From Shouchella clausii (lineage in GTDB: Bacteria > Bacillota > Bacilli > Bacillales > Bacillaceae_D): DNA of 64,000 nucleotides. The position numbers and the translations under genes were made by a program. Below the pieces are notes generated by a model. The model had not been told where the DNA came from, ran no database searches, and saw only the letters and a program-made list of their open reading frames with translations. Positions 1 through 64,000 of the stretch are shown one piece after another. Where the stretch lies: NCBI RefSeq assembly GCF_001598215.1, contig NZ_BCXJ01000004.1, positions 1 through 64,000 of the forward strand, read 5' to 3'. Position 1 is the stretch's first letter. Every line of letters begins with the position of its first letter.

Positions 1-41
1 GGCTGGATTAAGTCCAGTACAATACCGAACTCAATCCAGCC
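1..41. repeat. inverted repeat downstream of ctaF
   Basis: A 9-bp inverted repeat (GGCTGGATT at 1-9, AATCCAGCC at 33-41) with a 23-nt loop lies about 65 bp past the ctaF stop. A smaller hairpin, CTGGA/TCCAG, nests in its left arm. No T-run follows inside the window, so it is not a clear intrinsic terminator. It could instead be the start of ctaG: an ATG at 52 on the minus strand stays open to the edge, but there is no ribosome binding site. Confidence 0.35.
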
Positions 42-106
42 AACTAACTGCATAAGTAAAACTCTAACTATTGGGGGTCACTACCAAGGAGCCAAGGCTT
101 TTTCCA

Positions 107-454
107 CTAGTATTTCACAATACCGATTAGCAACATAAGCGAAACAATCGTTGGTACTGTGACAAAGATTCCCGTAATGATAAACACCGTTGCCCAAGTA
201 TGGTCTTTATCCTTCATATGCATAAAGAACAACAGCTGGAGCAGTAGCTGAACGACAGCAAGAATAAGGATAAACGGTACAGCGAAATTATTTGGAATAA
301 TATCGGCACCAACCGCCGCGAATGCCAGCACAGTTAAAAACAACATGAGGACAAACACGACGATTTGATTGCGGATTTCCGTTTTCATTTCCCGTTTTTC
401 TGCTTCCGTCATTGCGCTCTTATCAAACGGCTTACTCAAATGGTCATCCGCCAT
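107..454 (-). CDS. ctaF: cytochrome caa3 oxidase subunit IV (CtaF)
   Basis: This is the small non-catalytic subunit of the proton-pumping caa3 cytochrome c oxidase in the cytoplasmic membrane. The 115-residue protein has a charged N-terminus and three predicted membrane helices (about 29-50, 56-78 and 89-112), as in the COX4_pro family; the FFMHMKDKDH stretch after helix 2 is typical. The ATG start has a GGAGGG site 5-10 nt upstream. It begins 1 nt after the ctaE stop and is the last complete cta gene here. Its function rests on membership of the ctaCDEF operon. Whether ctaG follows cannot be seen because the window ends. Confidence 0.93.
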   Translation of the reverse strand: MADDHLSKPFDKSAMTEAEKREMKTEIRNQIVVFVLMLFLTVLAFAAVGADIIPNNFAVPFILILAVVQLLLQLLFFMHMKDKDHTWATVFIITGIFVTVPTIVSLMLLIGIVKY

Positions 455-455
455 C

Positions 456-1079
456 TTAATACCCTCCTACTCCCATTAAATAAACAACCGTAAAAATAAA
501 TACCCAGACGACGTCAATGAAGTGCCAGTACAAGCTGGCCACGTAAAACTTCGGTGCATTCGTCAATGTAATGCCGGCACGGAAGTTGCGGATAATCAAA
601 AGCGTGATCCATCCGAGTCCGAACAACACGTGGGCGCCGTGTAGACCAACTAGCGTATAGAATGCCGATGAAAACGCGCTAGTCGTAAAGCCGAATTCAT
701 AGTCATGGACATAGTGTTGGAACTCATAAATTTCCAACCCTAAAAATGTCAATCCTAATACAACTGTAATGATCATCCACGTCATCATTTGCTTGAATTT
801 GTTTTTCTTCATCGCAAACATGGCAAACACACTTGTCATTGAACTTGTCAATAACAGCATTGTCATGAGGAACACAAGCGGCAGTGTGAACAAATCGGTT
901 GAAGAGGGGCCGCTGCCGACACCATTGCGAAGCCCTAAATAGGTGCCGAAAAAGGTTGCAAACATGATTGTCTCTCCGCCTAGGAAAAACCAGAAGCCCA
1001 AAAACTTGTTTTTGCCTTCCAGTGTTGCCCGCTCCGGATGGGAGGGCAGTCCTTTTGTAGCATCTACAGATCCAGCCAT
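456..1079 (-). CDS. ctaE: cytochrome caa3 oxidase subunit III (CtaE)
   Basis: Subunit III stabilises the catalytic core of the heme-copper oxidase. About five membrane helices are visible, with family motifs GLHGAHVLFGLGW and YWHFIDVVWVFIF near the C-terminus. I place the start at the ATG at 1079, because GGGGAGGTGG lies a suitable 9 nt upstream. An in-frame GTG at 1091 would add four residues (MANN) but overlaps that ribosome site. With this start the protein has 207 residues and starts 1 nt after the ctaD stop, so translation is probably coupled. Confidence 0.95.
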   Translation of the reverse strand: MAGSVDATKGLPSHPERATLEGKNKFLGFWFFLGGETIMFATFFGTYLGLRNGVGSGPSSTDLFTLPLVFLMTMLLLTSSMTSVFAMFAMKKNKFKQMMTWMIITVVLGLTFLGLEIYEFQHYVHDYEFGFTTSAFSSAFYTLVGLHGAHVLFGLGWITLLIIRNFRAGITLTNAPKFYVASLYWHFIDVVWVFIFTVVYLMGVGGY

Positions 1080-1080
1080 A

Positions 1081-2955
1081 TTATTTGCCACCTCCCCATT
1101 TTTTCAAATCTGCCTGAACAACGCTTTTTGGAATATGGTAGCCATGGTCATCCTTGATCGAGCGGAGCGCCATCGCGCCAAACGTGAGGACCGCACCTAT
1201 GGCAACAACGATCCATGGACTGATAATTGGGTTATCCATTTCCAACATAATCAGGCCAAAACCATCAAAGAAAAGACCAATCGAAATAATGAGCGGCAAA
1301 ATCGAACCGTTCGGCATGTGAATGTCGCCAACAGGTTCTGCCGGTTTCATTGTTCCGTCGCCATGCACTTTTTCGTAGAAAAGCGGATCGAGGGAACGAA
1401 CTTGCGGCGTTTGCGCAAAGTTGTATTCAGGCACAGGCGTTGGCGTCGACCATTCAAGCGTCCGTGCATCCCACGGGTCGTTCACGCCAATGACACGCTC
1501 CCCTTTAAACGCTGAATAAATAATATTAATGACAAGCAAAATGACAGCAGCCGACATAAAGAACGTGCCCACTGTACTGATTAAGTTGAAATCATCCAGG
1601 CCTTGGCCGCCAAGGTATGTATAAACGCGGCGCGGCATTCCCATCAATCCAAGGAAATGCTGGATAAAGAATGTCAAATGGAAACCGATTGTAAACAAAA
1701 CAAAAAACCATTTTCCCATCTTCTCATTCAGCTTATGGTTAAACATTTTCGGATACCAATAAAACAATCCGGCAAATAGGGCAAACACAATCCCACCGAC
1801 AATGATGTAATGAAAGTGTGCAACGACAAAGTACGTATCATGGTACAAATAGTCTACTGGCGCCATCGCGAGCATGACCCCTGTAACCCCGCCAAGCACA
1901 AACGTCGGCACGAATGAAGAAGCAAACAACATCGACGTATTGAATGTAATTTTGCCGCCCCACATCGTAAAGAGCCAGTTAAAGATTTTAATACCAGTCG
2001 GAACAGCAATGGTCATCGTAGCGATCGCAAAGATGGAGTTAGCTACCGGTCCGATGCCGACTGTAAACATATGGTGGGCCCACACCATGAAACCGAGGAA
2101 GGCAATAATCATCGTCGCGAACACCATTGCCGTGTAACCGAAAAGCCTTTTGCGTGAAAAGGCCGGAATAACTTCAGAAATAATTCCGAACGCTGGCAAA
2201 ACGAGAATGTACACTTCTGGGTGCCCAAAGATCCAGAAAATATGCTGCCAAATGACGACATTTCCTCCTGCTGTCGGGTTGAAAAACTGGGCGTCGAATA
2301 TGCGTTCAAGCATTAGTAAAGCAAGCCCAGCTGCTAGAGGCGTAAAGGCAAACAAAATTAACGTGGACGTGACAAATGATGTCCACACGAACAATGGCAA
2401 GCGCATCATCGTCATACCTGGTGCACGCATGTTAATGATCGTCACGAGGAAGTTGATCGCAGATATCAATGTCCCAATCCCCGAGACTTGTAAACCAAGC
2501 ACGTAAAAATCGAGGCCAAGCTGGTTTTCATTTAGTGACAACGGGACGTAAGCCGTCCAGCCTGCATCAGGGCCGCCGCCAAAGAACCAGCTAAGTGATA
2601 AGAGCAACCCGCCCGACATAAAAATCCAAAATCCGAGTGCGTTTACAAACGGAAACGCGACGTCGCGGGCGCCAATTTGCAATGGAATGAAGTAGTTCAT
2701 AAAACCAAACAGCAAAGGCGTCGCTGCCAAAAACAGCATGATGGTGCCATGCATCGTAATAAATTCATTAAACGTCTGGCCGCTTAGAAACGTATTTTCA
2801 GGAAACATGAGCTGTATCCGCATAAACACAGCCATCAATCCTGCTTTAACAAAGAAAAGCGTTCCCGCAATTAAATACATAATGCCGAGCTTCTTATGGT
2901 CGACTGTCGTCAGCCAATCCCAAATAACGCTTTTTTCTTTTTTATAACTAGCCAA
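1081..2955 (-). CDS. ctaD: cytochrome caa3 oxidase subunit I (CtaD)
   Basis: This is the catalytic subunit that reduces O2 to water at a heme a3-CuB centre and pumps protons. The 624-residue protein has the expected long membrane array. Visible ligands include TMHGTIMLFLAATP (low-spin heme), HIFWIFGHPEVYILVLP (CuB His and the cross-linked His-Tyr pair), WAHHMFTVG (CuB His pair) and HDTYFVVAHFHYIIVGG (heme a3 and heme a His). The start is TTG at 2955, 8 nt after AAAGGAGG. It is the second gene of the ctaCDEF operon, 32 bp after ctaC. No key residue appears to be missing. Confidence 0.97.
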   Translation of the reverse strand: MASYKKEKSVIWDWLTTVDHKKLGIMYLIAGTLFFVKAGLMAVFMRIQLMFPENTFLSGQTFNEFITMHGTIMLFLAATPLLFGFMNYFIPLQIGARDVAFPFVNALGFWIFMSGGLLLSLSWFFGGGPDAGWTAYVPLSLNENQLGLDFYVLGLQVSGIGTLISAINFLVTIINMRAPGMTMMRLPLFVWTSFVTSTLILFAFTPLAAGLALLMLERIFDAQFFNPTAGGNVVIWQHIFWIFGHPEVYILVLPAFGIISEVIPAFSRKRLFGYTAMVFATMIIAFLGFMVWAHHMFTVGIGPVANSIFAIATMTIAVPTGIKIFNWLFTMWGGKITFNTSMLFASSFVPTFVLGGVTGVMLAMAPVDYLYHDTYFVVAHFHYIIVGGIVFALFAGLFYWYPKMFNHKLNEKMGKWFFVLFTIGFHLTFFIQHFLGLMGMPRRVYTYLGGQGLDDFNLISTVGTFFMSAAVILLVINIIYSAFKGERVIGVNDPWDARTLEWSTPTPVPEYNFAQTPQVRSLDPLFYEKVHGDGTMKPAEPVGDIHMPNGSILPLIISIGLFFDGFGLIMLEMDNPIISPWIVVAIGAVLTFGAMALRSIKDDHGYHIPKSVVQADLKKWGGGK

Positions 2956-2987
2956 TCTAAGACCCTCCTTTACCCGTTCTTTCTATA

Positions 2988-4022
2988 TTAGTACTCTTGA
3001 TCGGCTCCCCGCACTTGTAGCGAGCGCAAGTATTCGACGATCGCATCGAGATCTTCGTCGCTAATGTCGGGATGAGCTGGCATGTTGTTGCCTTGCTTCA
3101 AAGATTGCGGGTCTCGAATCCATTCTTTCAACAGCTCATCATCGTCGATGTCATAGACGCCAGCAAGCGTTTGGCGATCGCCAAAGTTGGTCAGCGCTGG
3201 TCCTGTTGCCATGCCTTGTCCGCCAATTGCATGACAAGAAATGCAGGCATTCTCTTGAAAAGCTTCATAGCCCGCTTCTGCATTGGCCGCAGTAGCTTCT
3301 TGTTCAACGGCAAGCATGTCTTCCACCCAAGCGTCATACTCATCGCGTTCCAAAGCAATCACTTTAAAATCCATGAGCGCATGGGACGGTCCACAAAGTT
3401 CAGCACATTTGCCTTTATAGACTCCTGGTTCATCGGCATTGAGCGTCAACGCATTGGTTACCCCAGGAATATTGTCGATTTTCCCGCCAAGAGCCGGAAC
3501 CCAGAAAGAGTGGATTACATCTTCGGCATTCAGCTCAAATACGACATCTTCGCCTACCGGGATATACACCTCTTGTCCGGCTGTAAAGCCTTCTTCATAA
3601 TCAAATTGCCACCAGTATTGATGACCAGTTACTTTTATGTACACTGCGTCCTCATGTTCGCTTGGATCCGCGTTTACATGGAAATCAAACGTTCCTGTAA
3701 CAGTAGGAATGAATAAAATGATCAGCAAAATGATCGGAATGACGGTCCATGTAATTTCCATCGCCGTATTCCCGTGCACTTGCTTCGGCAGTACTTCATC
3801 GCCCTCTTTGCGACGAAATTTAAAAATGACGAGGAAAAAAATCACAAATACAACAATGGAGACGAACGTCATAACCGCTATCGACAACAGCATGTTGTCA
3901 TAAAGCCATTGTGCTGCAGGCCCTTTAGGGTCAAGCGCAGTCAGGTTTTCTTCCCCTAGACAGCCTGAAAGCAAAAACAGCATTAGTGCTACCGGTACAA
4001 GCCGCCATATCTGTTTTCTCAT
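2988..4022 (-). CDS. ctaC: cytochrome caa3 oxidase subunit II with fused cytochrome c domain (CtaC)
   Basis: This subunit takes electrons from cytochrome c and passes them to subunit I through the CuA site. It begins with a lipoprotein signal (lipobox LLSGC), followed by two membrane helices and a periplasm-facing cupredoxin domain with the CuA motif CAELCGPSHALMDF. A C-terminal class-I cytochrome c domain carries heme site CISCH and the distal Met in NNMPAHP. This makes it a caa3-type enzyme. The ATG at 4022 sits 5-7 nt from GAGGGG; an upstream TTG at 4025 would add one Met. It is the first gene of the operon here. Unlike B. subtilis, ctaB is not directly upstream. Confidence 0.96.
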   Translation of the reverse strand: MRKQIWRLVPVALMLFLLSGCLGEENLTALDPKGPAAQWLYDNMLLSIAVMTFVSIVVFVIFFLVIFKFRRKEGDEVLPKQVHGNTAMEITWTVIPIILLIILFIPTVTGTFDFHVNADPSEHEDAVYIKVTGHQYWWQFDYEEGFTAGQEVYIPVGEDVVFELNAEDVIHSFWVPALGGKIDNIPGVTNALTLNADEPGVYKGKCAELCGPSHALMDFKVIALERDEYDAWVEDMLAVEQEATAANAEAGYEAFQENACISCHAIGGQGMATGPALTNFGDRQTLAGVYDIDDDELLKEWIRDPQSLKQGNNMPAHPDISDEDLDAIVEYLRSLQVRGADQEY

Positions 4023-4315
4023 CAAAGCCCCTCACTTTCTTTTTCACATTGTCTCGATCTCTTTTTTTGCCAACAGCGAACGAAAACTCGTTTTTACAAG
4101 CACTTTACGCAACCGTATTCATTTTTTAGCACTCCGATTAAACTGAAAACACTTAGGATTGCAAACTGTGCTAACGATCGGTACCTTGGTATCATGCAGT
4201 CTTGTAAAAACTGTCTTTTTGATTATAACGCAAAATGGGGACGGTTTCATCATATTCCTTTTGTTCACGTAAATGTCACATTTGAAACCGTCAAAGAATG
4301 TTCGCAGCTGAAAAA
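4023..4315. other. ctaC-ctaA divergent intergenic region
   Basis: This AT-rich stretch separates the divergent ctaC and ctaA genes. I found no open frame that could encode heme O synthase CtaB, which occupies this position in B. subtilis. A TATAAT-like -10 for the minus strand lies at about 4223-4228, without a convincing -35. Control by the ResDE system would be expected from B. subtilis, but I could not identify binding sites by eye. Confidence 0.5.
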
Positions 4316-4344
4316 TTGACTTTACCTAGTACCTTTTTTAAGAT
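4316..4344 (+). promoter_or_regulatory. sigma-A promoter of ctaA
   Basis: TTGACT (4316-4321), a 17-nt spacer and TAAGAT (4339-4344) fit a vegetative promoter, about 75 bp before the ctaA start. Confidence 0.6.
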
Positions 4345-4419
4345 GGAAGAAGCATTTTCAAGACCCACTCTAACTTTACCATATTTTTCGATAAGATTAT
4401 AGAAGGAAAGGTGAAACGA

Positions 4420-5325
4420 TTGCATAAAGGATTAAAAAGATTAGGCGTTATCACCTCGCTCGGCGTGCTGTTGGTGCTCATCCAAGGAGCCCTCGTCACG
4501 AATACAGGTTCTGGTGAAGGTTGTGGGCAAACATGGCCCTTATGTTTTGGCCAAGTCATTCCTCTCGACCCGCCTCCTGAGACGGTCATTGAGTTCTCAC
4601 ACCGCCTTGTTGCCGGCATCGTCGGCATGCTTGTGATCTTAATGGCCATTTGGTCATGGCGTCGCCTAAAGCATATGCCCGAAACTCGCTTTCTCGCGAT
4701 TATTTCCGTCTTTATGATCATTTTTCAAGGTTTGCTAGGGGCAGGGGCGGTTGTGTTTGGCCAGTCTGATTTAATCATGGCGCTTCACTTCGGCTTTTCT
4801 GCTTTGTCATTTGCATCGGTTGTGCTGCTAACGAGGCTCGCTTTTGAAGATAGCAATCCCCAAAAGCAGTATGCACCAATTGTCTCAAAGGCATACAAAG
4901 GCTATGTTATTTTTGTAGCGATTTATTCCTATGTAGCCATCTATACAGGCGCTTACGTCAAACATACGAACGCAACGCTTGCTTGTTCAGGCTTCCCCCT
5001 TTGCAATGGGCAGTGGATTCCAAATGTGTTTACTGAAGCGATCGGCGTCCAGCTCTTGCACCGTAGCGCTGCGATCTTGCTGTCATTGCTCTTGGTTGTT
5101 TTATTTATCTGGACATTAAAAACATTTCGCGCTTCCCGCGTGCTCGTCGTTTGCGCAAGCCTAGCGATGCTGCTCGTTATTGGCCAAGCTGCTTCAGGGG
5201 CTGCTGTTGTCCTCACACATAACGAGACGCTAACACTCGGGATCTTCCACGCGTTGCTCATTTCGCTCCTATTTACACTGCTCTGTTATATGGTCATGCT
5301 TGTCACACGGAACAAAGCTAAATAA
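4420..5325 (+). CDS. ctaA: heme A synthase CtaA
   Basis: CtaA oxidises the C8 methyl of heme O to give heme A for the caa3 oxidase encoded next to it. The protein has eight predicted membrane helices in two four-helix halves. The four heme-ligand His regions (EFSHRLVAG, ALHFGFSAL, LLHRSAAIL, GIFHALLIS) and both extracellular Cys pairs (GCGQTWPLC, LACSGFPLC) are visible. I choose TTG at 4420 because AAAGGTG lies 6 nt upstream and the resulting N-terminus aligns with B. subtilis CtaA from memory; a GTG at 4411 would add three residues. The gene is divergent from ctaCDEF. CtaB, which makes the substrate, must be encoded elsewhere. Confidence 0.95.
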   Translation: MHKGLKRLGVITSLGVLLVLIQGALVTNTGSGEGCGQTWPLCFGQVIPLDPPPETVIEFSHRLVAGIVGMLVILMAIWSWRRLKHMPETRFLAIISVFMIIFQGLLGAGAVVFGQSDLIMALHFGFSALSFASVVLLTRLAFEDSNPQKQYAPIVSKAYKGYVIFVAIYSYVAIYTGAYVKHTNATLACSGFPLCNGQWIPNVFTEAIGVQLLHRSAAILLSLLLVVLFIWTLKTFRASRVLVVCASLAMLLVIGQAASGAAVVLTHNETLTLGIFHALLISLLFTLLCYMVMLVTRNKAK

Positions 5326-5326
5326 A

Positions 5327-5464
5327 AAACGCGAAAACAGGCTGGGCTAGTGCCCAGCCTGTTTTCAAACTATAGACAAACGCTCGCATCCTTCATTGCT
5401 CCCTCGTTCATATGCTCATTCGCATCTTCACTCGGTTTCGCGCCTCGGCTGACAAGCGTTTTTT
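5327..5464 (-). repeat. two-hairpin 3-prime element, copy A (pyc 3-prime end)
   Basis: Read on the minus strand after pyc: ACGCTTG near 5460, a variable stretch with GAGGGAGCAATGAAGG, the returning arm GCGAGCGTTTG, the linker GTCTATAGTTTGA, then a strong 14-bp hairpin (5334-5347 with 5352-5365, loop of 4) and a T-rich run (TTTTCGCGTTTTTT). The second hairpin also lies just past ctaA on the plus strand and should terminate both converging genes. Related copies occur at 46785, 48150 and 50465. Confidence 0.7.
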
Positions 5465-5519
5465 ATCAGCCTGTTTAGACTGCGTCGCTGCTTTGATAAG
5501 CGTCTACGTTTAATTAACG

Positions 5520-8500
5520 TTACTCGGAAAGTTCAATGATCAAGTCGCCTGTTGAAATCGACTCTCCATCTCGTGCATACACTTTTTTAACCGTACCGCT
5601 AATTGCTGCTTGGACAGTTGTCTCCATTTTCATCGCTTCTGTAATCATCAAATGGTCGCCTTTTTGGACTTTGTCGCCTTCAGCTACAAGTGCCTTAATG
5701 ACGGTTCCTGGCATTGAAGCGCCAATGTGGCTCGGGTTATTTTTCTCCGCTTTCGGACGTGTCACTGTTGTTGTTTTCACGTCCAAATCTTGAATATGAA
5801 CTTCCCGCGGTTGCCCATTCAGTTCAAAATAGACGATTCGTGTCCCGTCTGGTTGTGGGTCCGACACAGATACAAGCTTAACAATTAACGTTTTTCCACG
5901 TTCAATTTCGACTTCAATTTCCTCGCCTAAATGGAGGCCATAAAAGAATGTCGGCGTATCCAGGACAGACACATCGCCAAACCGCTGGCAAAACTGCTCG
6001 TATTCCATAAACACTTTTGGATACAAGGCATAAGAAAGCACGTCGTGGCTCGTTACTTGACGGCCAAGCTCTTCAAATAAGCTTTTGCCGACTGCTTTGA
6101 AATCCACTGGCTTCATATGTTCGCCAGGGCGCCCCTCTATAGGCTGTTTGCCTTTTAAAATAATGCGCTGCAGCTTTTCAGGGAAGCCTTTGTACGGCTG
6201 GCCTAATTGCCCTTGGAAAAATTCCACAACAGAGTCAGGAAAGTCAAGGCTTTCGCCCCGCTCAAAAATCGCTTCTTCAGTCAAATCATTTTGCACCATG
6301 TAAAGGGCCATATCGCCAACTACTTTGGAAGATGGCGTTACTTTCACAATATCGCCAAACAAGTCGTTAACGCGACGGTACATTTGTTTCACTTCATTCC
6401 AGCGATTATACAGCCCAACTGCTTTCGCTTGCTGCTGAAGGTTACTATATTGCCCCCCTGGCATTTCATGCTCATACACTTCTGTATGAGGAGCGTTCAT
6501 ACCGCTTTCAAACCCACGGTAAAATTTGCGCGTATCATGCCAAAATTGATCGAGCTTTTCATAGTTGCCAACATCCATTTTTGGTTGGCGGCTTTTTTCC
6601 GCTAATGCATAATACAAACTGTTTGCGCTTGGTTGTGAAGTCAGGCCGGCCATTGAGCTAACGGCGACATCGACAATATCCACACCTGCATCTACGGCAC
6701 GGGCATAGGTGAAAATACCGTTGCCGCTTGTATCGTGCATATGCAAATGAATCGGAATGTCGACTGCTTCTTTTAACTCAGAGACAAGTTGGTAGGCCGC
6801 TTCCGGTTTTAACAATCCAGCCATATCTTTAATGGCAAGAATATGGGCGCCTGACGCTTCTAATTCTTTTGCCATCTTTTTGTAATAATTTAAATCATAT
6901 TTATCCCTATTTTTGTCCAAAATATCGCCCGTGTAGCATACGGCAGCTTCTGCCACTTTTCCGCTCGCACGCACAGCTTCGATGGCTGGCTTCATTGCTT
7001 CAACCCAGTTTAAGCTGTCAAAGATCCGGAAAACGTCGATGCCTGCTTCAGCCGACTTCTGAACAAAATCAGCAATGACGTTGTCAGGATAGCTTGTATA
7101 ACCGACGCCATTAGAGGCGCGTAAAAGCATTTGGAACAGCACATTAGGCACTTTTTCACGCAACGTAAGAAGCCGTTCCCACGGATTTTCATGCAGAAAA
7201 CGCATGGCGACATCAAAAGTCGCTCCGCCCCACATCTCAAGAGAAAACAAATCAGGAAGCAAGCGCGCTGTAGGTTCAGCAATTTTCTTTAAATCATACG
7301 TGCGAACACGCGTCGCAAGCAGCGACTGGTGGGCATCGCGGAACGTCGTATCGGTTAACAGCACTTTTTGTTCCTGCTTCACCCATTTCGCTAAGCCTTC
7401 TGGCCCTCGCTCATCTAAAATTTGCTTTGTGCCCGCTGGTATCGGCTCGTTTTTATTAAAAGCAGGGACAATCGGCTTGTCAAACAGCGGCTTTTCCCCT
7501 TTTTCCAAGCCTGGATAACCATTAACGACCGTCTCCCCGATAAAGGACAACATTTTTGTCCCCCGGTCTTTCCGTTTAGGAAAGACAAACAGCTCAGGTG
7601 TTTCGTCTATAAAATGAGTATTGTATTCGCCGTTTAAAAATTGTGGGTGTGTGACGACGTTTTCCAAAAATGCAATATTTGTTTTAATGCCGCGAATCCG
7701 AAATTCTCGCAGATTACGAACCATCTTCAAGGCAGCAGCCTCAAATGTTAACGCCCATGTTGACACTTTTACGAGCAATGAATCATAGTGAGGGCTAATG
7801 ACAGCGCCTTGAAACCCGTTTCCAGCATCCAGGCGAACACCAAAGCCGCCACTTGAGCGATAGGCATTGATTCTTCCCGTATCCGGCATAAATCCATTCG
7901 CAGGGTCTTCTGTCGTTACCCGTGATTGAATCGCGTAGCCAAAACAAGCGATGTCTTCTTGTTTAGGAATGTCGATTTCTTTTTCATGGAGTTTGTAACC
8001 GTCGGCAATTTTCAACTGTGACTGGACAATGTCAATGCCAGTAATCATTTCCGTAATCGTGTGTTCAACTTGGACACGAGGATTCACTTCAATAAAATAG
8101 AATGTTCCGTCATCGGTGACGAGAAACTCCACCGTACCGGCGTTTATGTAGCCGACATTTTTCATCAAGTTGACGGCTGCTTCGCAAATATTGTTTCGTA
8201 CTTCCTCGGACAGGGATACGCTTGGCGCAATTTCGACTACTTTCTGATGGCGCCGTTGCACTGAACAGTCCCGTTCATACAGGTGGACAATATTTCCGTG
8301 CTTATCGGCTAAAATTTGCACTTCGATATGTTTAGGGCGTTCGACAAATTTTTCTACGTACACTTCATCATTGCCAAACGCTGATTTCGCTTCAGACTTC
8401 GCCCGTTCATACGATTCTTTTACATCCTTTTTTTCACGGACAATACGCATGCCGCGACCGCCTCCACCTAGGGAAGCTTTGATAATAAACGGATAGCCGT

Positions 8501-8969
8501 GCTGGTCAGCAAACGCTTGGACTTCCTCTAAGCTAGCAACTGGGCCATCGCTCCCTGGAATGACAGGCAACCCTGCTTTTAATGCTTGTTCCCGTGCCTG
8601 TATTTTGTCACCAAACATATGAAGATGCTCAAGCTCAGGTCCGACAAAAATCAGCCCTTCTTCCTGACAACGTCTGGCGAATTCGATATTCTCTGACAAA
8701 AACCCATAGCCTGGGTGAATCGCATCGACATCATGTGCTTTTGCTGTCGCAATGATGTCTTCTATGTCAAGATAAGCATCAATCGGCTTTTTCCCTTCGC
8801 CAACAAGATACGCTTCGTCCGCTTTATAACGGTGAAAAGCACCTGTATCCTCTTTCGAATAGATAGCGACAGTACGGATGTTCAACTCTGAACATGCCCG
8901 AAAAATCCGAATAGCAATTTCCCCGCGATTTGCAACGAGCACTTTTTTAATCGATTTTAATGCATTCAT
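5520..8969 (-). CDS. pyc: pyruvate carboxylase
   Basis: This biotin enzyme carboxylates pyruvate to oxaloacetate, refilling the TCA cycle. The order is: biotin carboxylase (about 1-450; HPGYGFLSEN, ATP-grasp KASLGGGGRGM, VNPRVQVEHTITE), carboxyltransferase (from about 530; TDTTFRDAHQSLLATR, AIKDMAGLLKP, metal ligands in HLHMHDTSG) and a C-terminal biotin carrier with biotinyl-lysine site EAMKMETT. The 1149-residue length is normal for the single-chain bacterial enzyme. The ATG at 8969 is preceded by GGGGAGG at 8 nt; a TTG at 8996 is less likely. It converges with ctaA, as in B. subtilis. ftsW, expected between ylaN and pyc, is absent. The 207 bp upstream hold only a T10 tract after a weak stem and no gene. 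Confidence 0.98.
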   Translation of the reverse strand: MNALKSIKKVLVANRGEIAIRIFRACSELNIRTVAIYSKEDTGAFHRYKADEAYLVGEGKKPIDAYLDIEDIIATAKAHDVDAIHPGYGFLSENIEFARRCQEEGLIFVGPELEHLHMFGDKIQAREQALKAGLPVIPGSDGPVASLEEVQAFADQHGYPFIIKASLGGGGRGMRIVREKKDVKESYERAKSEAKSAFGNDEVYVEKFVERPKHIEVQILADKHGNIVHLYERDCSVQRRHQKVVEIAPSVSLSEEVRNNICEAAVNLMKNVGYINAGTVEFLVTDDGTFYFIEVNPRVQVEHTITEMITGIDIVQSQLKIADGYKLHEKEIDIPKQEDIACFGYAIQSRVTTEDPANGFMPDTGRINAYRSSGGFGVRLDAGNGFQGAVISPHYDSLLVKVSTWALTFEAAALKMVRNLREFRIRGIKTNIAFLENVVTHPQFLNGEYNTHFIDETPELFVFPKRKDRGTKMLSFIGETVVNGYPGLEKGEKPLFDKPIVPAFNKNEPIPAGTKQILDERGPEGLAKWVKQEQKVLLTDTTFRDAHQSLLATRVRTYDLKKIAEPTARLLPDLFSLEMWGGATFDVAMRFLHENPWERLLTLREKVPNVLFQMLLRASNGVGYTSYPDNVIADFVQKSAEAGIDVFRIFDSLNWVEAMKPAIEAVRASGKVAEAAVCYTGDILDKNRDKYDLNYYKKMAKELEASGAHILAIKDMAGLLKPEAAYQLVSELKEAVDIPIHLHMHDTSGNGIFTYARAVDAGVDIVDVAVSSMAGLTSQPSANSLYYALAEKSRQPKMDVGNYEKLDQFWHDTRKFYRGFESGMNAPHTEVYEHEMPGGQYSNLQQQAKAVGLYNRWNEVKQMYRRVNDLFGDIVKVTPSSKVVGDMALYMVQNDLTEEAIFERGESLDFPDSVVEFFQGQLGQPYKGFPEKLQRIILKGKQPIEGRPGEHMKPVDFKAVGKSLFEELGRQVTSHDVLSYALYPKVFMEYEQFCQRFGDVSVLDTPTFFYGLHLGEEIEVEIERGKTLIVKLVSVSDPQPDGTRIVYFELNGQPREVHIQDLDVKTTTVTRPKAEKNNPSHIGASMPGTVIKALVAEGDKVQKGDHLMITEAMKMETTVQAAISGTVKKVYARDGESISTGDLIIELSE

Positions 8970-9175
8970 AACGACTACCTCCCCAACTCGTTTCAAACAA
9001 GCTTTTTTCTTTTTTTATACTTTGAACGATTTTTGTCGTTTTGGCAACTATAAAGTTAAAAATTTTTTCGTTTTAGGCTAAAAAAAAAAGCTAGGTCCGC
9101 TAGATTACTTGCCTTTCTGTTAATCGAAATATTTTTATTTAGCGCTCAACTCACCCCGTCGTGGGTGCGTTATTG

Positions 9176-9208
9176 CAGAAAAACCGGGCAAGTTGCCCGG
9201 TTTTTATT
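9176..9208 (-). terminator. bidirectional terminator after ylaN
   Basis: The stem AAAACCGGGCAA/TTGCCCGGTTTT with a 1-3 nt loop is followed by T-rich runs on both strands. It ends the ylaN transcript, so pyc is probably transcribed on its own. Confidence 0.8.
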
Positions 9209-9485
9209 TTCTCATAGAAGCTTCATGCAGCAGTGCAAGTTTGCGTTCCAATTCGTTCAAAATCATTTTCCCTTTTTCTTCCTCTACTAATTCAAGACGT
9301 ATGGCAAAGTCAATTTCCCTTGACAGGCCAAACATCCGCGTATCTAAAACCTCTTCGTAGAGGGGGCATTGCGGCATCGTCAAATTTTCCAGCTGCACTT
9401 CAATGAGTTTCTGAATTTTTTCAGCATCTGCCTGCAAGAGCGCGTACGCTTTCTCGCTCTGGCTAGTCACAGCATTCGTCGTCAA
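9204..9485 (-). CDS. ylaN: YlaN/UPF0358 family protein
   Basis: This small cytosolic helical protein of 93 residues matches the UPF0358 (DUF1507) family in length and in phrases such as [20 protein letters not shown]. Published work on B. subtilis YlaN links it to iron homeostasis through the regulator Fur; I take that from general knowledge. The start is TTG at 9485, preceded by AAGGAGGGG at 5 nt. Its place just upstream of pyc agrees with B. subtilis, except that ftsW is missing between them. A strong terminator overlaps its stop region. Confidence 0.9.
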
Positions 9486-9644
9486 GGTGTCCCCTCCTTG
9501 GCTAAATGTTCGTTCTACTTACATAGTATCTTTGTTTCCCCGAAATTGCAATCTTTTTCCCTAGTTTCGAACAGGCAGAAGCCGTGACAATTGCGCTATT
9601 CCCCGCTATACTTTTGGTACGGTGTAAAAATGGAGGGTGCTTGA

Positions 9645-10157
9645 ATGGAAGAGTTTGTGTTTTTTATTTCAGGAAAAGTCGCTAGACCACTAACGATTGA
9701 CCCGACTGTATGGATATTCGATGAACGAAAAATCGATTTGGAAGCGTTTTTTGAAAGTGAAGAAGGCTTGCCTGATGACAATGATTTAGTAAGCTACACA
9801 AAAGCAGTAGCAAAAAAGTGGGATAAGGAAATGCTAGAAGGCTCTGAGCCACCGAACCCCAACCGTGATTCAAATCAGATTGCTTTCGAACGGCAAAAAT
9901 GGACAAACGGTTCTTTTGGCATGCCACTAAAGCCCTTTATCCGCAACGCTGCTCCGGATAAAAGGGCAAAAGCAATCGAAATACGCACGACTGACGGCGA
10001 AACATTTCCTTTCAGCATTGAGCAAGGCGATTCGTTTATTGCTGCTTTTTCCGAAAAAGGCCAGCCTTTAAAAGAGGATGGCCCTGTCCATGTCTATCTT
10101 GCCGATGGCAGCAGCAAAGAACCCGTTCGCCGCGTCCGCGAAATCGTGTTCGTCTAA
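9645..10157 (+). CDS. ylaL: YlaL-like conserved protein of unknown function
   Basis: This is a 170-residue soluble acidic protein with no signal peptide or membrane helix. The N-terminus (FISGKVARPLTIDPTVWIFD) and the position between ylaK and ylaN support YlaL. I know no demonstrated function and see no catalytic motif. GGAGGG about 12 nt before the ATG is the likely ribosome site. It converges with ylaK, and the two stop codons overlap (TAA at 10155-10157, TAG at 10154-10156 on the other strand), leaving no terminator between them. Confidence 0.8.
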   Translation: MEEFVFFISGKVARPLTIDPTVWIFDERKIDLEAFFESEEGLPDDNDLVSYTKAVAKKWDKEMLEGSEPPNPNRDSNQIAFERQKWTNGSFGMPLKPFIRNAAPDKRAKAIEIRTTDGETFPFSIEQGDSFIAAFSEKGQPLKEDGPVHVYLADGSSKEPVRRVREIVFV

Positions 10158-11491
10158 AGCAAGTCTGCGGCAAGCTGCGCCAGCGCTGAGCGTTCTCCTT
10201 TGATCAAGCGAACATGTCCGCTCAGCGCTTCCTTTTTAAACGTTTCAACCGCATATGTTAGCCCATTTGTATATTCATCCAAATAGGGGTGATCGATTTG
10301 TTCAGGGTCCCCCATCAACACAATTTTGCTGCGTTCCCCAACTCTCGTTAATATTGTCTTCACTTCGTGTTTCGTTAAGTTTTGCGCTTCATCAATAATG
10401 ATGAACTGGTCGGGAATGCTCCTGCCACGAATGTAAGTAAGCGCCTCTACTTGAATCGAACTCATCCCCGCGAGAATCCGATCCAGCTCGCCTGGCTTCT
10501 TTGTGTCAAATAAAAATTCAAGATTATCGTAAATAGGTTGCATCCAAGGTTTTAGTTTTTCCTCTTTCTCGCCTGGCAAATAGCCGATGTCTTTGCCGAG
10601 TGGGACGACAGGGCGGGCGACAACAAGCTTTTTATAAAGGTGGAGGTCTTCCGTCTGCAAAAGCCCAGCAGCAAGCGCCAATAACGTCTTGCCTGTCCCG
10701 GCTTTTCCAATCATGGTCACAAGCGGCAAGTCTGTCCGCAACAGAAGCTCCAATGCCATCTTTTGCTGGGCATTACGTGGACGAATTCCCCATACATGCT
10801 CATGCTCGCCTACAAGCGGTTTAATCGAATGGCCAAGCAAATCGACTTTTCCAAGCGCTGAACTAGAAGGTTGGACGTGGTCTTTTAAAACGACAAATTG
10901 GTTTGGGAAAAAGGAGCGGTCAGGCAACATTGTCACAGACACTTGGCCACTTTTGTAAAATTGGTCGATGACTTCCTGGTCGACATAGCAAGTTTCAAAC
11001 CCATCATAGCTTTTATCTGTTTCAATGACGCGGTCATTTAGGAAATCTTCTGTTCTTAAATCAAACGCATCTGCCTTAACGCGAACTAGCGCGTCTTTGC
11101 TGACAAGCACGACTTCACATCCATTTGCTTTTTCATTCTCTTCCTTCTGCAAATTTAAGGCAACCGCAATGATGCGATTGTCATTTGTCATTTCAGCAAA
11201 GCTATCTCTTAAATGCTTGAAAGAGCGATGATTTAGCTCAACGCGGAATACCCCGCCCCGATCAAGGACGACGCCTTGATGGAGTTTCCCGCCATCACGC
11301 AATTGGTCGACCATTTTTGCGATCAAACGCGCATTGCGCCCGATTTCATCCATATTACGTTTTTTAGAATCTACTTCTTCCAATACGACAGCGGGAATGA
11401 CCACTTCATGCGGCTGAAATTGGTAGATCGCATATGGATCTTGAAGCAGGACATTTGTGTCTAATACATAAATTTGATTAGCTTTCCCCAA
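10154..11491 (-). CDS. ylaK: PIN-PhoH family ATPase/ribonuclease YlaK
   Basis: This cytosolic protein joins an N-terminal PIN nuclease-like domain (YVLDTNVLLQDP, VLEEVDSKK, with Asp/Glu metal ligands, about 1-140) to a C-terminal PhoH ATPase domain (Walker A GKAGTGKTLLALAAG, Walker B FIIIDEAQNL). PhoH2-type proteins of this architecture act as RNA helicase/ribonucleases in other bacteria; the role here is inferred. The start is TTG at 11491, 8 nt after GGGAGG, giving 445 residues, close to B. subtilis YlaK. The open frame extends to 11569 but that part is not conserved. It converges with ylaL with a 3-nt overlap. Confidence 0.93.
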   Translation of the reverse strand: MGKANQIYVLDTNVLLQDPYAIYQFQPHEVVIPAVVLEEVDSKKRNMDEIGRNARLIAKMVDQLRDGGKLHQGVVLDRGGVFRVELNHRSFKHLRDSFAEMTNDNRIIAVALNLQKEENEKANGCEVVLVSKDALVRVKADAFDLRTEDFLNDRVIETDKSYDGFETCYVDQEVIDQFYKSGQVSVTMLPDRSFFPNQFVVLKDHVQPSSSALGKVDLLGHSIKPLVGEHEHVWGIRPRNAQQKMALELLLRTDLPLVTMIGKAGTGKTLLALAAGLLQTEDLHLYKKLVVARPVVPLGKDIGYLPGEKEEKLKPWMQPIYDNLEFLFDTKKPGELDRILAGMSSIQVEALTYIRGRSIPDQFIIIDEAQNLTKHEVKTILTRVGERSKIVLMGDPEQIDHPYLDEYTNGLTYAVETFKKEALSGHVRLIKGERSALAQLAADLL

Positions 11492-11735
11492 ATCATACGC
11501 CTCCCGACATGTGCAGCTCAATTTCCTTTTTAAGGCAAGCCTCCTTTTCATTATCGTATGTAGGAGCAAAACAACTTAGACGAAAGTTTAGAAAGAAATG
11601 CAGGCGTTTCTTTTTTTTCGTAAATTGTTTACAATAACAATAACGGTTCAAGTTCCTCCATCCGTGTGTGCCTGTTTTTCCAACAAGAAATTGGATAAAT
11701 CATCCATTTAAAACTCGAGGGAGGTGCAGCCAAAA

Positions 11736-11936
11736 ATGAAAGTAAAATGCGTTATGTGCGACACAATTAATGATATTGAAGATTTTAGCACCCTTGCCAA
11801 GCGGCTGCGCAACCGTCCTATCCATACCTATATGTGCGACTCTTGTAAAGCAAGGATTGAAAAACGGACGATCGAGCGCAAAGCGACTGGCTTATTTTAT
11901 ACCCCCCATCAAAAAGAAAAGAGTGACTGGCCGTAA
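11736..11936 (+). CDS. ylaI: YlaI, small zinc-ribbon protein (DUF2197)
   Basis: This 66-residue protein has two CxxC pairs (CVMC near residue 5, CDSC near residue 41) that should bind one zinc ion. The phrase AKRLRNRPIHTYMCD is the family hallmark. The ATG at 11736 is chosen because GGGAGGTG lies about 9 nt upstream; a GTG at 11724 overlaps that site. Function is unknown. The stop codon lies in the loop of a strong terminator. Confidence 0.9.
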   Translation: MKVKCVMCDTINDIEDFSTLAKRLRNRPIHTYMCDSCKARIEKRTIERKATGLFYTPHQKEKSDWP

Positions 11937-11954
11937 AAGCCAGTCACTCTTTTC
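11918..11954. terminator. bidirectional terminator, ylaI/ylaH
   Basis: A 14-bp perfect stem (11918-11931 with 11941-11954), AAAAGAGTGACTGG/CCAGTCACTCTTTT, has a 9-nt loop containing the ylaI stop. It serves the converging ylaI and ylaH. Confidence 0.88.
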
Positions 11955-11976
11955 GATTGGTATTGTCACCTTTCGT

Positions 11977-12309
11977 TTATACATTTTGCGATTTTTCTTT
12001 GCGGTGGAGATGCAGCCGAAAACGATAAATGCCTAGCACGACAGCGGAAATGGCTAATACAGCTAAAATCGGCGCGCCAAAAACGAATTCCAAAAACCAG
12101 AGCCCGAAACTGCCAATGACTAACAAAACGTAAATAACGACCATTTTCAACAATGGCAGTTTCCTCGCAAAACCGAGATTGAAAACAATCACACAAAGGA
12201 CGATTGTCGCTACAAAAGCAATAAAACCAATCCATGGGTTCTCGTACGTCGCTTGCATAAGCCACGGCATGCTTTCAAGCGGAACCGTTTGCTCAGCTAG
12301 AAATTCCAT
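11977..12309 (-). CDS. ylaH: YlaH-like membrane protein
   Basis: This 110-residue protein has three hydrophobic helices (about 24-45, 54-73 and 76-95) and a basic C-terminal tail. Its length, and its position just downstream of bipA and facing ylaI, match B. subtilis YlaH. Its function is unknown. The ATG has GAGGAAGGG about 11 nt upstream, a somewhat long spacing. It lies 37 bp after the bipA stop and may be co-transcribed with it. Confidence 0.85.
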   Translation of the reverse strand: MEFLAEQTVPLESMPWLMQATYENPWIGFIAFVATIVLCVIVFNLGFARKLPLLKMVVIYVLLVIGSFGLWFLEFVFGAPILAVLAISAVVLGIYRFRLHLHRKEKSQNV

Positions 12310-12346
12310 GTTCTTTTCAGCCCTTCCTCACCAATAATGATAATGA

Positions 12347-14185
12347 TCACTTACTTGAAGCGATTTTTCTCCGTTTTTCTTCCCGTTCCCGTTCTGACTT
12401 GTTCAAGATTTTTTTGCGCAAGCGAATCGATTGTGGCGTCATTTCGCAGTATTCATCATCATTCAAGTACTCAAGCGCTTCTTCTAGCGTCAAAATGCGT
12501 GGCCGTTTCATCGTGACCGTATGGTCTTTGGTGGCAGAACGGACATTTGTCTGCTGCTTCGTTTTCGTAATGTTGACAGTCAAGTCATTTTCCCGTGTAT
12601 GCTCGCCAACAATCATACCTTCGTAGATTTCTGTGCCTGGTTCTACAAAGATGGTGCCTCGGTCTTCTACATTGATAATCCCATATTGGGTCGCTTTTCC
12701 TGTTTCAATGGATACAAGCACTCCTTGGCGTCGACCGCCAACTTGGCCAGCAGTAACCGGCTGATAGGAATCAAATGAATGGTTTAAAATCCCGTACCCT
12801 CGTGTTTGCGTTAAAAACTCAGTTGTATAACCGATCAACCCACGAGCAGGTACGAGAAATTCAAGCCGAACTTGTCCACTTCCTGTGTTGGCCATGTTCA
12901 CCATTTCGCCTTTGCGCTCCCCAAGAGATTGCATAACGGCGCCTTGGTATTCCTCTGGCACATCAATTTGCACACGTTCCACTGGTTCGCAACGGACGCC
13001 ATCGACTTCGCGGATGATGACTTCTGGTTTGGATACTTGTAGTTCGTACCCTTCACGGCGCATGTTTTCAATTAAAATGGACAAGTGCAGCTCGCCACGC
13101 CCTGAGACAACCCACATATCAGGGGAGTCTGTGTTTTCCACGCGCAAGCTAACATCGGTTTCTAATTCGGCTTTGAGGCGCTCTTCTAGTTTGCGGCTTG
13201 TCACAAATTTTCCTTCGCGACCAGCAAAAGGCGAATTATTCACTAGGAATGTCATTTTAAGCGTCGGTTCATCGATCCGTAATGGTGGCAACGCATCTTG
13301 ATGCTCCACTGGACAAACCGTTTCGCCAACATTGATTTCTTCCATTCCCGAAACAGCCACCAAATCGCCAGCTCGCGCTTCACTAATTTCAGTGCGCTTT
13401 AAGCCAAGAAAGCCGAACAGCTTGGTTACACGAAATTGTTTGACTGTGCCGTCAAGCTTCATGAGAGCCACTTGCTGGCCCACTTTAATCGTGCCTCTAA
13501 ATACTCGACCAATCCCAATACGGCCCACATAATCGTTGTAATCAAGCAACGTAATTTGCAGTTGCAATGGCTCATCGCTATTGTCAACTGGGGCAGGAAT
13601 ACGCTCAACAACCGTTTGGAAAAGAGCATCCATGTTTTCGTCTTGCTTTTCTGGCGATAAGGACGCCGTTCCATTAATGGCAGAAGTATAGACAACCGGA
13701 AAATCAAGCTGGTCTTCATCTGCGCCTAAATCGATAAACAAATCAATGACTTCATCCACGACTTCATTCGGCCGGGCTGCAGGACGGTCAATTTTATTAA
13801 CGACTACAATCGGCGCCAGCTTTTGCTCAAGTGCTTTTTTCAAAACAAAACGCGTTTGCGGCATGCAGCCTTCGTAAGCATCGACGACAAGAAGAACACC
13901 GTCAACCATTTTCATAATCCGCTCAACTTCGCCTCCAAAGTCGGCGTGTCCTGGCGTATCCATAATGTTGATACGTGTTCCTTTATAATTGATTGCTGTA
14001 TTTTTTGCTAAAATGGTAATGCCCCGTTCTTTTTCAATCGCATTCGAATCCATTGCCCTTTCTTGCACAGTTTCATGTTGTAAAAATGTGCCAGATTGTT
14101 TTAAGAGTTCATCCACTAGTGTCGTTTTTCCGTGGTCAACGTGGGCAATGATCGCAATATTACGCAACTCTTCGCGTACAGTCAT
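12347..14185 (-). CDS. bipA: ribosome-associated GTPase BipA/TypA
   Basis: BipA is a translational GTPase related to EF-G that helps 50S assembly and growth under stress. The 612-residue protein shows G1 [11 protein letters not shown]2/G3 [10 protein letters not shown] and [12 protein letters not shown]4 NKIDR and G5 TSAI, then beta-barrel, EF-G III/V-like domains and a basic BipA-specific C-terminus ([20 protein letters not shown]). The ATG is preceded by GAAGGAG. It heads the bipA-ylaH unit. No defect is seen. Confidence 0.97.
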
Positions 14186-14292
14186 GTTTTTTTCTCTCCT
14201 TCTATGTTAAGCCCATTTTATCCATCCGTACTGGAAGGCTATGGGCGATCATGGATGAAAGGTTCTCTCTCATTCAGGCTTTTAACTGTACA

Positions 14293-14301
14293 AGTATACC
14301 A
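14293..14301 (-). promoter_or_regulatory. extended -10 promoter for bipA
   Basis: On the minus strand TGGTATACT forms an extended -10 element (TG one base before TATACT). There is no good -35 at 17 nt. It lies 108 bp before the bipA start. Confidence 0.4.
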
Positions 14302-14447
14302 CAAATTGAGCCCCGTTCCTACTTCAATTGCTGAAGAATGTTCGTAAAGATCGTGCGTCGAAATGTTTTCCGTTTTGTCACAGTCTTTGCTTTCCCTTTT
14401 TCGCGGATCACGGTACACTAATCAATAGCGAGGGAAGGAGGCCCGTT

Positions 14448-14636
14448 TTGAAAAAAGAAAATCTATTGTTTTTAACGCTTTCAATTATAACGGTATTGTG
14501 CATTATGGCAATTGGCGTTGCAGTGGCAGAGCGGAGTCTCGTTATAGCCATTGTTGCGATTTTAGGTATTTTCCTTTCAATGGGACTCGGCTTTAGCCGC
14601 AGGAAAAAAAATGAATCGAACCATAACTCTTTTTAA
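14448..14636 (+). CDS. ylaF: YlaF-like small membrane protein (DUF5325)
   Basis: This 62-residue protein has two hydrophobic helices (about 6-28 and 30-46) and a basic tail (SRRKKNESNHNSF). The TTG at 14448 lies 6 nt after GGAGG, and the resulting length equals that of B. subtilis YlaF. The position upstream of and divergent from bipA also agrees. Function is unknown. The frame continues upstream to 14328 but has no ribosome site there. Confidence 0.78.
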   Translation: MKKENLLFLTLSIITVLCIMAIGVAVAERSLVIAIVAILGIFLSMGLGFSRRKKNESNHNSF

Positions 14637-14640
14637 AACG

Positions 14641-14680
14641 AAAAGAGAGCCATTGACCGATCAATGGCTCTCTTTTTTAT
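14641..14680. terminator. bidirectional terminator, ylaF / hydroxyacid dehydrogenase
   Basis: A 16-bp perfect stem (14641-14656 with 14661-14676), loop CCGA, is followed by T-run on the plus strand. Its right arm includes the stop codon of the converging dehydrogenase gene. Confidence 0.9.
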
Positions 14681-15560
14681 GGCGTTTCACAATCGTTCCT
14701 GTTGCTTCTTCTAGTGGGCGGATAATGGCGCTAACATCTTGTTCTCCGTACTTTTCTTTTGCCTTTGCGACTTTCTCAGCCCCTAATTTAACGACGTCGA
14801 GTGGCATGCCAATGTCATCCGCCAACTTTAAGGCCAAGCCGATATCTTTATGAAGCAAGTTAATGGAAAAACGGGCTTCAAACTGCCTGTCCAAAATCGC
14901 ATTTACAGCCCAGTCCATGCTTTTGGAAAAGCCAGCGCTACGCTTAATGACTTCGTAGGCGACCGCCGGATCAACACCTGCTTTTTCAGCCATGACATAA
15001 CATTCTGCCAGCGCCGATTGGTGGACGCCAATAAGCATGTTGTTGAGCAACTTTACCGTCGTGCCGCTCCCTGTCTCGCCAACGCGGACAATGTAGTCGC
15101 CAAACGCCTTTAACACAGGCAGAGCCCTTTCGTATGCCTCTTCCTTGCCTCCGCACATGATCGTTAAATTGCCGGCTTCTGCTCCCATTGGCCCACCGCT
15201 AATTGGCGCGTCTAGAAACGAGGCTCCTTTTTCTTTTAAGCGGCTGCTCGCCCATTCGTTGGTTGCACGGTCAACCGTGGAATGGTCAATGACGATTTTG
15301 CCTGCTGAGGCGCCAGCAATTAGTCCGTTCGCACCGTCATAAACTTCATGAATGGTTGACGGTAGCGGCAAGCATGTCATCACAATATCAACGGTTTCCA
15401 TTAACGCTTTTGGCGAGCTCGCTTCTACCGCGCCAAAGGCTAACGCTTTTTCGATCGGTCCACGGCTGCGGCTGGCCACATATGTCTCATAACCTGCCTC
15501 CACTAAATGGCGCGTCATCGGCAATCCCATTGTTCCAAGGCCAATAAATCCTACTTTCAT
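14661..15560 (-). CDS. beta-hydroxyacid dehydrogenase (GarR/3-hydroxyisobutyrate dehydrogenase family)
   Basis: This is a cytosolic NAD(P)-dependent enzyme that oxidises short beta-hydroxyacids or reduces their semialdehydes. The Rossmann N-terminus is MKVGFIGLGTMGLPMTRHL; the substrate loop is DAPISGGPMGAEAGNLTIM; the catalytic Lys lies in GTTVKLLNNMLIG; the C-terminal motif is NLLHKDIGLAL. R at the end of the second strand (VASRSRG) favours NADP. The ATG overlaps the suhB stop by 4 nt (ATGA), so the two genes form an operon. B. subtilis YkwC is the nearest relative I can name. The true substrate cannot be told from sequence. Confidence 0.9.
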   Translation of the reverse strand: MKVGFIGLGTMGLPMTRHLVEAGYETYVASRSRGPIEKALAFGAVEASSPKALMETVDIVMTCLPLPSTIHEVYDGANGLIAGASAGKIVIDHSTVDRATNEWASSRLKEKGASFLDAPISGGPMGAEAGNLTIMCGGKEEAYERALPVLKAFGDYIVRVGETGSGTTVKLLNNMLIGVHQSALAECYVMAEKAGVDPAVAYEVIKRSAGFSKSMDWAVNAILDRQFEARFSINLLHKDIGLALKLADDIGMPLDVVKLGAEKVAKAKEKYGEQDVSAIIRPLEEATGTIVKRHKKESH

Positions 15561-16363
15561 ACGCTCTCCCCCTTATGCAAGTATGCGGTTACTAATGTTT
15601 CATGCAAAGCCGGTTTTGCAGCGACTATCGACCCTCTTTCCAGCAGCGACAATGCCTCTCCATTAAAACGGGTTGTCTTGCATCCTGCTTCTTGCAACAA
15701 AACAGCGCCGCCAGCATAATCCCATGGGGACAATTTTGGACTTATGTATGCATCCAGTAAACCGCTCGCTACATAAGCCATTTCAAGGGCAGCGGATCCA
15801 TAACTGCGTGTTCCCCGGCATGCTTTAGCGATATCTACCAAGTCAGGCTGGATCGGCAAGTTGTCCTTCACAAGCCAATTGCCATTGATGCCGATAATGG
15901 ACTGAGCTAACTCATTTCCTTTTGCAGGCGTTTGTTTTCTATCATTGATGAAAAAGCCAACGCCTTCAATTGCATGAAACAGCTCGCCAGACATCACATC
16001 ATAAACAAGTCCGACTTTCCCCTTTCCGTTTTCGTAAATGCCTACAGAGATTGCAAAATTTCGCTTTTGGTGGACAAAGTTCATTGTGCCGTCAATTGGG
16101 TCGACAATCCATACAATGCCATCTAGCGTGTCAAGCCGATCAGCAATTCCTTCTTCGCCAAGGAAATGATGGTTTGGATACATGGCAACAATATTGTCAT
16201 AAAAAAACGATTCCGTGCTTTTATCCACATCGGTTACCAAATCATTAGGGCCCGATTTGGCATCAATGTGAAACGGCTGGTGAAGCGCTCGCTTAATCGC
16301 ATCTCCCGCCTCAACGATCCACGCACGTGCTTGCCTTTCTAGTTCTACCCATGTCGTCTCCAT
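15557..16363 (-). CDS. suhB: inositol-1-monophosphatase family phosphatase (SuhB/YktC)
   Basis: This is a Mg-dependent sugar-phosphate phosphatase of 268 residues. Metal-ligand motifs of the family are clear: GEEG (Glu), WIVDPIDGTMNFVHQ (Asp-x-Ile-Asp-Gly-Thr) and SPWDYAGGAVLLQEAG (Trp-Asp). The ATG is preceded by AGGAGG at 5 nt. It is the first gene of a two-gene operon with the dehydrogenase, divergent from yktB as in the B. subtilis yktC region. Substrates could be inositol phosphate or other small phosphates. Confidence 0.93.
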   Translation of the reverse strand: METTWVELERQARAWIVEAGDAIKRALHQPFHIDAKSGPNDLVTDVDKSTESFFYDNIVAMYPNHHFLGEEGIADRLDTLDGIVWIVDPIDGTMNFVHQKRNFAISVGIYENGKGKVGLVYDVMSGELFHAIEGVGFFINDRKQTPAKGNELAQSIIGINGNWLVKDNLPIQPDLVDIAKACRGTRSYGSAALEMAYVASGLLDAYISPKLSPWDYAGGAVLLQEAGCKTTRFNGEALSLLERGSIVAAKPALHETLVTAYLHKGESV

Positions 16364-16500
16364 ACAAGCCTCCTATAGTTAATCTACTATTGCTTCTATT
16401 ATGGCATAAATTGAAAACAAAACAAATGGAAAGGCAAAACAAGCGATTTGATCTTTTGTGTTCATCAAGCTATCCTATAAGACGAAAGGAGTGTATATGT

Positions 16501-17136
16501 ATGCCGCTACCTAGGTTTACAAAATCAGACTTTGAGACATTTTTAATCGATGGTCTAGAAGAAAGAATGGACACAATCCGTTCAAATATACAGCCAAAAT
16601 TCCAAGTGATTGGCGCAGAACTTAGAGACGAGCTCTCGACGCTATTAGGGAATGAAATGTTTTTGCACATTGCCCAACATGCAAGGAGAACGACGAATCC
16701 ACCGAATGATACGTGGCTTGCTGTTGCAGGCAATAAACGGGGCTACAAAAAACACCCCCATTTTCAAGTCGGGTTGTTTGATGATCATCTCTTTATTTGG
16801 CTAGCGTTTATTTATGAGCTGCCGGAAAAAGCCAACATCGCCAAAACCTTTTTGGAAAACAAACAGCTTATAAAGGATGTCGTCCCTTCCGATTATGTCG
16901 TTTCCGTTGACCACACAAAAAAAGAAGCAAACCCGTTGACTGAGCTTGATTTAACACAATCTCTTGAACGCTTCCGCGACGTCAAAAAAGCAGAATGGCT
17001 CGTTGGACGCCATTTTGCAAAAGGGAGCGAAACAGTCGAGAATGGCGAGCAGCTAATGGCCGCTATTCGCCAAACAGTCAAAACGCTATTGCCTCTTTAC
17101 CAGCTTTCGCTAACAGCTGTCGCCCCTGCACGTTGA
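16501..17136 (+). CDS. yktB: YktB/UPF0637 family protein
   Basis: This 211-residue soluble protein belongs to UPF0637 by length and by phrases such as RRTTNPPNDTWLAVAGNKRGYK and HFQVGLFDDHLFIWLA. Structures of the family exist but I know no proven function. The ATG at 16501 has AAAGGAG 9 nt upstream; the longer frame from 16327 has no support. A strong terminator follows directly. Confidence 0.92.
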   Translation: MPLPRFTKSDFETFLIDGLEERMDTIRSNIQPKFQVIGAELRDELSTLLGNEMFLHIAQHARRTTNPPNDTWLAVAGNKRGYKKHPHFQVGLFDDHLFIWLAFIYELPEKANIAKTFLENKQLIKDVVPSDYVVSVDHTKKEANPLTELDLTQSLERFRDVKKAEWLVGRHFAKGSETVENGEQLMAAIRQTVKTLLPLYQLSLTAVAPAR

Positions 17137-17138
17137 CG

Positions 17139-17171
17139 AAAAGCCAGTCGTTTCTTGCCCGACTGGCTTTT
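17139..17171. terminator. bidirectional terminator, yktB/yktA
   Basis: A 12-bp stem (17139-17150 with 17160-17171), AAAAGCCAGTCG/CGACTGGCTTTT, with a 9-nt loop lies between the converging genes. Confidence 0.88.
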
Positions 17172-17175
17172 ATCG

Positions 17176-17439
17176 TTAGCCTTTTATCAGCTCATGTTCC
17201 TCTGCTTCGAGTGCTCGCTTCACGATTTTATAACAGGAAATACCCAATTGCTCATCTATTTCCCGGAAAAGCTGTTTTTCCTCAGACTTTGCAGGTACCA
17301 CACTCTTGAAACGGTTATAGTGGGCCCTCAGCTCCCCTGCTTTCACGCCTTGCTCTACAGCAAGCGCGATGCGGTCAAAAAACTCAGCGACTTCGACAAT
17401 CTCATTTTGTGACCAGTCGTATCTGATCGGAATATTCAA
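17176..17439 (-). CDS. yktA: YktA/UPF0223 family protein
   Basis: This is a small helical cytosolic protein of 87 residues from the TTG at 17439, close to the family length. YDWSQNEIVEVAEFFDRIALAVEQG and the following LRAHYNRFKSVVPAKSEEK fit UPF0223. GGAAAGGGGGG lies 6 nt before the TTG; the ATG at 17445 abuts that site and the frame further upstream is unsupported. Function is unknown. It lies between yktB and speA as in B. subtilis. Confidence 0.88.
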   Translation of the reverse strand: MNIPIRYDWSQNEIVEVAEFFDRIALAVEQGVKAGELRAHYNRFKSVVPAKSEEKQLFREIDEQLGISCYKIVKRALEAEEHELIKG

Positions 17440-17549
17440 GTCCATCCCCCCTTTCCATTTTTCTATCCGTAGGCAAATGCGCTCCATTTTGCTATACTCT
17501 TCTTGTTTGCTTTGTATAAGCTTCAATTTCCTTAAGTGAGGTGGCCTTC

Positions 17550-19028
17550 ATGGGACACGACCAAGAACAAACCCCGTTATTTACGGGTTTAACCGAATAT
17601 GCCAAAAAAGAGCCAATCCCTTTTCATATACCAGGCCATAAACGAGGAGCAGGCATGGACGCAGATTTTCGCACTTTTATAGGTGAAGAAGCGCTGTCCA
17701 TTGACTTGATTAACATTGCACCTCTCGATGACTTACATCATCCTCATGGCATTATCGACCAATCTCAGCAATTGGCAGCCAAAGCATTTGGAGCTGATTA
17801 TACATTTTTCTCTGTACAAGGTACAAGCGGGGCAATCATGACCATGATTATGAGCGTTTGTGGGCCTGGTGATAAAATTATTGTCCCCCGCAACGTTCAT
17901 AAATCCATTATGTCTGCGATTATTTTTTGTGGGGCATTGCCTGTGTTTATCCATCCAGAACTCGACTTCGAACTTGGGATTGCTCACGGGGTGGCAACGG
18001 AGTCTGTTGCTAAAGCAATACGCACGCATCCTGACGCAAAAGCTGTCCTTGTTATTAACCCTACTTACTACGGGTTTACTTGCGATTTAAAAGCGATTGT
18101 TGAATTAGCCCATCAAGCAGGCATTCCTGTACTTGTTGATGAAGCACATGGCGTACACATCCATTTTAATGAGCGGCTGCCGCTAAGCGCGATGCAGGCA
18201 GGAGCAGACATGGCAGCAACGAGCGTCCATAAATTAGGAGGTTCGCTTACACAAAGCTCCGTCTTAAATGTTCGTTCCGGGCTTGTATCGGTTGAACATA
18301 CAACGGCCGTTATGAGCATGCTGACAACAACCTCGACTTCTTATTTACTGCTTGCCTCCCTGGATGCGGCGAGAAAACATTTGGCTACAAAAGGAGCACA
18401 ACTCCTTGACGAGGCAATCGACTTGTCGATTTGGATGCGCCATGCAATTAATGAGATTGATGGCCTCTACTGCCTTGGCAGCGAAAAACTCCATGGGTCT
18501 GCCGTATTTTCCCATGATCCCACGAAGCTGTTAATATCTTTAAAAGGCTTAAACATTTCTGGTTTTGCCGCAGAAGTTTGGCTACGGGACCATTATAACA
18601 TTGAAGTTGAGCTTTCCGACTTGTACAATATTCTTTGCATCGTTACCATTGGCGATACAGAGGAAAAGCTTGCTTTGTTGCTAAGAGCCTTAACGCAACT
18701 AGCGATTGAATTTTCTTCAACGGCAAATCGTTGTGCGTCTTTACCCGTCCATGTCGCCAATATTCCAACGCTTGCCCTTTCGCCCCGTGAAGCCTTTTAT
18801 GCGCAAACAGAAACAGTGCCATTCGATGAATCAGTTGGCCGGATTATTGCCGAGTTTATTATGGTCTATCCTCCAGGCATCCCCATTCTTAGTCCAGGGG
18901 AGTTGATCAGTGAAGAAAACCTCGCCTATGTGAAAGAAAACTTGAAAGCGGGCCTTCCTGTCCAAGGTCCAGAAGATGCTACACTCTCCAACCTGAAAGT
19001 GATTAAAGAGCAGCGCGCCATTAGATAA
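17550..19028 (+). CDS. speA: arginine/ornithine/lysine decarboxylase (SpeA type)
   Basis: This is a PLP-dependent fold-I decarboxylase. In Bacillus SpeA converts arginine to agmatine, the first step of spermidine synthesis. The 492-residue protein shows FHIPGHKRGAG, VQGTSGAIMTMI, VLVDEAHGVHIHF (PLP-binding Asp) and the Schiff-base lysine in TSVHKLGGSLTQSS (about residue 228), followed by the C-terminal domain with IIAEFIMVYPPGIPILSPGE. The ATG at 17550 follows GAGGTGG at 5 nt. The name is by family and by position next to yktA; arginine specificity is inferred. A terminator follows. Confidence 0.93.
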   Translation: MGHDQEQTPLFTGLTEYAKKEPIPFHIPGHKRGAGMDADFRTFIGEEALSIDLINIAPLDDLHHPHGIIDQSQQLAAKAFGADYTFFSVQGTSGAIMTMIMSVCGPGDKIIVPRNVHKSIMSAIIFCGALPVFIHPELDFELGIAHGVATESVAKAIRTHPDAKAVLVINPTYYGFTCDLKAIVELAHQAGIPVLVDEAHGVHIHFNERLPLSAMQAGADMAATSVHKLGGSLTQSSVLNVRSGLVSVEHTTAVMSMLTTTSTSYLLLASLDAARKHLATKGAQLLDEAIDLSIWMRHAINEIDGLYCLGSEKLHGSAVFSHDPTKLLISLKGLNISGFAAEVWLRDHYNIEVELSDLYNILCIVTIGDTEEKLALLLRALTQLAIEFSSTANRCASLPVHVANIPTLALSPREAFYAQTETVPFDESVGRIIAEFIMVYPPGIPILSPGELISEENLAYVKENLKAGLPVQGPEDATLSNLKVIKEQRAIR

Positions 19029-19076
19029 AACGTACGTGCGCGTTGCTAGCGCTAATTGACAACAGGGAGTCGCAAA

Positions 19077-19116
19077 AAGCGTGCTGAAAATATCCGATTT
19101 TCAGCACGCTTATTTG
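19077..19116 (+). terminator. terminator after speA
   Basis: A 15-bp stem (19077-19091 with 19097-19111), AAGCGTGCTGAAAAT/ATTTTCAGCACGCTT, has a 5-nt loop and an imperfect T-rich tail. It also lies just past the converging protease gene. Confidence 0.85.
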
Positions 19117-19128
19117 CTGTTGTTCTAT

Positions 19129-20484
19129 TTAATTTGCATAAAAAACTAATTTGTCTCTAAGCTCTTCTTCATTTTCTGCCTCCATTAGCGATAAGGCGCT
19201 GTCACCGTAAGAATCTGCGTAATAAGGGTCTGCCCCGTAGTCAAGCAAAAGCAAGGCTGTCTCATAGTCATTGTAATAAACGGCGGAAACGAGAGGGCTG
19301 TCATCTTGAAAATAATCATTTGGATCCGCCCCCGCCTCAAGAAGCAATTCTACTAGCTCTTTGTTTTCATAAAAGGTTGCATGATAGAGGAGTGAGTTCC
19401 CAGAACTATCCGTTTCGTTAACGTCAAAATCGCCCGTTTGCAAAAGTTGTTTCACTTTTGCATTGTCTTCTGCAATGACAGCCTGGAACAATGGCGACTT
19501 GTCGCTAGAACTTCTATCGACGCTGCTCCCAGTATTTGTAGTATCCGTGCTGCTCCAATCATTCAATTGCTCGTACCCACTAGAAAATGATGGATCGAGT
19601 TCATCAGCAAACGACCCATACATGATCGAGCCGAACACAATCGAGAGCAGGACTGCACCATATATAAGCGCGCCAACAACAACGATCAATCCAACTCCGA
19701 GAGCAATAACACCGCTCTTTTGTCTATAAATGTTGGCTCCTTGTTCGTTGGCAAACACAGCAATCGATTGAATTCGTTTTGGTAGCCTCGGATGTGTCGA
19801 CAACACTTCACTAAGCCAGATCGCTCCATTTGAATCTGTTTCAATTTGTTGCCTGAACGCTTCCTCATTTAACTCTGGCGCTAAACGTTTGCCAACGCTA
19901 AAAATCGCTAAAGCTCTTTTTGCTGCGGCAACATTCCCTGTAAAATAAGCAGCAGCACGGTCGCATGTATACTCACATGAGCGGCTATACGCTTGTGCCA
20001 AAAAAGGAATGAGCTTAGCTGGAGCAATAAGGACATTTTTCCAAACATGATTGCGTTTAATATGGGTCAATTCGTGAGCGATAATAAAATCGAGTTCCGC
20101 TTCACCAGCTTCCCTGGCAAGATCAAATACGTCAGAGGTGAGTAAAATCATATGCTTGCCCCAAAAGCGCGTTGCGAATGCGTTCATTAATCCTTCTGCT
20201 TCAATGACAAACACATCAGGTACTTTCTCGACTCCCATTTTCTTTGAAATCGCGACCACACGCTCATAGACATCGCCAAATTGATGCTCATGAATTCGGA
20301 CGCCGTTTCCACGGATAGAACCGGTTGCTAATAATTGAGTGACATACAAGACCGCAAAGACAGCCAATACAATACCGATGCCAATAACGGAAATGACTGC
20401 AAGTAGGTATACTAGAATGCTAAATAAGAGGCAAATAATAAAATAAGGGGTTTCTCGTGGTGACTGAATAGTTGATTCATTCAC
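19129..20484 (-). CDS. membrane M48-family metalloprotease fused to ankyrin repeats
   Basis: This is a predicted zinc protease of the HtpX/Ste24 (M48) type with an added C-terminal ankyrin module. From the GTG at 20484 (AGAAGGAAG at 6-7 nt) the 451-residue protein has: a membrane hairpin (14-52); the protease domain with zinc motif HELTH (137-141) and third ligand Glu in CEYTCDRAA (about 171); another hydrophobic segment (258-290); a Ser/Thr/Asp-rich linker (295-328); and about three ankyrin repeats (329-440; PLFQAVIAEDNAKVKQLL, ELVELLLEAGADPND, TALLLLDYGADP). The ankyrin part suggests a dedicated partner or substrate adaptor; that is inference. The frame upstream to 20556 lacks a ribosome site. 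Promoter TTGTGT-17-TATACT precedes it. Confidence 0.88.
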   Translation of the reverse strand: MNESTIQSPRETPYFIICLLFSILVYLLAVISVIGIGIVLAVFAVLYVTQLLATGSIRGNGVRIHEHQFGDVYERVVAISKKMGVEKVPDVFVIEAEGLMNAFATRFWGKHMILLTSDVFDLAREAGEAELDFIIAHELTHIKRNHVWKNVLIAPAKLIPFLAQAYSRSCEYTCDRAAAYFTGNVAAAKRALAIFSVGKRLAPELNEEAFRQQIETDSNGAIWLSEVLSTHPRLPKRIQSIAVFANEQGANIYRQKSGVIALGVGLIVVVGALIYGAVLLSIVFGSIMYGSFADELDPSFSSGYEQLNDWSSTDTTNTGSSVDRSSSDKSPLFQAVIAEDNAKVKQLLQTGDFDVNETDSSGNSLLYHATFYENKELVELLLEAGADPNDYFQDDSPLVSAVYYNDYETALLLLDYGADPYYADSYGDSALSLMEAENEEELRDKLVFYAN

Positions 20485-20527
20485 TTGGTTCTTCCTTCTT
20501 TCCTCATGGTGATATTGAACGTTATTT

Positions 20528-20556
20528 AGTATACGATTCGATAAATAGTGACACAA
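20528..20556 (-). promoter_or_regulatory. sigma-A promoter of the M48-ankyrin gene
   Basis: On the minus strand TTGTGT, 17 nt and TATACT (-10 at 20528-20533) lie about 45 nt before the GTG start. A nearby TTGACG-17-TATTTA is an alternative. Confidence 0.5.
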
Positions 20557-20614
20557 TCCAGCGTCGTCAAATTTTAGAAATACTTTAGAACTCGCCTAAA
20601 TACCTAGACCTATA

Positions 20615-20667
20615 GAATTAGTTAAATAGAATTTTTTCGAAAATATAACATTCATTCTATCTAATTC
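20615..20667. repeat. interrupted inverted repeat upstream of the M48-ankyrin gene
   Basis: GAATTAG-4 nt-ATAGAAT (20615-20632) is matched by ATTCTATCTAATTC (20654-20667) across an AT-rich loop with a T6 tract. Fourteen bases pair, with one 4-nt bulge. It may be an operator or the end of the SR1-side transcript. Confidence 0.4.
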
Positions 20668-20710
20668 GTATGGTTCTTTCTTTTAAAAGCCTTAGCTTAT
20701 ACGTAAACAG

Positions 20711-20745
20711 AAAAAGACACCTTGCAGTCATACTGGCAAGGTGTC
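20711..20745 (-). terminator. terminator of the SR1-like RNA
   Basis: A 10-bp stem (20736-20745 with 20716-20725), GACACCTTGC/GCAAGGTGTC, with a 10-nt loop is followed by TTTTT on the minus strand. Confidence 0.88.
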
Positions 20746-20754
20746 CATCATCGT

Positions 20755-20889
20755 TTATTTTTTTGTGAGCGTTTCAGTAGCTTGTTGTTGGCAACGTGAG
20801 CAAGATGATACCGCGTACAAACGGCTGACTTTTTCCCCTTCGAAATGCTCCACGGCTTCATTACAATGTTGGCAAACAATTGTACCCAC
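20755..20889 (-). CDS. sr1P: SR1P, GapA-binding peptide encoded by SR1
   Basis: This 44-residue peptide starts MGTIVCQHCNEAVEHFEGEK and ends in a basic tail, with two cysteine pairs (CQHC near residue 6, CSRC near residue 30). The MGTIVCQ...HFE.EKV..LY pattern is that of SR1P, which in B. subtilis binds glyceraldehyde-3-phosphate dehydrogenase GapA and promotes RNase J1 activity. I prefer the GTG at 20889, because GAGGAG lies 8 nt upstream and it gives the conserved N-terminus; the ATG at 20895 is only 2 nt from that site. RNase J1 is encoded in this window too. A longer frame on the same strand (20748-20957) is a shadow. Confidence 0.82.
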   Translation of the reverse strand: MGTIVCQHCNEAVEHFEGEKVSRLYAVSSCSRCQQQATETLTKK

Positions 20890-20913
20890 TTGCATCGCTC
20901 CTCTTCATTAGAT

Positions 20914-20927
20914 TGAAATCGCTTTCT
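20914..20927 (-). promoter_or_regulatory. cre-like site (CcpA) in the SR1 leader
   Basis: The minus-strand sequence AGAAAGCGATTTCA differs from the cre consensus TGWAANCGNTNWCA at one position. It lies between the promoter and the SR1P start, suitable for a roadblock by CcpA under glucose. SR1 of B. subtilis is glycolytically repressed through CcpN and CcpA. Confidence 0.6.
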
Positions 20928-20940
20928 ATCGCTTATGTTT

Positions 20941-20969
20941 ATAATAGTATGGCTCATTTATTTCGTCAA
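20941..20969 (-). promoter_or_regulatory. sigma-A promoter of the SR1-like RNA
   Basis: On the minus strand TTGACG (20964-20969), a 17-nt spacer and TATTAT (20941-20946) make a good vegetative promoter. Confidence 0.72.
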
Positions 20970-20989
20970 GGCTCTTTAGCATGTCACAT

Positions 20990-21023
20990 TAAAAATAAAT
21001 AAGCCACCCAGTTCGGGTGGCTT
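20990..21023 (-). terminator. terminator after polysaccharide deacetylase
   Basis: Stem AAGCCACCC/GGGTGGCTT (9 bp, loop of 5) with the minus-strand tail TTATTTATTTTT. Confidence 0.88.
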
Positions 21024-21028
21024 GAGAG

Positions 21029-21853
21029 TTAGTTTAATTGTGCAGGGTCAACAAAGTCATAGCCTTTGTCTCGCAAACCAGTAACAATTTCTTCAAGAGC
21101 GCCTGCCGTCCATTCACGGTCGTGCATTAATAAATTAGCGCCATTGGTAAGAAGTTCAGTATGAACCATAATGTCGGCGATAGCTTCTTCACTCTGGTAT
21201 TCGCTTTCCCAATCATAGCCATATGTCCAATTCATGTTTAGCATTCCTTCTTCCTCAACAAGGCTACGGGAGTACTCCGTATTAATGCCATGAGGAGCCC
21301 TGAAAAAACGGGGGCGTTCGCCAATCACTTCTTCGATTCGGTTATTTAGCTCGACGATTTCCTGCTGCTGCACTTCCTCCCCCACATCATCAAGCTTTTG
21401 ATGGCTCATTGTATGATTGCCGATGGCAAATCCCATTTCATGAATTTGTTTTAGTTCATCCGCGCCTTCTTCATCTTCAATAAAATGGCCATTAACAAAA
21501 AAGATTGCCGGCACGTCGAGCTCTTCCAGTGTTTGCGCCATTTCGAGCCCGTATGCGTCAGGAGCATCATCAATGGTTAGAAGCACCACTTTTTCATTAG
21601 CGTCTGTACCTTCGATCGGCTCGACTGTCCAACTGTTTGAATTGATTTTGTATAAAGGCTCAATATCCTGCTCTTCGACTTCATTTTCTTTTTCTGCCTT
21701 TTCAATATCCTCGCTGCTATTTTCATCATCTGTAAAAGCGTGCTCTTTGTCGCTTTCGTTTGCCTCTGTCGCCGTTTGCAATGAGTTATCGGACTCATTT
21801 CCACAAGCTGTTAGCACGAGCAAGCAGACGGGAACTGCCACCCATTTTTTCAT
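21029..21853 (-). CDS. polysaccharide deacetylase lipoprotein
   Basis: This is a secreted, lipid-anchored NodB-family (CE4) deacetylase, likely acting on peptidoglycan or another wall glycan. From the ATG at 21853 (GGGGAGGAAG at 7 nt) the 274-residue protein has lipobox LTAC at about residue 17 and a long acidic linker (about 20-75). The NodB domain follows with TIDDAP (metal/base Asp pair), HxxxH metal ligands in GNHTMSH, RFFRAPHG and LLMHDREW. The TFDDGP motif is changed to TIDDAP but both Asp remain. The acidic linker is usual for surface proteins of alkaliphiles. The frame upstream to 22084 has no start signal. Confidence 0.92.
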   Translation of the reverse strand: MKKWVAVPVCLLVLTACGNESDNSLQTATEANESDKEHAFTDDENSSEDIEKAEKENEVEEQDIEPLYKINSNSWTVEPIEGTDANEKVVLLTIDDAPDAYGLEMAQTLEELDVPAIFFVNGHFIEDEEGADELKQIHEMGFAIGNHTMSHQKLDDVGEEVQQQEIVELNNRIEEVIGERPRFFRAPHGINTEYSRSLVEEEGMLNMNWTYGYDWESEYQSEEAIADIMVHTELLTNGANLLMHDREWTAGALEEIVTGLRDKGYDFVDPAQLN

Positions 21854-22006
21854 ATTGCTTCTTCCTCCCCTTTCAGTTGTAGCCATGTTAGCAAAGATTG
21901 CCTTCATTCGACAACTGTAAGGCCAGTGATTTTTATAAATTGCGTTTATTTGCCCAAAAAAACGGGTATGATAAAGCGATTGCGATGAAAATCGGCGTAT
22001 CTTCCC

Positions 22007-22035
22007 TTGGATTGTTTGCCATCCTATGGTATGAT
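22007..22035 (+). promoter_or_regulatory. sigma-A promoter of the BCCT transporter
   Basis: TTGGAT (22007-22012), 17 nt and TATGAT (22030-22035), with the start codon about 40 bp downstream. Confidence 0.55.
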
Positions 22036-22075
22036 GACGACTTGTGGACAACAAGGAAAGGTTGAGATTGTACAT

Positions 22076-23722
22076 ATGAAACAAACAACTTCAGTATTTG
22101 GAATAGCCGTTGCAATTGCAAGCGCCTTTATCCTTTGGGGAGTATTCTTTCCTCAAAATATGGCGACCGTAATGGACTCCATCCAAGGCTTTATCTCATC
22201 TGAACTTGGTTGGTTCTATTTGCTCTCTGCCACTTTTTATGTAGGCGTGGGCATTTACTTAATTTTTAGCCCTTATGGAAGCATTAAACTTGGTAAACCT
22301 GAAGAGGAACCTCAATACAGTTATATGACATGGTTTGCGTTTCTTTTTACAGCTGGCATGGGTATCGGCCTTGTTTTTTGGGGAGCGGCCGAACCTCTAT
22401 CCCATTACTTTTCACCACCAGACGCTGCACCAGGCACACAAGACGCAGCTGCCCAGGCGATGCGGTATGCGATCTTTCATTGGGGAATCCACCCATGGGC
22501 AATCTATGCCGTTGTGGCGTTAGCGCTTGCCTATTTTCAGTACCGCAAAGACGAGCCAGCTTTATTTAGCTCGACATTCCGCCCGCTTATTGGACACCGT
22601 ATAACAGGTCCGCTCGGCAAGCTAATTGACGTTTTTGTCGTGTTTGCGACTGTTTTCGGAACGGCGACATCGCTTGGTTTCGGAGCCGCGCAAATTACAG
22701 CCGGTCTTCGCTATTTGTTTCCTGCTTTAGGTACGTTTTCCGATAGTCTATTTCAGTTAGTCGTCATAGCGATTGTAACGGTCCTATTTAGTTTGTCGGC
22801 GGCAACGGGACTCGATAAAGGCATTCGCATATTAAGCAATTTAAATGTACGACTTGCTATTATTTTAATGGCCTTTATTTTGCTTTTAGGCCCGACCAGT
22901 CACATCATGGGCGTTTTTACACAAGGCATCGGCAGCTATGCACAAAACTTTTTTGGTATGAGTTTTAGTATGGATGTTTACAACCCCGAATCTTCTTGGG
23001 TGCAAGAATGGACATTGTTTTACTGGGCATGGTGGATTTCGTGGTCGCCTTTCGTTGGGGCCTTTATTGCCCGTGTTTCACGGGGGCGCACAATCCGCGA
23101 GTTTGTTATTGGCGTCATTGCACTACCTTCTTTGTTCGGCGCTTTTTGGTTTAGTGTATTTGGCGGCTCTAGCATCTATTTTGAAAACGAAACAGGTGCC
23201 CTTTATGGCCAAATGCAAACAGGCGGCACGGAAATGGCTTTGTTTGCTTTGCTTGAGCAATTCCCATTAACCTTTTTCGTTTCCATTCTTACCGTCATTC
23301 TGATCGCCTCCTTTTTTGTAACATCAGCCGACTCAGCAACTGTTGTGCTCGGTATGCAGACAACCGGTGGCCTTCTAAACCCGCCTAATGCTGTAAAGTT
23401 GGTGTGGGGCATTATTATTTCTGGAACAGCCTCTGTGCTATTGGTGACAAGCGAACAAGGTTTGGCAGCGCTGCAAACGGCATCGATTATTGGGGCTTTT
23501 CCGTTTGCTGTGATTATTATTTTAATGATCGTGTCGCTTTTTAAGGAGCTTCGCAATGAAAAAGCAGCACTGGCAGTTAACCGTGAACGACTCCGGCAAG
23601 AGCGCCTAGCTTTGCGTAATGAACGGGAGCGCATCAAACGGGAACAGATGTTGCTTCGCAAAGAACAGCAAAAACTTCGGCAACTACAAAAAGACAAAAA
23701 GAAGGACAGAAAAAAAGACTGA
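22076..23722 (+). CDS. BCCT-family glycine betaine/choline-type transporter
   Basis: This is a Na+-coupled osmoprotectant transporter in the cytoplasmic membrane, likely for glycine betaine or a related compound (OpuD/BetP family). Twelve membrane helices are predicted. The signature region WTLFYWAWWISWSPFVGAFI and FTAGMGIGLVFWGAAEPLSHY are clear. The ATG at 22076 follows AAGGAAAGG at a long 14 nt; no better start is in frame. The last 60 residues form a highly charged helix (KELRNEKAALAVNRERLRQE and on) ending KKDKKKDRKKD, longer than I recall for OpuD. In BetP the charged C-terminal helix senses osmotic stress, so a similar role is plausible. Confidence 0.93.
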   Translation: MKQTTSVFGIAVAIASAFILWGVFFPQNMATVMDSIQGFISSELGWFYLLSATFYVGVGIYLIFSPYGSIKLGKPEEEPQYSYMTWFAFLFTAGMGIGLVFWGAAEPLSHYFSPPDAAPGTQDAAAQAMRYAIFHWGIHPWAIYAVVALALAYFQYRKDEPALFSSTFRPLIGHRITGPLGKLIDVFVVFATVFGTATSLGFGAAQITAGLRYLFPALGTFSDSLFQLVVIAIVTVLFSLSAATGLDKGIRILSNLNVRLAIILMAFILLLGPTSHIMGVFTQGIGSYAQNFFGMSFSMDVYNPESSWVQEWTLFYWAWWISWSPFVGAFIARVSRGRTIREFVIGVIALPSLFGAFWFSVFGGSSIYFENETGALYGQMQTGGTEMALFALLEQFPLTFFVSILTVILIASFFVTSADSATVVLGMQTTGGLLNPPNAVKLVWGIIISGTASVLLVTSEQGLAALQTASIIGAFPFAVIIILMIVSLFKELRNEKAALAVNRERLRQERLALRNERERIKREQMLLRKEQQKLRQLQKDKKKDRKKD

Positions 23723-23730
23723 CTTGGTGT

Positions 23731-23766
23731 GCTCCTAGATGTAATGGATCTGGGGGCTTTTTTTTC
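23731..23766 (+). terminator. terminator after the BCCT gene
   Basis: An imperfect 10-bp stem, GCTCCTAGAT/ATCTGGGGGC, is followed by T8. Confidence 0.75.
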
Positions 23767-23892
23767 GAGATTTACAATCGATTCACAGTCATTTTACATT
23801 TGTATGACGCTAAAAAAAGACCGTTTTTCTTGTGCTAAAATGGATTTCAGTTACTGCTGCGACCACGTATCAAACAAAAAAGGAGGAGAAGA

Positions 23893-24279
23893 ATGCAAAA
23901 TAAAGGGTTATGCCTTATGCTCATCGGCTGTTTCATCTTTTTTCTGCAAGGCTGTTCAATTTTCCCCGCCTTTTCGTCTCCTCAACTCCATTCTAATGAG
24001 AAAGAGGATCGCGTCACGCTTATTTTCTCTGATCCCGACAGGCTTTCAGATGAAGCCAATTACTATGACGCGGTGTTAGCAGTTCAACAAGATTTAGGAG
24101 AACAGGTTACAGAGTTAGTCGTTTGTGACGCAAGCGAGCGCCATATTATCAACTATTATGACATAGATGAATTTCCTGCAATGCTTGTTTATAAAGGCAA
24201 TGACGAAAAATTGCGTATCTCCGGCAAGCACAACATAAAAGATCTATACGCCCGGCTTGAAGGAGCCTTAAAACAATAA
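23893..24279 (+). CDS. small lipoprotein with thioredoxin-like C-terminus
   Basis: This 128-residue protein carries a lipoprotein signal (LQGC at about residue 21). The C-terminal part, DIDEFPAMLVYKGNDEKLRISG, has the cis-Pro-strand-turn-Gly pattern of thioredoxin folds, but there is no CxxC pair, so it should not be a redox enzyme. The ATG is 6 nt after GGAGG. It is flanked by terminators and reads as a single gene. I do not recognise the family; the thioredoxin resemblance is inference. Confidence 0.72.
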   Translation: MQNKGLCLMLIGCFIFFLQGCSIFPAFSSPQLHSNEKEDRVTLIFSDPDRLSDEANYYDAVLAVQQDLGEQVTELVVCDASERHIINYYDIDEFPAMLVYKGNDEKLRISGKHNIKDLYARLEGALKQ

Positions 24280-24280
24280 A

Positions 24281-24322
24281 AGAGCAAAGCCACCGCGAAA
24301 AGCGTTGGTTTTGCTCTTTTTG
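24281..24322. terminator. bidirectional terminator, lipoprotein / opp operon
   Basis: A 16-nt imperfect stem (24281-24296 with 24302-24317), AGAGCAAA.../...TTTGCTCT, has T-runs on both sides. Confidence 0.85.
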
Positions 24323-24327
24323 CTCGA

Positions 24328-25239
24328 CTATGCTTTTGAATCAAATGCGTCCCGGAGACCATCACCAATAAAGTTAATGGAAAGAACAGTAAGCAAGATG
24401 CACAATCCAGGGGGCAACCAAGCCTCTGGATTATTGCGTAGCAGACGGACGCTTTGTGCTTCTGTTAGCATATTCCCCCATGTCGGTGTAGGTTGAGGGA
24501 CGCCGAAACCGATGAAGCTTAAGGCGGATTCGGCGACAATCATCGTCGCCATGACAATCGTCGCATTAACGATGATCGGTCCGACCGCGTTCGGCAAAAA
24601 ATGCTTACGGATGATACGCCAATCGGAACAGCCAATACTTCGCGCACTTAAAACATAGTCCTTTTCTCGGATTGAAAGAAACGTTCCTCGTAAAATTCGG
24701 CAAACTTGCGGCCAGGATGTAATCGCGATAACGAGAATAAAAATCGGCACTGTCGTCCGTTCAAGAATCGCTACAATCGTCATAAACAGCAAAATGAATG
24801 GGAAAATAAGGACAATGTCCGTAAAACGCATAATGACAGAATCGATTTTCCCGCCATAATAACCAGCAATCGAACCAAGTGTTCCACCAATTAACACCGT
24901 AAACAACATCGCAAAAAAGCCAACCGTAAGGGATATTCTGGCGCCATAGACAAGCCTTGAAAAGTTATCACGGCCAGAACCGTCTGTGCCTAGCCAGTTT
25001 TCGCTATCTGCTTTCGCTTCGATTTTGGTGAGCTGGGAAGCGGTTGGATCATGTGTCGCAATGACATCAGCAAAAATAGCAACCAACACCATAAAAGATA
25101 AAAAAGCAATGCCGGCAAGAGCCAATTTATTTTTGCGAAACCGGCGAAAAGCAAGGACTGTAGGGCTGACGCTTTTTTCCTCTGGCATTGCTGGAGTCGG
25201 AGGGGACACACTCGGTGTTTCATTTAATCTCGGTTCCAT
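24328..25239 (-). CDS. oppC: peptide ABC transporter permease (OppC/DppC type)
   Basis: This is an inner-membrane permease of 303 residues with a Pro-rich cytosolic N-terminus, a first helix (about 40-62, LALAGIAFLSFMVLVAIFADV) and five further helices. ENWLGTDGSGRDNFSRLVYGA and the EAA loop ARSIGCSDWRIIRKHFLPNA identify the OppC/DppC family. The ATG lies 8 nt after GAGGTG and 12 nt after the oppB stop. It is the last gene of the five-gene operon D-F-A-B-C. Peptide import is inferred from the set; Ni or other substrates are possible. Confidence 0.93.
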   Translation of the reverse strand: MEPRLNETPSVSPPTPAMPEEKSVSPTVLAFRRFRKNKLALAGIAFLSFMVLVAIFADVIATHDPTASQLTKIEAKADSENWLGTDGSGRDNFSRLVYGARISLTVGFFAMLFTVLIGGTLGSIAGYYGGKIDSVIMRFTDIVLIFPFILLFMTIVAILERTTVPIFILVIAITSWPQVCRILRGTFLSIREKDYVLSARSIGCSDWRIIRKHFLPNAVGPIIVNATIVMATMIVAESALSFIGFGVPQPTPTWGNMLTEAQSVRLLRNNPEAWLPPGLCILLTVLSINFIGDGLRDAFDSKA

Positions 25240-25251
25240 TTTTCGTTCACC

Positions 25252-26226
25252 TCAATCAAGTCGAATGCGCGGATCAGCCACCGCATAAAAGATGTCTGCC
25301 AATAAGTTTCCGACTAAAACAGATAAGCCAATTAACAAATTAATGGCCATAATGACTGGATAATCGCGGTTAGCCATGCCGGATAAGAATAACGTACCAA
25401 TGCCAGGATAATTAAATACGGTTTCTACAATGAATGCGCCGCTTAATAGCACGCCAATTTCCATACCTAGTAGCGTTATTATGGGAATCATCGCATTACG
25501 GAGAGTGTGCTTGTACAAAACCGACTTCGCGCCCACTCCTTTAGCCCGAGCGGTGCGAATAAAATCACTCCCTTTTACATCGAGCATTTCTGAACGCATA
25601 TACCGCATAAAAATCGCTGTACTTGACAAACCAAGTGTAAGGCCAGGTAAAACCAAGTGCTGGATCCGGCTCACAAAAGCGTCAAATCCCGTTAAATTAG
25701 GGGAACCGATCGAACCTTGTGTTGGAAACCAGCCAAGCCCAAAAGAAAACACATAAATCGCCAACAATCCGGCGAAAAAGTTTGGCGTCGCTAGGCCAAT
25801 AAAGGCAAATGACGTCGCCGCATAATCTAAAACAGAATATTTTTTACGTGCTGAATAAATACCAATTGGAATCGACACAATGAGCGTAATTAAAAGCGCA
25901 AATGCGCCTAAATAGAATGTATTGCCGAGCCGTTGCGCGATTAGCTCGCTGACAGACCTACCAGTGAAATGAGTAGACATCCCTAAATCGCCTGTCACTG
26001 CCCGTTTGAGCCAGTTCCAATATTGAATATGTACCGGATCGTTTAATCCTAATGCTTCCCGGCGTTCCTCAATCACTTCTCGTGGCGTATTTGGGTCAAT
26101 CACTTCTCCACTCAACGCGTCCCCCGGAGCAAGGTATGCGAACAAGAACACGATCACTGACAGAATGAAGACCATTGGGATAAACTGCAGAACACGCCTC
26201 ACAATATATTTAAGCATCCGGGCCAC
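25252..26226 (-). CDS. oppB: peptide ABC transporter permease (OppB/DppB type)
   Basis: This is a 324-residue permease with an N-terminal helix (10-30), the family region LNDPVHIQYWNWLKRAVTGDLG and EAA loop ARAKGVGAKSVLYKHTLRNA, then VETVFNYPGIGTL. It pairs with OppC in the membrane. It lies 70 bp downstream of the binding protein gene, with a stem-loop between them, and 12 bp before oppC. Confidence 0.93.
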   Translation of the reverse strand: MARMLKYIVRRVLQFIPMVFILSVIVFLFAYLAPGDALSGEVIDPNTPREVIEERREALGLNDPVHIQYWNWLKRAVTGDLGMSTHFTGRSVSELIAQRLGNTFYLGAFALLITLIVSIPIGIYSARKKYSVLDYAATSFAFIGLATPNFFAGLLAIYVFSFGLGWFPTQGSIGSPNLTGFDAFVSRIQHLVLPGLTLGLSSTAIFMRYMRSEMLDVKGSDFIRTARAKGVGAKSVLYKHTLRNAMIPIITLLGMEIGVLLSGAFIVETVFNYPGIGTLFLSGMANRDYPVIMAINLLIGLSVLVGNLLADIFYAVADPRIRLD

Positions 26227-26254
26227 CTCTCTTATTCCAGCAAATTGAAGAAAG

Positions 26255-26281
26255 TTGAAGCAGCTGTAAAAGCTGCTTCAA
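26255..26281 (-). terminator. intercistronic hairpin between oppA and oppB
   Basis: An 11-bp perfect stem TTGAAGCAGCT/AGCTGCTTCAA with a 5-nt loop lies just after the binding protein gene on its strand. The tail is only moderately T-rich, so it may be a leaky terminator or an mRNA-stabilising hairpin that keeps binding protein above permease levels. Confidence 0.7.
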
Positions 26282-26296
26282 TTTACAGACACGCGC

Positions 26297-28048
26297 TTAT
26301 TCGGTTAAATGCCACTCATGTGTCTCGTCTTTAAATGTAAATGGCTTAATCGTTAAGCCTGCAAGACGTTTGTTGTAAACATGAAGTTCCGTTTCTGCGT
26401 AAAGTGGGACCGTAAAGGCATTGTCAATAAAGAGTTGAGCCCATTCCCCATACTTTTCAGCACGGAACTCCTGGTTGTCAAATGCCAATTCCGGGTTAAC
26501 CGCTTCTTGCAACAATTTTTCTTGTTCTTCGTCGTGGAAACGTGAATAGTTATAACCTGCTGTGCCACCATTAATCGGCCATGGGTCTGGGTCGGTCGAA
26601 GAAAGGGACCAGCCTGCCAAGAATAAATCGACATCTGTGTCGTTTTGTTCAATGATTTCAAAATGGGCTGGCGCCTCACGTGGCGTATTTAAGTTGACTT
26701 GAATGCCTACTGCCTCTAGCTGTTCTTTCATAACAGGCGCAACTTGTTCACGCACTGGGTTGCCCGTTGGATAATCTAAATTGATTACTAGTTCATTGCC
26801 ATCTGGATCTTCGACAAAGCCGTCACCATTGACATCTTCATAGCCTGCATCGGCTAGCTTTTGCTTGGCAAGGTCAGGATCGTATGCTAAGCCTTCAACA
26901 GCATCAGGGTTGTATGCCCATGACGCGCTTGGAAATGGCGCATCCAATAATTCACCGTGACCACGCAAAAATCCGTCGACAAATTCCTGGCGATTGATGG
27001 CATGAACAATGGCTTGGCGGAATTCAACGTCTTGCAGTTTTTCGTTCGGCTCCCAAGAATCTGGATCGGTTAAGCTATCGTTAGGGCCATGATTGATTTT
27101 CATGCCTAAGTATTGATAGCCTAGCTGCGCTTGTTCAAAAACAGTCAAATTGTCATTCCCTTCAATTGTCTCGACATCAGCAGCAGGGAAATCCCGAGGC
27201 ACATAATCGAGCTCGCCTTGTTCCAACATACCTGCTACGACAGAAGCAGAGACAACATTCCACGTGATCGAATCTAGTTTGGGCGCGCCTTTGTAGTAAT
27301 CTTCATTGGCTGTTAATACGTATTGCTCATTTTCAAGCATTTCAGTCAATTGAAACGGCCCTGTACCAATCACTTCTCCAGCGTTAATCGACCCGGCATG
27401 AGATGGAATATCAGCTACTGGAACGTCTCCGAATATATGCTCCGGAATAATATCCATTGATGTATCAGCCAGTGCCTTAACACTCGGTTCTTCAAAAATA
27501 AATTTAACTGTATAGTCATCTATTTTCTCAACGCCAGCAAATGTATCGCTCTTGCCGCTTACGTACTCTTCATATCCAGCAAGGGTATTCACATAGTTTT
27601 GACGTATGCCGCCTGCACCACCATAATCTGGATCGGCCATTGCCGTAAACGTAAAGACGACGTCATCGGCAGTAAAATCTTCACCATCATGCCACTTTAT
27701 ATCTTCACGCAAAAAGTAAGTCAACTCACGGTTGTCATCACTGAATTCCCAGTCTTCTGCTAATTCGGGAATGAAATTAAATTCTTCGTCTTGTTGGACT
27801 AGACCTTCATGAGTAATTTCAAGAATATGAGAGTCATACATAGATGTGTAAAAGATCGGATTGAATAAATTGTCTGGCGGTGACATCATTCCAAGATTGA
27901 CATTGCCACCTTCAACGGCCTCTCCTCCTGTGCCTTCCTCTCCTCCGTCAGTGCCTTCCCCGGAACCGCCAGTATCGCTGTTACAAGCAGCTAGCGTACT
28001 TGCAACAGCAGTTGCCAGCAAAAACGTATAAAATGGTTTTTTGTTCAA
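26297..28048 (-). CDS. oppA: peptide ABC transporter substrate-binding lipoprotein (OppA/DppE type)
   Basis: This lipid-anchored extracellular receptor of about 583 residues captures peptides for the OppBCDF transporter. From the TTG at 28048 (AAAAGGGGG at 8 nt) it has lipobox LAAC, a short Gly/Glu-rich linker and an SBP_bac_5 domain: FIPELAEDWEFSDDNRELTY, LREDIKWHDGEDFTADDVVF, IGTGPFQL and FRQAIVHAINRQEFVDGF. It is strongly acidic. An ATG at 28072 would add eight residues but precedes the ribosome site. It is the third gene of the operon, after the two ATPases. Confidence 0.93.
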   Translation of the reverse strand: MNKKPFYTFLLATAVASTLAACNSDTGGSGEGTDGGEEGTGGEAVEGGNVNLGMMSPPDNLFNPIFYTSMYDSHILEITHEGLVQQDEEFNFIPELAEDWEFSDDNRELTYFLREDIKWHDGEDFTADDVVFTFTAMADPDYGGAGGIRQNYVNTLAGYEEYVSGKSDTFAGVEKIDDYTVKFIFEEPSVKALADTSMDIIPEHIFGDVPVADIPSHAGSINAGEVIGTGPFQLTEMLENEQYVLTANEDYYKGAPKLDSITWNVVSASVVAGMLEQGELDYVPRDFPAADVETIEGNDNLTVFEQAQLGYQYLGMKINHGPNDSLTDPDSWEPNEKLQDVEFRQAIVHAINRQEFVDGFLRGHGELLDAPFPSASWAYNPDAVEGLAYDPDLAKQKLADAGYEDVNGDGFVEDPDGNELVINLDYPTGNPVREQVAPVMKEQLEAVGIQVNLNTPREAPAHFEIIEQNDTDVDLFLAGWSLSSTDPDPWPINGGTAGYNYSRFHDEEQEKLLQEAVNPELAFDNQEFRAEKYGEWAQLFIDNAFTVPLYAETELHVYNKRLAGLTIKPFTFKDETHEWHLTE

Positions 28049-28141
28049 CACGATTTCCCCCTTTTCTTTCATTAAATCGCTATGTTCAGTTATGTTTGCT
28101 TGAATCGAGTGAGCACCACCTCCTTCACTTAAAGTGAGCCA

Positions 28142-29134
28142 TTATACTGGTGATGGGCTTGTATCCGTATAAAGATGGCAGGCGACAAAATGGCCGTCCT
28201 TTTGCTCCGTCATTTCTGGGCGTTCGTGTTTGCAGCGCTCGTGGACATGTGGGCAACGCGTGTGGAACGCACAGCCTTTTGGTGGATTCGCCGGGCTTGG
28301 CAATTCTCCCTTCAAGGAAATTTTCTCTTTTTTGATTGTTACATCCGTCGAAGGCACAGCCGATATAAGTGCTTCCGTGTAAGGATGAAGTGGTGTTTCA
28401 TACAGAGAGTCTTTCTCAGCAACCTCCACAATCCTTCCTAAGTACATAACCGCTACACGGTCACTAATATGTTTAACCACGCTCAAATCATGGGCAATGA
28501 ACAAGTACGTTAGTTGAAATTCATCTTGCAAGTCTTTCATCAAATTTAACACTTGTGATTGAATCGAGACATCTAACGCCGATACTGGTTCGTCGCCGAT
28601 AATCAGTTTCGGCTTAGTACTTAAGGCACGGGCAATGCCAATTCGTTGCCTTTGCCCACCAGAAAATTCATGTGGGTATTTATTGTAAGACGACTTTGGC
28701 AAACCAACGGTTTCTAGCAATTCTTCAGCGCGTTTTTTCCGGTCAGCTTTCGTATTTATTGTTTTATGTACAAGCAATGGCTCTTCAAGCAATTCTCCAA
28801 TTGTCATGCGAGGATTTAACGAAGCATACGGATCTTGAAAAACCATCTGCATATCACGACGATAAGGACGCATTTTTCTATTTGAAAGATTTGAAATTTG
28901 CTCCCCATTAAAATAAACTTCCCCTTCGGTCGGATCAAGCAACCTTAAGAGCATTCGGCCTAGTGTTGATTTGCCCGAACCAGACTCGCCGACGATACCA
29001 AGAGACTCACCTTTATAGACCTTTAATGTAATGCCATCTACTGCTTTTACATAGCCGACTGTACGTTTAATAACGCCAGCTTTTATCGGAAAATGCATCT
29101 TTAACCCTTTTGCCTCTAATAGCACATTGGACAT
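28142..29134 (-). CDS. oppF: peptide ABC transporter ATPase (OppF/DppF type)
   Basis: This 330-residue cytosolic ATPase energises peptide import. It shows Walker A GESGSGKSTLGR, Q-loop MVFQDPYASLNPRMTIGE, ABC signature SGGQRQRIGIARAL, Walker B KLIIGDEPVSALDVS and the C-terminal oligopeptide extension with PANPPKGCAFHTRCPHVHERC, whose Cys set can hold an Fe-S cluster. The ATG overlaps the oppD stop (TAATG). Confidence 0.94.
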   Translation of the reverse strand: MSNVLLEAKGLKMHFPIKAGVIKRTVGYVKAVDGITLKVYKGESLGIVGESGSGKSTLGRMLLRLLDPTEGEVYFNGEQISNLSNRKMRPYRRDMQMVFQDPYASLNPRMTIGELLEEPLLVHKTINTKADRKKRAEELLETVGLPKSSYNKYPHEFSGGQRQRIGIARALSTKPKLIIGDEPVSALDVSIQSQVLNLMKDLQDEFQLTYLFIAHDLSVVKHISDRVAVMYLGRIVEVAEKDSLYETPLHPYTEALISAVPSTDVTIKKEKISLKGELPSPANPPKGCAFHTRCPHVHERCKHERPEMTEQKDGHFVACHLYTDTSPSPV

Positions 29135-30150
29135 TAGCTGATCGCTCCTTCTTTAAGCCGCTGCTTGTCAGGTTCTACACTGCCTTCTTGGTACAAATAA
29201 CAGCGCACATCCCTCGTTTTGCTTACGTTCACTAGTTCAGGCATCGCTTCTGTGCAAAACGGAGTGGCAAACTCACAGCGCGAGGCAAAGCGGCATCCTT
29301 GTGGAAAACGATGGGCTGGCGGGACCATTCCGCTTATTGCCTCAAGCCTGTCTTTGTTGTCTTCAAGTTTTGGCATGCTTTTCAGTAATCCTTGTGTATA
29401 TGGATGGAGCGGATTCGTAAACAAATCATAAGCAGGAGCTTCTTCAACGATTTGGCCTCCATACATAACAAGAACGCGATCGGCTGTTTCGGCGACAACG
29501 CCAAGATCGTGGGTAATCAACAGAATAGAAGACTGAAACTGATTTTTTATTCTTAACATTAAGTCGAGAATTTGTTGTTGAATGGTGACGTCAAGAGCCG
29601 TAGTGGGCTCATCAGCAATTAACAGCTTTGGGTTACACGATATAGCAATCGCAATCATGACCCGCTGCCGCATCCCTCCTGAAAGTTGATGGGGATATTG
29701 CTTCATGCTTTCTTCGGCGCGAGCAAAGCCGACTAGCTTTAACAATTCTACTGCCTGCTTGTGCGCTTGTTTTTTTGAGACTTGTTTATGCTTTCTGATA
29801 GTTTCAATTATCTGATTTCCAATCGTAAATACAGGATTCAATGAAGTCATCGGCTCCTGGAAAATCATCGCTATTTGTGCGCCGCGAATGCGATCAAGTT
29901 GTTTTTCTGTTTTCTTTAACAGTTCTTGTCCTTCAAGCTGGATTGACCCCTCTACTTTTCCAGGTTCATCTACTAGTCCCATAATCGACATAGACGTCAT
30001 GCTTTTTCCGCTGCCCGATTCCCCGACTAGCGCTACCGTTTCATTTTCATGAATATTAAACGTAACGCCGTCTACTGCTTTAACCGTGCGTGATTTGTTT
30101 AAATAAAAGTACGTTTTCACATCTTGCAGTCGAAGTAAAGGATCTGCCAT
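29134..30150 (-). CDS. oppD: peptide ABC transporter ATPase (OppD/DppD type)
   Basis: This 338-residue partner ATPase has Walker A GESGSGKSMTSMSIMG, Q-loop MIFQEPMTSLNPVFTIG, signature SGGMRQRVMIAIAI, Walker B KLLIADEPTTALDVT and Cys motif HRFPQGCRFASRC. The ATG follows GGAGG at 6 nt. It is the first gene of the operon; an extended -10 promoter lies upstream. Confidence 0.94.
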   Translation of the reverse strand: MADPLLRLQDVKTYFYLNKSRTVKAVDGVTFNIHENETVALVGESGSGKSMTSMSIMGLVDEPGKVEGSIQLEGQELLKKTEKQLDRIRGAQIAMIFQEPMTSLNPVFTIGNQIIETIRKHKQVSKKQAHKQAVELLKLVGFARAEESMKQYPHQLSGGMRQRVMIAIAISCNPKLLIADEPTTALDVTIQQQILDLMLRIKNQFQSSILLITHDLGVVAETADRVLVMYGGQIVEEAPAYDLFTNPLHPYTQGLLKSMPKLEDNKDRLEAISGMVPPAHRFPQGCRFASRCEFATPFCTEAMPELVNVSKTRDVRCYLYQEGSVEPDKQRLKEGAIS

Positions 30151-30187
30151 GTTTATCCTCCATCCGTACTAGGTAAATTTTGTGATA

Positions 30188-30197
30188 AGTATAGCAC
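30188..30197 (-). promoter_or_regulatory. extended -10 promoter of the opp operon
   Basis: Minus-strand TGCTATACT is an extended -10; the TTGCCG upstream is 19 nt away. The start codon is about 40 nt downstream. Confidence 0.42.
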
Positions 30198-30280
30198 AAA
30201 CGAATGATTTTTCGGCAAGTTTTTTTCTGTTTTTTTATTTTTCTTAATAGATTTTCTCACATTGCTTTTCTCTAAACGCA

Positions 30281-30319
30281 AAAAGCCCTTTAAGGAAACC
30301 CCTTAAAGAGCTTTTATTT
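30281..30319 (-). terminator. terminator after pdhD
   Basis: An imperfect 15-nt stem, AAAAGCCCTTTAAGG/CCTTAAAGAGCTTTT, with a 5-nt loop, closes the pdh operon. Confidence 0.8.
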
Positions 30320-30324
30320 GCTTT

Positions 30325-31731
30325 TTACAATGTGTGGATTGGCGTGCCAAGTGCGACTTCAGCCGCTTCCATCGTAATTTCGCCAAGCGTAGGATGCGCA
30401 TGGATGGTCAACGCAATGTCTTCAGCTGTCATGCCTGCTTCAATCGCTAAACCGACTTCAGCGATCATGTCAGAAGCGTTTGGCCCAGCGATTTGTCCGC
30501 CAATAACAAGGCCGTCTTCTTTGCGCGTAACGAGCTTCATAAAGCCGTCGGCATCATTTAAAGACAAAGCACGGCCATTTGCGGCAAATGGAAATTTCGC
30601 CACTTTGACATCATAACCAGCTTCTTTTGCTTGTGCTTCATTGTAGCCAACTGTCGCCAATTCTGGCTCAGAGAAGCAAACCGCAGGGATGGCGAGATAA
30701 TCGACTTCTGAAGGTTCGCCGCTGATCGCTTCTGCTGCTACTTTAGCCTCATAAGAAGCTTTGTGGGCAAGAGCCGGACCTGGAACAATATCGCCGATCG
30801 CGAAAATGTTTTTCACGCTCGTGCGGCCTTGCTTGTCTACTTTAATGTAGCCACGGTCATCCATTTCTACCCCGATGCCCTCAAGGCCAATTTCTTCTGT
30901 GTTCGGTTTACGGCCAACTGTAACAAGGACATAATCGGCTTCGATCACTTTTTCTTCGCCTTTAATTTCTGCTGTTACTTTTACGCCGTTATCGGTTTCT
31001 TCAACGCCTTTAGCCATTGCTTCTGTATGGAAAGTAACGCCATTTTTCTTCAGCTTCCGCTCAACAAGTTTTGCCATTTGTTTTTCGAAACCAGGCAAAA
31101 TTTGTTTTGTGCCTTCAAGCACGACGACTTCTGAGCCAAGGTTTGAATACGCGCCTGTTAGCTCAATTCCGATATAGCCGCCGCCAATGACAACCAACTT
31201 TTTCGGCACCTCTTTTAGAGCAAGGGCGCCAGTGGAATTAATGACGCGATCTGTGTATTTAAAGTTTGGAATTTCAATTGGGCTTGAGCCAGTCGCAATG
31301 ATGCAATGTTTGAACTTGTACGTGCTTGAGCTTTTCTCATCCATAATTTTCACAGTGTCTTCACCGGAAAAATAGGCTTCGCCACGGATGATTTCGACTT
31401 TGTTGCCTTTGAGCAAGCCTTCGACACCGCCCGTTAGCTTTTTCACAACAGAGCCTTTCCACTCTTGGACTTTCTCAAAGTCAATAGCGACGTTTTCAGC
31501 GCGTATGCCGATGTCTTCAGAAGACTTGGCAAGATGAGCGCGGTGCCCAGCTTGAATTAACGCTTTTGATGGGATGCAGCCGACGTTTAAGCAAACGCCG
31601 CCAAGGCTGCCTTTCTCGACAATGGTTACTTTTTGCCCAAGTTGCGCAGCACGGATCGCCGCGACGTAACCTCCTGGGCCGGAGCCAACTACGAGTGTAT
31701 CTACTTCTTGTGCGAAATCTCCAACAACCAT
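30325..31731 (-). CDS. pdhD: dihydrolipoamide dehydrogenase, E3 of pyruvate dehydrogenase
   Basis: E3 reoxidises the dihydrolipoyl arms of the complex with FAD and NAD+. The 468-residue protein has FAD motif [12 protein letters not shown], redox disulfide [12 protein letters not shown] motif [12 protein letters not shown], the second FAD segment FAIGDI and the catalytic HAHPT near the C-terminus. The ATG has GGAGGGG at 6 nt. It lies 3 nt after pdhC and is the last gene of pdhABCD. Confidence 0.97.
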
Positions 31732-31734
31732 CTG

Positions 31735-33012
31735 TTACCCCTCCATTAATAGTAATTGTGGGTCGTTTAGCAAACGCTTGATTTGGTTAAGCGCGCTTTG
31801 CGCCGTTACGCCATCAATCAAACGGTGGTCATAGCTGATTGATAGTGCCAGCATTGTGCCCACAACAATTTCGCCGTCTTTTACAACAGGCTTTTCTTCA
31901 ATACGGCCGATGCCTAAAATCATGACTTCTGGGTGATTAATAATTGGCGTAAACCATTGTCCTCGTGCTGATCCAAGGTTGGAGATCGTTGCCGATCCAC
32001 CTGACATTTCTGCGCTTGTCAGCTTGCCTTCCCGGGCTTTTCCAGCCAACTCGTTAATTTCATCAGCAAGCGCAAAAATAGACTTGCGGTCAGCATCTTT
32101 GACGACAGGAACTACGAGGCCTTGCTCAGTGTCTGCTGCAATTCCGACGTTAAAGTACTTTTTGTAGACGATTTCGCCTGCTTCGTCATCAATTGACGCA
32201 TTTAATGCCGGATACTTGCGAAGAGCTGACGTCAAAGCTTTGACGACGTATGGAAGATACGTCAGTTTCGTGCCTTGGTCTGCAGCAATTTGTTTGTACT
32301 GTTTGCGATGGGCAACAAGGGCTGACACGTCCACTTCGTCGAGATGTGTCACGTGTGGAGCCGTATGTTTTGAATTCACCATTGCTTTTGCAATCGCTTT
32401 GCGGATGCCTTTAAGCGGTACGCGCTCTTCCAACTGCTCGTTTCCGCCAGCTTGTACCGTAGCAGCTGGTTTTGAGGAAGCTGTCTTTTCTTCTTCTTTT
32501 GGAGCTGCCGCTTCTTCGCTTTGCCCGCCTGATGCAAAGGCATCTACATCTTCTTTTAATACGCGGCCATTTTTGCCTGATCCTTTTACTTTAGAAATGG
32601 CAATGCCTTTCTCACGGGCATATTTGCGTACAGAAGGCATGGCAATGACGCGGGAACCTTCTCCTTCACCGCTTTCTTCAGAAGAAGTTTGCCCTTTTTC
32701 AGGCTCAGAGGCTGTTTGCTTTTCTTCTTTCGGTGCTTCCTCTTTGCTTTCTTCTTCAGCTTCATCATCGCCTGAGCCATCATCAATAACTAAGATGACA
32801 TCGCCAACATAGCTCGTCGTGCCTTCTTCCACTTTTACTTCAAGAACTTTTCCATCTACCGGAGAAGGAAGTTCAACGACAGATTTGTCATTTTGCACTT
32901 CAAGCAAAATGTCATCTTCTTTGACTTCATCCCCTTCTTTTACAAACCACTTCACAATTTCGCCTTCGTGAATTCCTTCACCCACTTCAGGCAGTTTATA
33001 TTTATAAGCCAC
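31735..33012 (-). CDS. pdhC: dihydrolipoamide acetyltransferase, E2 of pyruvate dehydrogenase
   Basis: E2 forms the core of the complex and transfers acetyl groups to CoA. The 425-residue protein has one lipoyl domain (lipoyl Lys in [11 protein letters not shown], about residue 43), a long acidic linker, a peripheral subunit-binding domain ([13 protein letters not shown]), an Ala/Pro/Glu-rich linker and the catalytic domain with SYDHRLIDG (catalytic His). The start is GTG, 10 nt after AAGGAGG. A long hairpin separates it from pdhB. Confidence 0.97.
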
Positions 33013-33055
33013 GGCTAAAACGCCTCCTTCATTATAACTCTAAATCATCTTCTAT

Positions 33056-33103
33056 AAAAGAAAGAACGATACTGGTTTTTCCCCAGCTTCGTTGCTTTCT
33101 TTT
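33056..33103 (-). promoter_or_regulatory. long hairpin between pdhB and pdhC
   Basis: AAAAGAAAG/CTTTCTTTT, AACGA/TCGTT and CTGG/CCAG pair in order, with one bulge and a small internal loop (18 bp). The minus-strand end is U-rich (TTCTTTCTTTT). It may be an attenuator, processing site or stabiliser between E1 and E2. B. subtilis has separate regulation of pdhC at this point. Confidence 0.6.
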
Positions 33104-33114
33104 CGCTTGCTTAT

Positions 33115-34092
33115 TTAGAAGTTGATAACTTCTTTTGCTTTTTCTACGATGGTCTGGTGGTCTGGCAGCCATGCATCTTCAGCAGCGGCAAATGGATAAA
33201 CCGTGTCTGGAGACGCAACTCGAAGCACTGGAGCTTCCAAGGAAAGAATCGCCCGTTCTGTAATTTCAGCAACAATATGGGAAGCCACACCTGCTTGTTT
33301 TTGCGCTTCTTGCACCACAATAGCGCGGTTTGTTTTTTCAACAGAATTAACGACTGTTTCCACGTCAAATGGGCTAATCGTCATCAAATCAATGACTTCT
33401 GCTTCAATGCCTTCTTGTGCAAGCTCTTCTGCTGCTTTCAAGGAAGCTTGAACCATCGCTCCATATGCCACAATCGTAATGTCTTTTCCTTCTCGCTTGA
33501 TATCAGCTTTACCAAGCTCAATTGTATATTCCTCTTCTGGCACTTCTTGGCGGAATGAACGGTAAAGTTTCATATGCTCTAAAAACACGACCGGATCATT
33601 ATCGCGGATCGCGGAAATCAACAATCCTTTTGCATCATAAGGGTTAGATGGGATAACGACTTTTACCCCTGGCGTTTGCGCCATCAACCCTTCTAGAGAA
33701 TCGGAGTGCATTTCTGGCGTTTTTACGCCGCCGCCGAACGGAGAGCGCACTGTAATAGGCATATGTTGTTTTCCGCCTGTGCGGTAACGCCAGCGTGACA
33801 TTTGCCCAGCAATTGAGTCAAACACTTCAAACACAAAGCCAAAGAATTGGATTTCCATTACTGGCCGATGCCCTGTCAGTGCAAGGCCAATTGCCAGACC
33901 GCCGATTCCAGACTCGGCAAGCGGCGTATCAAATACTCGGTCTTCGCCAAATTCTTTTTGCAAACCTTCTGTTACCCGGAAAACACCACCATTTTGGCCA
34001 ACGTCTTCCCCGAATATGAGAACATCTTCGTTCGCTTTCAATTCATTAGCAAGCGCGTTCGTGATCGCTTGAGCCATTGTCCAGTTACCCAT
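33115..34092 (-). CDS. pdhB: pyruvate dehydrogenase E1 beta subunit
   Basis: This subunit completes the thiamine diphosphate site of E1, which decarboxylates pyruvate. The 325-residue protein has the transketolase pyrimidine-binding domain ([36 protein letters not shown] with the cofactor Glu) and C-terminal transketolase domain ([26 protein letters not shown]). It starts 3 nt after pdhA. Confidence 0.97.
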
Positions 34093-34095
34093 AAG

Positions 34096-35539
<1,444 letters not shown>

Positions 35540-36193
35540 TTATTCAAAGCGCACATCTAAATCTGACGCTTCGTAAAATGCTTGTTTTGCGTCGTTGTAT
35601 GTATTTGTATGTTCATTAAATAAGTCCGTCGCCTCTTGAAACTCCTCATACTTAGCATTTGCCTCCTCTACTTGGGTTGTTAACGTCTCGACATCAAGGT
35701 CTTCTGTTTTCAACAAATTGTAAAGTTGTTCGTCTTGATCAAGCGTTTCAGCATACACTTCATACAGTTTTTGATAACTTTCATAACGGGCTTCCATTGC
35801 TTCTTTGAGTGTTTGTGCCAAATCTGCAAGCGGTTCCTCTTCTAATGCTGTGAATGCCTCATTAGCAGCTAAAAATTCCTCGTACCCTTCTTCAATGCTT
35901 TGTTTCTCGTTTGCAGACAGTTCCCGTCTTTTTTCGATGGACTCAATCGCCTCATCAGCGAGAGAAACGATTTCTTCGAACTGTTCCATATCCAGTTCCA
36001 TTATTTGATTATATAAATCAGCCTCATGTTCCTCGGCCTGAACGAGCGGTTCTTGCTGCACCTCAAACCCTTCTTTTTCAATTTGCGCAGCATTTTCTAA
36101 ATGGTCATAAATGGTTTCCGTTGCGTTTTCGCCACAGGCAGTCAGTAATAAAATCGATCCTACGCCGATTGTCGCAAGTTTTGTCTTCGACAC
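35540..36193 (-). CDS. ykyA: YkyA family putative cell-wall binding lipoprotein
   Basis: This 217-residue lipoprotein (lipobox LLTAC at about residue 20) consists almost wholly of acidic amphipathic helices, likely a coiled-coil bundle on the outer face of the membrane. Composition, length and position just upstream of pdhA match B. subtilis YkyA (PF10368). The function is unproven. The start is GTG with GGAGG at 7 nt. Confidence 0.9.
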   Translation of the reverse strand: MSKTKLATIGVGSILLLTACGENATETIYDHLENAAQIEKEGFEVQQEPLVQAEEHEADLYNQIMELDMEQFEEIVSLADEAIESIEKRRELSANEKQSIEEGYEEFLAANEAFTALEEEPLADLAQTLKEAMEARYESYQKLYEVYAETLDQDEQLYNLLKTEDLDVETLTTQVEEANAKYEEFQEATDLFNEHTNTYNDAKQAFYEASDLDVRFE

Positions 36194-36388
36194 ATTTTCT
36201 CCTCCTTCGACGGTTTAAGCTTTTTTTCGCCCCAAATACCACATTATCGAACATGGTCAAATTTGGCAAGATGCTTCAACTATTTTCTGCAAAACTAGGC
36301 GAATATCCAATCGTTTATTAGGAGGAGGCATATGATGTGTATTGAATCGCCTAACACATTTGCGATGACGAAAAAGGAGGAATTTTAT

Positions 36389-36592
36389 ATGGGTTACGGA
36401 TATGGTGGTTACGGCTACGGTCCTGGTTGTGAATCTTATGGGTATGGCGGTTATGGGTATGGCGGCGGCTACGGTGGCGGCAAAGGCTTTGCCTTAATTG
36501 TCGTACTGTTCATTCTCTTGATCATTGTCGGCGCATCTTGGTTTGGTTACGGCGGCGAAGAAGTCGGCCCTGGACCTGGACCTTGCAAATAA
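36389..36592 (+). CDS. YjcZ-type Gly/Tyr-rich small membrane protein
   Basis: The protein begins [20 protein letters not shown], continues as a Gly/Tyr repeat, then one hydrophobic helix (about 32-51, [19 protein letters not shown]) and a Gly/Pro tail. This is the YjcZ sporulation family pattern, usually associated with the spore. From the ATG at 36389 (AAAGGAGG at 8 nt) it has 67 residues. A second in-frame ATG at 36332 also has a strong site (AGGAGG at 6 nt) and would add 19 residues ([19 protein letters not shown]), so two forms may be made. Confidence 0.82.
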
Positions 36593-36606
36593 GAAGCCGC
36601 ATGTGC

Positions 36607-36636
36607 GCGAGCAGCCTAACGTCTGCTCGCTTTTTC
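36607..36636 (+). terminator. terminator after the YjcZ-type gene
   Basis: Stem GCGAGCAG/CTGCTCGC (8 bp, loop of 8) and T5. Confidence 0.88.
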
Positions 36637-36695
36637 TACTTGCGCCTGCCACTGAATATCCTTAAACTATATAGAGAAAATAAGGAGTGGTACAT

Positions 36696-37247
36696 ATGAT
36701 TACAATGGACGACATTGTCCGCGAAGGCAATCCGATTTTACGTAAAGTCGCTAAGCCGGTCGAATTGCCATTAACAGATGAAGACAAGCAAACACTGGTC
36801 GACATGCTCGAGTTTATTAAAAACAGCCAAGACCCTGAAATGGCCGAGAAATACGAGCTTCGTCCTGGCGTAGGCCTAGCTGCACCACAAATCGGCATTT
36901 CTAAACGGCTGTTTGCCATCCACGCCACAGATGAAAACGGCAACCTCTACAGCATGGGGATCGCCAACCCGAAAGTCGTTAGCCATTCAGTTGAAACCAA
37001 TGAACTTGAAAATGGCGAAGGCTGCCTTTCTGTTGACCGTGACGTTCCCGGCCCTGTGCCTCGGCGCGCCCGTTTAACGATCACTGGAGTCGACCATGAA
37101 GGCAACGACGTGCGGATGCGCTTGCGCGGATACATTGCCATTGTCTTCCAGCACGAGTTGGATCATTTAGACGGCATCATGTTTTACGACCGAATTGAGG
37201 GACTCGAAGACCCTTTCAAAAAACCATTGCCTGGATTTGCTCTTTAA
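36696..37247 (+). CDS. def: peptide deformylase
   Basis: This enzyme removes the formyl group from nascent proteins with a metal (Fe/Zn) centre. Motif I GVGLAAPQIG, motif II EGCLSVD (ligand Cys) and motif III QHELDHLDG (ligand His pair and catalytic Glu) are intact. The 183-residue length and the insert-bearing form (type 2, as in B. subtilis YkrB) fit. The ATG at 36696 is 8 nt after AAGGAG; the GTG at 36687 overlaps that site. Confidence 0.97.
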   Translation: MITMDDIVREGNPILRKVAKPVELPLTDEDKQTLVDMLEFIKNSQDPEMAEKYELRPGVGLAAPQIGISKRLFAIHATDENGNLYSMGIANPKVVSHSVETNELENGEGCLSVDRDVPGPVPRRARLTITGVDHEGNDVRMRLRGYIAIVFQHELDHLDGIMFYDRIEGLEDPFKKPLPGFAL

Positions 37248-37330
37248 CAGCTGCCAACAATTCCCTCGATTCTTCAATGCCTACGTGCATACACTACAGG
37301 TACAAGGGCATTGAAAAGGAGTGGAACGGG

Positions 37331-37408
37331 ATGTTAAGAAAATGGCGGAAAAAATTAGTCAAAGGTTGCCAAAACCTCCTGCCGAAATCATTATTGGTTG
37401 ACGTTTAA
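37331..37408 (+). CDS. 25-residue basic peptide
   Basis: The frame encodes a 25-residue peptide starting MLRKWRKKLVKGCQNLLPKS, with a strongly basic amphipathic N-terminal half and a single Cys. AAAAGGAG lies 9 nt before the ATG and a terminator follows 26 nt after the stop, so it has the layout of a small gene. I do not recognise it. It sits where ykrA occurs in B. subtilis, between def and rpoY. Confidence 0.45.
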   Translation: MLRKWRKKLVKGCQNLLPKSLLVDV

Positions 37409-37434
37409 TGCATGTAGAACTTGGAAAAACTAAG

Positions 37435-37465
37435 AAAGCCAGCCTTTTAATCAGGTTGGCTTTTC
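37435..37465 (+). terminator. terminator after the 25-aa peptide frame
   Basis: Stem AAAGCCAGCCT/AGGTTGGCTTT (11 bp with one G-T pair, loop of 7) and a short T-rich tail. Confidence 0.7.
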
Positions 37466-37517
37466 GTCATTGTAGCAGGCAATAAAGGAAACCATTCAAA
37501 TATAAGCGAACTTCTAT

Positions 37518-37523
37518 TATAAT
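37518..37523 (+). promoter_or_regulatory. -10 element upstream of rpoY
   Basis: A perfect TATAAT, 31 bp before the rpoY start. The matching -35 (TTCAAA at 17 nt) is weak. Confidence 0.45.
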
Positions 37524-37553
37524 GGAAGGACTACATTTAAAGGAGAGGTAAGA

Positions 37554-37763
37554 ATGATTTTTAAAGTTTACTATCAAGAAGATGCCGCACAAATGCCTGT
37601 ACGAGAACGGACGAAGTCATTGTACATAGAAGGCGAAAGTGAAGCAGATGTCCGCCTTAAGTTGGCCAATGAAAATTACAATATTGAATACGTGACAGCT
37701 GTAACTGGCGCATATTTAGAATATGAGCAGGCAAACAGCGACTTTAAGGTCGTGAACATCTAA
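37554..37763 (+). CDS. rpoY: RNA polymerase epsilon subunit
   Basis: This 69-residue accessory subunit of Firmicute RNA polymerase (YkzG family) starts [20 protein letters not shown] and contains [12 protein letters not shown]. The ATG follows AAAGGAGAGG. It lies 2 nt before rnjA, the conserved pairing in Bacillus. Confidence 0.93.
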
Positions 37764-37765
37764 CC

Positions 37766-39433
37766 ATGAAACAAGTAAAAAACAACCAAACGGCCGTTTT
37801 CGCTTTAGGCGGCTTAGGCGAAATTGGCAAAAACACGTACGGTGTCCAGTTCCAAGACGAAATTATTATCATTGATGCTGGAATTATGTTTCCTCAAGAC
37901 GAGCTTCTTGGCATCGATTATGTCATTCCCGACTATACGTACTTAATCAAAAATCGGGATAAAATTAAAGGCTTGTTTATTACCCATGGCCATGAAGACC
38001 ATATCGGCGGCATTCCTTATTTGTTGCGGGAAATCAACATTGATGTCTATGGCGGCAAGCTTGCACTCGGCCTTTTAAAAGGAAAACTCGAAGAGCACGG
38101 CTTGCTACGTAGCGCTAAGCTTCACGAGATTTCAGAAGACCAAGTCGTCAAGTTCACGAAGACATCTGTGTCGTTTTTCCGGACAACCCATAGCATTCCT
38201 GACTCCTACGGAGTTGTCGTTAAAACACCGCCAGGAAACATTGTCCATACAGGCGATTTTAAATTTGATTTCACTCCTGTCGGCGAACCGGCGAATTTAA
38301 CAAAAATGGCGAAAATCGGTGATGAAGGCGTACTTTGCTTGCTGTCTGACAGCACCAATAGCGAAATTCCGACTTTTACAATGTCCGAACGAAAAGTAGG
38401 AGAAAGCATCAACAACGTTTTCCAAAAAGTCGATGGGCGCATTATTTTTGCTACGTTTGCTTCGAATATCCACCGCTTGCAACAAGTGATTCAGGCAGCA
38501 GTTGACTATGACCGCAAAGTATGTGTATTTGGCCGCAGTATGGAATCGGCGATTACAATTGGCCAAGAGCTTGGCTACATCAATGCGCCCAAACATACGT
38601 TCATCGAGCACTCGCAGTTAAACAAACTCCCTGATAACAAAGTAACGATTCTTTGTACAGGAAGCCAAGGTGAACCGATGGCAGCCCTATCACGGATTGC
38701 TTTTGGGACGCATCGCCAAATTCAAATTATCCCAGGCGATACCGTTGTGTTTTCTTCTTCGCCAATCCCAGGAAACACGCTTAGCGTTGGAAAGATTATT
38801 AACCAACTATACCGGGTTGGCGCAAATGTCATCCATGGGCCACTTAGTGATATCCATACATCTGGGCACGGTGGGCAGGAAGAACAAAAACTAATGTTGC
38901 GGCTTATGAAACCGCAATACTTTTTACCCATCCACGGTGAATACCGAATGCTGCGTACTCATAATCGCCTCGCTCAAGACTGTGGCGTCAAAGAAGAAAA
39001 CTGCTTTATTATGGATAACGGCGACGTCCTTGCGCTCCATCCTAATGAAGCAGGTGTCGTCGGCAAAATTCCGTCTGGCTCTGTCTATGTAGATGGGAAT
39101 GGCATCGGCGATATCGGCAATATCGTGCTCCGAGACCGCCGGATTCTTTCAGAGGAAGGCTTAGTCATTGTTGTCGTTAGCTTAGATATGAAGGAATTTA
39201 AAGTCACAGCTGGCCCAGATATCATTTCGCGTGGTTTTGTGTACATGAGGGAATCGGGCGATTTGATTCATGAAGCGCAAAAAATGCTCGCTAAACATTT
39301 AAACGGCGTCATGGAAAAGAAGACATCACAGTGGTCTGAAATTAAAAACGAAATGACCGAACTTCTCGGACCATTTTTGTACGAGCGTACGAAACGAAAA
39401 CCGATGATTTTGCCGATCATCATGGAAGTATAA
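37766..39433 (+). CDS. rnjA: ribonuclease J1
   Basis: RNase J1 is the essential 5-prime exo/endoribonuclease of Bacillus mRNA decay and 16S rRNA maturation. The 555-residue protein has the beta-lactamase core (HGHEDHIGG, His at about 74-79), beta-CASP domain ([38 protein letters not shown]) and a C-terminal domain. It is translated with rpoY. The same window encodes an SR1P peptide, reported in B. subtilis to act on RNase J1 through GapA. Confidence 0.97.
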
Positions 39434-39434
39434 C

Positions 39435-39480
39435 AATAAGCCTGCCGACAGTTAAAAACACTGTCGGCAGGCTTATTTTT
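39435..39480. terminator. bidirectional terminator, rnjA/ktrC
   Basis: An 18-bp perfect stem (39435-39452 with 39460-39477), AATAAGCCTGCCGACAGT and its complement, with a 7-nt A-rich loop. Confidence 0.93.
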
Positions 39481-39484
39481 CAAG

Positions 39485-40150
39485 TCATTTAGCAACAATA
39501 AAATCTTTTTCAAACGCATAAATGGCTTTTTTCGGCCCGAGCAAAACAAGTACGTCCTCTACTTGGATGACTTCATTAGCCTGAGGAGCAGCCATTAGCT
39601 TCCCTTGCCTACGGATGGCGATAATTGTACAGCCGTAAAGCGCTCGTATGTTAAGGTCTTGTATCGTTCGCCCTATAAGTGACGGTGTTGCCACTGCTTC
39701 AATAATCGTATCCTGAGACGATAGCTCAATGTAATCGACAATGTTGTCGGATAAAAGGTGATGGGCGAGCCGCGCTCCCATTTCCCGTTCTGGATGAAGG
39801 ACGCGGTGGGCACCGATTTTTTTCAACACTTTTTCGTGATGATCGGTTTCTGCTTTTACACAAATGTGTTTAACGCCCATTTCACTTAACAATAATGTCG
39901 CCAAAATGCTTGCTTCAATGTCATTGCCGATTGCGACAACAACATGTTCATACAATGGAATGTCTAGCTCCCTCAACACTTGCTCGTCCGTAGCATTGGC
40001 GATCACCACTTGTGTGGCAATGTCACGAAATTCGTCGGCTTTGGTGCGGTCACTGTCAATGGCCAGCACATCAACACCTTGTCCCACTAACTCCTTTGTG
40101 ACACTTCCGCCAAACCGCCCTAAACCGATAATCGCAAACTGTTTTTTCAT
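39485..40150 (-). CDS. ktrC: potassium uptake regulatory subunit KtrC (RCK domain)
   Basis: This cytosolic gating ring protein controls K+ uptake through a Ktr membrane subunit encoded elsewhere. The 221-residue protein has RCK_N with dinucleotide motif IIGLGRFGGSV and acidic strand end VLAIDSD (binds NAD/ATP/c-di-AMP-type ligands in the family), and RCK_C from about 135. Synteny next to rnjA matches YkqB/KtrC. The ATG follows GGAGGG. Confidence 0.93.
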   Translation of the reverse strand: MKKQFAIIGLGRFGGSVTKELVGQGVDVLAIDSDRTKADEFRDIATQVVIANATDEQVLRELDIPLYEHVVVAIGNDIEASILATLLLSEMGVKHICVKAETDHHEKVLKKIGAHRVLHPEREMGARLAHHLLSDNIVDYIELSSQDTIIEAVATPSLIGRTIQDLNIRALYGCTIIAIRRQGKLMAAPQANEVIQVEDVLVLLGPKKAIYAFEKDFIVAK

Positions 40151-40200
40151 AACGGCCCTCCACTGCTCAATCCTAACTTGACTGTACCAAACAATCGGTC

Positions 40201-40250
40201 AATAAGCAAAGACGCACCTGCTTAAAAAGAGGCGCGTCTTCGCTTATTTT
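40201..40250. terminator. long hairpin past ykuV
   Basis: AATAAGCAAAGACGCACCT pairs with AGGCGCGTCTTCGCTTATT (19 nt, two mismatches) across an A-rich loop. The T-run is on the plus side only. It overlaps the ykuV stop and lies before ktrC. Confidence 0.6.
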
Positions 40251-40702
40251 TCTTCTTTAACACCGAGTACTCGGTTGACACGTTTGGTCAGCATTTTCAT
40301 GCCGCCGCCCCCTGCTTGGAAGTGGCGCAGTTGCCCATCTTTATCGAACACGTAGTAAGCTGGCACATATTCATTTTCAAAAGCGTCTGTCAGCTTATGT
40401 TCATTATCGACAAAGATTGGTTGCGTGATCCCATGCTCTTCGGCAACTTGTTTGATGTCATCGATGTTTAAGTCTTTTTCAGACCGCGGCATATGGACCG
40501 CGATGACATTTAGCTGGTCTTTGTATTGGTCACGAAATTCGTTGACGTTTGGCATCGCCTCTTTGCACAATCCACAGCTAATAGACCAAAAGTGGATGAG
40601 TGTTGGCTTATCGCCAATTAGGTCCGCTTTCGCTACTTCTCCATTCAGCCATTCTGTCGCACCTGTCAATTCTGGCATTTCCGACCGCAGTTTCAAAGCC
40701 AT
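40244..40702 (-). CDS. ykuV: thiol-disulfide oxidoreductase YkuV
   Basis: This is a cytosolic thioredoxin-fold protein of 152 residues with active site SCGLC in HFWSISCGLCKEAMPNVNEF, and cis-Pro in EYVPAYYVFD. The sequence follows B. subtilis YkuV closely over most of its length. The ATG at 40702 has AGGAGG at 8 nt; the frame to 40762 is not coding. It pairs with ykuU, suggesting peroxide or disulfide reduction. Confidence 0.93.
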   Translation of the reverse strand: MALKLRSEMPELTGATEWLNGEVAKADLIGDKPTLIHFWSISCGLCKEAMPNVNEFRDQYKDQLNVIAVHMPRSEKDLNIDDIKQVAEEHGITQPIFVDNEHKLTDAFENEYVPAYYVFDKDGQLRHFQAGGGGMKMLTKRVNRVLGVKEEK

Positions 40703-40770
40703 CTCGTTTCCCTCCTGTATAAAAAAGCGCACACGCTCAAAAATAGCGGCAAACCACCTCATTCTTTTTC

Positions 40771-40803
40771 GAAAAACAAAGGCCTAACAACGCGCTAGGC
40801 CCT
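40771..40803 (-). terminator. hairpin between ykuU and ykuV
   Basis: Stem GGCCTA/TAGGCC with extension and a minus-strand TGTTTTTC tail. It may attenuate readthrough from ykuU into ykuV. Confidence 0.6.
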
Positions 40804-40816
40804 TGCCACTATTCCA

Positions 40817-41362
40817 TTAAAGCGTAGCTTGTCCAGGCTTCCAGTTAGCTGGGCAAAGTCCGCCAGTTTGTAACGCTTGTAGCACGCGCAACGTTTCATC
40901 AACGTCACGGCCAATGTTGTTGTGGTTCACTACAGAATACATTAATTCACCTTCTGGGCTAATGATGAACAACCCGCGTAGCGCCACACCTTCATCTTCA
41001 ATCAACACACCATATTCTCTTGAAACAGCATGGTTTGTGTCGGCAGCAAGTGGATAAGCCAAGTCACCTAGTCCATTGTCATCACGTGACGTATTAATCC
41101 ATGCTTTGTGCGTGTGGATCGTGTCTGTAGAAACACCGATCACTTCCGCATCCAAGTCTTCAAATTCATCGTAGCGGTCACTCAAAGCTGTAATTTCAGT
41201 TGGACAAACGAACGTGAAATCCATTGGATAAAAGAACAACACCGTCCATTTGTCATTTTTCATATTTTCTTCAAGGCTTACTTTACCAAATTCTTTGTTT
41301 GGCAACACCGCATCCATTTCAAAACGAGGTGCTTGTTTGCCAACCATACGTTTTTCAGTCAT
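40817..41362 (-). CDS. ykuU: 2-Cys peroxiredoxin YkuU (AhpC/TSA family)
   Basis: This cytosolic peroxiredoxin reduces H2O2 and organic peroxides. Of its 181 residues, the peroxidatic Cys is in YPMDFTFVCPTE and the resolving Cys in GGLCPANW. The ATG at 41362 follows AAAGGAGG. A near-consensus promoter lies upstream, and ykuV may recycle the enzyme. Confidence 0.95.
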   Translation of the reverse strand: MTEKRMVGKQAPRFEMDAVLPNKEFGKVSLEENMKNDKWTVLFFYPMDFTFVCPTEITALSDRYDEFEDLDAEVIGVSTDTIHTHKAWINTSRDDNGLGDLAYPLAADTNHAVSREYGVLIEDEGVALRGLFIISPEGELMYSVVNHNNIGRDVDETLRVLQALQTGGLCPANWKPGQATL

Positions 41363-41390
41363 AAGTCTAATTCCTCCTTTGCAAATCCAA

Positions 41391-41429
41391 TACAATCATT
41401 ATTATACCGGGCTTGCTTTTTGGAGTCAA
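41391..41429 (-). promoter_or_regulatory. sigma-A promoter of ykuU with PerR-like box
   Basis: Minus-strand TTGACT (41424-41429), 17 nt and TATAAT (41401-41406) are near consensus. GTATAATAATGATTGTA over the -10 resembles the PerR box TTATAATNATTATAA in its left half and weakly in the right. Peroxide control is therefore possible but unproven. Confidence 0.65.
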
Positions 41430-41568
41430 TGTTAATTGAGAATGAATTTAATCTAGAGACGTAAATCTTCACATTCCTGCCTTACTTATGTAGCGTTCGC
41501 TTTTGAAAGATTTAGCGATTTATGCTATTCTCAACAAAGCAATGATATTGAGGAAGGAGTGGTCATGA

Positions 41569-42348
41569 GTGAACGTTAACGAATGGCTTTCCCATCCGCT
41601 TGCGCAAATCGTTTGGAAAATCGTGCTTGTGGTCGTTATTTTTTTCATTGTCCGCGCCTTAGGTCGCAAACTGATCGCCCGGGCCTTTAACCGTCCTCAG
41701 ACAATCCGCGCATCACAAGCTCGACTGAATACGTTAAAAAGCCTGACTCAGAATGTATTTTCTTATGTGTTATTGTTTATTGTAGCAATGACGATCTTAG
41801 AAATACTCGGTTTCAATTTAGGGCCGATTTTAGCTGGTGCAGGTGTTGTAGGGCTTGCTGTTGGTTTCGGCGCACAAGGACTTGTAAGTGATGTGGTGAC
41901 TGGCTTTTTCCTATTGTTAGAACGTCAGCTTGAAGTCGGCGATTATGTGAGTGCCGGCGGCGTTGATGGAATCGTCGAGGAACTCGGTTTCCGCACAACG
42001 TTGATTCGCGGCTTTGATGGTACACTCCATTATGTGCCAAACCGCAACATTGCTAATGTAGACAACCATTCCCGTGGCAATATGCGTGCACTCGTTGACA
42101 TTTCCATCCCAGCTGGGCAAAAAACAGACGAATCGCTAGCAATGGTAAAAGAGGCACTAGAAGGCTTTAGCCATCCGGCTATTGTATCTGGACCTGAAGT
42201 GTTAGGCGTCGAAAGCGACGATTTAGCGACAACGACAATCCGTGTTATTGCCAAAACGGAAAATATGGAGCAATGGGCAGTGGAACGTGAAATCCGCAAA
42301 GTGATCCGGCAACGGCATGATGCCCTTTCACAATCAGAAAACGACTAA
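41569..42348 (+). CDS. ykuT: small-conductance mechanosensitive channel YkuT (MscS family)
   Basis: This is a pressure-release channel of the cytoplasmic membrane. The 259-residue protein has three helices; the Gly/Ala-rich pore helix TM3 is AGVVGLAVGFGAQGLVSDVV, followed by the beta domain (LEVGDYV) and C-terminal domain. The start is GTG, 9 nt after AAGGAG. It is divergent from ykuU, as in B. subtilis. Confidence 0.95.
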   Translation: MNVNEWLSHPLAQIVWKIVLVVVIFFIVRALGRKLIARAFNRPQTIRASQARLNTLKSLTQNVFSYVLLFIVAMTILEILGFNLGPILAGAGVVGLAVGFGAQGLVSDVVTGFFLLLERQLEVGDYVSAGGVDGIVEELGFRTTLIRGFDGTLHYVPNRNIANVDNHSRGNMRALVDISIPAGQKTDESLAMVKEALEGFSHPAIVSGPEVLGVESDDLATTTIRVIAKTENMEQWAVEREIRKVIRQRHDALSQSEND

Positions 42349-42378
42349 AAAAATACCAGCTTTTTGCTGGTATTTTTT
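42348..42378. terminator. bidirectional terminator, ykuT/ykuS
   Basis: Stem AAAAAATACCAGC/GCTGGTATTTTTT (13 bp, loop of T5), overlapping both gene ends. Confidence 0.9.
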
Positions 42379-42622
42379 AGTGTTGAGTCACAATTTCGTC
42401 GACACGTTGGCCGATTTCTTCTGCACTTAAGCCTTCAGCATGGATAATGCTCATTTGCCCAGGAACACTGATGCCGGCAACATCCGCATTTCTTCCAGAA
42501 ACAATGCAGCATTCGCAGCCTTGTCCATCTTGTTCATTTTCAATTTGTACGACTTCATAGCCTTTGGACTGAAGCTCTTGCTGTACATCTGACAAATTCG
42601 ATTGTACCCCTATTTTAGCCAT
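42377..42622 (-). CDS. ykuS: YkuS/UPF0180 family protein
   Basis: This small 81-residue protein starts MAKIGVQSNLSDVQQELQSK and contains GCECCIVSGRNADVAGI, fitting UPF0180. It has no known function. The ATG follows GAGGGGGTG. It is the last gene of the dap cluster on the minus strand. Confidence 0.9.
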   Translation of the reverse strand: MAKIGVQSNLSDVQQELQSKGYEVVQIENEQDGQGCECCIVSGRNADVAGISVPGQMSIIHAEGLSAEEIGQRVDEIVTQH

Positions 42623-42673
42623 ATGGCACCCCCTCGTTCATTTCCACATTAGTATGCGCTGCAAACGAACGTT

Positions 42674-43810
42674 TTATACCATGCTTTCGCGGGGCTTTTT
42701 TGCGCTTAAAAAGGCGACCATATGATCGACGGCAATAGCAATCGCTTCTTCTCTCGGTTGCAAGCGGCTATCGTGCAAGCCGTATGGGCTATCAACGCCA
42801 AGCCAAAACATGACGCCAGGGTATCGTTTTAAAAAGTAGCCAAAATCCTCCCCTGTCATTGCTTCTTCTGCCTCTACAAATGTAATGCCGTTTCGTGTTT
42901 TCGAAAAAGCGGCAAACGCTTCTGCCAATCCGGGATCATTGTAGACTTCACAGTAATTGGCGCCATAATCAATCGCAACCTTGCACTCAAAACTTGCCTC
43001 TATGCCAGCAGCAATCGCTTCAAGTCTGCTTTTGACCGCTTTCATTGATTCCATTGACAGCGTGCGGATCGTTCCTTCTAGCCGTGCCGTCTCAGCAATG
43101 ACATTCTGTTTCGTTCCGCCTGCTATTACACCAAGTGTGACCACTGCTGAATCGAGAGGATCAATGTTGCGTGCGACCACCGTTTGCGCTTGTGTAACAA
43201 AGTGGGCACAAGCCACCACCATATCATTCGCTGTGTGAGGATAAGCCGCATGCCCGCCTTTGCCCTGAAAATCAATAAAAAGCTCAGATGTATTTGCAAA
43301 CAACAGCCCTGGTTTCGTGGCAATTGCTCCGACAGGAAGGTTCGGGTCAATATGGAGTGCATAAATTTCATCAGGCTGCCAAGCACCTAGTACATCCGCC
43401 TCTATAATCGGTTTTGCTCCTCCTGGCCCTTCTTCTGCGGGTTGAAAAATAAACAGCAAATGGCATTCTGGTTCGTGGCTGGCAAAATAGTCTAGCAAGC
43501 CAAGGGCAATCGTCATATGGAAGTCATGCCCACAGGCATGCATCGCCCCTTCATGCTTAGAGGCAAACGAATAGCCCGTTTCTTCTGTAATAGGGAGCCC
43601 GTCCATATCAGCTCTGTATGCAATCGTATAGTCTTGTTTGCCTTCGACGCGGACGAACACGGCTGTTTTCCACGTTTTGATTTGCAGTCGCGTTTGCTCC
43701 ATGTTCGAAATGGTGTCTAAAAGCAGTTGCTGTGTTTTAAATTCTTTAAATCCAAGTTCAGGAATTTGATGAAAAGCACGGCGTATGTTTATGAGGTCAT
43801 TCATCTTCAT
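42674..43810 (-). CDS. dapL: N-acetyldiaminopimelate deacetylase
   Basis: This M20-family metallohydrolase removes the acetyl group from N-acetyl-LL-diaminopimelate, a late step of the acetylase branch to DAP and lysine. The 378-residue protein shows ACGHDFHM (metal His/Asp), [10 protein letters not shown] (Glu pair) and MTGEDFGYF. Length and context next to dapH match B. subtilis YkuR. The ATG overlaps the stop of the preceding aminotransferase by 4 nt. Confidence 0.93.
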
Positions 43811-45024
43811 GTTGCCACCACTCCGTCAATTTGCACCAATGCGTGGCGGAAGTGGCCAGCAAACGTGTCGACTTCTGCTTTTGTAAGCGTAAGCGGCGGA
43901 AGCAAACGAACGATCGTTTGTTGGGTGACATCAATGAGCACGCCTTTTTCCATCATCATTTGTTGAAGTTTTTTCGTGTTATTCGCCGTTAGTTTCGTCG
44001 GCAAACCAATCATCATCCCTTTGCCGCGGAACGCTTCTAAAATGCTTGGAAATTCCTGTTGCAATTTTGTTAATGTATCATGCAAGTAGGCTGCCGTTTG
44101 TTGGCTATCGGCGAGGCCACCTTGTTGCCGGAGAACACGGAGCACGGCAAGGCCAAGTGCACAGCTTAACGGCGAAGGAGCAAACGTCGTGCCATGGTCA
44201 CCAGGGGAAAACAACTCGCTCCAACCCTGCTTGACGATGATGCCACCAAGTGGCAGTCCTCCGCCTACTCCTTTTGCAAAAAGGACGACGTCAGGACTCA
44301 ATTCGGCGTGCATGTAGGCAAACAGCTTGCCTGTGCGTCCCATGCCCGTTTGAATTTCGTCCATGCAAAACAGCACGCCCTCCTGTTTGCATAACGCCTG
44401 TGCTTCTTGTAAAAATGAATGGGATAATGGGATGACTCCCCCTGAGCCAAGCACCGGTTCCATGAGCAGCGCAGCAGGCCTGCTCTTTTTGATGACTGCT
44501 CGCAACTCTTCGACATTTTCCCTCTCCACTTCATAGACAGGCAAATCATGTTTCGGAAAGTCTTGGTACACGCCTTTTTGCCGTGTTAGTTTTAAAGCAC
44601 CCAACGTTCGTCCGTGAAAACTATTTTTTAAAACGACAATGCCTCGTTTCGTTGTCTTTTGTGCCGCGCTCCATTTATGGATCAACTTAACAGCTGCCTC
44701 TGTCGCTTCAGCGCCGGAATTCGCAAAAAACACTTTGCCGCCAAGCGTAGCCTCACTGAGTTGTTCGGCAAGCTCAACCGCCGGTTTGTTTACATACAAG
44801 TTGGAAATATGCAGAAATTTATGACCTTGCTCATTAAGTGTTTTCATCACTTCTGGATGAGAGTGGCCAATCACATTGACAGCAAGACCTGTAATTAAAT
44901 CTAAATACGATTTGCCGTTCTCATCGATCAAATAATTGCCTTCTCCCCGGTCGATAACAAGGGGCAACCGCCCATATGTCCCCATAATCGCCGCTTTATC
45001 CCGCGCAATCCAGTCCACTACCAA
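43807..45024 (-). CDS. class-III aminotransferase (ArgD-like) in the dap operon
   Basis: This PLP enzyme of the acetylornithine/succinyl-DAP aminotransferase family has [39 protein letters not shown] (PLP Asp) and Schiff-base Lys in [14 protein letters not shown]. It lies between dapH and dapL, with 4-nt overlap to dapL. The likely role is transamination of N-acetyl-2-amino-6-oxopimelate, the step done by PatA in B. subtilis. That role is inferred from context; acetylornithine activity is possible too. The start may be TTG at 45024 or GTG at 45018, both after AAGGAG. Confidence 0.9.
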
Positions 45025-45040
45025 TCCACTCCTTTTTTAT

Positions 45041-45072
45041 GAAAACAGCTTTGCCCTTTAGGCAAAGCTGCA
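45041..45072 (-). terminator. hairpin between dapH and the aminotransferase gene
   Basis: A 10-bp perfect stem CAGCTTTGCC/GGCAAAGCTG, loop of 5, followed by TTTTC on the minus strand. It could be a partial terminator inside the operon. Confidence 0.72.
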
Positions 45073-45081
45073 CACGATACG

Positions 45082-45804
45082 TTATAGGTCTTCATTTAAA
45101 CGGCGAAGCTCCAGCTTTATTTCCGTTTTGCCTTTTGTTTTCTCATCAATTTCTTTAATCACGCGTGCTGGCGTTCCAGCAACCACTGTATTGGCAGGAA
45201 CATCTTCTGTTACAATCGCACCAGCCGCTACCACCGCGCCAGCACCTACACGGACGCCTTCTAAAATCACGGCATTTGCGCCGATGACAACGCCGTCTTC
45301 AATAATGACAGGAGAAGCAGATGGTGGTTCGATGACACCAGCCAACACAGCACCGGCGCCAACGTGACAATTTTTCCCGACAGTCGCCCGGCCGCCAAGG
45401 ACAGCATTCATGTCAATCATTGTGCCTTCGCCAATGACAGCGCCGATATTAATGCTGGCACCCATCATAATAACAGCACCTTTTCCAATTTCCACTTGGT
45501 CGCGGATAATGGCGCCTGGTTCAATTCGTGCTTCTACCTCTTTTAAATCAAGCAGAGGAATGGCCGAATAACGACGGTCATTTTCAACAACAGTATCTTC
45601 AATCAACGCAGCATTTTCGTTAAGGACAGCTTCAATCTTGCTCCATTCGCCAAACACTACGCCCGTGTTGCCATTCATAAATGACTGCACGCCTTCGCCA
45701 AAGGAAAGGTTGTCAAGTTGACCCTTTATGTAAACTTTTACAGGAGTTTTCTTTTCAGATTTAGAAATAAACTCAATAATTTCGTTTGCATCCATCATTT
45801 TCAT
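45082..45804 (-). CDS. dapH: tetrahydrodipicolinate N-acetyltransferase
   Basis: This enzyme acetylates tetrahydrodipicolinate with acetyl-CoA, opening the acetylase branch of DAP/lysine synthesis. The 240-residue protein has a left-handed beta-helix of hexapeptide repeats (about 85-210: [35 protein letters not shown]) and ends with a helical tail. The ATG at 45804 follows AAAGGAGG at 8 nt and gives the [10 protein letters not shown] start known from YkuQ. It is the first gene of the operon. Confidence 0.95.
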
Positions 45805-45832
45805 GTATGTAGCCTCCTTTGTTCTGTTCATT

Positions 45833-45861
45833 ATGATAAAGTGTCACGCTTAAAATTGCAA
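45833..45861 (-). promoter_or_regulatory. sigma-A promoter of the dap operon
   Basis: Minus-strand TTGCAA (45856-45861), 17 nt and TATCAT (45833-45838), about 30 nt before the dapH start. Confidence 0.55.
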
Positions 45862-45865
45862 TGGA

Positions 45866-46762
45866 CTAGCTTAAAATCGCTAGAAAGAACGTCAACGAAA
45901 ACAAGCTGACAAGTGTGGTGACGAGCGTGATCGAGGAGACAAGCTTTGGTTCTGAATCGAATTGGACCGCATACATCACAATTGTCGCTGCGCTTGGCAT
46001 TGCCGCTGATATAATCAACACTTTGCTGAGAATTTCGCTAATAGGTAAAAAGGAAACGATCACAAATGCTACCATAGGGGAAATCGCCATCCGTATGACC
46101 GTCGCAACGGTCAGCTTTTCCCACGCAAACCCACGTAATGGGATCATCGCTAATTGCATCCCTAAAATTAACATTACCGTCGGAATGGCCGCCTCCGCGA
46201 CGATATCAATTGGTTGAAAGAGGTTTGGTGGAAGTGCGACCCCACCCACATTTAGTCCGAGCGCTAGGACAGTTGCATACGTTGCTGGCATTTTCAAAAC
46301 CGCTAATACGGCCCCTTTCATAGCGGCTTTGCCTCTGGCTGCGTAATAAACGCCGAAAATATTCATGATAATCGATTGCAACACCATAAACGAAACAGCG
46401 AGATCAAAAGCACTCTCGCCATAAGCAAATAAAATAATCGGCGTCCCGTAATTCCCCACATTCATAAAGGAAGTTGCTAAGATCATTCCACTTTCTTCGC
46501 TGAGACTTAGTTTGCGCAGTTTTGCATACCCTTTTGTAATGATAATTAACGACACAAGCAGAAGAAGGGCAAACAAGGCCATATAGGCATATTGAGCGTC
46601 AAGATTCCCCGTATAAAAAGTACGAAAAACAAGGCACGGCGTCATAATATAAATCGCTACAGATGACACCGAACGTATGTCGAGCATAAACGCCCGCTGC
46701 AACAAAAAACCAGCTGCAAAAATAGAACACACGGGCAATACGACTTGCAAAAAAATCCCCAT
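45866..46762 (-). CDS. AEC-family transporter (auxin efflux carrier type)
   Basis: This 298-residue integral membrane protein has about ten helices in two five-helix halves. FMNVGNYGTPIILFAYG in the first half and MPSAATIVMYAVQFD in the second are the paired family motifs. Bacterial members export or import organic acids such as malate; the substrate here is unknown. The ATG follows AAGGACGGTG. It is transcribed away from the dap promoter on the same strand, with no shared operon evidence. Confidence 0.88.
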   Translation of the reverse strand: MGIFLQVVLPVCSIFAAGFLLQRAFMLDIRSVSSVAIYIMTPCLVFRTFYTGNLDAQYAYMALFALLLLVSLIIITKGYAKLRKLSLSEESGMILATSFMNVGNYGTPIILFAYGESAFDLAVSFMVLQSIIMNIFGVYYAARGKAAMKGAVLAVLKMPATYATVLALGLNVGGVALPPNLFQPIDIVAEAAIPTVMLILGMQLAMIPLRGFAWEKLTVATVIRMAISPMVAFVIVSFLPISEILSKVLIISAAMPSAATIVMYAVQFDSEPKLVSSITLVTTLVSLFSLTFFLAILS

Positions 46763-46784
46763 TCAGACACCGTCCTTAAAAACA

Positions 46785-46866
46785 AAAAACGAACGAAACC
46801 GTCCGTTTCAGACTGTAGGCAAACATTCGCTTACATTGCCGTTTGCCTCGCTCCTATGCTTTAGAA
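46785..46866 (-). repeat. two-hairpin 3-prime element, copy B (HD gene 3-prime end)
   Basis: In transcript sense (minus): GAGGCAAACGGCAATG, then GCGAATGTTTGCC (GGCAAAC/GTTTGCC hairpin), linker TACAGTCTGA, a short GAAAC/GTTTC hairpin and T6. It is the most diverged copy. It lies about 130 bp past the HD-domain gene. Confidence 0.6.
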
Positions 46867-46993
46867 CAGTTGTTCCATACGCAAGAAAACCATTGCCCAT
46901 GAATACACGTTTCTTCGCATCTCCCCTCGCCATAAGCGTTCAGTCTGAGTGTGTTGCCAACGTTGTCGGCAACACATGAACGAAAACGTCCCA

Positions 46994-48007
46994 TTAAGAC
47001 ACAATTTCCTCGATAAACACCGTGTTCTCTTGTGCCAAATCAATCGTTTGCACAGTAATTTGCTGTCCACCATTATTCGTATGCAAAATATGAATAACAG
47101 GGCGTTGCGGCAAACCGCTATTTTGGCTTACAACAATGCCGTGCAAGCCGTTGGACAGCACGACTTGGCTTCCCGTCGGATAAAGTGCCACACTCCGCAA
47201 AAAATCATTCATAAACACGTGGCTAAAACGTTTATTCGTAAAAGCCAACATAAATTCGCATGCTTCTCCAGGCTCCATCAATGCTTCTCCGTCACGACGG
47301 TGCGTCAAATGGTCAAACGCGTTGGCAATCGCCACAATTTGTGCAAATTCATGGACAGCCGAAGCAGCCACTTTGCGGGGATGGCCTGTTTGCGAAAAGT
47401 CTTCATGATGGCATAAGGCAACATGGGCGACAACTTTGCCGAACTCAGCTACCGTTTTCAAAAAGTTGTATCCTCTCCACGTATGGTCTGACCCATGCAA
47501 AACGCCAGGCTCATCATAGGATGCAGGAAGCACCTTTCCGATATCATGAAGCAGTGCAGAAATCGCCAGTTGCTCGAGCTTTTTGTCCGAGTACCCGTGC
47601 CGGGCACCGATCGTAGTCGAAATAAGACCAACCATTAGCGAGTGCGCATAGAGGGAATCGCTTCCGTTTCGAATAAACTGAAGAAATTCTTGTGTTTTGG
47701 CGGTTTCCACTACTTTTTCCATTACCGCTAAAACACGCTCTTTCCACTCCTCTTCCCCATTGCTAATAAAACGAAGGGAATCTTCAAAAATAGAATCGAT
47801 TTGCGTTTTAGGAGACGCTGCCTCCTCAGGCTCGCTTTCCTCTGGAAGATCAAGGGGCACTAAATGGACACCAAATTTTCGCAATCTTGCAATATGGTTA
47901 GCTGTTAAAGAAGCCCCCTTACTTAGCAGAACCTGGCCGTCCATGGAAAATATCTCTTTCCCAAGGGATGCGCCAGGCAAAACATCTTCAATGTTGACAT
48001 ACTTCAT
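46994..48007 (-). CDS. HD-GYP-like phosphohydrolase domain protein
   Basis: This cytosolic protein of 337 residues has an N-terminal region (YVNIEDVLPGASLGKEIFS), an HD domain (HSLMVGL, LLHDIGK, LHGSDHTWRGYNFL, ALCHHEDFSQTGHP) and a C-terminal beta-rich extension. The layout is that of HD-GYP c-di-GMP phosphodiesterases, but the GYP triplet is not clear (VHEFAQIVAIANAFDHLTHR follows instead), so activity on c-di-GMP is uncertain. I choose the ATG at 48007. The nearest strong ribosome site, GAGGAGGGG, is about 30 nt upstream, with a hairpin in between. Confidence 0.85.
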   Translation of the reverse strand: MKYVNIEDVLPGASLGKEIFSMDGQVLLSKGASLTANHIARLRKFGVHLVPLDLPEESEPEEAASPKTQIDSIFEDSLRFISNGEEEWKERVLAVMEKVVETAKTQEFLQFIRNGSDSLYAHSLMVGLISTTIGARHGYSDKKLEQLAISALLHDIGKVLPASYDEPGVLHGSDHTWRGYNFLKTVAEFGKVVAHVALCHHEDFSQTGHPRKVAASAVHEFAQIVAIANAFDHLTHRRDGEALMEPGEACEFMLAFTNKRFSHVFMNDFLRSVALYPTGSQVVLSNGLHGIVVSQNSGLPQRPVIHILHTNNGGQQITVQTIDLAQENTVFIEEIVS

Positions 48008-48052
48008 ACAAAGATACACCTGGCATCGCAGCCAGGCCCCTCCTCTTTTTCA
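48005..48052 (-). promoter_or_regulatory. leader with ribosome site, hairpin and short frame before the HD gene
   Basis: GAGGAGGGG is followed by hairpin CCTGGC/GCCAGG (6 bp) and then AGGTG before the HD start. An ATG inside the hairpin, 10 nt after GGAGGGG, begins a 12-codon frame (MPGVSLYEVCQH) that overlaps the HD start out of frame. Confidence 0.5.
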
Positions 48053-48149
48053 GATTACGTCACGAATGATTGCCTTTTCATTATAACGAACTCTGGTCAC
48101 GAAAGAAAGGAAAAAACGCTAAAACGCCCCTTGGCAAAGGAATCTAAGC

Positions 48150-48233
48150 TAAAAAACCTTGCTGTCAGGCAAGGTTTCAGACTGTAGACGAACGCTCGCA
48201 CCCTTCATTGCTTCCCTCGGCTCCAAGCGTTTT
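48150..48233 (-). repeat. two-hairpin 3-prime element, copy C (mscS 3-prime end)
   Basis: In transcript sense (minus): ACGCTTGGAGCCGAGGGAAG, GCAATGAAGGGTGCGAGCGT, linker TCGTCTACAGTCTGA, a 9-bp hairpin AAACCTTGC/GCAAGGTTT with 6-nt loop, then T6. It starts about 13 nt past the second mscS gene and closely matches copy A. Confidence 0.72.
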
Positions 48234-48245
48234 CTATCCGTTCGG

Positions 48246-49346
48246 CTAAGATGATTCTCCAGCTTTTTGAAACTGTTCATCATCTTGGTGGTCCAATACA
48301 ACGATTGGCTTTAAGACGGATATTCCTTCGTCCTCTAAAATATCGAGAATATCGTAGTTGACTTCCTGTTTAATCTCATGCCATTCAGACCAAACGACCG
48401 TTTTCGTAAAGTAATACACAAAAATGTTATAGCTAGATTCACCAAATTCATCAAAGTAAACCATTACTGTATCTTGGACAACGCCAGGATGGTTAAGGAT
48501 CCGTTCGCGAATCTTCTCAACTGCTCTTTGCAACTCGAATCTTGTTGCTTCTTGACCGACGCCTATCGAATAGTTTACACGCCGCATATTCATTTCCGAC
48601 CAGTTGGTAATTGCTTCGTTAGACAACGTTTTGTTCGGGACAATCACAACTGCATCCGCAAACGTGCGGATTTTCGTGCTGCGAAACGTGATGTCTTCTA
48701 CGACGCCTTCAACAGACGGCGTAGAAATCCAATCCCCTTTCTTAAAGGGCTTTTCCATAATAATAACAACACCGCCGAACAAATTGGCAACCGTTTCTTG
48801 GGCAGCTAACGCAAACGCTAATCCACCAAGACCAAGGCCCGCGATAAATCCGTTTACGTTCACGCCCATCGCTGACAAGCAAGCAACGATTGTCAAGGCA
48901 ATCACTACGAAACGAAGAATGTTTGAAATAAAGGGAATGAGCATATGGTCGTCTCTTAAATGCAATTTTTGTTTTGCAAACGCCATAAATGTCCCATGGG
49001 TGGAAACATAATTATAGAGCCCCCAACCGCCAAGCACAATCAACACACTGCCATAAATTCGGTTCAATAAAAGCTGTTCTTTCATATCAATGCCCCACGA
49101 TTTTAAAGCAATGTAAGTACCGATCACGATAAAAAAAACACGCAACGGCCGCTCAAATGAAAGGAGCAGCTGCGTTAAAAGAGGCACATTCGTTTTTTTA
49201 GCAAACGCTAAAATGACTTTAAACAAATACTTTGTGAATAGTTTGCGAAACACGAGAAAAATAAGAAATATCCCGATTGCTGTGAGCAGGTTCATCCACG
49301 GAAACTCAATCAAATAGTCTGTTATGTTCTTCCAGATGGTGTTCAT
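48246..49346 (-). CDS. mechanosensitive channel MscS family protein (second copy)
   Basis: This is a 366-residue channel protein, larger than YkuT, with about five N-terminal helices. The pore helix is FIAGLGLGGLAFALAAQETVANL, then VVIIMEKPFKKGDWI (beta domain) and C-terminal alpha/beta domain. The ATG at 49346 follows AGAGGT; the frame to 49382 lacks a site. Together with YkuT and the BCCT transporter it points to osmotic adaptation. Confidence 0.93.
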   Translation of the reverse strand: MNTIWKNITDYLIEFPWMNLLTAIGIFLIFLVFRKLFTKYLFKVILAFAKKTNVPLLTQLLLSFERPLRVFFIVIGTYIALKSWGIDMKEQLLLNRIYGSVLIVLGGWGLYNYVSTHGTFMAFAKQKLHLRDDHMLIPFISNILRFVVIALTIVACLSAMGVNVNGFIAGLGLGGLAFALAAQETVANLFGGVVIIMEKPFKKGDWISTPSVEGVVEDITFRSTKIRTFADAVVIVPNKTLSNEAITNWSEMNMRRVNYSIGVGQEATRFELQRAVEKIRERILNHPGVVQDTVMVYFDEFGESSYNIFVYYFTKTVVWSEWHEIKQEVNYDILDILEDEGISVLKPIVVLDHQDDEQFQKAGESS

Positions 49347-49406
49347 GGCAAAAACCTCTCTTAACAAAATGTACGGCTTCATTTTAACATGATCTAGTGG
49401 ACGAGG

Positions 49407-49601
49407 CTATTGCAAGAGTTGCCGTAGCAGCTTCCCAATGTGCGAGCTAGTCACTAGCCCATCGCTGTCCAAAGGGAAAAACTCCTTTGAAAATTCTTCG
49501 TGTCGAGGCACTGCCTGTCGTTTGTTTGCCGCATTTCGGCTTGCCCACTTGAGAGTCAAATAAATAGAAACAATTGCCGTCGCCACCCAATGCCGTTTCA
49601 C
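49407..49601 (-). CDS. small hypothetical protein with N-terminal membrane helix
   Basis: This is a 64-residue frame from the GTG at 49601, 7-8 nt after AAGGGGG; the ATG at 49607 abuts that site. It has one hydrophobic stretch (WVATAIVSIYLTLKW) followed by a charged tail ending IGKLLRQLLQ. I do not recognise it. The good ribosome site and position between two gene ends support a real gene, but coding is not certain. Confidence 0.5.
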   Translation of the reverse strand: MKRHWVATAIVSIYLTLKWASRNAANKRQAVPRHEEFSKEFFPLDSDGLVTSSHIGKLLRQLLQ

Positions 49602-49881
49602 AGACATGCCCCCTTTCCTATCTAGATGGAATTAGCTTGCGCGTAAAAACAACCAATTATGACGGGAGATTGGCGACTTACAGGGGCACTGCCCCTTATG
49701 AATGGCTAAAAATTTGTCTATACTATTGTTATCAAGCGCATGACTAGCCTGGAGCTTGTACACAAATTGTTGTTCCTTCTCATATGTGAACAATTTATAA
49801 ACAACGGCTAATTTCATTAAGTGCTCACAATTTCTTGTTATACTAGCATCGCACTTAAAGATGAATGGAGGATGCTCTCAC

Positions 49882-50451
49882 ATGTTTTTTAAACGGTTAA
49901 GTCTTGCCATTTTCCTGTTTCTCCCATTGTTCGTTTTCCCACTCACAGCCGGTGCACATTCCCATTTTCAATCAGCAACGCCTGGAGAAAACGAAGAAGT
50001 CAATGAACCTGTTACGGAAGTCCAAGTGACTTTTGATGGTGGGATTGGCACAGCCGATATGACGATCACAAATGCCGACACAGACGAAGAGGCAGCAATC
50101 GAGTCCATTGATGTAGAAAACACGTCGATGACAGCGATTTTGCAGGAGCCTCTAAGCAATGGGTCATACGTGGTTGAATGGCAAAACATTGGCGATGACG
50201 GCCATTCTTTGGATGGATCCTTTTCGTTTCAAGTAAATGCGGAGGAAGAAACGACTCCTGAGGATGAAAGTACCGCAGAAGAAAATGCCGCAAACGAAGT
50301 AAAGCAAGATCGAGACCACGAAGCAAGTGGACCAGAAGAAGAAGAAACGAACACAGCGGGCACGTCTGTTCTTTGGCTTTCTATTATCATTGCTGGCCTT
50401 TTTATTGTAGCGCTCGTCATTTTTACAGTCTTACGCAAACGCAAATCATAA
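49882..50451 (+). CDS. CopC-domain protein, membrane anchored
   Basis: This exported protein of 189 residues has a signal peptide (cleavage near TAGAHS), a CopC domain starting at the mature His (HSHFQSATPGENEEV; the N-terminal HxH is the expected Cu(II) site, with GDDGHSLDGSFSF as the other), an acidic Glu/Asp/Thr linker and a C-terminal helix (about 165-184) plus RKRKS. It probably binds copper on the outer surface. No CopD partner lies next to it. The ATG at 49882 follows GGAGG at 10 nt. Confidence 0.9.
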   Translation: MFFKRLSLAIFLFLPLFVFPLTAGAHSHFQSATPGENEEVNEPVTEVQVTFDGGIGTADMTITNADTDEEAAIESIDVENTSMTAILQEPLSNGSYVVEWQNIGDDGHSLDGSFSFQVNAEEETTPEDESTAEENAANEVKQDRDHEASGPEEEETNTAGTSVLWLSIIIAGLFIVALVIFTVLRKRKS

Positions 50452-50464
50452 AAAATCACTCAGA

Positions 50465-50532
50465 ACGCTTGCCAAACACGACGTGGGCAAGCGTTTGTCT
50501 ACAGTCCGAGCCCTTGTCAAAAGGGCTTTTGT
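50465..50532 (+). repeat. two-hairpin 3-prime element, copy D (copC 3-prime end)
   Basis: Plus strand: AACGCTTGCC - 12 nt - GGCAAGCGTT hairpin, linker TGTCTACAGTCCGA, hairpin AGCCCTT/AAGGGCT (loop of 5), T-rich run TTTTGTTTT. It is the only copy on the plus strand and follows a plus-strand gene, so orientation to the gene is conserved. Confidence 0.7.
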
Positions 50533-50713
50533 TTTAACCAGACTGCCCCCAAATTTTTCTCCGTGATTCCAGTGCTTTTCGTTTTTAGATTGGACGGTTT
50601 AAGCTATAATGGAAAGGAGCACCTTTGTCCGTCGGTCATTCTTTTACAAAAGGATGTTCTCAGATCTGGGAACACTTTCCATTTGTTTTGTATGCGTAGG
50701 AGGTTTCTAATAG

Positions 50714-51790
50714 TTGAACCGTTCACTCTTGAAGAAAATCTTTTTGATTGTCGTCATTGCAGCCGTTGGATTGTTTGTCTACTTTAACCTTTCAGCGTTT
50801 ATGCCGATTTTGTTGGCGTTGCTGACAGCGATGGTGTTTGAGCCATTTGTGAAGTTTTTTCAGAAAAAAATGAAACAAGAAAAACGGCTCTTGCCGGTGA
50901 CGATTGTGTTTTTGGGCTTTTTGTTTGTCAGTGGTGTTCTTTTATACTTAACGGTTCGCTATTTAATTGAATCTATTTATGGTTGGACATTACAGCTGCC
51001 CCAATATGCATTTGAAATCCAACAATTCGCTGACAAGCTTATTAGTGACTTCACGGATACGTTGGATCGTATTCCTCAGGGAGCGGCCATTGTCGCTGAA
51101 TTGCAACGCCTTTCTGAGACAGCTGTTGATGCCGTGCTAGGCTTCACAGCAACGGTCATTACAACGATTGCAGCGTGGCTCCAATCGATCCCTAACATGC
51201 TGTTTGTTACTCTGGTATACATTATCACCCTTTTCTTATTTAGCCTTGATTTGCCGCGTCTGCTCAGCAACACGTTTAATTTATTTAAAGATGAGACTTC
51301 GCAAAAACTGCAATTCGTTTTTCGACGTATGGGCAAAGTGTTTTTAGGCTATTGGAAAGCGCAATTTATTTTAAGCATCGGCGTCTTTCTAGCCTGTTAT
51401 ATCAGCTTATTATTTATTGCTCCCAGCTCTGCCTTGATTATGTCGATTTTGATTTGGGTAGTCGACATTATTCCATTGTATGTCGGGCCTGCGCTTATTT
51501 TAGTGCCATGGGGCTTGGTCGCGATCATACTTGGGGATACGGCGATGGGCATTCAATTGATGGCGCTTGCTCTTGTGCTGTTAATTTTACGCCGGATTAT
51601 TGAACCTAAAGTGCTAGGTGACTCGATTGGTTTAAATGCATTGCCAACAGTACTGTCAATGTACTTTGGTTTTGTATTCTTCGGTGTAATGGGATTGATT
51701 TTAGGGCCTTTTGTTTACATTGCCGTCCGTTCGGCAATAGAAGCAGGTTTGTTCCGCTTAAATGCCCAAGAAGAAACATCGGCAAAATGA
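50714..51790 (+). CDS. AI-2E family transporter (YtvI/TqsA type permease)
   Basis: This membrane protein of 358 residues has about eight helices in the UPF0118 arrangement: two N-terminal helices, a large extracytoplasmic loop (about 85-140), then FLGYWKAQFILSIGVF, IIPLYVGPALILVPWG and IIEPKVLGDSIGLNALPTV, the family signature. Members act in Na+/H+ antiport, quorum signal export or sporulation; which applies here is unknown. The start is TTG, 9 nt after TAGGAGGT. Confidence 0.9.
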   Translation: MNRSLLKKIFLIVVIAAVGLFVYFNLSAFMPILLALLTAMVFEPFVKFFQKKMKQEKRLLPVTIVFLGFLFVSGVLLYLTVRYLIESIYGWTLQLPQYAFEIQQFADKLISDFTDTLDRIPQGAAIVAELQRLSETAVDAVLGFTATVITTIAAWLQSIPNMLFVTLVYIITLFLFSLDLPRLLSNTFNLFKDETSQKLQFVFRRMGKVFLGYWKAQFILSIGVFLACYISLLFIAPSSALIMSILIWVVDIIPLYVGPALILVPWGLVAIILGDTAMGIQLMALALVLLILRRIIEPKVLGDSIGLNALPTVLSMYFGFVFFGVMGLILGPFVYIAVRSAIEAGLFRLNAQEETSAK

Positions 51791-51802
51791 GAGAACGTAC
51801 AA

Positions 51803-51844
51803 AAAAAGAGGCTCCAGCCCAATTGCTAGCTGGAGCCCCTTTTT
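51803..51844. terminator. bidirectional terminator after the AI-2E family gene
   Basis: Stem GGCTCCAGC/GCTGGAGCC (9 bp, loop of 10), flanked by A-run and T-run. Confidence 0.88.
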
Positions 51845-51847
51845 GTT

Positions 51848-52492
51848 TTATAGAGAAGAAAGAGCATGTTCAATGTCGTCTTCCCCGCTAACCAAATCGA
51901 ACGACTTGCCGATCGTATTATCCATATCTAACACGGCAAGGATGACATTCGCAACGTCTTCACGGGGAATGTTGCCACGCTGTAAATCTGCCGCGACTTT
52001 GATTTTCTGATTTCCCTTATCATTGGTTAAACCGCCTGGGCGTATAATCGTATAATCAAGCCCACTGGCTCTTAGCCATTCATCCGCATAATACTTAGCA
52101 GCGCTATAATAAGGGGCAGAGGACATCCATTTCTCACGGCGGTGAACACCAATCGCGCTGACAATCACAAAACGGCTTACGCCTGCTTGCTTTGCAGCTT
52201 CCATTGATTTAATTGCGCCATCCAAATCAATCATCATCGTTTTATCTGCACCTGTGTGCCCGCCAGAACCCGCCGTAAAAACAATTGCGTCACAGCCGTT
52301 TGCCGCTTCGGCCAATTCGCTAATTGGTCCTTCAAGGTTCGCCAGCACAGCGTCTACTCCTGCCTGTTGAAACGATCCCAACTGTTCTTTTGAACGTACC
52401 ATCGCCCGTGCTTCATGAGGCGATTGCTGTTCAATCTTTTCGACAAGCTGTTTGCCAATTTGTCCATTTGCACCGATTATAAGTACTTTCAT
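51848..52492 (-). CDS. yhfK: NAD(P)-binding SDR-like protein (YhfK type)
   Basis: This atypical short-chain dehydrogenase of 214 residues has nucleotide motif VLIIGANGQIGKQLVEKI at the N-terminus, YYSAAKYYADEWL (Tyr-x3-Lys) and YTIIRPGGLTND, like NmrA/YhfK flavin-reductase-type proteins. The substrate is unknown. It ends at a shared terminator and lies about 80 bp from the M20 peptidase gene on the same strand. Confidence 0.88.
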   Translation of the reverse strand: MKVLIIGANGQIGKQLVEKIEQQSPHEARAMVRSKEQLGSFQQAGVDAVLANLEGPISELAEAANGCDAIVFTAGSGGHTGADKTMMIDLDGAIKSMEAAKQAGVSRFVIVSAIGVHRREKWMSSAPYYSAAKYYADEWLRASGLDYTIIRPGGLTNDKGNQKIKVAADLQRGNIPREDVANVILAVLDMDNTIGKSFDLVSGEDDIEHALSSL

Positions 52493-52570
52493 TTGCCAGT
52501 ACCCCCTTTCGTTTTTCTGTTTATCTATACCCTTTCCGAACAGCTTACAAAACGAATACGAACATCCCTT

Positions 52571-53770
52571 TCAACTTTCCGCGGCCTGAGCAAGCCCTAA
52601 CACCACAAGCCATACGCGTTGCGGCCCTAAATAACTGTTTAGGGGTTTGTACCATTCATTCAGCGAGTGATAACCGCCCCCTTCTCCGCCACCTCCAAGG
52701 GTAAGGGCAGGGATGCCTTTGCTAATGGGATAATTGGCATCTGTGCTACTTGGCGGCGCTAACTCTGGAGTCAGACCGAGGGCTTCTGTGGCCAAAACAG
52801 CCATTTCAACCATTTCGGAGTTAGCTGATTGGACACCAACGGGACGATCGCCGACTTTTTTCGTAGATAAACGAATTTTTTGATCGCCTTCTCCTTCTTG
52901 CGAACACGCCGTTTCGCATAACAGCAGCGCTTTTTCTGCAATCCTATCCAATTCAGCTCGGCCATTGGAACGGAGATCCAATTTAATCGTACACGTTTCA
53001 GCAATAGCTGTTGGAATCGTCCCCCCTTCTACCACACCAACATTGAACGTTGTTTTTGGCGTTTCCGGCACATCCAACGAAGCAATCGCTGCAATCGCCC
53101 GGCCAGCTGCGTGAACGGCGCTCGGCGTGCCAAAATGCTGGAAGCTATGGCCCCCTGTCCCAGAAAACGTTAATTCATAGCGGTAACTACCAGTGCCTTG
53201 GTAAATAATTTCTTCAGGGGAAACCGAATCAATCGAAATAAAACTGGCTATATTAGCATTCCCATCAATAAATGCTTTTACACCACGCAAATCGCCAGGC
53301 CCTTCTTCGCCAACTGTAGCTAGAAAGACAATCGGCGCCTCCGTGTGAATGCCTGTATGTTGGAAAGCACGAATAACGGACAGCAATGCCGCCAAGCCTC
53401 GGGCATCATCGGTTATGCCTGGCCCGTAATAGACACCGTCCCTTTCCTTTACGGTGACATCCGTCTCTTCTGAAAAGACAGAGTCTAAATGGGCAGACAC
53501 CACAATGGCCGGCACGTCTTTTTTTCCAGGCCTAAGCCCGTAAACATTGCCTTCTTCATCTTGCTTTACATTTGTTAAACCAAGCTTCTTAAACTGTTCT
53601 TGCACATACTTGGCCCGCTTTTCCTCTTGAAACGGCGGAGCGGGAATTTCAGCAATCGTGATTTGTTCATGCAACGTTTGCCTGTCATCGTTTTTTAAAA
53701 AAGCCAACCCTTCTTGAACAAATGGTTCAGCCGTCATCTTTGAAAACTGCTTATGTAATTCCTTCTGCAA
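52571..53770 (-). CDS. M20-family metallopeptidase (tripeptidase-like)
   Basis: This cytosolic two-zinc peptidase of 399 residues has metal-ligand motifs SAHLDSVF, YYGPGITDDARGLAALL, TVGEEGPGD and SIDSVSP, and a dimerisation domain starting at GTGGHSFQHFG. It resembles PepT-like and related M20 enzymes. The TTG at 53770 follows GGAGGAGGAG at 6 nt and replaces the unsupported ATG at 53809. The substrate cannot be predicted closely. Confidence 0.9.
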   Translation of the reverse strand: MQKELHKQFSKMTAEPFVQEGLAFLKNDDRQTLHEQITIAEIPAPPFQEEKRAKYVQEQFKKLGLTNVKQDEEGNVYGLRPGKKDVPAIVVSAHLDSVFSEETDVTVKERDGVYYGPGITDDARGLAALLSVIRAFQHTGIHTEAPIVFLATVGEEGPGDLRGVKAFIDGNANIASFISIDSVSPEEIIYQGTGSYRYELTFSGTGGHSFQHFGTPSAVHAAGRAIAAIASLDVPETPKTTFNVGVVEGGTIPTAIAETCTIKLDLRSNGRAELDRIAEKALLLCETACSQEGEGDQKIRLSTKKVGDRPVGVQSANSEMVEMAVLATEALGLTPELAPPSSTDANYPISKGIPALTLGGGGEGGGYHSLNEWYKPLNSYLGPQRVWLVVLGLAQAAES

Positions 53771-53971
53771 AACGCTCCTCCTCCTATTCGCCAAAAGGCA
53801 CGATTCCAACCGCAGCAGGTCGCTCCACTAGCCTCGTCCTTTAGCCAAAAATAGCTTCTATATATTCTAGTTAACCGTACTGAAACGACCCCTTGCAAGC
53901 ATTTTGCTTGAATTGAGGGCAACATCTCTTTACGATAAGCCTGAACAAACTAAAAAATGGGAGGGGTTCTT

Positions 53972-54994
53972 TTGCCAAACTTAATGGACAGCTTTCAACT
54001 GAAGGAGCTTACGTTGAAAAACCGTGTCGTCATGTCGCCTATGTGCCAATATTCGGCTACAGGCAAAGATGGAATGCCGACTGACTGGCATTTGCACCAT
54101 TACACAAGCAGAGCAATTGGCGGCGTTGGCCTCATTATTGTGGAAATGACCAATGTCGAGCCGAATGGGCGGATTAGCGATTACTGCCTTGGCCTTTGGT
54201 CAGACGCCCATCGCGATGCGTTTAAGCCGATTGTCGATGCAGCCCACCAATATGGTGCCAAAATCGCTATTCAAATCGCCCATGCTGGCAGAAAAGCGGA
54301 AGACGCGCCTGAACTCGTTGCGCCATCTGCTCAGGCATTTGACGAAACATACAAAACCCCTCGAGCGCTGTCAGAGAACGAGATCGCTGAGATGGTACAA
54401 ACGTTTAAGGAAGCGGCCCGCCGAGCAGTAGAAGCGGGATTTGACGCGATTGAACTCCATGGCGCCCATGGCTATTTGATCCATCAATTCCTTTCACCCT
54501 ATACGAATACGCGAACAGACCGTTACGGCGAAGACCGCACGCTCTTCGCTAAAGAAGTCATTCGCGCGGTCAAAAGCGTCATCCCCGACAGTATGCCTTT
54601 ATTGATGCGTATTTCAGCAACTGAATATGTCGACGGCGGCTACGATATAGAAGAAGCCATCCGCTTCTCACAGATTTTAAAAGACGAAGGAGTCGACGTG
54701 TTCGACGTCAGCTCTGGCGGCGAAGGACCAATCGGCTCTAGAGGGCTGCCCGGAAGCCACGCAGGTTACCAAACGCCGCTGGCAAAACAAATCAAACAGG
54801 CACTATCTGTCCCTGTGATCGCCGTCGGCCGCCTTGAAAACCCTGTTTTAGCCAATGCCATAATCGGCAATGAAGAAGCCGATCTCGTCGCCGTTGGCCG
54901 CGGCCTGTTGGCCAACCCATATTGGGCACTTGGCGCCGCGTCTGAATTAAAGCTTCCTATTGATGCTCCTACTCAGTATAAGGCTGGGTTTTAG
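53972..54994 (+). CDS. namA: NADPH dehydrogenase NamA (old yellow enzyme, YqjM type)
   Basis: This FMN-dependent enoate reductase of 340 residues has KNRVVMSPMCQYSA (active-site Cys and Tyr of the YqjM class), QIAHAGRKA, ELHGAHGYLIHQFLSPYTN (His pair) and VAVGRGLLANPYW. The TTG at 53972 follows GGGAGG at 7-9 nt; the ATG at 53957 precedes that site. The enzyme reduces electrophilic double bonds and is thought to aid detoxification. Confidence 0.95.
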   Translation: MPNLMDSFQLKELTLKNRVVMSPMCQYSATGKDGMPTDWHLHHYTSRAIGGVGLIIVEMTNVEPNGRISDYCLGLWSDAHRDAFKPIVDAAHQYGAKIAIQIAHAGRKAEDAPELVAPSAQAFDETYKTPRALSENEIAEMVQTFKEAARRAVEAGFDAIELHGAHGYLIHQFLSPYTNTRTDRYGEDRTLFAKEVIRAVKSVIPDSMPLLMRISATEYVDGGYDIEEAIRFSQILKDEGVDVFDVSSGGEGPIGSRGLPGSHAGYQTPLAKQIKQALSVPVIAVGRLENPVLANAIIGNEEADLVAVGRGLLANPYWALGAASELKLPIDAPTQYKAGF

Positions 54995-55016
54995 ACAAAG
55001 AGAAGCATGCGTTCAC

Positions 55017-55047
55017 GCCCCTGAAAGTCGTTTCGGGGGCATTTTTA
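55017..55047 (+). terminator. terminator after namA
   Basis: Stem GCCCCTGAAA/TTTCGGGGGC with loop GTCG and T5. Confidence 0.88.
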
Positions 55048-55232
55048 TAGTTAAATGTAGTTTGGCCTATGCCAATCGTTTCTTTTGATATCCTCTAAAC
55101 TCGTAAACCGATCAACAGACAGAGCTATAGATCCATTTAAGAAACCAGAAGAAGAAGCTTGATAGATTCACATCAAAATTACATCTACGGTAAAACTAAA
55201 GCTGAAGGATACTAAAAAAGCATGCTATGACA
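55048..55232. other. gene-free host flank left of the prophage
   Basis: I see no open frame with a ribosome site and no clear repeat between the namA terminator and the tRNA terminator. Confidence 0.5.
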
Positions 55233-55261
55233 TAAAAAACCCCCTGCCATGGCAAGGGGTT
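55233..55261 (-). terminator. terminator of the tRNA transcript
   Basis: Minus-strand AACCCCTTGCC/GGCAGGGGGTT stem followed by T6, directly after the tRNA 3-prime half. Confidence 0.88.
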
Positions 55262-55267
55262 AAAAGA

Positions 55268-55310
55268 TGACCCGTACTGGGCTCGAACCAGTGACCTCTA
55301 CCCTGTCAAG
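55268..55310 (-). pseudogene. 3-prime half of a tRNA gene (tRNA-Val GAC-like), prophage attachment site
   Basis: On the minus strand the following are intact: anticodon loop TTGACAG (anticodon GAC), anticodon 3-prime stem GGTAG, variable loop AGGTC, T-arm ACTGG-TTCGAGC-CCAGT, acceptor strand ACGGGTC and discriminator A, without encoded CCA. The expected 5-prime half (a CTACC stem strand, D-arm and GACCCGT acceptor) is not present to the right; CTCTC and unrelated sequence follow instead. This is the usual footprint of phage integration into a tRNA 3-prime end, leaving the displaced host half (attR type). Confidence 0.72.
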
Positions 55311-55565
55311 AGAGTAGCTCTATTCCTCTAGTTTCATCTAATTACCTCTAAGTACTGATAAATCAACGTTTTTCCTCTTGATTGCACTTAACCTTTCCTT
55401 TACTTTCTTCCGGCTTCATTTACTTTTGGGCACCAAAAATGGCACCAATTTTTTGATGCACATACCTTCGAATATTAGCTAAAGAATATTTTCTGGAATT
55501 CAATTATTTGTCAATTTAGCCGATATAACAATTGTGCTAACAGTATATTGGAAAGGAGAAATTAG
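55311..55565 (-). other. phage flank with possible integrase-end remnant
   Basis: A short minus-strand frame ending at 55420 reads ...RRYVHQKIGAIFGAQK-stop, resembling the C-terminal ends of some phage integrases. It is only about 26 codons long after a stop, so it would be a remnant. Nothing else was found here. Confidence 0.25.
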
Positions 55566-55841
55566 ATGAGGTGGGAACACTGTCCGCGTTGTAAAAGCCG
55601 AAGGGTCGGTGTAAGAGGAGGCATTGGTTGCTTTAGTTTTGTCATCGTATTAATTGTATCATTCTTTATTGCAGCCATTATAAGCTTCTTGTGGAGAGTC
55701 ATTACCAACATTGAACCCGAGGCCGAGACATTATTAATATACACTGCCATTGCAGCTTTATTATTATCGTTCGTAGCAAACAGGTTGATGAAGTTCCTTT
55801 ACTGTAAAGATTGCGAATTGGGATGGAGACCAAAAAGGTAA
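55566..55841 (+). CDS. small zinc-ribbon membrane protein
   Basis: This 91-residue protein has an N-terminal CPRCKSRR pair, two membrane helices (about 20-42 and 55-75) and a C-terminal CKDC pair followed by ELGWRPKR. The two CxxC pairs could join into one zinc site on the cytosolic side. The ATG follows GAAAGGAG at 7 nt. It is the only plus-strand gene of the phage segment and lies next to the att site, a common place for lysogenic conversion cargo. I do not recognise a named family. Confidence 0.7.
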   Translation: MRWEHCPRCKSRRVGVRGGIGCFSFVIVLIVSFFIAAIISFLWRVITNIEPEAETLLIYTAIAALLLSFVANRLMKFLYCKDCELGWRPKR

Positions 55842-55869
55842 AACAGCAAGGGTTACTCCCCTTGCTGTT
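55842..55869. terminator. bidirectional terminator at the end of the phage early operon
   Basis: An 11-bp perfect stem AACAGCAAGGG/CCCTTGCTGTT, loop of 6, between converging genes. Confidence 0.85.
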
Positions 55870-56077
55870 GCCTCATATTTAACCACTCTGTAAATTCCCT
55901 ACCTTCAAACCACTCGAAAAACAAGCGTTTAGAAACTTTTGCTTTGCATCCTACTCTTGCAACATGGAATTGACCAGAGTTAACTAATTCGTAAGCTTGA
56001 TCCTTACCACAATTAAGAATTTCTTTAATATGCTTTACTTCTAGGGCATTAGGTAGTTTATCATAATCAATTGCCAT
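55853..56077 (-). CDS. excisionase-like helix-turn-helix protein
   Basis: This 74-residue protein has a MerR/excisionase-type winged-helix start (EVKHIKEILNCGKDQAYELVNSGQFHVARVG, HTH_17-like). It may control excision or transcription. The ATG follows AAGGGGA, and it lies 2 nt after the ArpU gene. It is the last gene of the phage operon. Confidence 0.72.
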   Translation of the reverse strand: MAIDYDKLPNALEVKHIKEILNCGKDQAYELVNSGQFHVARVGCKAKVSKRLFFEWFEGREFTEWLNMRQQQGE

Positions 56078-56079
56078 TA

Positions 56080-56532
56080 CTATTCCCCTTCCCTTTTTAA
56101 AACTTCAATGTTTAAGCTCAATGCTAACTTATAAAAAGCTCTTTTTCTCAGCTTGGCATAGGTGGGCTCACTAATTGGTGGTTGGAACAACTGATTATAA
56201 ACCTTGTAATCAGGAATGTACTCTGCATCAGTCCCCATATACCGCTTTTCAATTAGAAACCTCTCTAAATGTGGCAGCCTGTTTACCGCCTTTTCCACTC
56301 GTTCACAATAACTTTTTTGGTAAGCTCTAACATCAGCATTATAGATGGCCACGTTTGCTGTTTGGTCGCTGGTTCCACTTTTAGTAACGGACACATCATT
56401 CAAACTAGAAGTGATGCTAGTCTCTCTTTCTTCAAAAACATGGTACTTGTAGATTCTATATTTGGCAAAAGCCTCTTCTACAGCCTCTTTCGTCTTTTTA
56501 ACATCAAGCTCTGGCAGTTCAAAAAATGCCAC
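56080..56532 (-). CDS. ArpU-family phage transcriptional regulator
   Basis: This 150-residue protein has the ArpU pattern: an N-terminal VEEAFAKYRIYKY region, then HLERFLIEKRYMGTDAEYIPDYKVYNQL and PTYAKLRKRAFYKLALSLNI, a sigma-region-4-like helix-turn-helix. Family members switch on late (packaging and lysis) genes. The start is GTG after AAGGGGTG. No late genes are seen downstream, only the att site. Confidence 0.85.
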   Translation of the reverse strand: MAFFELPELDVKKTKEAVEEAFAKYRIYKYHVFEERETSITSSLNDVSVTKSGTSDQTANVAIYNADVRAYQKSYCERVEKAVNRLPHLERFLIEKRYMGTDAEYIPDYKVYNQLFQPPISEPTYAKLRKRAFYKLALSLNIEVLKREGE

Positions 56533-56563
56533 AATCCCACCCCTTTGATATAATCTATATAAA

Positions 56564-56580
56564 GGCCGCTCAGGGCGGCC
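56564..56580 (-). terminator. hairpin between the SSB-like gene and arpU
   Basis: Stem GGCCGC/GCGGCC, loop of 5, with minus-strand tail TTTATATAGATTATA. It may separate arpU expression from the replication genes. Confidence 0.6.
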
Positions 56581-56590
56581 ACAGGGTTAA

Positions 56591-57082
56591 TCAAAAGGGC
56601 AACTCGTCCTCTTCTAGATCTGTTTCTGCCTCTGCTGGCGCCTCGGCCTTGTCAGGGGCTTTTTCGAGCTTACTTTGGATACTGACCACGCCTGAAAGGT
56701 CTGTCGTGTATTCAATGCCTTCGTGATCGTCTTTCTCATCAAGCTGCTCCGTTAAGTCGGCTTGTGCCGGTTCAATAGAGAGCGTTACATGGTGTCCGGC
56801 ATGTTTGTATAACATGATGGCCTTCGCTTCACTATCGCCTTTAAGCGCAAAATTCATCGTTGATTTATTTGAGTCTTTATTGAGCTTTGAAAACTCGGCA
56901 GTCGCCCAGCCTGCTTCACTTTCTTCGATATGAAAATTGATCATTTGACCGGAAAGATTATAGATGACAACCGCGGCCTCTTGACCATCGTTTTCGTCTG
57001 GACGATATTCGAACTGTAAAATTTCTTTCTTGTCGTCTTTTTGCTGTTTCTTGAAAAGAACATCGATTGTTGTTTTTGACAT
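56591..57082 (-). CDS. SSB-like phage protein with acidic DELPF tail
   Basis: This is a 163-residue protein. The N-terminal 110 residues are beta-rich; a linker rich in Ala/Glu/Asp/Pro leads to the C-terminal end DLEEDELPF. An acidic tail ending in Pro-Phe is the hallmark of single-strand DNA-binding proteins, used to recruit partners. The body is not an obvious bacterial-type SSB fold. It lies among replication genes. I infer a phage SSB or SSB mimic. The ATG follows GGGAGC. Confidence 0.68.
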   Translation of the reverse strand: MSKTTIDVLFKKQQKDDKKEILQFEYRPDENDGQEAAVVIYNLSGQMINFHIEESEAGWATAEFSKLNKDSNKSTMNFALKGDSEAKAIMLYKHAGHHVTLSIEPAQADLTEQLDEKDDHEGIEYTTDLSGVVSIQSKLEKAPDKAEAPAEAETDLEEDELPF

Positions 57083-57084
57083 TT

Positions 57085-57360
57085 TTAAACGCTCCCTTGT
57101 TTAATTTGATTAATGTATGATGCTGCTCGTTGTTTAGGCGTCAGCTCCGACCACATTTCAGCAATTGCGATTACTGAAATTCCAGCTCTAAGCGCTTTTG
57201 AGAGCTTATCCTCATGGACGCCATTATTAACTAGTACACGGCACATTGAGAGTTCAAAGTCAGTTTGCACATGTGTAGCCCAACATCTTAGTGCTTTTAA
57301 AGGAATACCATAGTCTAACGATAAAGTCTTTAAGCGATCTTCCATGTCCTGTTTATACAT
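57085..57360 (-). CDS. phage protein of unknown function
   Basis: This 91-residue helical protein (DYGIPLKALRCWATHVQTDFE, RAGISVIAIAEMWSELTPKQRA) is not recognised. It overlaps the upstream gene by 8 nt and sits 2 nt before the SSB-like gene, so it is translated within the replication cluster. Confidence 0.7.
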   Translation of the reverse strand: MYKQDMEDRLKTLSLDYGIPLKALRCWATHVQTDFELSMCRVLVNNGVHEDKLSKALRAGISVIAIAEMWSELTPKQRAASYINQIKQGSV

Positions 57361-57562
57361 AGCGCCTCCCCTTATAATGTTTTTGACCCTGCTTTATGCG
57401 TTTTTTAAGGGCGGAAAAGTCATCTCGTGTATAGCCTTCAAAACCCCATTCGGCCTTTTTATTTTTAAAAGTGCTCTTTTTTACTTTATAAGCATGGCGA
57501 ATGGACTTATCAGTTTTGCCTGCTATTTTAGCCTCGAAATACTCAGCAAGGTTTAAGCTCAT
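57353..57562 (-). CDS. small basic phage protein
   Basis: This 69-residue basic protein may contain a helix-turn-helix (YFEAKIAGKTDKSIRHAYKV). It overlaps the resolvase gene by 4 nt (ATGA) and the next gene by 8 nt. No family was recognised. Confidence 0.7.
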   Translation of the reverse strand: MSLNLAEYFEAKIAGKTDKSIRHAYKVKKSTFKNKKAEWGFEGYTRDDFSALKKRIKQGQKHYKGRRYV

Positions 57563-58119
57563 GCACTCGCCTTCTTCTTGCTCTTAGATTTTTTAGGCTT
57601 TGCTTTTTTAGGAGTAGGATTTAAAACCGCATCGACGACAGCAGCTTGATAGTCTAGGAGATTCTGAGCCTGCTCAGGATTACGAACAGCGTACGCAATC
57701 TTGGCTAACACAAAAGCATCAGTGATGTTATCGCTTGAGGATGAAAAACCCCAGTTGTCTTTGATTGGCTTTATCATTGCAGCCTTGGCGGCATTCCCTT
57801 TGCCTGTTGCAAACTTTTTTAGTTGGGATGGGGCAATCTCCAGATAGTCATATTTCCTAGCCCACAAGGCGATACGGATGCTTGTGCCTAAGCCATATTG
57901 CACTGACTGCCCTTGTCCCTTGGAGCCGTACGAAAATCCCTCTATGGCTATCACATCATCTTTCTTAACGTGCTTGACCAAATCCTGAATGAGCGTGCCC
58001 ATCCGTTTAGGATCAACCTTGCCAATGCCTGTGATCTCCTTCTGAACAACCACTTGTCCATCCTCATCCAAGATGACTAGTCCTGTCCTTGTCGATGGAT
58101 CTATCCCAACGTAGCGCAT
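57559..58119 (-). CDS. RuvC-like Holliday junction resolvase
   Basis: This 186-residue nuclease has the RNase H fold. RuvC-type acidic residues lie in YVGIDPSTRTG, DVIAIEGFSYG and SDNITDAFVLAKI. A Lys-rich tail (KKAKPKKSKSKKKASA) should help DNA binding. It would resolve phage recombination or replication branches. The ATG follows AAAAAGGAGAGG. Confidence 0.87.
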   Translation of the reverse strand: MRYVGIDPSTRTGLVILDEDGQVVVQKEITGIGKVDPKRMGTLIQDLVKHVKKDDVIAIEGFSYGSKGQGQSVQYGLGTSIRIALWARKYDYLEIAPSQLKKFATGKGNAAKAAMIKPIKDNWGFSSSSDNITDAFVLAKIAYAVRNPEQAQNLLDYQAAVVDAVLNPTPKKAKPKKSKSKKKASA

Positions 58120-58138
58120 TTACTTCCTCTCCTTTTTC

Positions 58139-58237
58139 TTACTCATTGTCATCGCCCTGACTTGCACCTTTAAAAAACAGTAAAATGCAAGTAGCTATAG
58201 CCAAATAACCTATAAGCCCGATCAATAGCCATATCAA
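58139..58237 (-). CDS. 32-residue phage membrane peptide
   Basis: The TTG at 58237 lies 9 nt after AAGGGGG and overlaps the upstream stop codon. It begins a 32-codon frame: IWLLIGLIGYLAIATCILLF, one membrane helix, then KGASQGDDNE. The next gene starts 20 nt further on. The helix, ribosome site and operon packing support a real small gene. The function is unknown. Confidence 0.6.
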   Translation of the reverse strand: MIWLLIGLIGYLAIATCILLFFKGASQGDDNE

Positions 58238-58455
58238 TCAAACCAGCCCCCTTTTGATTCAACCTGAGGTTCTTCCTCTGGATATTCCAAATGTGCAAAG
58301 TGCTTTGCATTAAATTCTTGGACTTGCTTGTCCATATAGTCATAGAGCTTTTTCGTTTTAGGATCGTTCAAGACTGGTTCGAGCGGGTGGGTTGCAACTT
58401 CAACCATCCATGCCAGGGCCTTTTGCCGTTGTTCAAGCGTTTCAATCTTTTTCAT
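58234..58455 (-). CDS. small phage protein of unknown function
   Basis: This 73-residue acidic protein (starts MKKIETLEQRQKALAWMVEV) is not recognised. Its start overlaps the dnaB stop by 4 nt. Confidence 0.7.
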   Translation of the reverse strand: MKKIETLEQRQKALAWMVEVATHPLEPVLNDPKTKKLYDYMDKQVQEFNAKHFAHLEYPEEEPQVESKGGWFD

Positions 58456-59750
58456 GGCTTATCCGGCAGTTCTTCGAATTTTTGTTTCCAACCGCGGAAC
58501 AATAACCGAAACTCATTAATGCCAATAGAACGTCCCTTCGCAATTAGCTGTTGTATGACTTTTCCACGATTATCCGTGTCTTGCTGGTCCCACCACAGAA
58601 ACTCAACAATATCTGCATCCTGCTCAATGGAGCTAGATTCTTTAAGGTCGGATAGTTGCGGTTTCTTTTTTTGTTCGCTCTCCCGTGTCATTTGAGAGAG
58701 CATAATGAACGGGCAATCCATTTCACGGGCAATCTGCTTGGCTGTTCTGGTTACTTTTCCAATTGCTTCTGCACGGGTTTCATTCTTTTCCTTTGGTATG
58801 TTCATGATCTGGAGATAATCTACAGCTATTAGATCTAGCTTCCCATATCGGCGTTTTAACTCTCTTGCTTTTGAACGGACCTCTTGGATGCTGACTCCAG
58901 ATGAATCATTGATAAAGATTGGTTTTCGTTCTAACTCTTTGTAAGCCGACTGAATCAACTCATGGTCGAATTCACTTAAATTACGCTTGATTATTTTTGG
59001 ATAGTTAATATCAGTGATGTTTGCAATCATGCGGTCAATTAGTTCCGTATTCTTCATTTCTTGTGACCAAATCGCTTGAGCTCCTGCTGTGGGTCTATTT
59101 GATATACCTAGCACCCTTTGCAATAACATTGCTGTTTTACCGACTGATGGACGTCCAGCGCTTATAATAAGAGCCCCTCTTGCTAAACCATTTGACCAAG
59201 TATCAAATTTACTGAATCCCGTTTTTACTGTGCTCACAGGTTGCTTTAGATGGGTGAAATAAGATGGACCAATATCCTTTAAACTTTTCATTTTCCCGTC
59301 ATCTTTTGGCCGTAGTTCATCAACCTTTGATTCAATGGCGGAGAAATAGTCTTCGTCAGTGGGAAAATCTCCTTCTGATAAAGAAGCAATTTCGTTTCCT
59401 ACTTCTATTCCTCGCCTTCTCAAAGCAGCTGAACGAACCATTTTTGCATAATGTTCTATATTACTTGTTGTAGGAACAGAGTCAGCTAAGGATGCTAGAT
59501 AATCCACGCCTCCCATTTCATCTACCTTGCCAAAACGGTTATATTCTGTCGTCACTGTAACCAAATCAACAGGTTTTTCCATTTGATCAAGATAGCGCAT
59601 AACTTTGAACAATTGTCGATGCCTGGCGTTCGCGAAGTCTCTTTCTTCCAAATTAGATACACGATCTAACACAGTTGAATCTAATAAAATGGCCCCTAAA
59701 ACCGTTTGTTCGGCTTCAATATTTGCTGTCTTTTCTGTAGATAAATTCAT
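58452..59750 (-). CDS. phage DnaB-type replicative helicase
   Basis: This hexameric 5-3 helicase of 432 residues has an N-terminal DnaB domain (AEQTVLGAILLDSTVLDRV), linker and RecA-like domain: Walker A SAGRPSVGKTAMLLQR, Walker B LIAVDYLQIMN, MLSQMTRESEQ and the arginine-finger end GRSIGINEFRLLF. The ATG at 59750 follows GGTGGTGATC; the frame to 59774 is not needed. It overlaps the initiator gene by 35 nt. Confidence 0.95.
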   Translation of the reverse strand: MNLSTEKTANIEAEQTVLGAILLDSTVLDRVSNLEERDFANARHRQLFKVMRYLDQMEKPVDLVTVTTEYNRFGKVDEMGGVDYLASLADSVPTTSNIEHYAKMVRSAALRRRGIEVGNEIASLSEGDFPTDEDYFSAIESKVDELRPKDDGKMKSLKDIGPSYFTHLKQPVSTVKTGFSKFDTWSNGLARGALIISAGRPSVGKTAMLLQRVLGISNRPTAGAQAIWSQEMKNTELIDRMIANITDINYPKIIKRNLSEFDHELIQSAYKELERKPIFINDSSGVSIQEVRSKARELKRRYGKLDLIAVDYLQIMNIPKEKNETRAEAIGKVTRTAKQIAREMDCPFIMLSQMTRESEQKKKPQLSDLKESSSIEQDADIVEFLWWDQQDTDNRGKVIQQLIAKGRSIGINEFRLLFRGWKQKFEELPDKP

Positions 59751-60492
59751 CAGGATCACCACCCGCTGCAACAAACTTATTAAATGCTATCTCGCGATCC
59801 CTACTGTCCTCTTGGTAATAGGATGGATGCTTTCTTTGTTGCGGTTGCTGTTGTTCAGCTTTCATTTTTATCGCTAGCTCTGGGAATTTCGCGCGGAATT
59901 TTTTTGAGCTTAGAATATTTGTTTTCCAGAATGGATGCATGGTTGTCCATGTCATGACCTCATGAATAAGTTTCTTGTCTGCCACAAGGTCCAGCTCTAC
60001 CAACTTCCGAAAATCGTCGGCCGATTTTTGCACGTCAGCTTTTGCAGTTAAGTGTGGTACGCCTGCATCTTCGGCCACGGCCTTGATCTGCTTTATAAAA
60101 TAATCAGCCATTTTGTAGTAAGTGCTGTCAGGGCTGTACTCCTTCTTCTTTTTAGGAGCAGCTTTCTTTTTGTCTTCCATTTCACCTAGCTCCCATTCTT
60201 CGTAGTTTTTATTTAGAGAAAGCAAGCGAGTGCGACCAACCTGGGATGCCAGAAGCACCCGCTGCATTATTAGAGACTCTAGCTCTCTTTGTACATTCCG
60301 TTTATTACTATCTATCGCTGTTGCCAGAAAGGTGACGGAAAGCGGATGCTCCTTTCTTTTGAAGCCGTAAGTAAAGCGAATCACGGCGAGCACAATTCGC
60401 ATCTGTGTGCCGTTTAATTTCGCTTTATACAATTGCTCTAAGATCTCGTTAGCAATCCCTGTATAGCCATCCTCGCGTTGCGGATTCGCCAT
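59716..60492 (-). CDS. phage replication protein O-like initiator
   Basis: This 258-residue protein has an N-terminal winged-helix of the Phage_rep_O type (GYTGIANEILEQLYKAKLNG, RIVLAVIRFTYGFKRK) and a basic linker (KKKAAPKKKK), then a C-terminal helicase-loader-like helical part. It should bind the phage origin and load the DnaB encoded next. Repeats typical of an origin inside the gene were not detected by eye. Confidence 0.88.
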   Translation of the reverse strand: MANPQREDGYTGIANEILEQLYKAKLNGTQMRIVLAVIRFTYGFKRKEHPLSVTFLATAIDSNKRNVQRELESLIMQRVLLASQVGRTRLLSLNKNYEEWELGEMEDKKKAAPKKKKEYSPDSTYYKMADYFIKQIKAVAEDAGVPHLTAKADVQKSADDFRKLVELDLVADKKLIHEVMTWTTMHPFWKTNILSSKKFRAKFPELAIKMKAEQQQPQQRKHPSYYQEDSRDREIAFNKFVAAGGDPDEFIYRKDSKY

Positions 60493-60498
60493 TTTAGA

Positions 60499-60840
60499 TC
60501 ATCCGCAAAGATGCGCTTTAAAAAATCGCACTAGATCGGCAGCAAAATCTCTTCGGTCTTCTTCTGGGCTTTTTGTGTAACTGGCGTTTTCCCAGGAAAC
60601 GAGAAGGTTGGCCGTCTTATTTATTAAAGCTGCATCGTCAACCTTCGCTTTTGGCTTGTCTTCAATCACCACATACTCATCTGGAAAAACGAGGTTACCT
60701 GTTCCGACTTCTGAAATAATGCGATGGCCAATGAAATGTTTTCCGCCTGCATAATCTGCATACACTGGCACTGCCTTTACCTCTAGTCCCCTATTCAAAC
60801 CATGCCGCGGATGAGATCTTGTTATTTTTATAGTGTTCAT
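60499..60840 (-). CDS. phage protein of unknown function
   Basis: This 113-residue protein (starts MNTIKITRSHPRHGLNRGLE) is not recognised. It overlaps the MBL gene by 4 nt and ends 6 nt before the initiator gene. Confidence 0.72.
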   Translation of the reverse strand: MNTIKITRSHPRHGLNRGLEVKAVPVYADYAGGKHFIGHRIISEVGTGNLVFPDEYVVIEDKPKAKVDDAALINKTANLLVSWENASYTKSPEEDRRDFAADLVRFFKAHLCG

Positions 60841-61586
60841 CTAACTACCTCCAAGAAATATTCTTTTCCATTTGTTAATGGCGACAAATGCCGTTCCACC
60901 GTCATCTGAGCAAGAATTGAGACGTTGTTTGACTCAGATAAATGAGTCAAATAAATTCGCTCCCCTTTTCCTTTAATCAACTTTGCTAGCGCCTCACCAG
61001 TCTGCTGGTTCGATAGATGGCCAACTGAGTTTGATAGAATACGAGCCTTAACTGATTCCGGTCTGTTACAAACCTCGACCATCTTAGGATGGTGATTAGC
61101 CTCAACGATGTAGATTGTGCCTTCCATGTACTCAAGCATTTCATCATCAATTTGACCTGTATCGAACACCACGCAGCAACGCGCTTCTTTCGTTTCTATT
61201 GCATAGCCAACTGGTTCAAAAGCGTCATGATGAACAGCGAACGGATACACGGTCATTTCATTGATCTCAACTCTGTTATAACGCCCATTTTCTTTAATCA
61301 AGATGTTTCTTAGCTCACCCTCAACGTTGTTAATGCCCTTCCATTCTCCTTCCGTTGCAAAAACAGGAATGGCATATTCATTCGCATGAGGCAGGCCTTT
61401 GATGTGATCCCCATGAGCATGAGTCACAAATATAGCTTCAACGTCGGTTGGTTTTATGTCGTGATCTAGCAGCCGTTTTTGGATCTTTGTTTTGGCTACT
61501 CCAGCGTCAATAAGTATGCAAGTTTCTCCAGATCTAAGAGCAATACAATTGCCCCTAGATCCTGTTGCTAAGATGTCTACTTTCAT
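60837..61586 (-). CDS. metallo-beta-lactamase-fold phage protein
   Basis: This 249-residue hydrolase of the MBL superfamily, close to the YycJ/WalJ group, has ILATGSRGNCIAL, the metal motif THAHGDHIKGLPH, CCVVFDTGQI and NHHPKM. It lies directly after the RecT/Bet gene with a 4-nt overlap. YycJ relatives are DNA exonucleases, so it could be the nuclease partner of the annealase; that is inference. Confidence 0.88.
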   Translation of the reverse strand: MKVDILATGSRGNCIALRSGETCILIDAGVAKTKIQKRLLDHDIKPTDVEAIFVTHAHGDHIKGLPHANEYAIPVFATEGEWKGINNVEGELRNILIKENGRYNRVEINEMTVYPFAVHHDAFEPVGYAIETKEARCCVVFDTGQIDDEMLEYMEGTIYIVEANHHPKMVEVCNRPESVKARILSNSVGHLSNQQTGEALAKLIKGKGERIYLTHLSESNNVSILAQMTVERHLSPLTNGKEYFLEVVR

Positions 61587-62509
61587 TCCGGTAAATCCTG
61601 CATTTCTTCAAATTGTCTACGCTCAATATCCATATCCATAATCTCAAGCAGCGCCACTAAATCACTCACTGATGGGTTGTCACCTGCAGATGGAAGATGT
61701 GTATCGATGTAGTCGGCCATGTCCTTCTTAGTCGTCATGCCCAGCGTCTTAAATTTTCCTTTCATTTGCTGTTTGAGCTCATTTTTCTGATCTTCTTCTG
61801 TTTGTTCTGCTTGGACAACCTGTTTAGGTTCAGGCTCCGTTTCGGTCGTGACATCTGGCGTGATGTCTTTGCGAGTTCGATCATAAGAGCCTGTTTCGCT
61901 TGCCTCTGAATGAACTGGCTCATCGTCTCCAAACTGCAAGCCAAAGGCAGCCTTTAGAGCTCTACGAACCATATGCTTTTTAAACATGTCATTGAAGTAG
62001 TTGTTCCACATTGTTTTTTGCATTCCGATATTGGACTTTTTTAAATGCTCCACTTCGTCCACTTCCATCAGCACCGTAAAAGGCGGCATTCCCTCTTTGT
62101 AAGCAAATACATATCCACCAATGACTTTTCCGCGTGGGAAACCGACAGAGTGTTGATCAATGACCATGTAATAACGCCCATCCTCTGCCCGCTCTTGATG
62201 TATTTTAAATTCATCATTTTCGTGAACTAATTGAACATCATATCCTTGGAACCCATCCGTCTCCTTGGCCTTCCGTATATAAAACTCGACTCCGAATTGG
62301 ATTGTTAATTGACTACTACGGACTGTCGGGAAGATTTCTTGGTGAAGCGGATTAGCGCCAGAACTCTGTGCAACCGCCATGAATAAAGAAAACTGTTCTT
62401 CGTTACAATCCTTTGCAATAGTGTCTCTAATTGTTTTAACTTTTTGCGGTGTTAGTTCGTCGAACACTGCATCTTTATAGATTGATAGTTGGTTTGCATT
62501 ATTTGACAT
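61583..62509 (-). CDS. RecT/Bet-family single-strand annealing protein
   Basis: This 308-residue recombinase has the Bet core (FMAVAQSSGANPLHQEIFPTV, FYIRKAKETDGFQGYDVQLV, GMPPFTVLMEVDEV, MWNNYFNDMFKKHMVRRALK) and an acidic C-terminal extension with a helical end. It anneals complementary single strands in phage recombination. The ATG follows GGGGG at 8 nt. Confidence 0.92.
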   Translation of the reverse strand: MSNNANQLSIYKDAVFDELTPQKVKTIRDTIAKDCNEEQFSLFMAVAQSSGANPLHQEIFPTVRSSQLTIQFGVEFYIRKAKETDGFQGYDVQLVHENDEFKIHQERAEDGRYYMVIDQHSVGFPRGKVIGGYVFAYKEGMPPFTVLMEVDEVEHLKKSNIGMQKTMWNNYFNDMFKKHMVRRALKAAFGLQFGDDEPVHSEASETGSYDRTRKDITPDVTTETEPEPKQVVQAEQTEEDQKNELKQQMKGKFKTLGMTTKKDMADYIDTHLPSAGDNPSVSDLVALLEIMDMDIERRQFEEMQDLPE

Positions 62510-62521
62510 GATGATTTCCCC

Positions 62522-62674
62522 CTAAAGTGGTATTTTGTCGTATCGGCCTGTCTCGCGATGAACTAGATGCAATTCATCATTAATGACTTTTGCAACTAGC
62601 CATTTATCAGGCGACTTGCCGCAAGCGGACATGGCTTTCTTTTGTTTAAGAGTTGGGCGCTTACCGTTTTTCAT
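62522..62674 (-). CDS. small DUF6906-type phage protein
   Basis: This 50-residue frame starts MKNGKRPTLKQKKAMSACGK and contains WLVAKVINDELHLVHRETG, the typical ending of this phage protein family. The ATG follows GAGAGGG at 6 nt. It overlaps the upstream 48-aa gene by 14 nt. Confidence 0.75.
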   Translation of the reverse strand: MKNGKRPTLKQKKAMSACGKSPDKWLVAKVINDELHLVHRETGRYDKIPL

Positions 62675-62807
62675 TGGCGACCCTCTCTTTCAACTGCTCA
62701 AGATAGCCGCGAAGATAAGGACGAAAAGAGTTGTCCTCATGTATCCGATTAATCATAAATTCAAGCTGCTTTTCCGTCAGCGGAACGTTGATTGTTTGCT
62801 GGCTCAT
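62661..62807 (-). CDS. 48-residue phage protein
   Basis: This small frame starts MSQQTINVPLTEKQLEFMIN and ends in LEQLKERVANEKR. GGGGTGATT lies 5 nt before the ATG at 62807, and the start overlaps the preceding stop (ATGA). It is not recognised. Confidence 0.68.
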   Translation of the reverse strand: MSQQTINVPLTEKQLEFMINRIHEDNSFRPYLRGYLEQLKERVANEKR

Positions 62808-62941
62808 TTCACAATCACCCCGTGTTCTAATAGCTTCTTTTTCAAAAGCATTAGCTCCGTTTCTGCCTTGTCCAATTTGCGTCGTAAGAGCTCTGATAAC
62901 TCCCGTATTTCGGCAAGCGATTTTTCTAATTGATCGGTCAT
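62804..62941 (-). CDS. 45-residue coiled-coil phage protein
   Basis: This wholly helical frame starts MTDQLEKSLAEIRELSELLR with heptad-like leucines and ends KKKLLEHGVIVK. It overlaps both neighbours by 4 nt (ATGA at each end), which supports coupled translation. Function is unknown. Confidence 0.68.
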   Translation of the reverse strand: MTDQLEKSLAEIRELSELLRRKLDKAETELMLLKKKLLEHGVIVK

Positions 62942-64000
62942 TCTGCTTTGACCTCCAATTCTTGGCCAGCCACAACGGTGCTCATGATCAATTGACCTGT
63001 CGGACCTTTAAACGATGTGATTGACTCAGCGTTATCTACAAAGCATGGCGCAATGATTTCGGCCTGCTCGGATAACACTTCACGCAACTCTAGGCCAGCT
63101 CTGATAGACTCCGACAAGGACAACTTGTTAAAGTCTTTACCGTCCATCTGGATGACAAAGGTTGGCTTGATCTCTCCGTTCTTTTGGTTTTCAAAGAGCC
63201 GTACAGATAGCGTTGTGAATAGAGCTTGTACCTTCTCGCCTTGCAGTTCGGCTTCCTTAGCCTTAAACGATTTCACAGCGTCCAGGATAAAGACTGATTC
63301 TTTTAAGCTGACATGTGTTGACTGTTCATGGTCAAACGCTTCTTCAATTCGTTTTTCAATTTTTTTGTAAGCTTCAGCTTTATAAATGAGCTCTTTCAAT
63401 TCATTTAATGAGCTGTATAATTCTTGCCTTTCGTTAGTTAATTCTGCTGAATCAACAGGCTCAATCTGCTCAAGCTCAGCGCGAAGTGCTTTTACTTTCT
63501 CTTGCTGCACTTTAAAAGCTTCACGTTTTCTTGCTAGATCACTTTCACGATTTTCCTTTGCGACCAATACTGTCTTTTCGTCTAAAGACTGGTTGCATGT
63601 AGGACATTTATCGTTTACCTCTTGCTCGTAAAGTTTCATATAATCGGCACGCTGACGTTCTAAATCTTCACGTTCCATTTCAAGCGCTATTTCTTTATTA
63701 CGTCGCTTTTCATTAGTTGCTGTGACTTTTCGTTCTTTAACATTGAACGATTCCAGTTTTTCTAATAGCTCTTTTTCTGACTCTTTAAGTTCATCTAACT
63801 CAAGAGCATGTTCGACTTCATCAAGCTGCTTCTGGAGCGTTCTAGTTGCTGACTGAGCAGCAATATAAGCTTTTTCCTGCTTGGTTTTGTTTTTCTTATG
63901 TTCAGCCTCTATGTCTTCAAGAGGTTTCTTTTTAAGTAAAGGATCTAACGCTTCCGCCTCTGGCTTGGATAGCGCAGCCAACACTTCTTTATTAATTGGA
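62938..64000 (-). CDS. SMC/Rad50-like ATPase, N-terminus beyond the window
   Basis: The frame is open to the right edge, so the ATP-binding N-terminus lies outside. The visible 353 residues hold long coiled coils on both sides of a zinc hook (CPTCNQ), then a C-terminal half with a short signature-like LSLSESIRAGLELREVL and FVDNAESITSF (Walker-B/D-loop-like). It resembles phage SbcC-type recombination ATPases placed upstream of RecT/Bet. The partner nuclease (SbcD-like) is not in view. Confidence 0.85.
   Translation of the reverse strand, partial: PINKEVLAALSKPEAEALDPLLKKKPLEDIEAEHKKNKTKQEKAYIAAQSATRTLQKQLDEVEHALELDELKESEKELLEKLESFNVKERKVTATNEKRRNKEIALEMEREDLERQRADYMKLYEQEVNDKCPTCNQSLDEKTVLVAKENRESDLARKREAFKVQQEKVKALRAELEQIEPVDSAELTNERQELYSSLNELKELIYKAEAYKKIEKRIEEAFDHEQSTHVSLKESVFILDAVKSFKAKEAELQGEKVQALFTTLSVRLFENQKNGEIKPTFVIQMDGKDFNKLSLSESIRAGLELREVLSEQAEIIAPCFVDNAESITSFKGPTGQLIMSTVVAGQELEVKAE

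Follow-up and report, generated by a model that had tools for sequence, protein, structure and literature searches.

The closest described relatives of the element reported here are IS1272 and TnSha1 of staphylococci, IS1272 being assigned to the IS1182 family (PMC4923244, PMC5678879). IS1272 targets hairpins without sequence preference, and several of these hairpins are terminators by RNA-seq (PMC4923244); in the insertions that the two reports describe for IS1272 and TnSha1, the stem-loop was deleted or replaced and target duplication was absent (PMC4923244, PMC5678879). A possible "pathway b", in which attack at the 5′ foot duplicates the whole hairpin, was drawn in one of these reports as a hypothesis only (PMC5678879). 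As described there, IS1272 resembles the probable partners of our small element in belonging to the IS1182 family and in using the same kind of hairpin target, and it differs from the small element in that its target hairpin is lost, whereas here the whole hairpin is duplicated. Stem-loop replacement of the IS1272 type was rejected for our element, as a hairpin stands on both sides of it.

Short non-autonomous relatives of IS1182 are also found in Methanosarcina acetivorans, where MITEs of 160 and 169 bp, with ISMac2 as partner, have copy numbers of 14 and 7 and are tabulated with two DR/IR size figures (26 and 4; 25 and 0) (PMC3852290). They are similar in length to the small element, and their table entry in that paper contains neither a terminator target nor a conserved structure. 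In Streptococcus pneumoniae, BOX, RUP, and SPRITE are small structured intergenic repeats, and SPRITE is terminator-like (PMC10969869). While SPRITE as described there is itself the terminator-like part, the terminator beside our element is a property of the insertion site and is present in duplicate. Group IIC introns also insert at intrinsic terminators; they are ribozyme-bearing retroelements that are not known to make a target duplication, whereas the element here has inverted-repeat ends and a duplication. A group IIC intron was rejected as the identity of the element, since Rfam scans of the window (i.e., the whole 64-kb stretch of DNA analysed) and of 11 loci gave no group II match, and about 154 bp is too short. 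In a literature search that had most subscription journals and ISfinder outside its reach, we recognised, beyond the papers cited above, no report of this element or of whole-terminator duplication by IS1182.

A structured repeat family at gene ends

The preliminary description of this DNA presented a family of four copies; in the genome containing the window (G000), the 22-base right end, with as many as 3 mismatches allowed, instead occurs 86 times (none for the reversed pattern used as control), and a covariance model gave 102 matches. In another genome of this genus (G001), the covariance model gave 81 matches; of 299 genomes sampled from the order, 44 contained relatives, and core-model matches came from 26 of 116 sampled genera. 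The element is about 154 bp long, which is too short for a transposase, and is made up of a terminal hairpin on the left (about 30 nt; one inverted-repeat end) and a core of about 124 nt (the other end). Its left end starts with GAG in Shouchella, not CAG, and is retained in 27 of 85 copies, the other 58 having no recognisable left end. By eye, a 5′-shortened copy with hairpins on both sides seems to be present at locus L007, where the unanchored scan scored 19 (control, 18) and its left window stopped short of the place. A search for a kilobase-sized autonomous copy in G000, in which right ends only were sought within 8-kb regions (one of 4.35 kb), found no closing right end at 20 left-end sites. 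One copy of the element had no match in plasmid and phage collections, and neither did the protein of the earlier-named HD gene in viral contigs.

Within the window, the four places first noted all carry the shared right end (4 matches; shuffle mean 0.34; 4 reached in 1 of 100 shuffles), which at each of them adjoins an unrelated hairpin and a T-run, and all four copies lie 3′ of an ORF on the strand of the element. The gene names given to these neighbours (pyc, HD gene, mscS, and copC) are those of the preliminary description, and ORF positions alone were used here for the context of the four copies. The places were borne out and their extents revised (e.g., copy B is longer than 46785-46866), and the stretch GAGGGA(A)GCAATGAAGG, reported as shared, is real but only part of the core of about 124 nt.

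Copy A has its core at 5366..5473 on the minus strand (model R1, 98.6 bits, model positions 1-124), with the right end at 5366 and the inner left end CAGGCTGATAAAAAACG at 5473; the core measures 108 nt compared to the standard 124, and an anchored left-terminus scan recognised no outer left end. The second copy (T2) of its host terminator hairpin, AAAACAGGCTGGGC-ACTA-GCCCAGCCTGTTTT, was identified at 5334..5365 (minus strand) by direct reading and fold. A converging ORF (4411-5325) terminates just past this hairpin. Copy B is diverged and full-length (core at 46809..46947, minus strand; R1 28.3 bits, E 1.3e-4, model positions 1-124), and by eye its core is of the long type with an internal hairpin extension. 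Its left terminal hairpin TGTTGCCGACAACGTTGGCAACA at 46951..46975 (minus strand; anchored scan at up to 5 mismatches, and direct reading) corresponds to GGTTGTCGACAAAGTCGATAACC of other copies. The first copy of the terminator (T1), now worn, at 46977..46991 (minus strand; own-flank score 23 versus a best other-copy score of 15) stands directly after the stop of ORF 46994-48019 and by direct reading equals the facing part of T2 at 13 of 14 bases, T2 itself being AAACGGACGGTTTCGTTCGTTTTTT at 46785..46808 (minus strand; direct reading and fold). Copy C is internally deleted with both stem ends kept (48178..48244, minus strand; R1 40.6 bits, E 1.1e-7), and its T2, AAACCTTGCCTGACAGCAAGGTTT, occupies 48154..48177 on the same strand (direct reading and fold). 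Copy D is a short, internally deleted remnant at about 50464..50508 on the plus strand, which model R1 did not match at E ≤ 0.001 and which was identified by its right end GTTTGTCTACAGTCCG (2 mismatches in 22) and its outer stem ACGCTTGCC...GGCAAGCGT; the fold of 50440-50535 had a z of -4.0, and the host terminator T2 with its T-run, AGCCCTTGTCAAAAGGGCTTTTGTTTT by direct reading, lies at 50509..50535 (plus strand) after ORF 49861-50451.

Terminator duplication and the probable IS1182 partners

Judging from the sequences, the second hairpin is the terminator of the host gene itself, different at each site, and it varies yet keeps its structure because each copy has a different host terminator. 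Right flanks fold at -8 kcal/mol or below in 73 of 85 copies, compared to 7 of 85 when shuffled. Duplication is assessable in the 27 of 85 copies with a left end, and in 25 of these 27 two-ended copies the own left and right flanks were mutual best matches in the anchored scan, with a margin of at least 8 score points in 21 and of only 1 to 3 points in 4, while 2 (L049 and L067) fail; an unanchored flank scan detected duplication in 22 of 81 copies. Two empty sites were found, that of L015 in G007 and that of L053 in G011, each with one terminator where the filled allele has two. At L053, a fresh insertion was rejected as the cause of the difference, and precise loss in G011 is preferred as simpler because both G001 and G007 carry the element there. 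Among other genera (one locus per genome), the scan detected duplication at 14 of 29 loci and did not show it at 15. The "two-part terminator" first suggested did not hold, as the second hairpin is unrelated among copies, is part of the site, and has a duplicate on the opposite side where testable; of the suggested "small mobile repeat with its own terminator," the mobile repeat stands, and the terminator is an existing one that was entered and duplicated. The marks of a MITE are present, namely target-site duplication, element-free sites, terminal inverted repeats matching those of an IS1182 element, and a multicopy element too short for a transposase.

All four transposases scanned matched the IS1182-family model NF033551 (E 6.5e-116 to 1.2e-146; 388 to 489 bits, cut-off 270; L243 frame interrupted), and both of the two scanned for Pfam domains contained DDE_Tnp_1_6 and DUF772. 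Compared with an IS1182 element in G001, the small element agrees in 14 of 16 right-end bases and in 15 of 18 left-end bases. Such ends with a terminator on both sides were read in IS1182 elements at L243, L244 (imperfect), L247, L249, and L254, and several end-sharing elements, in the same and in other genera, have an open transposase frame. Of 8 IS1182 loci scanned in G001, 4 had both features and 4 did not show the duplication; both features were likewise detected at 12 of 30 further IS1182 loci, the 18 where the scan did not show the duplication including many fragments. Whole-palindrome duplications were found at L243, L247, L249, L254, L277, L279-L281, L309-L312, L324-L326, L337, and L338; a palindromic target, as reported for some IS1182 members, is a property of these partners too, and whole-hairpin duplications of 19-34 bp are common to the small element and the IS1182 elements. 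G000 itself holds IS1182 remnants only. IS1182 elements with the core inside were rejected: R1 matched at 3 of 28 IS1182-type loci, in each case over no more than a 46-nt hairpin at the end.

The repeat family, the terminator duplication, the element-free sites, and the ends and duplication held in common with IS1182 are read from sequence, and they suggest that the family is very probably a MITE-type, non-autonomous element moved by IS1182 transposases that work at the hairpin feet of terminators. Mechanistically, the element would insert into intrinsic transcription terminators by means of a transposase that IS1182-family insertion sequences, which have the same ends, likely provide in trans. 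On each strand, this enzyme may join the 5′ foot of the hairpin to the element, a cutting geometry in which the two feet would lie one hairpin apart, so that gap repair would leave a complete terminator on each side. The gene should retain a working terminator, making insertion nearly harmless, and afterwards one terminator copy might decay or the element might be lost from between the two copies. Other transposases could share these ends and this target.

Core structure, orientation, and competing readings

The core has a conserved structure, in which 21 of 36 pairs show a change on both sides across genera and the covariation score was 0.271, compared to 0.122 ± 0.007 for shuffled and at most 0.083 for slid versions. 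The earlier inference of selection on RNA structure is upheld by this covariation for the core and not for the second hairpin, and a plain MITE would not be expected to keep such structure. One strand of the core seems to be favoured in these alignments, because, with the weak helix 4 excluded, G-U exceeds A-C by 76 to 6 among paired positions, with 52 of the 76 G-U cells coming from two near-constant columns. A known Rfam family was rejected, since the only window match at gathering score was SR1, elsewhere in the window, and none of 5 matches in 11 loci at E ≤ 1 overlapped the core. It is possible, though we think it unlikely, that the core functions as a structured RNA, or as a structure of single-stranded DNA, and spreads by homing to terminators. 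If so, each insertion would give the core a gene end to ride and a ready 3′ terminator, genomes would hold a distributed set of about 100 similar RNA modules, and the structure would be kept via cis help to IS1182 transposition or via RNA binding of a cellular partner.

The covariation and the G-U excess would also suit a host-beneficial family of cis-regulatory or stabilising 3′-UTR RNAs with the variable hairpin as terminator module, as would the gene-sense orientation of the element in 36 of 45 one-way contexts in G000. We nevertheless consider such a family improbable: duplicated flanking terminators and element-free sites are marks of insertion, the upstream terminator in fresh copies should halt transcription before the element, two columns account for most of the G-U cells, and in 29 other genomes (one locus each) the element is in gene sense in 3 of 14 one-way contexts and opposite in 11. 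As this sample runs opposite to G000, a universal orientation to genes was rejected, and the two samples together decide neither for nor against the 3′-UTR RNA role that the preliminary description had offered as one option. The preliminary description had named four copies only, lack of covariation, and random placement relative to gene ends as grounds for doubt; what was found is far more than four copies, covariation, and 31 copies in G000 between converging genes versus 2 between diverging ones.

Mobility through machinery other than IS1182, be it a retroelement that works at terminators, as group IIC introns do, or some unknown DDE enzyme, is about as improbable. Co-occurrence is weak, with any NF033551 match in 31 of 44 genomes with the small element versus 197 of 299 overall, and some genomes in which no IS1182 match was found have many copies of the element (G031, G091, G218, G249, G263, and G304, with 8 to at least 11 matches each); 5′-shortened copies, such as that at L007 (by eye, unconfirmed by scan), would suit target-primed reverse transcription. 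However, later deletion accounts equally for shortened copies, inverted ends are accounted for by a DNA transposon and not by a retroelement, and IS1182 elements, several with an open transposase frame, show the same inverted repeats at both ends and likewise have the whole hairpin duplicated. Finally, chance likeness of unrelated terminators with a short common motif, favoured only by the small copy number within the window, is practically negligible given 86 copies of the 22-mer against 0 for its reversed control and core matches in 26 genera.

With IS1182-mediated movement as the preferred reading, our study brings to light a structured element in 26 of 116 sampled genera, without an Rfam match in the scans made, and offers an experimental system comprising the small element, open transposase frames, and sites with and without the element. 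The duplications provide what appears to be evidence from nature that transposition in the IS1182 family can duplicate a terminator in full, earlier a hypothetical branch of a model (PMC5678879), with hairpin length setting duplication length. Overall, they show one route by which genes gain doubled terminators.

A repeat family flanked by duplicated terminators

The four copies in the window (A, B, C and D) were regarded in the preliminary description as a family of four. All of them share, as described there, a right end (the inverted-repeat end of the element core that faces the downstream terminator) similar to GCGAGCGTTTGTCTACAGTCTG in transcript sense, directly followed by a hairpin with a T-run, but the family is far larger, as this end was counted 86 times in the genome (G000) at no more than 3 mismatches (0 times for the pattern read backwards). 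Outside the window, 81 copies were fetched with 1.5 kb on either side and compared in register. A full copy reads, in order, terminator copy T1, left terminal hairpin GAGGTTGTCGACAAAGTCGATAACCGCCCT, a 124-nt core that starts CAGACTGATAGAAAACG and ends CGTTTGTCTACAGTCTG, terminator copy T2, and the T-run; a longer core type carries ~37 nt extra (core lengths 124 and 161). Cores are near-complete in A and B and have internal deletions in C and D, and the left hairpin and a worn T1 are still visible in B. Some cores form head-to-tail arrays of 3–4 units of ~124–130 bp (G089:C38:3003-3518, L196 1501-1873, and L212 1501-1930), mostly without space for a left hairpin between units. At locus L154, from position 4001, the left end continues into self-folding sequence (GCGAATAGAAC...GTTCTATTCGC), which makes a new long hairpin.

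The second hairpin, previously described as a variable part of the element, is indeed present at each copy, but it is the host terminator in duplicate, with a copy at either end of the element where both ends are kept. Local comparison of the right flank with upstream sequence found a matching stretch on both sides in 22 of the 81 loci. For an anchored flank test, the set was 85 copies (the 81 loci plus the four in the window), of which 27 keep the left end; the other 58, without a recognisable left end, fall outside the duplication test. In 25 of these 27 (2 fail), the two flanks of a copy matched each other better than they matched the right flank of any other copy, by at least 8 score points in 21 of the 25 and by 1–3 points in 4. 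Right flanks folded at −8 kcal/mol or below in 73 of 85 copies (7 of 85 when shuffled). Duplications have a median length of 25 bp (range 9–34) that tracks hairpin length, e.g., 25 bp at L015 (AAACGCCC-ACATTGCTT-GGGCGTTT) and 29 bp at L004 (ACCCCTTCTC-TTTTTAAGG-GAGAAGGGGT). Judged from these sequences, the mobile origin of the small element and the duplication of terminators are near certain.

Core structure and position at genes

The core alignment comprised 32 of 51 matches to R1, a covariance model of the core made from 45 copies, and was realigned with MAFFT; the 19 left out were the three window copies, second array units, extra copies from included genomes, copies from a few other genomes (e.g., L192 and L193), and L169, L175, and L181 of genome G006 (75, 62, and 45 bits). 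Across the 32 rows, a 36-pair structure fits 91.0% of cells; RNAalifold supplied all pairs but those of helices 4 and 5, which were hand-drawn from one row, and this favours the fit somewhat. Selection on RNA structure had been proposed earlier from the second hairpin; in this alignment of the core, 21 of the 36 pairs are altered on both sides. Covariation of the core was 0.271, compared to 0.122 ± 0.007 in shuffles and at most 0.083 in slid versions. The share of fitting cells is about 98% or higher for helices 1–3, 85.4% for helix 5, and 61.5% for helix 4; helix 5 (the inner hairpin) is less decisive alone, scoring 0.348 versus 0.308 at a −3 column slide, with its further-pair-type count attained by 140 of 500 shuffles. 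G-U exceeded A-C cells by 76 to 6 without helix 4 and by 81 to 24 with it, pointing to one favoured strand, though 52 of the 76 G-U cells fall in two columns. No Rfam match overlapped the core in the window and 11 loci. Elsewhere in the window, SR1 small RNA (RF02376, 51.8 bits) lies at 20711-20937 on the minus strand.

The copies had also been described as following gene 3′ ends in the same orientation. By longest-ORF, uncurated gene calls, the 85 copies in G000 include 36 in gene sense and 9 against in one-way contexts (p = 7e-5); a further 31 are flanked by converging ORFs, 2 by diverging ones, and 7 went unscored, whereas a 29-genome sample gave 3 in gene sense and 11 against (6 converging, 2 diverging, 7 unscored). 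Closeness to gene 3′ ends is thus clear in G000, but there is no general rule of orientation.

Distribution and sites without the element

Searching the genome and its relatives with R1 gave matches in part of the genus and of the order. Within the genus, 6 of 13 genomes had matches (G000 102, G011 105, G001 81, G007 57, G009 29, and G006 4), with at most 150 candidates scored per genome. Across the order, matches occurred in 44 of 299 genomes and 26 of 116 genera, with at most 11 candidates scored per genome and stricter filters than in the genus search. In other genera, 14 of 29 loci (one locus per genome) had the duplication no more than 120 nt to the left of the core. Fetched loci of G000 are 99.7% identical to those of Shouchella tritolerans (40 alignments >1.5 kb).

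The L015 site is filled in G000, G011, and G001, and G007 lacks the element there and has one terminator; gain in the common line and loss in G007 both fit. At the L053 site, it is present in G000, G001, and G007, while G011, of the same species, has exactly one 25-bp terminator between 100% identical flanks. Because more distant genomes carry the element, the best reading of its absence here is that it was precisely lost from between the two terminator copies.

IS1182 elements with matching ends

At many loci in other genera, the left end resembles CAGTGTGTAGACAAAGT and the right end, in inward reading, is CAGACTGTTGACAAAC. A partner search of 299 genomes for the right end without its preceding C, which the small element has, found it in 48. 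Among 14 such regions fetched, five contain IS1182-family elements flanked by the terminator on each side, namely L243 (~1558 bp) and L244 (~1541 bp, duplication imperfect), whose transposase frames are interrupted, and L247 (~1831 bp), L249 (~1730 bp), and L254 (~1523 bp), with open frames of 449, 455, and 456 aa, respectively. Four transposases scored 388 to 489 bits against the NF033551 profile (cut-off 270), and both of two scanned with Pfam contain DDE_Tnp_1_6 and DUF772. A second short family (~210 bp; L225, L227, and L228, the last at the same place as L250) has the same end type and terminator duplication but a different cargo (GTTGATC...CCCGCGG...GATCAAC); by eye, like cargo lies within the L249 element at 2735-3005, ahead of the transposase.

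The same-genus genome G001 holds eight NF033551 matches above cut-off, and four of these loci show an IS of 1536–1537 bp whose palindromic duplications measure 21, 22, 28, and 22 bp; at L278 the end is present and no duplication was found, and L282-L284 yielded no matching end. Searching 21 chosen genomes, 15 of which had matches, supplied 30 more IS1182 loci; the duplication was seen at 12, two of them with variant ends (L327 and L330) and one a short element (L331), and not at the other 18, many of them fragments. L327 and L330 have different ends (CAGAGTGTTGAAA...TTCAACAGC), and their duplicated flanking hairpins are 33–34 bp long and have longer runs of A and T. Duplications around IS1182 elements span 19 to 34 bp. 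Compared with the IS ends of G001, the small element has 14 of 16 bases equal at the right and 15 of 18 at the left, where it starts with GAG in Shouchella and the IS with CAG.

From these shared ends and targets, IS1182 is the likely mover. IS1182 presence does not track the small element (any match in 31 of 44 element genomes versus 197 of 299 overall): no IS1182 match was found in G031, G091, G218, G249, G263, and G304, each with 8–11 element matches among at most 11 candidates scored, and G000 has IS1182 remnants only. Either the transposase was lost after bursts or other movers acted.

IS1272/TnSha1 of staphylococci, assigned to the IS1182 family in PMC4923244 and PMC5678879, likewise targets hairpins, some of them terminators confirmed by RNA-seq; there, however, the hairpin is deleted and no duplication made, whereas here it is duplicated. 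PMC5678879 also sketches a possible 5′-foot attack that would duplicate a whole stem-loop, and both papers refer to Siguier and colleagues for palindromic-target IS1182 members. IS1182-related MITEs of Methanosarcina appear in a table of PMC3852290. Our literature search recognised no report of the small element or of whole-terminator duplication. On sequence grounds, the small element is a new non-autonomous element in the IS1182 orbit, with a target duplication that takes in whole terminators.
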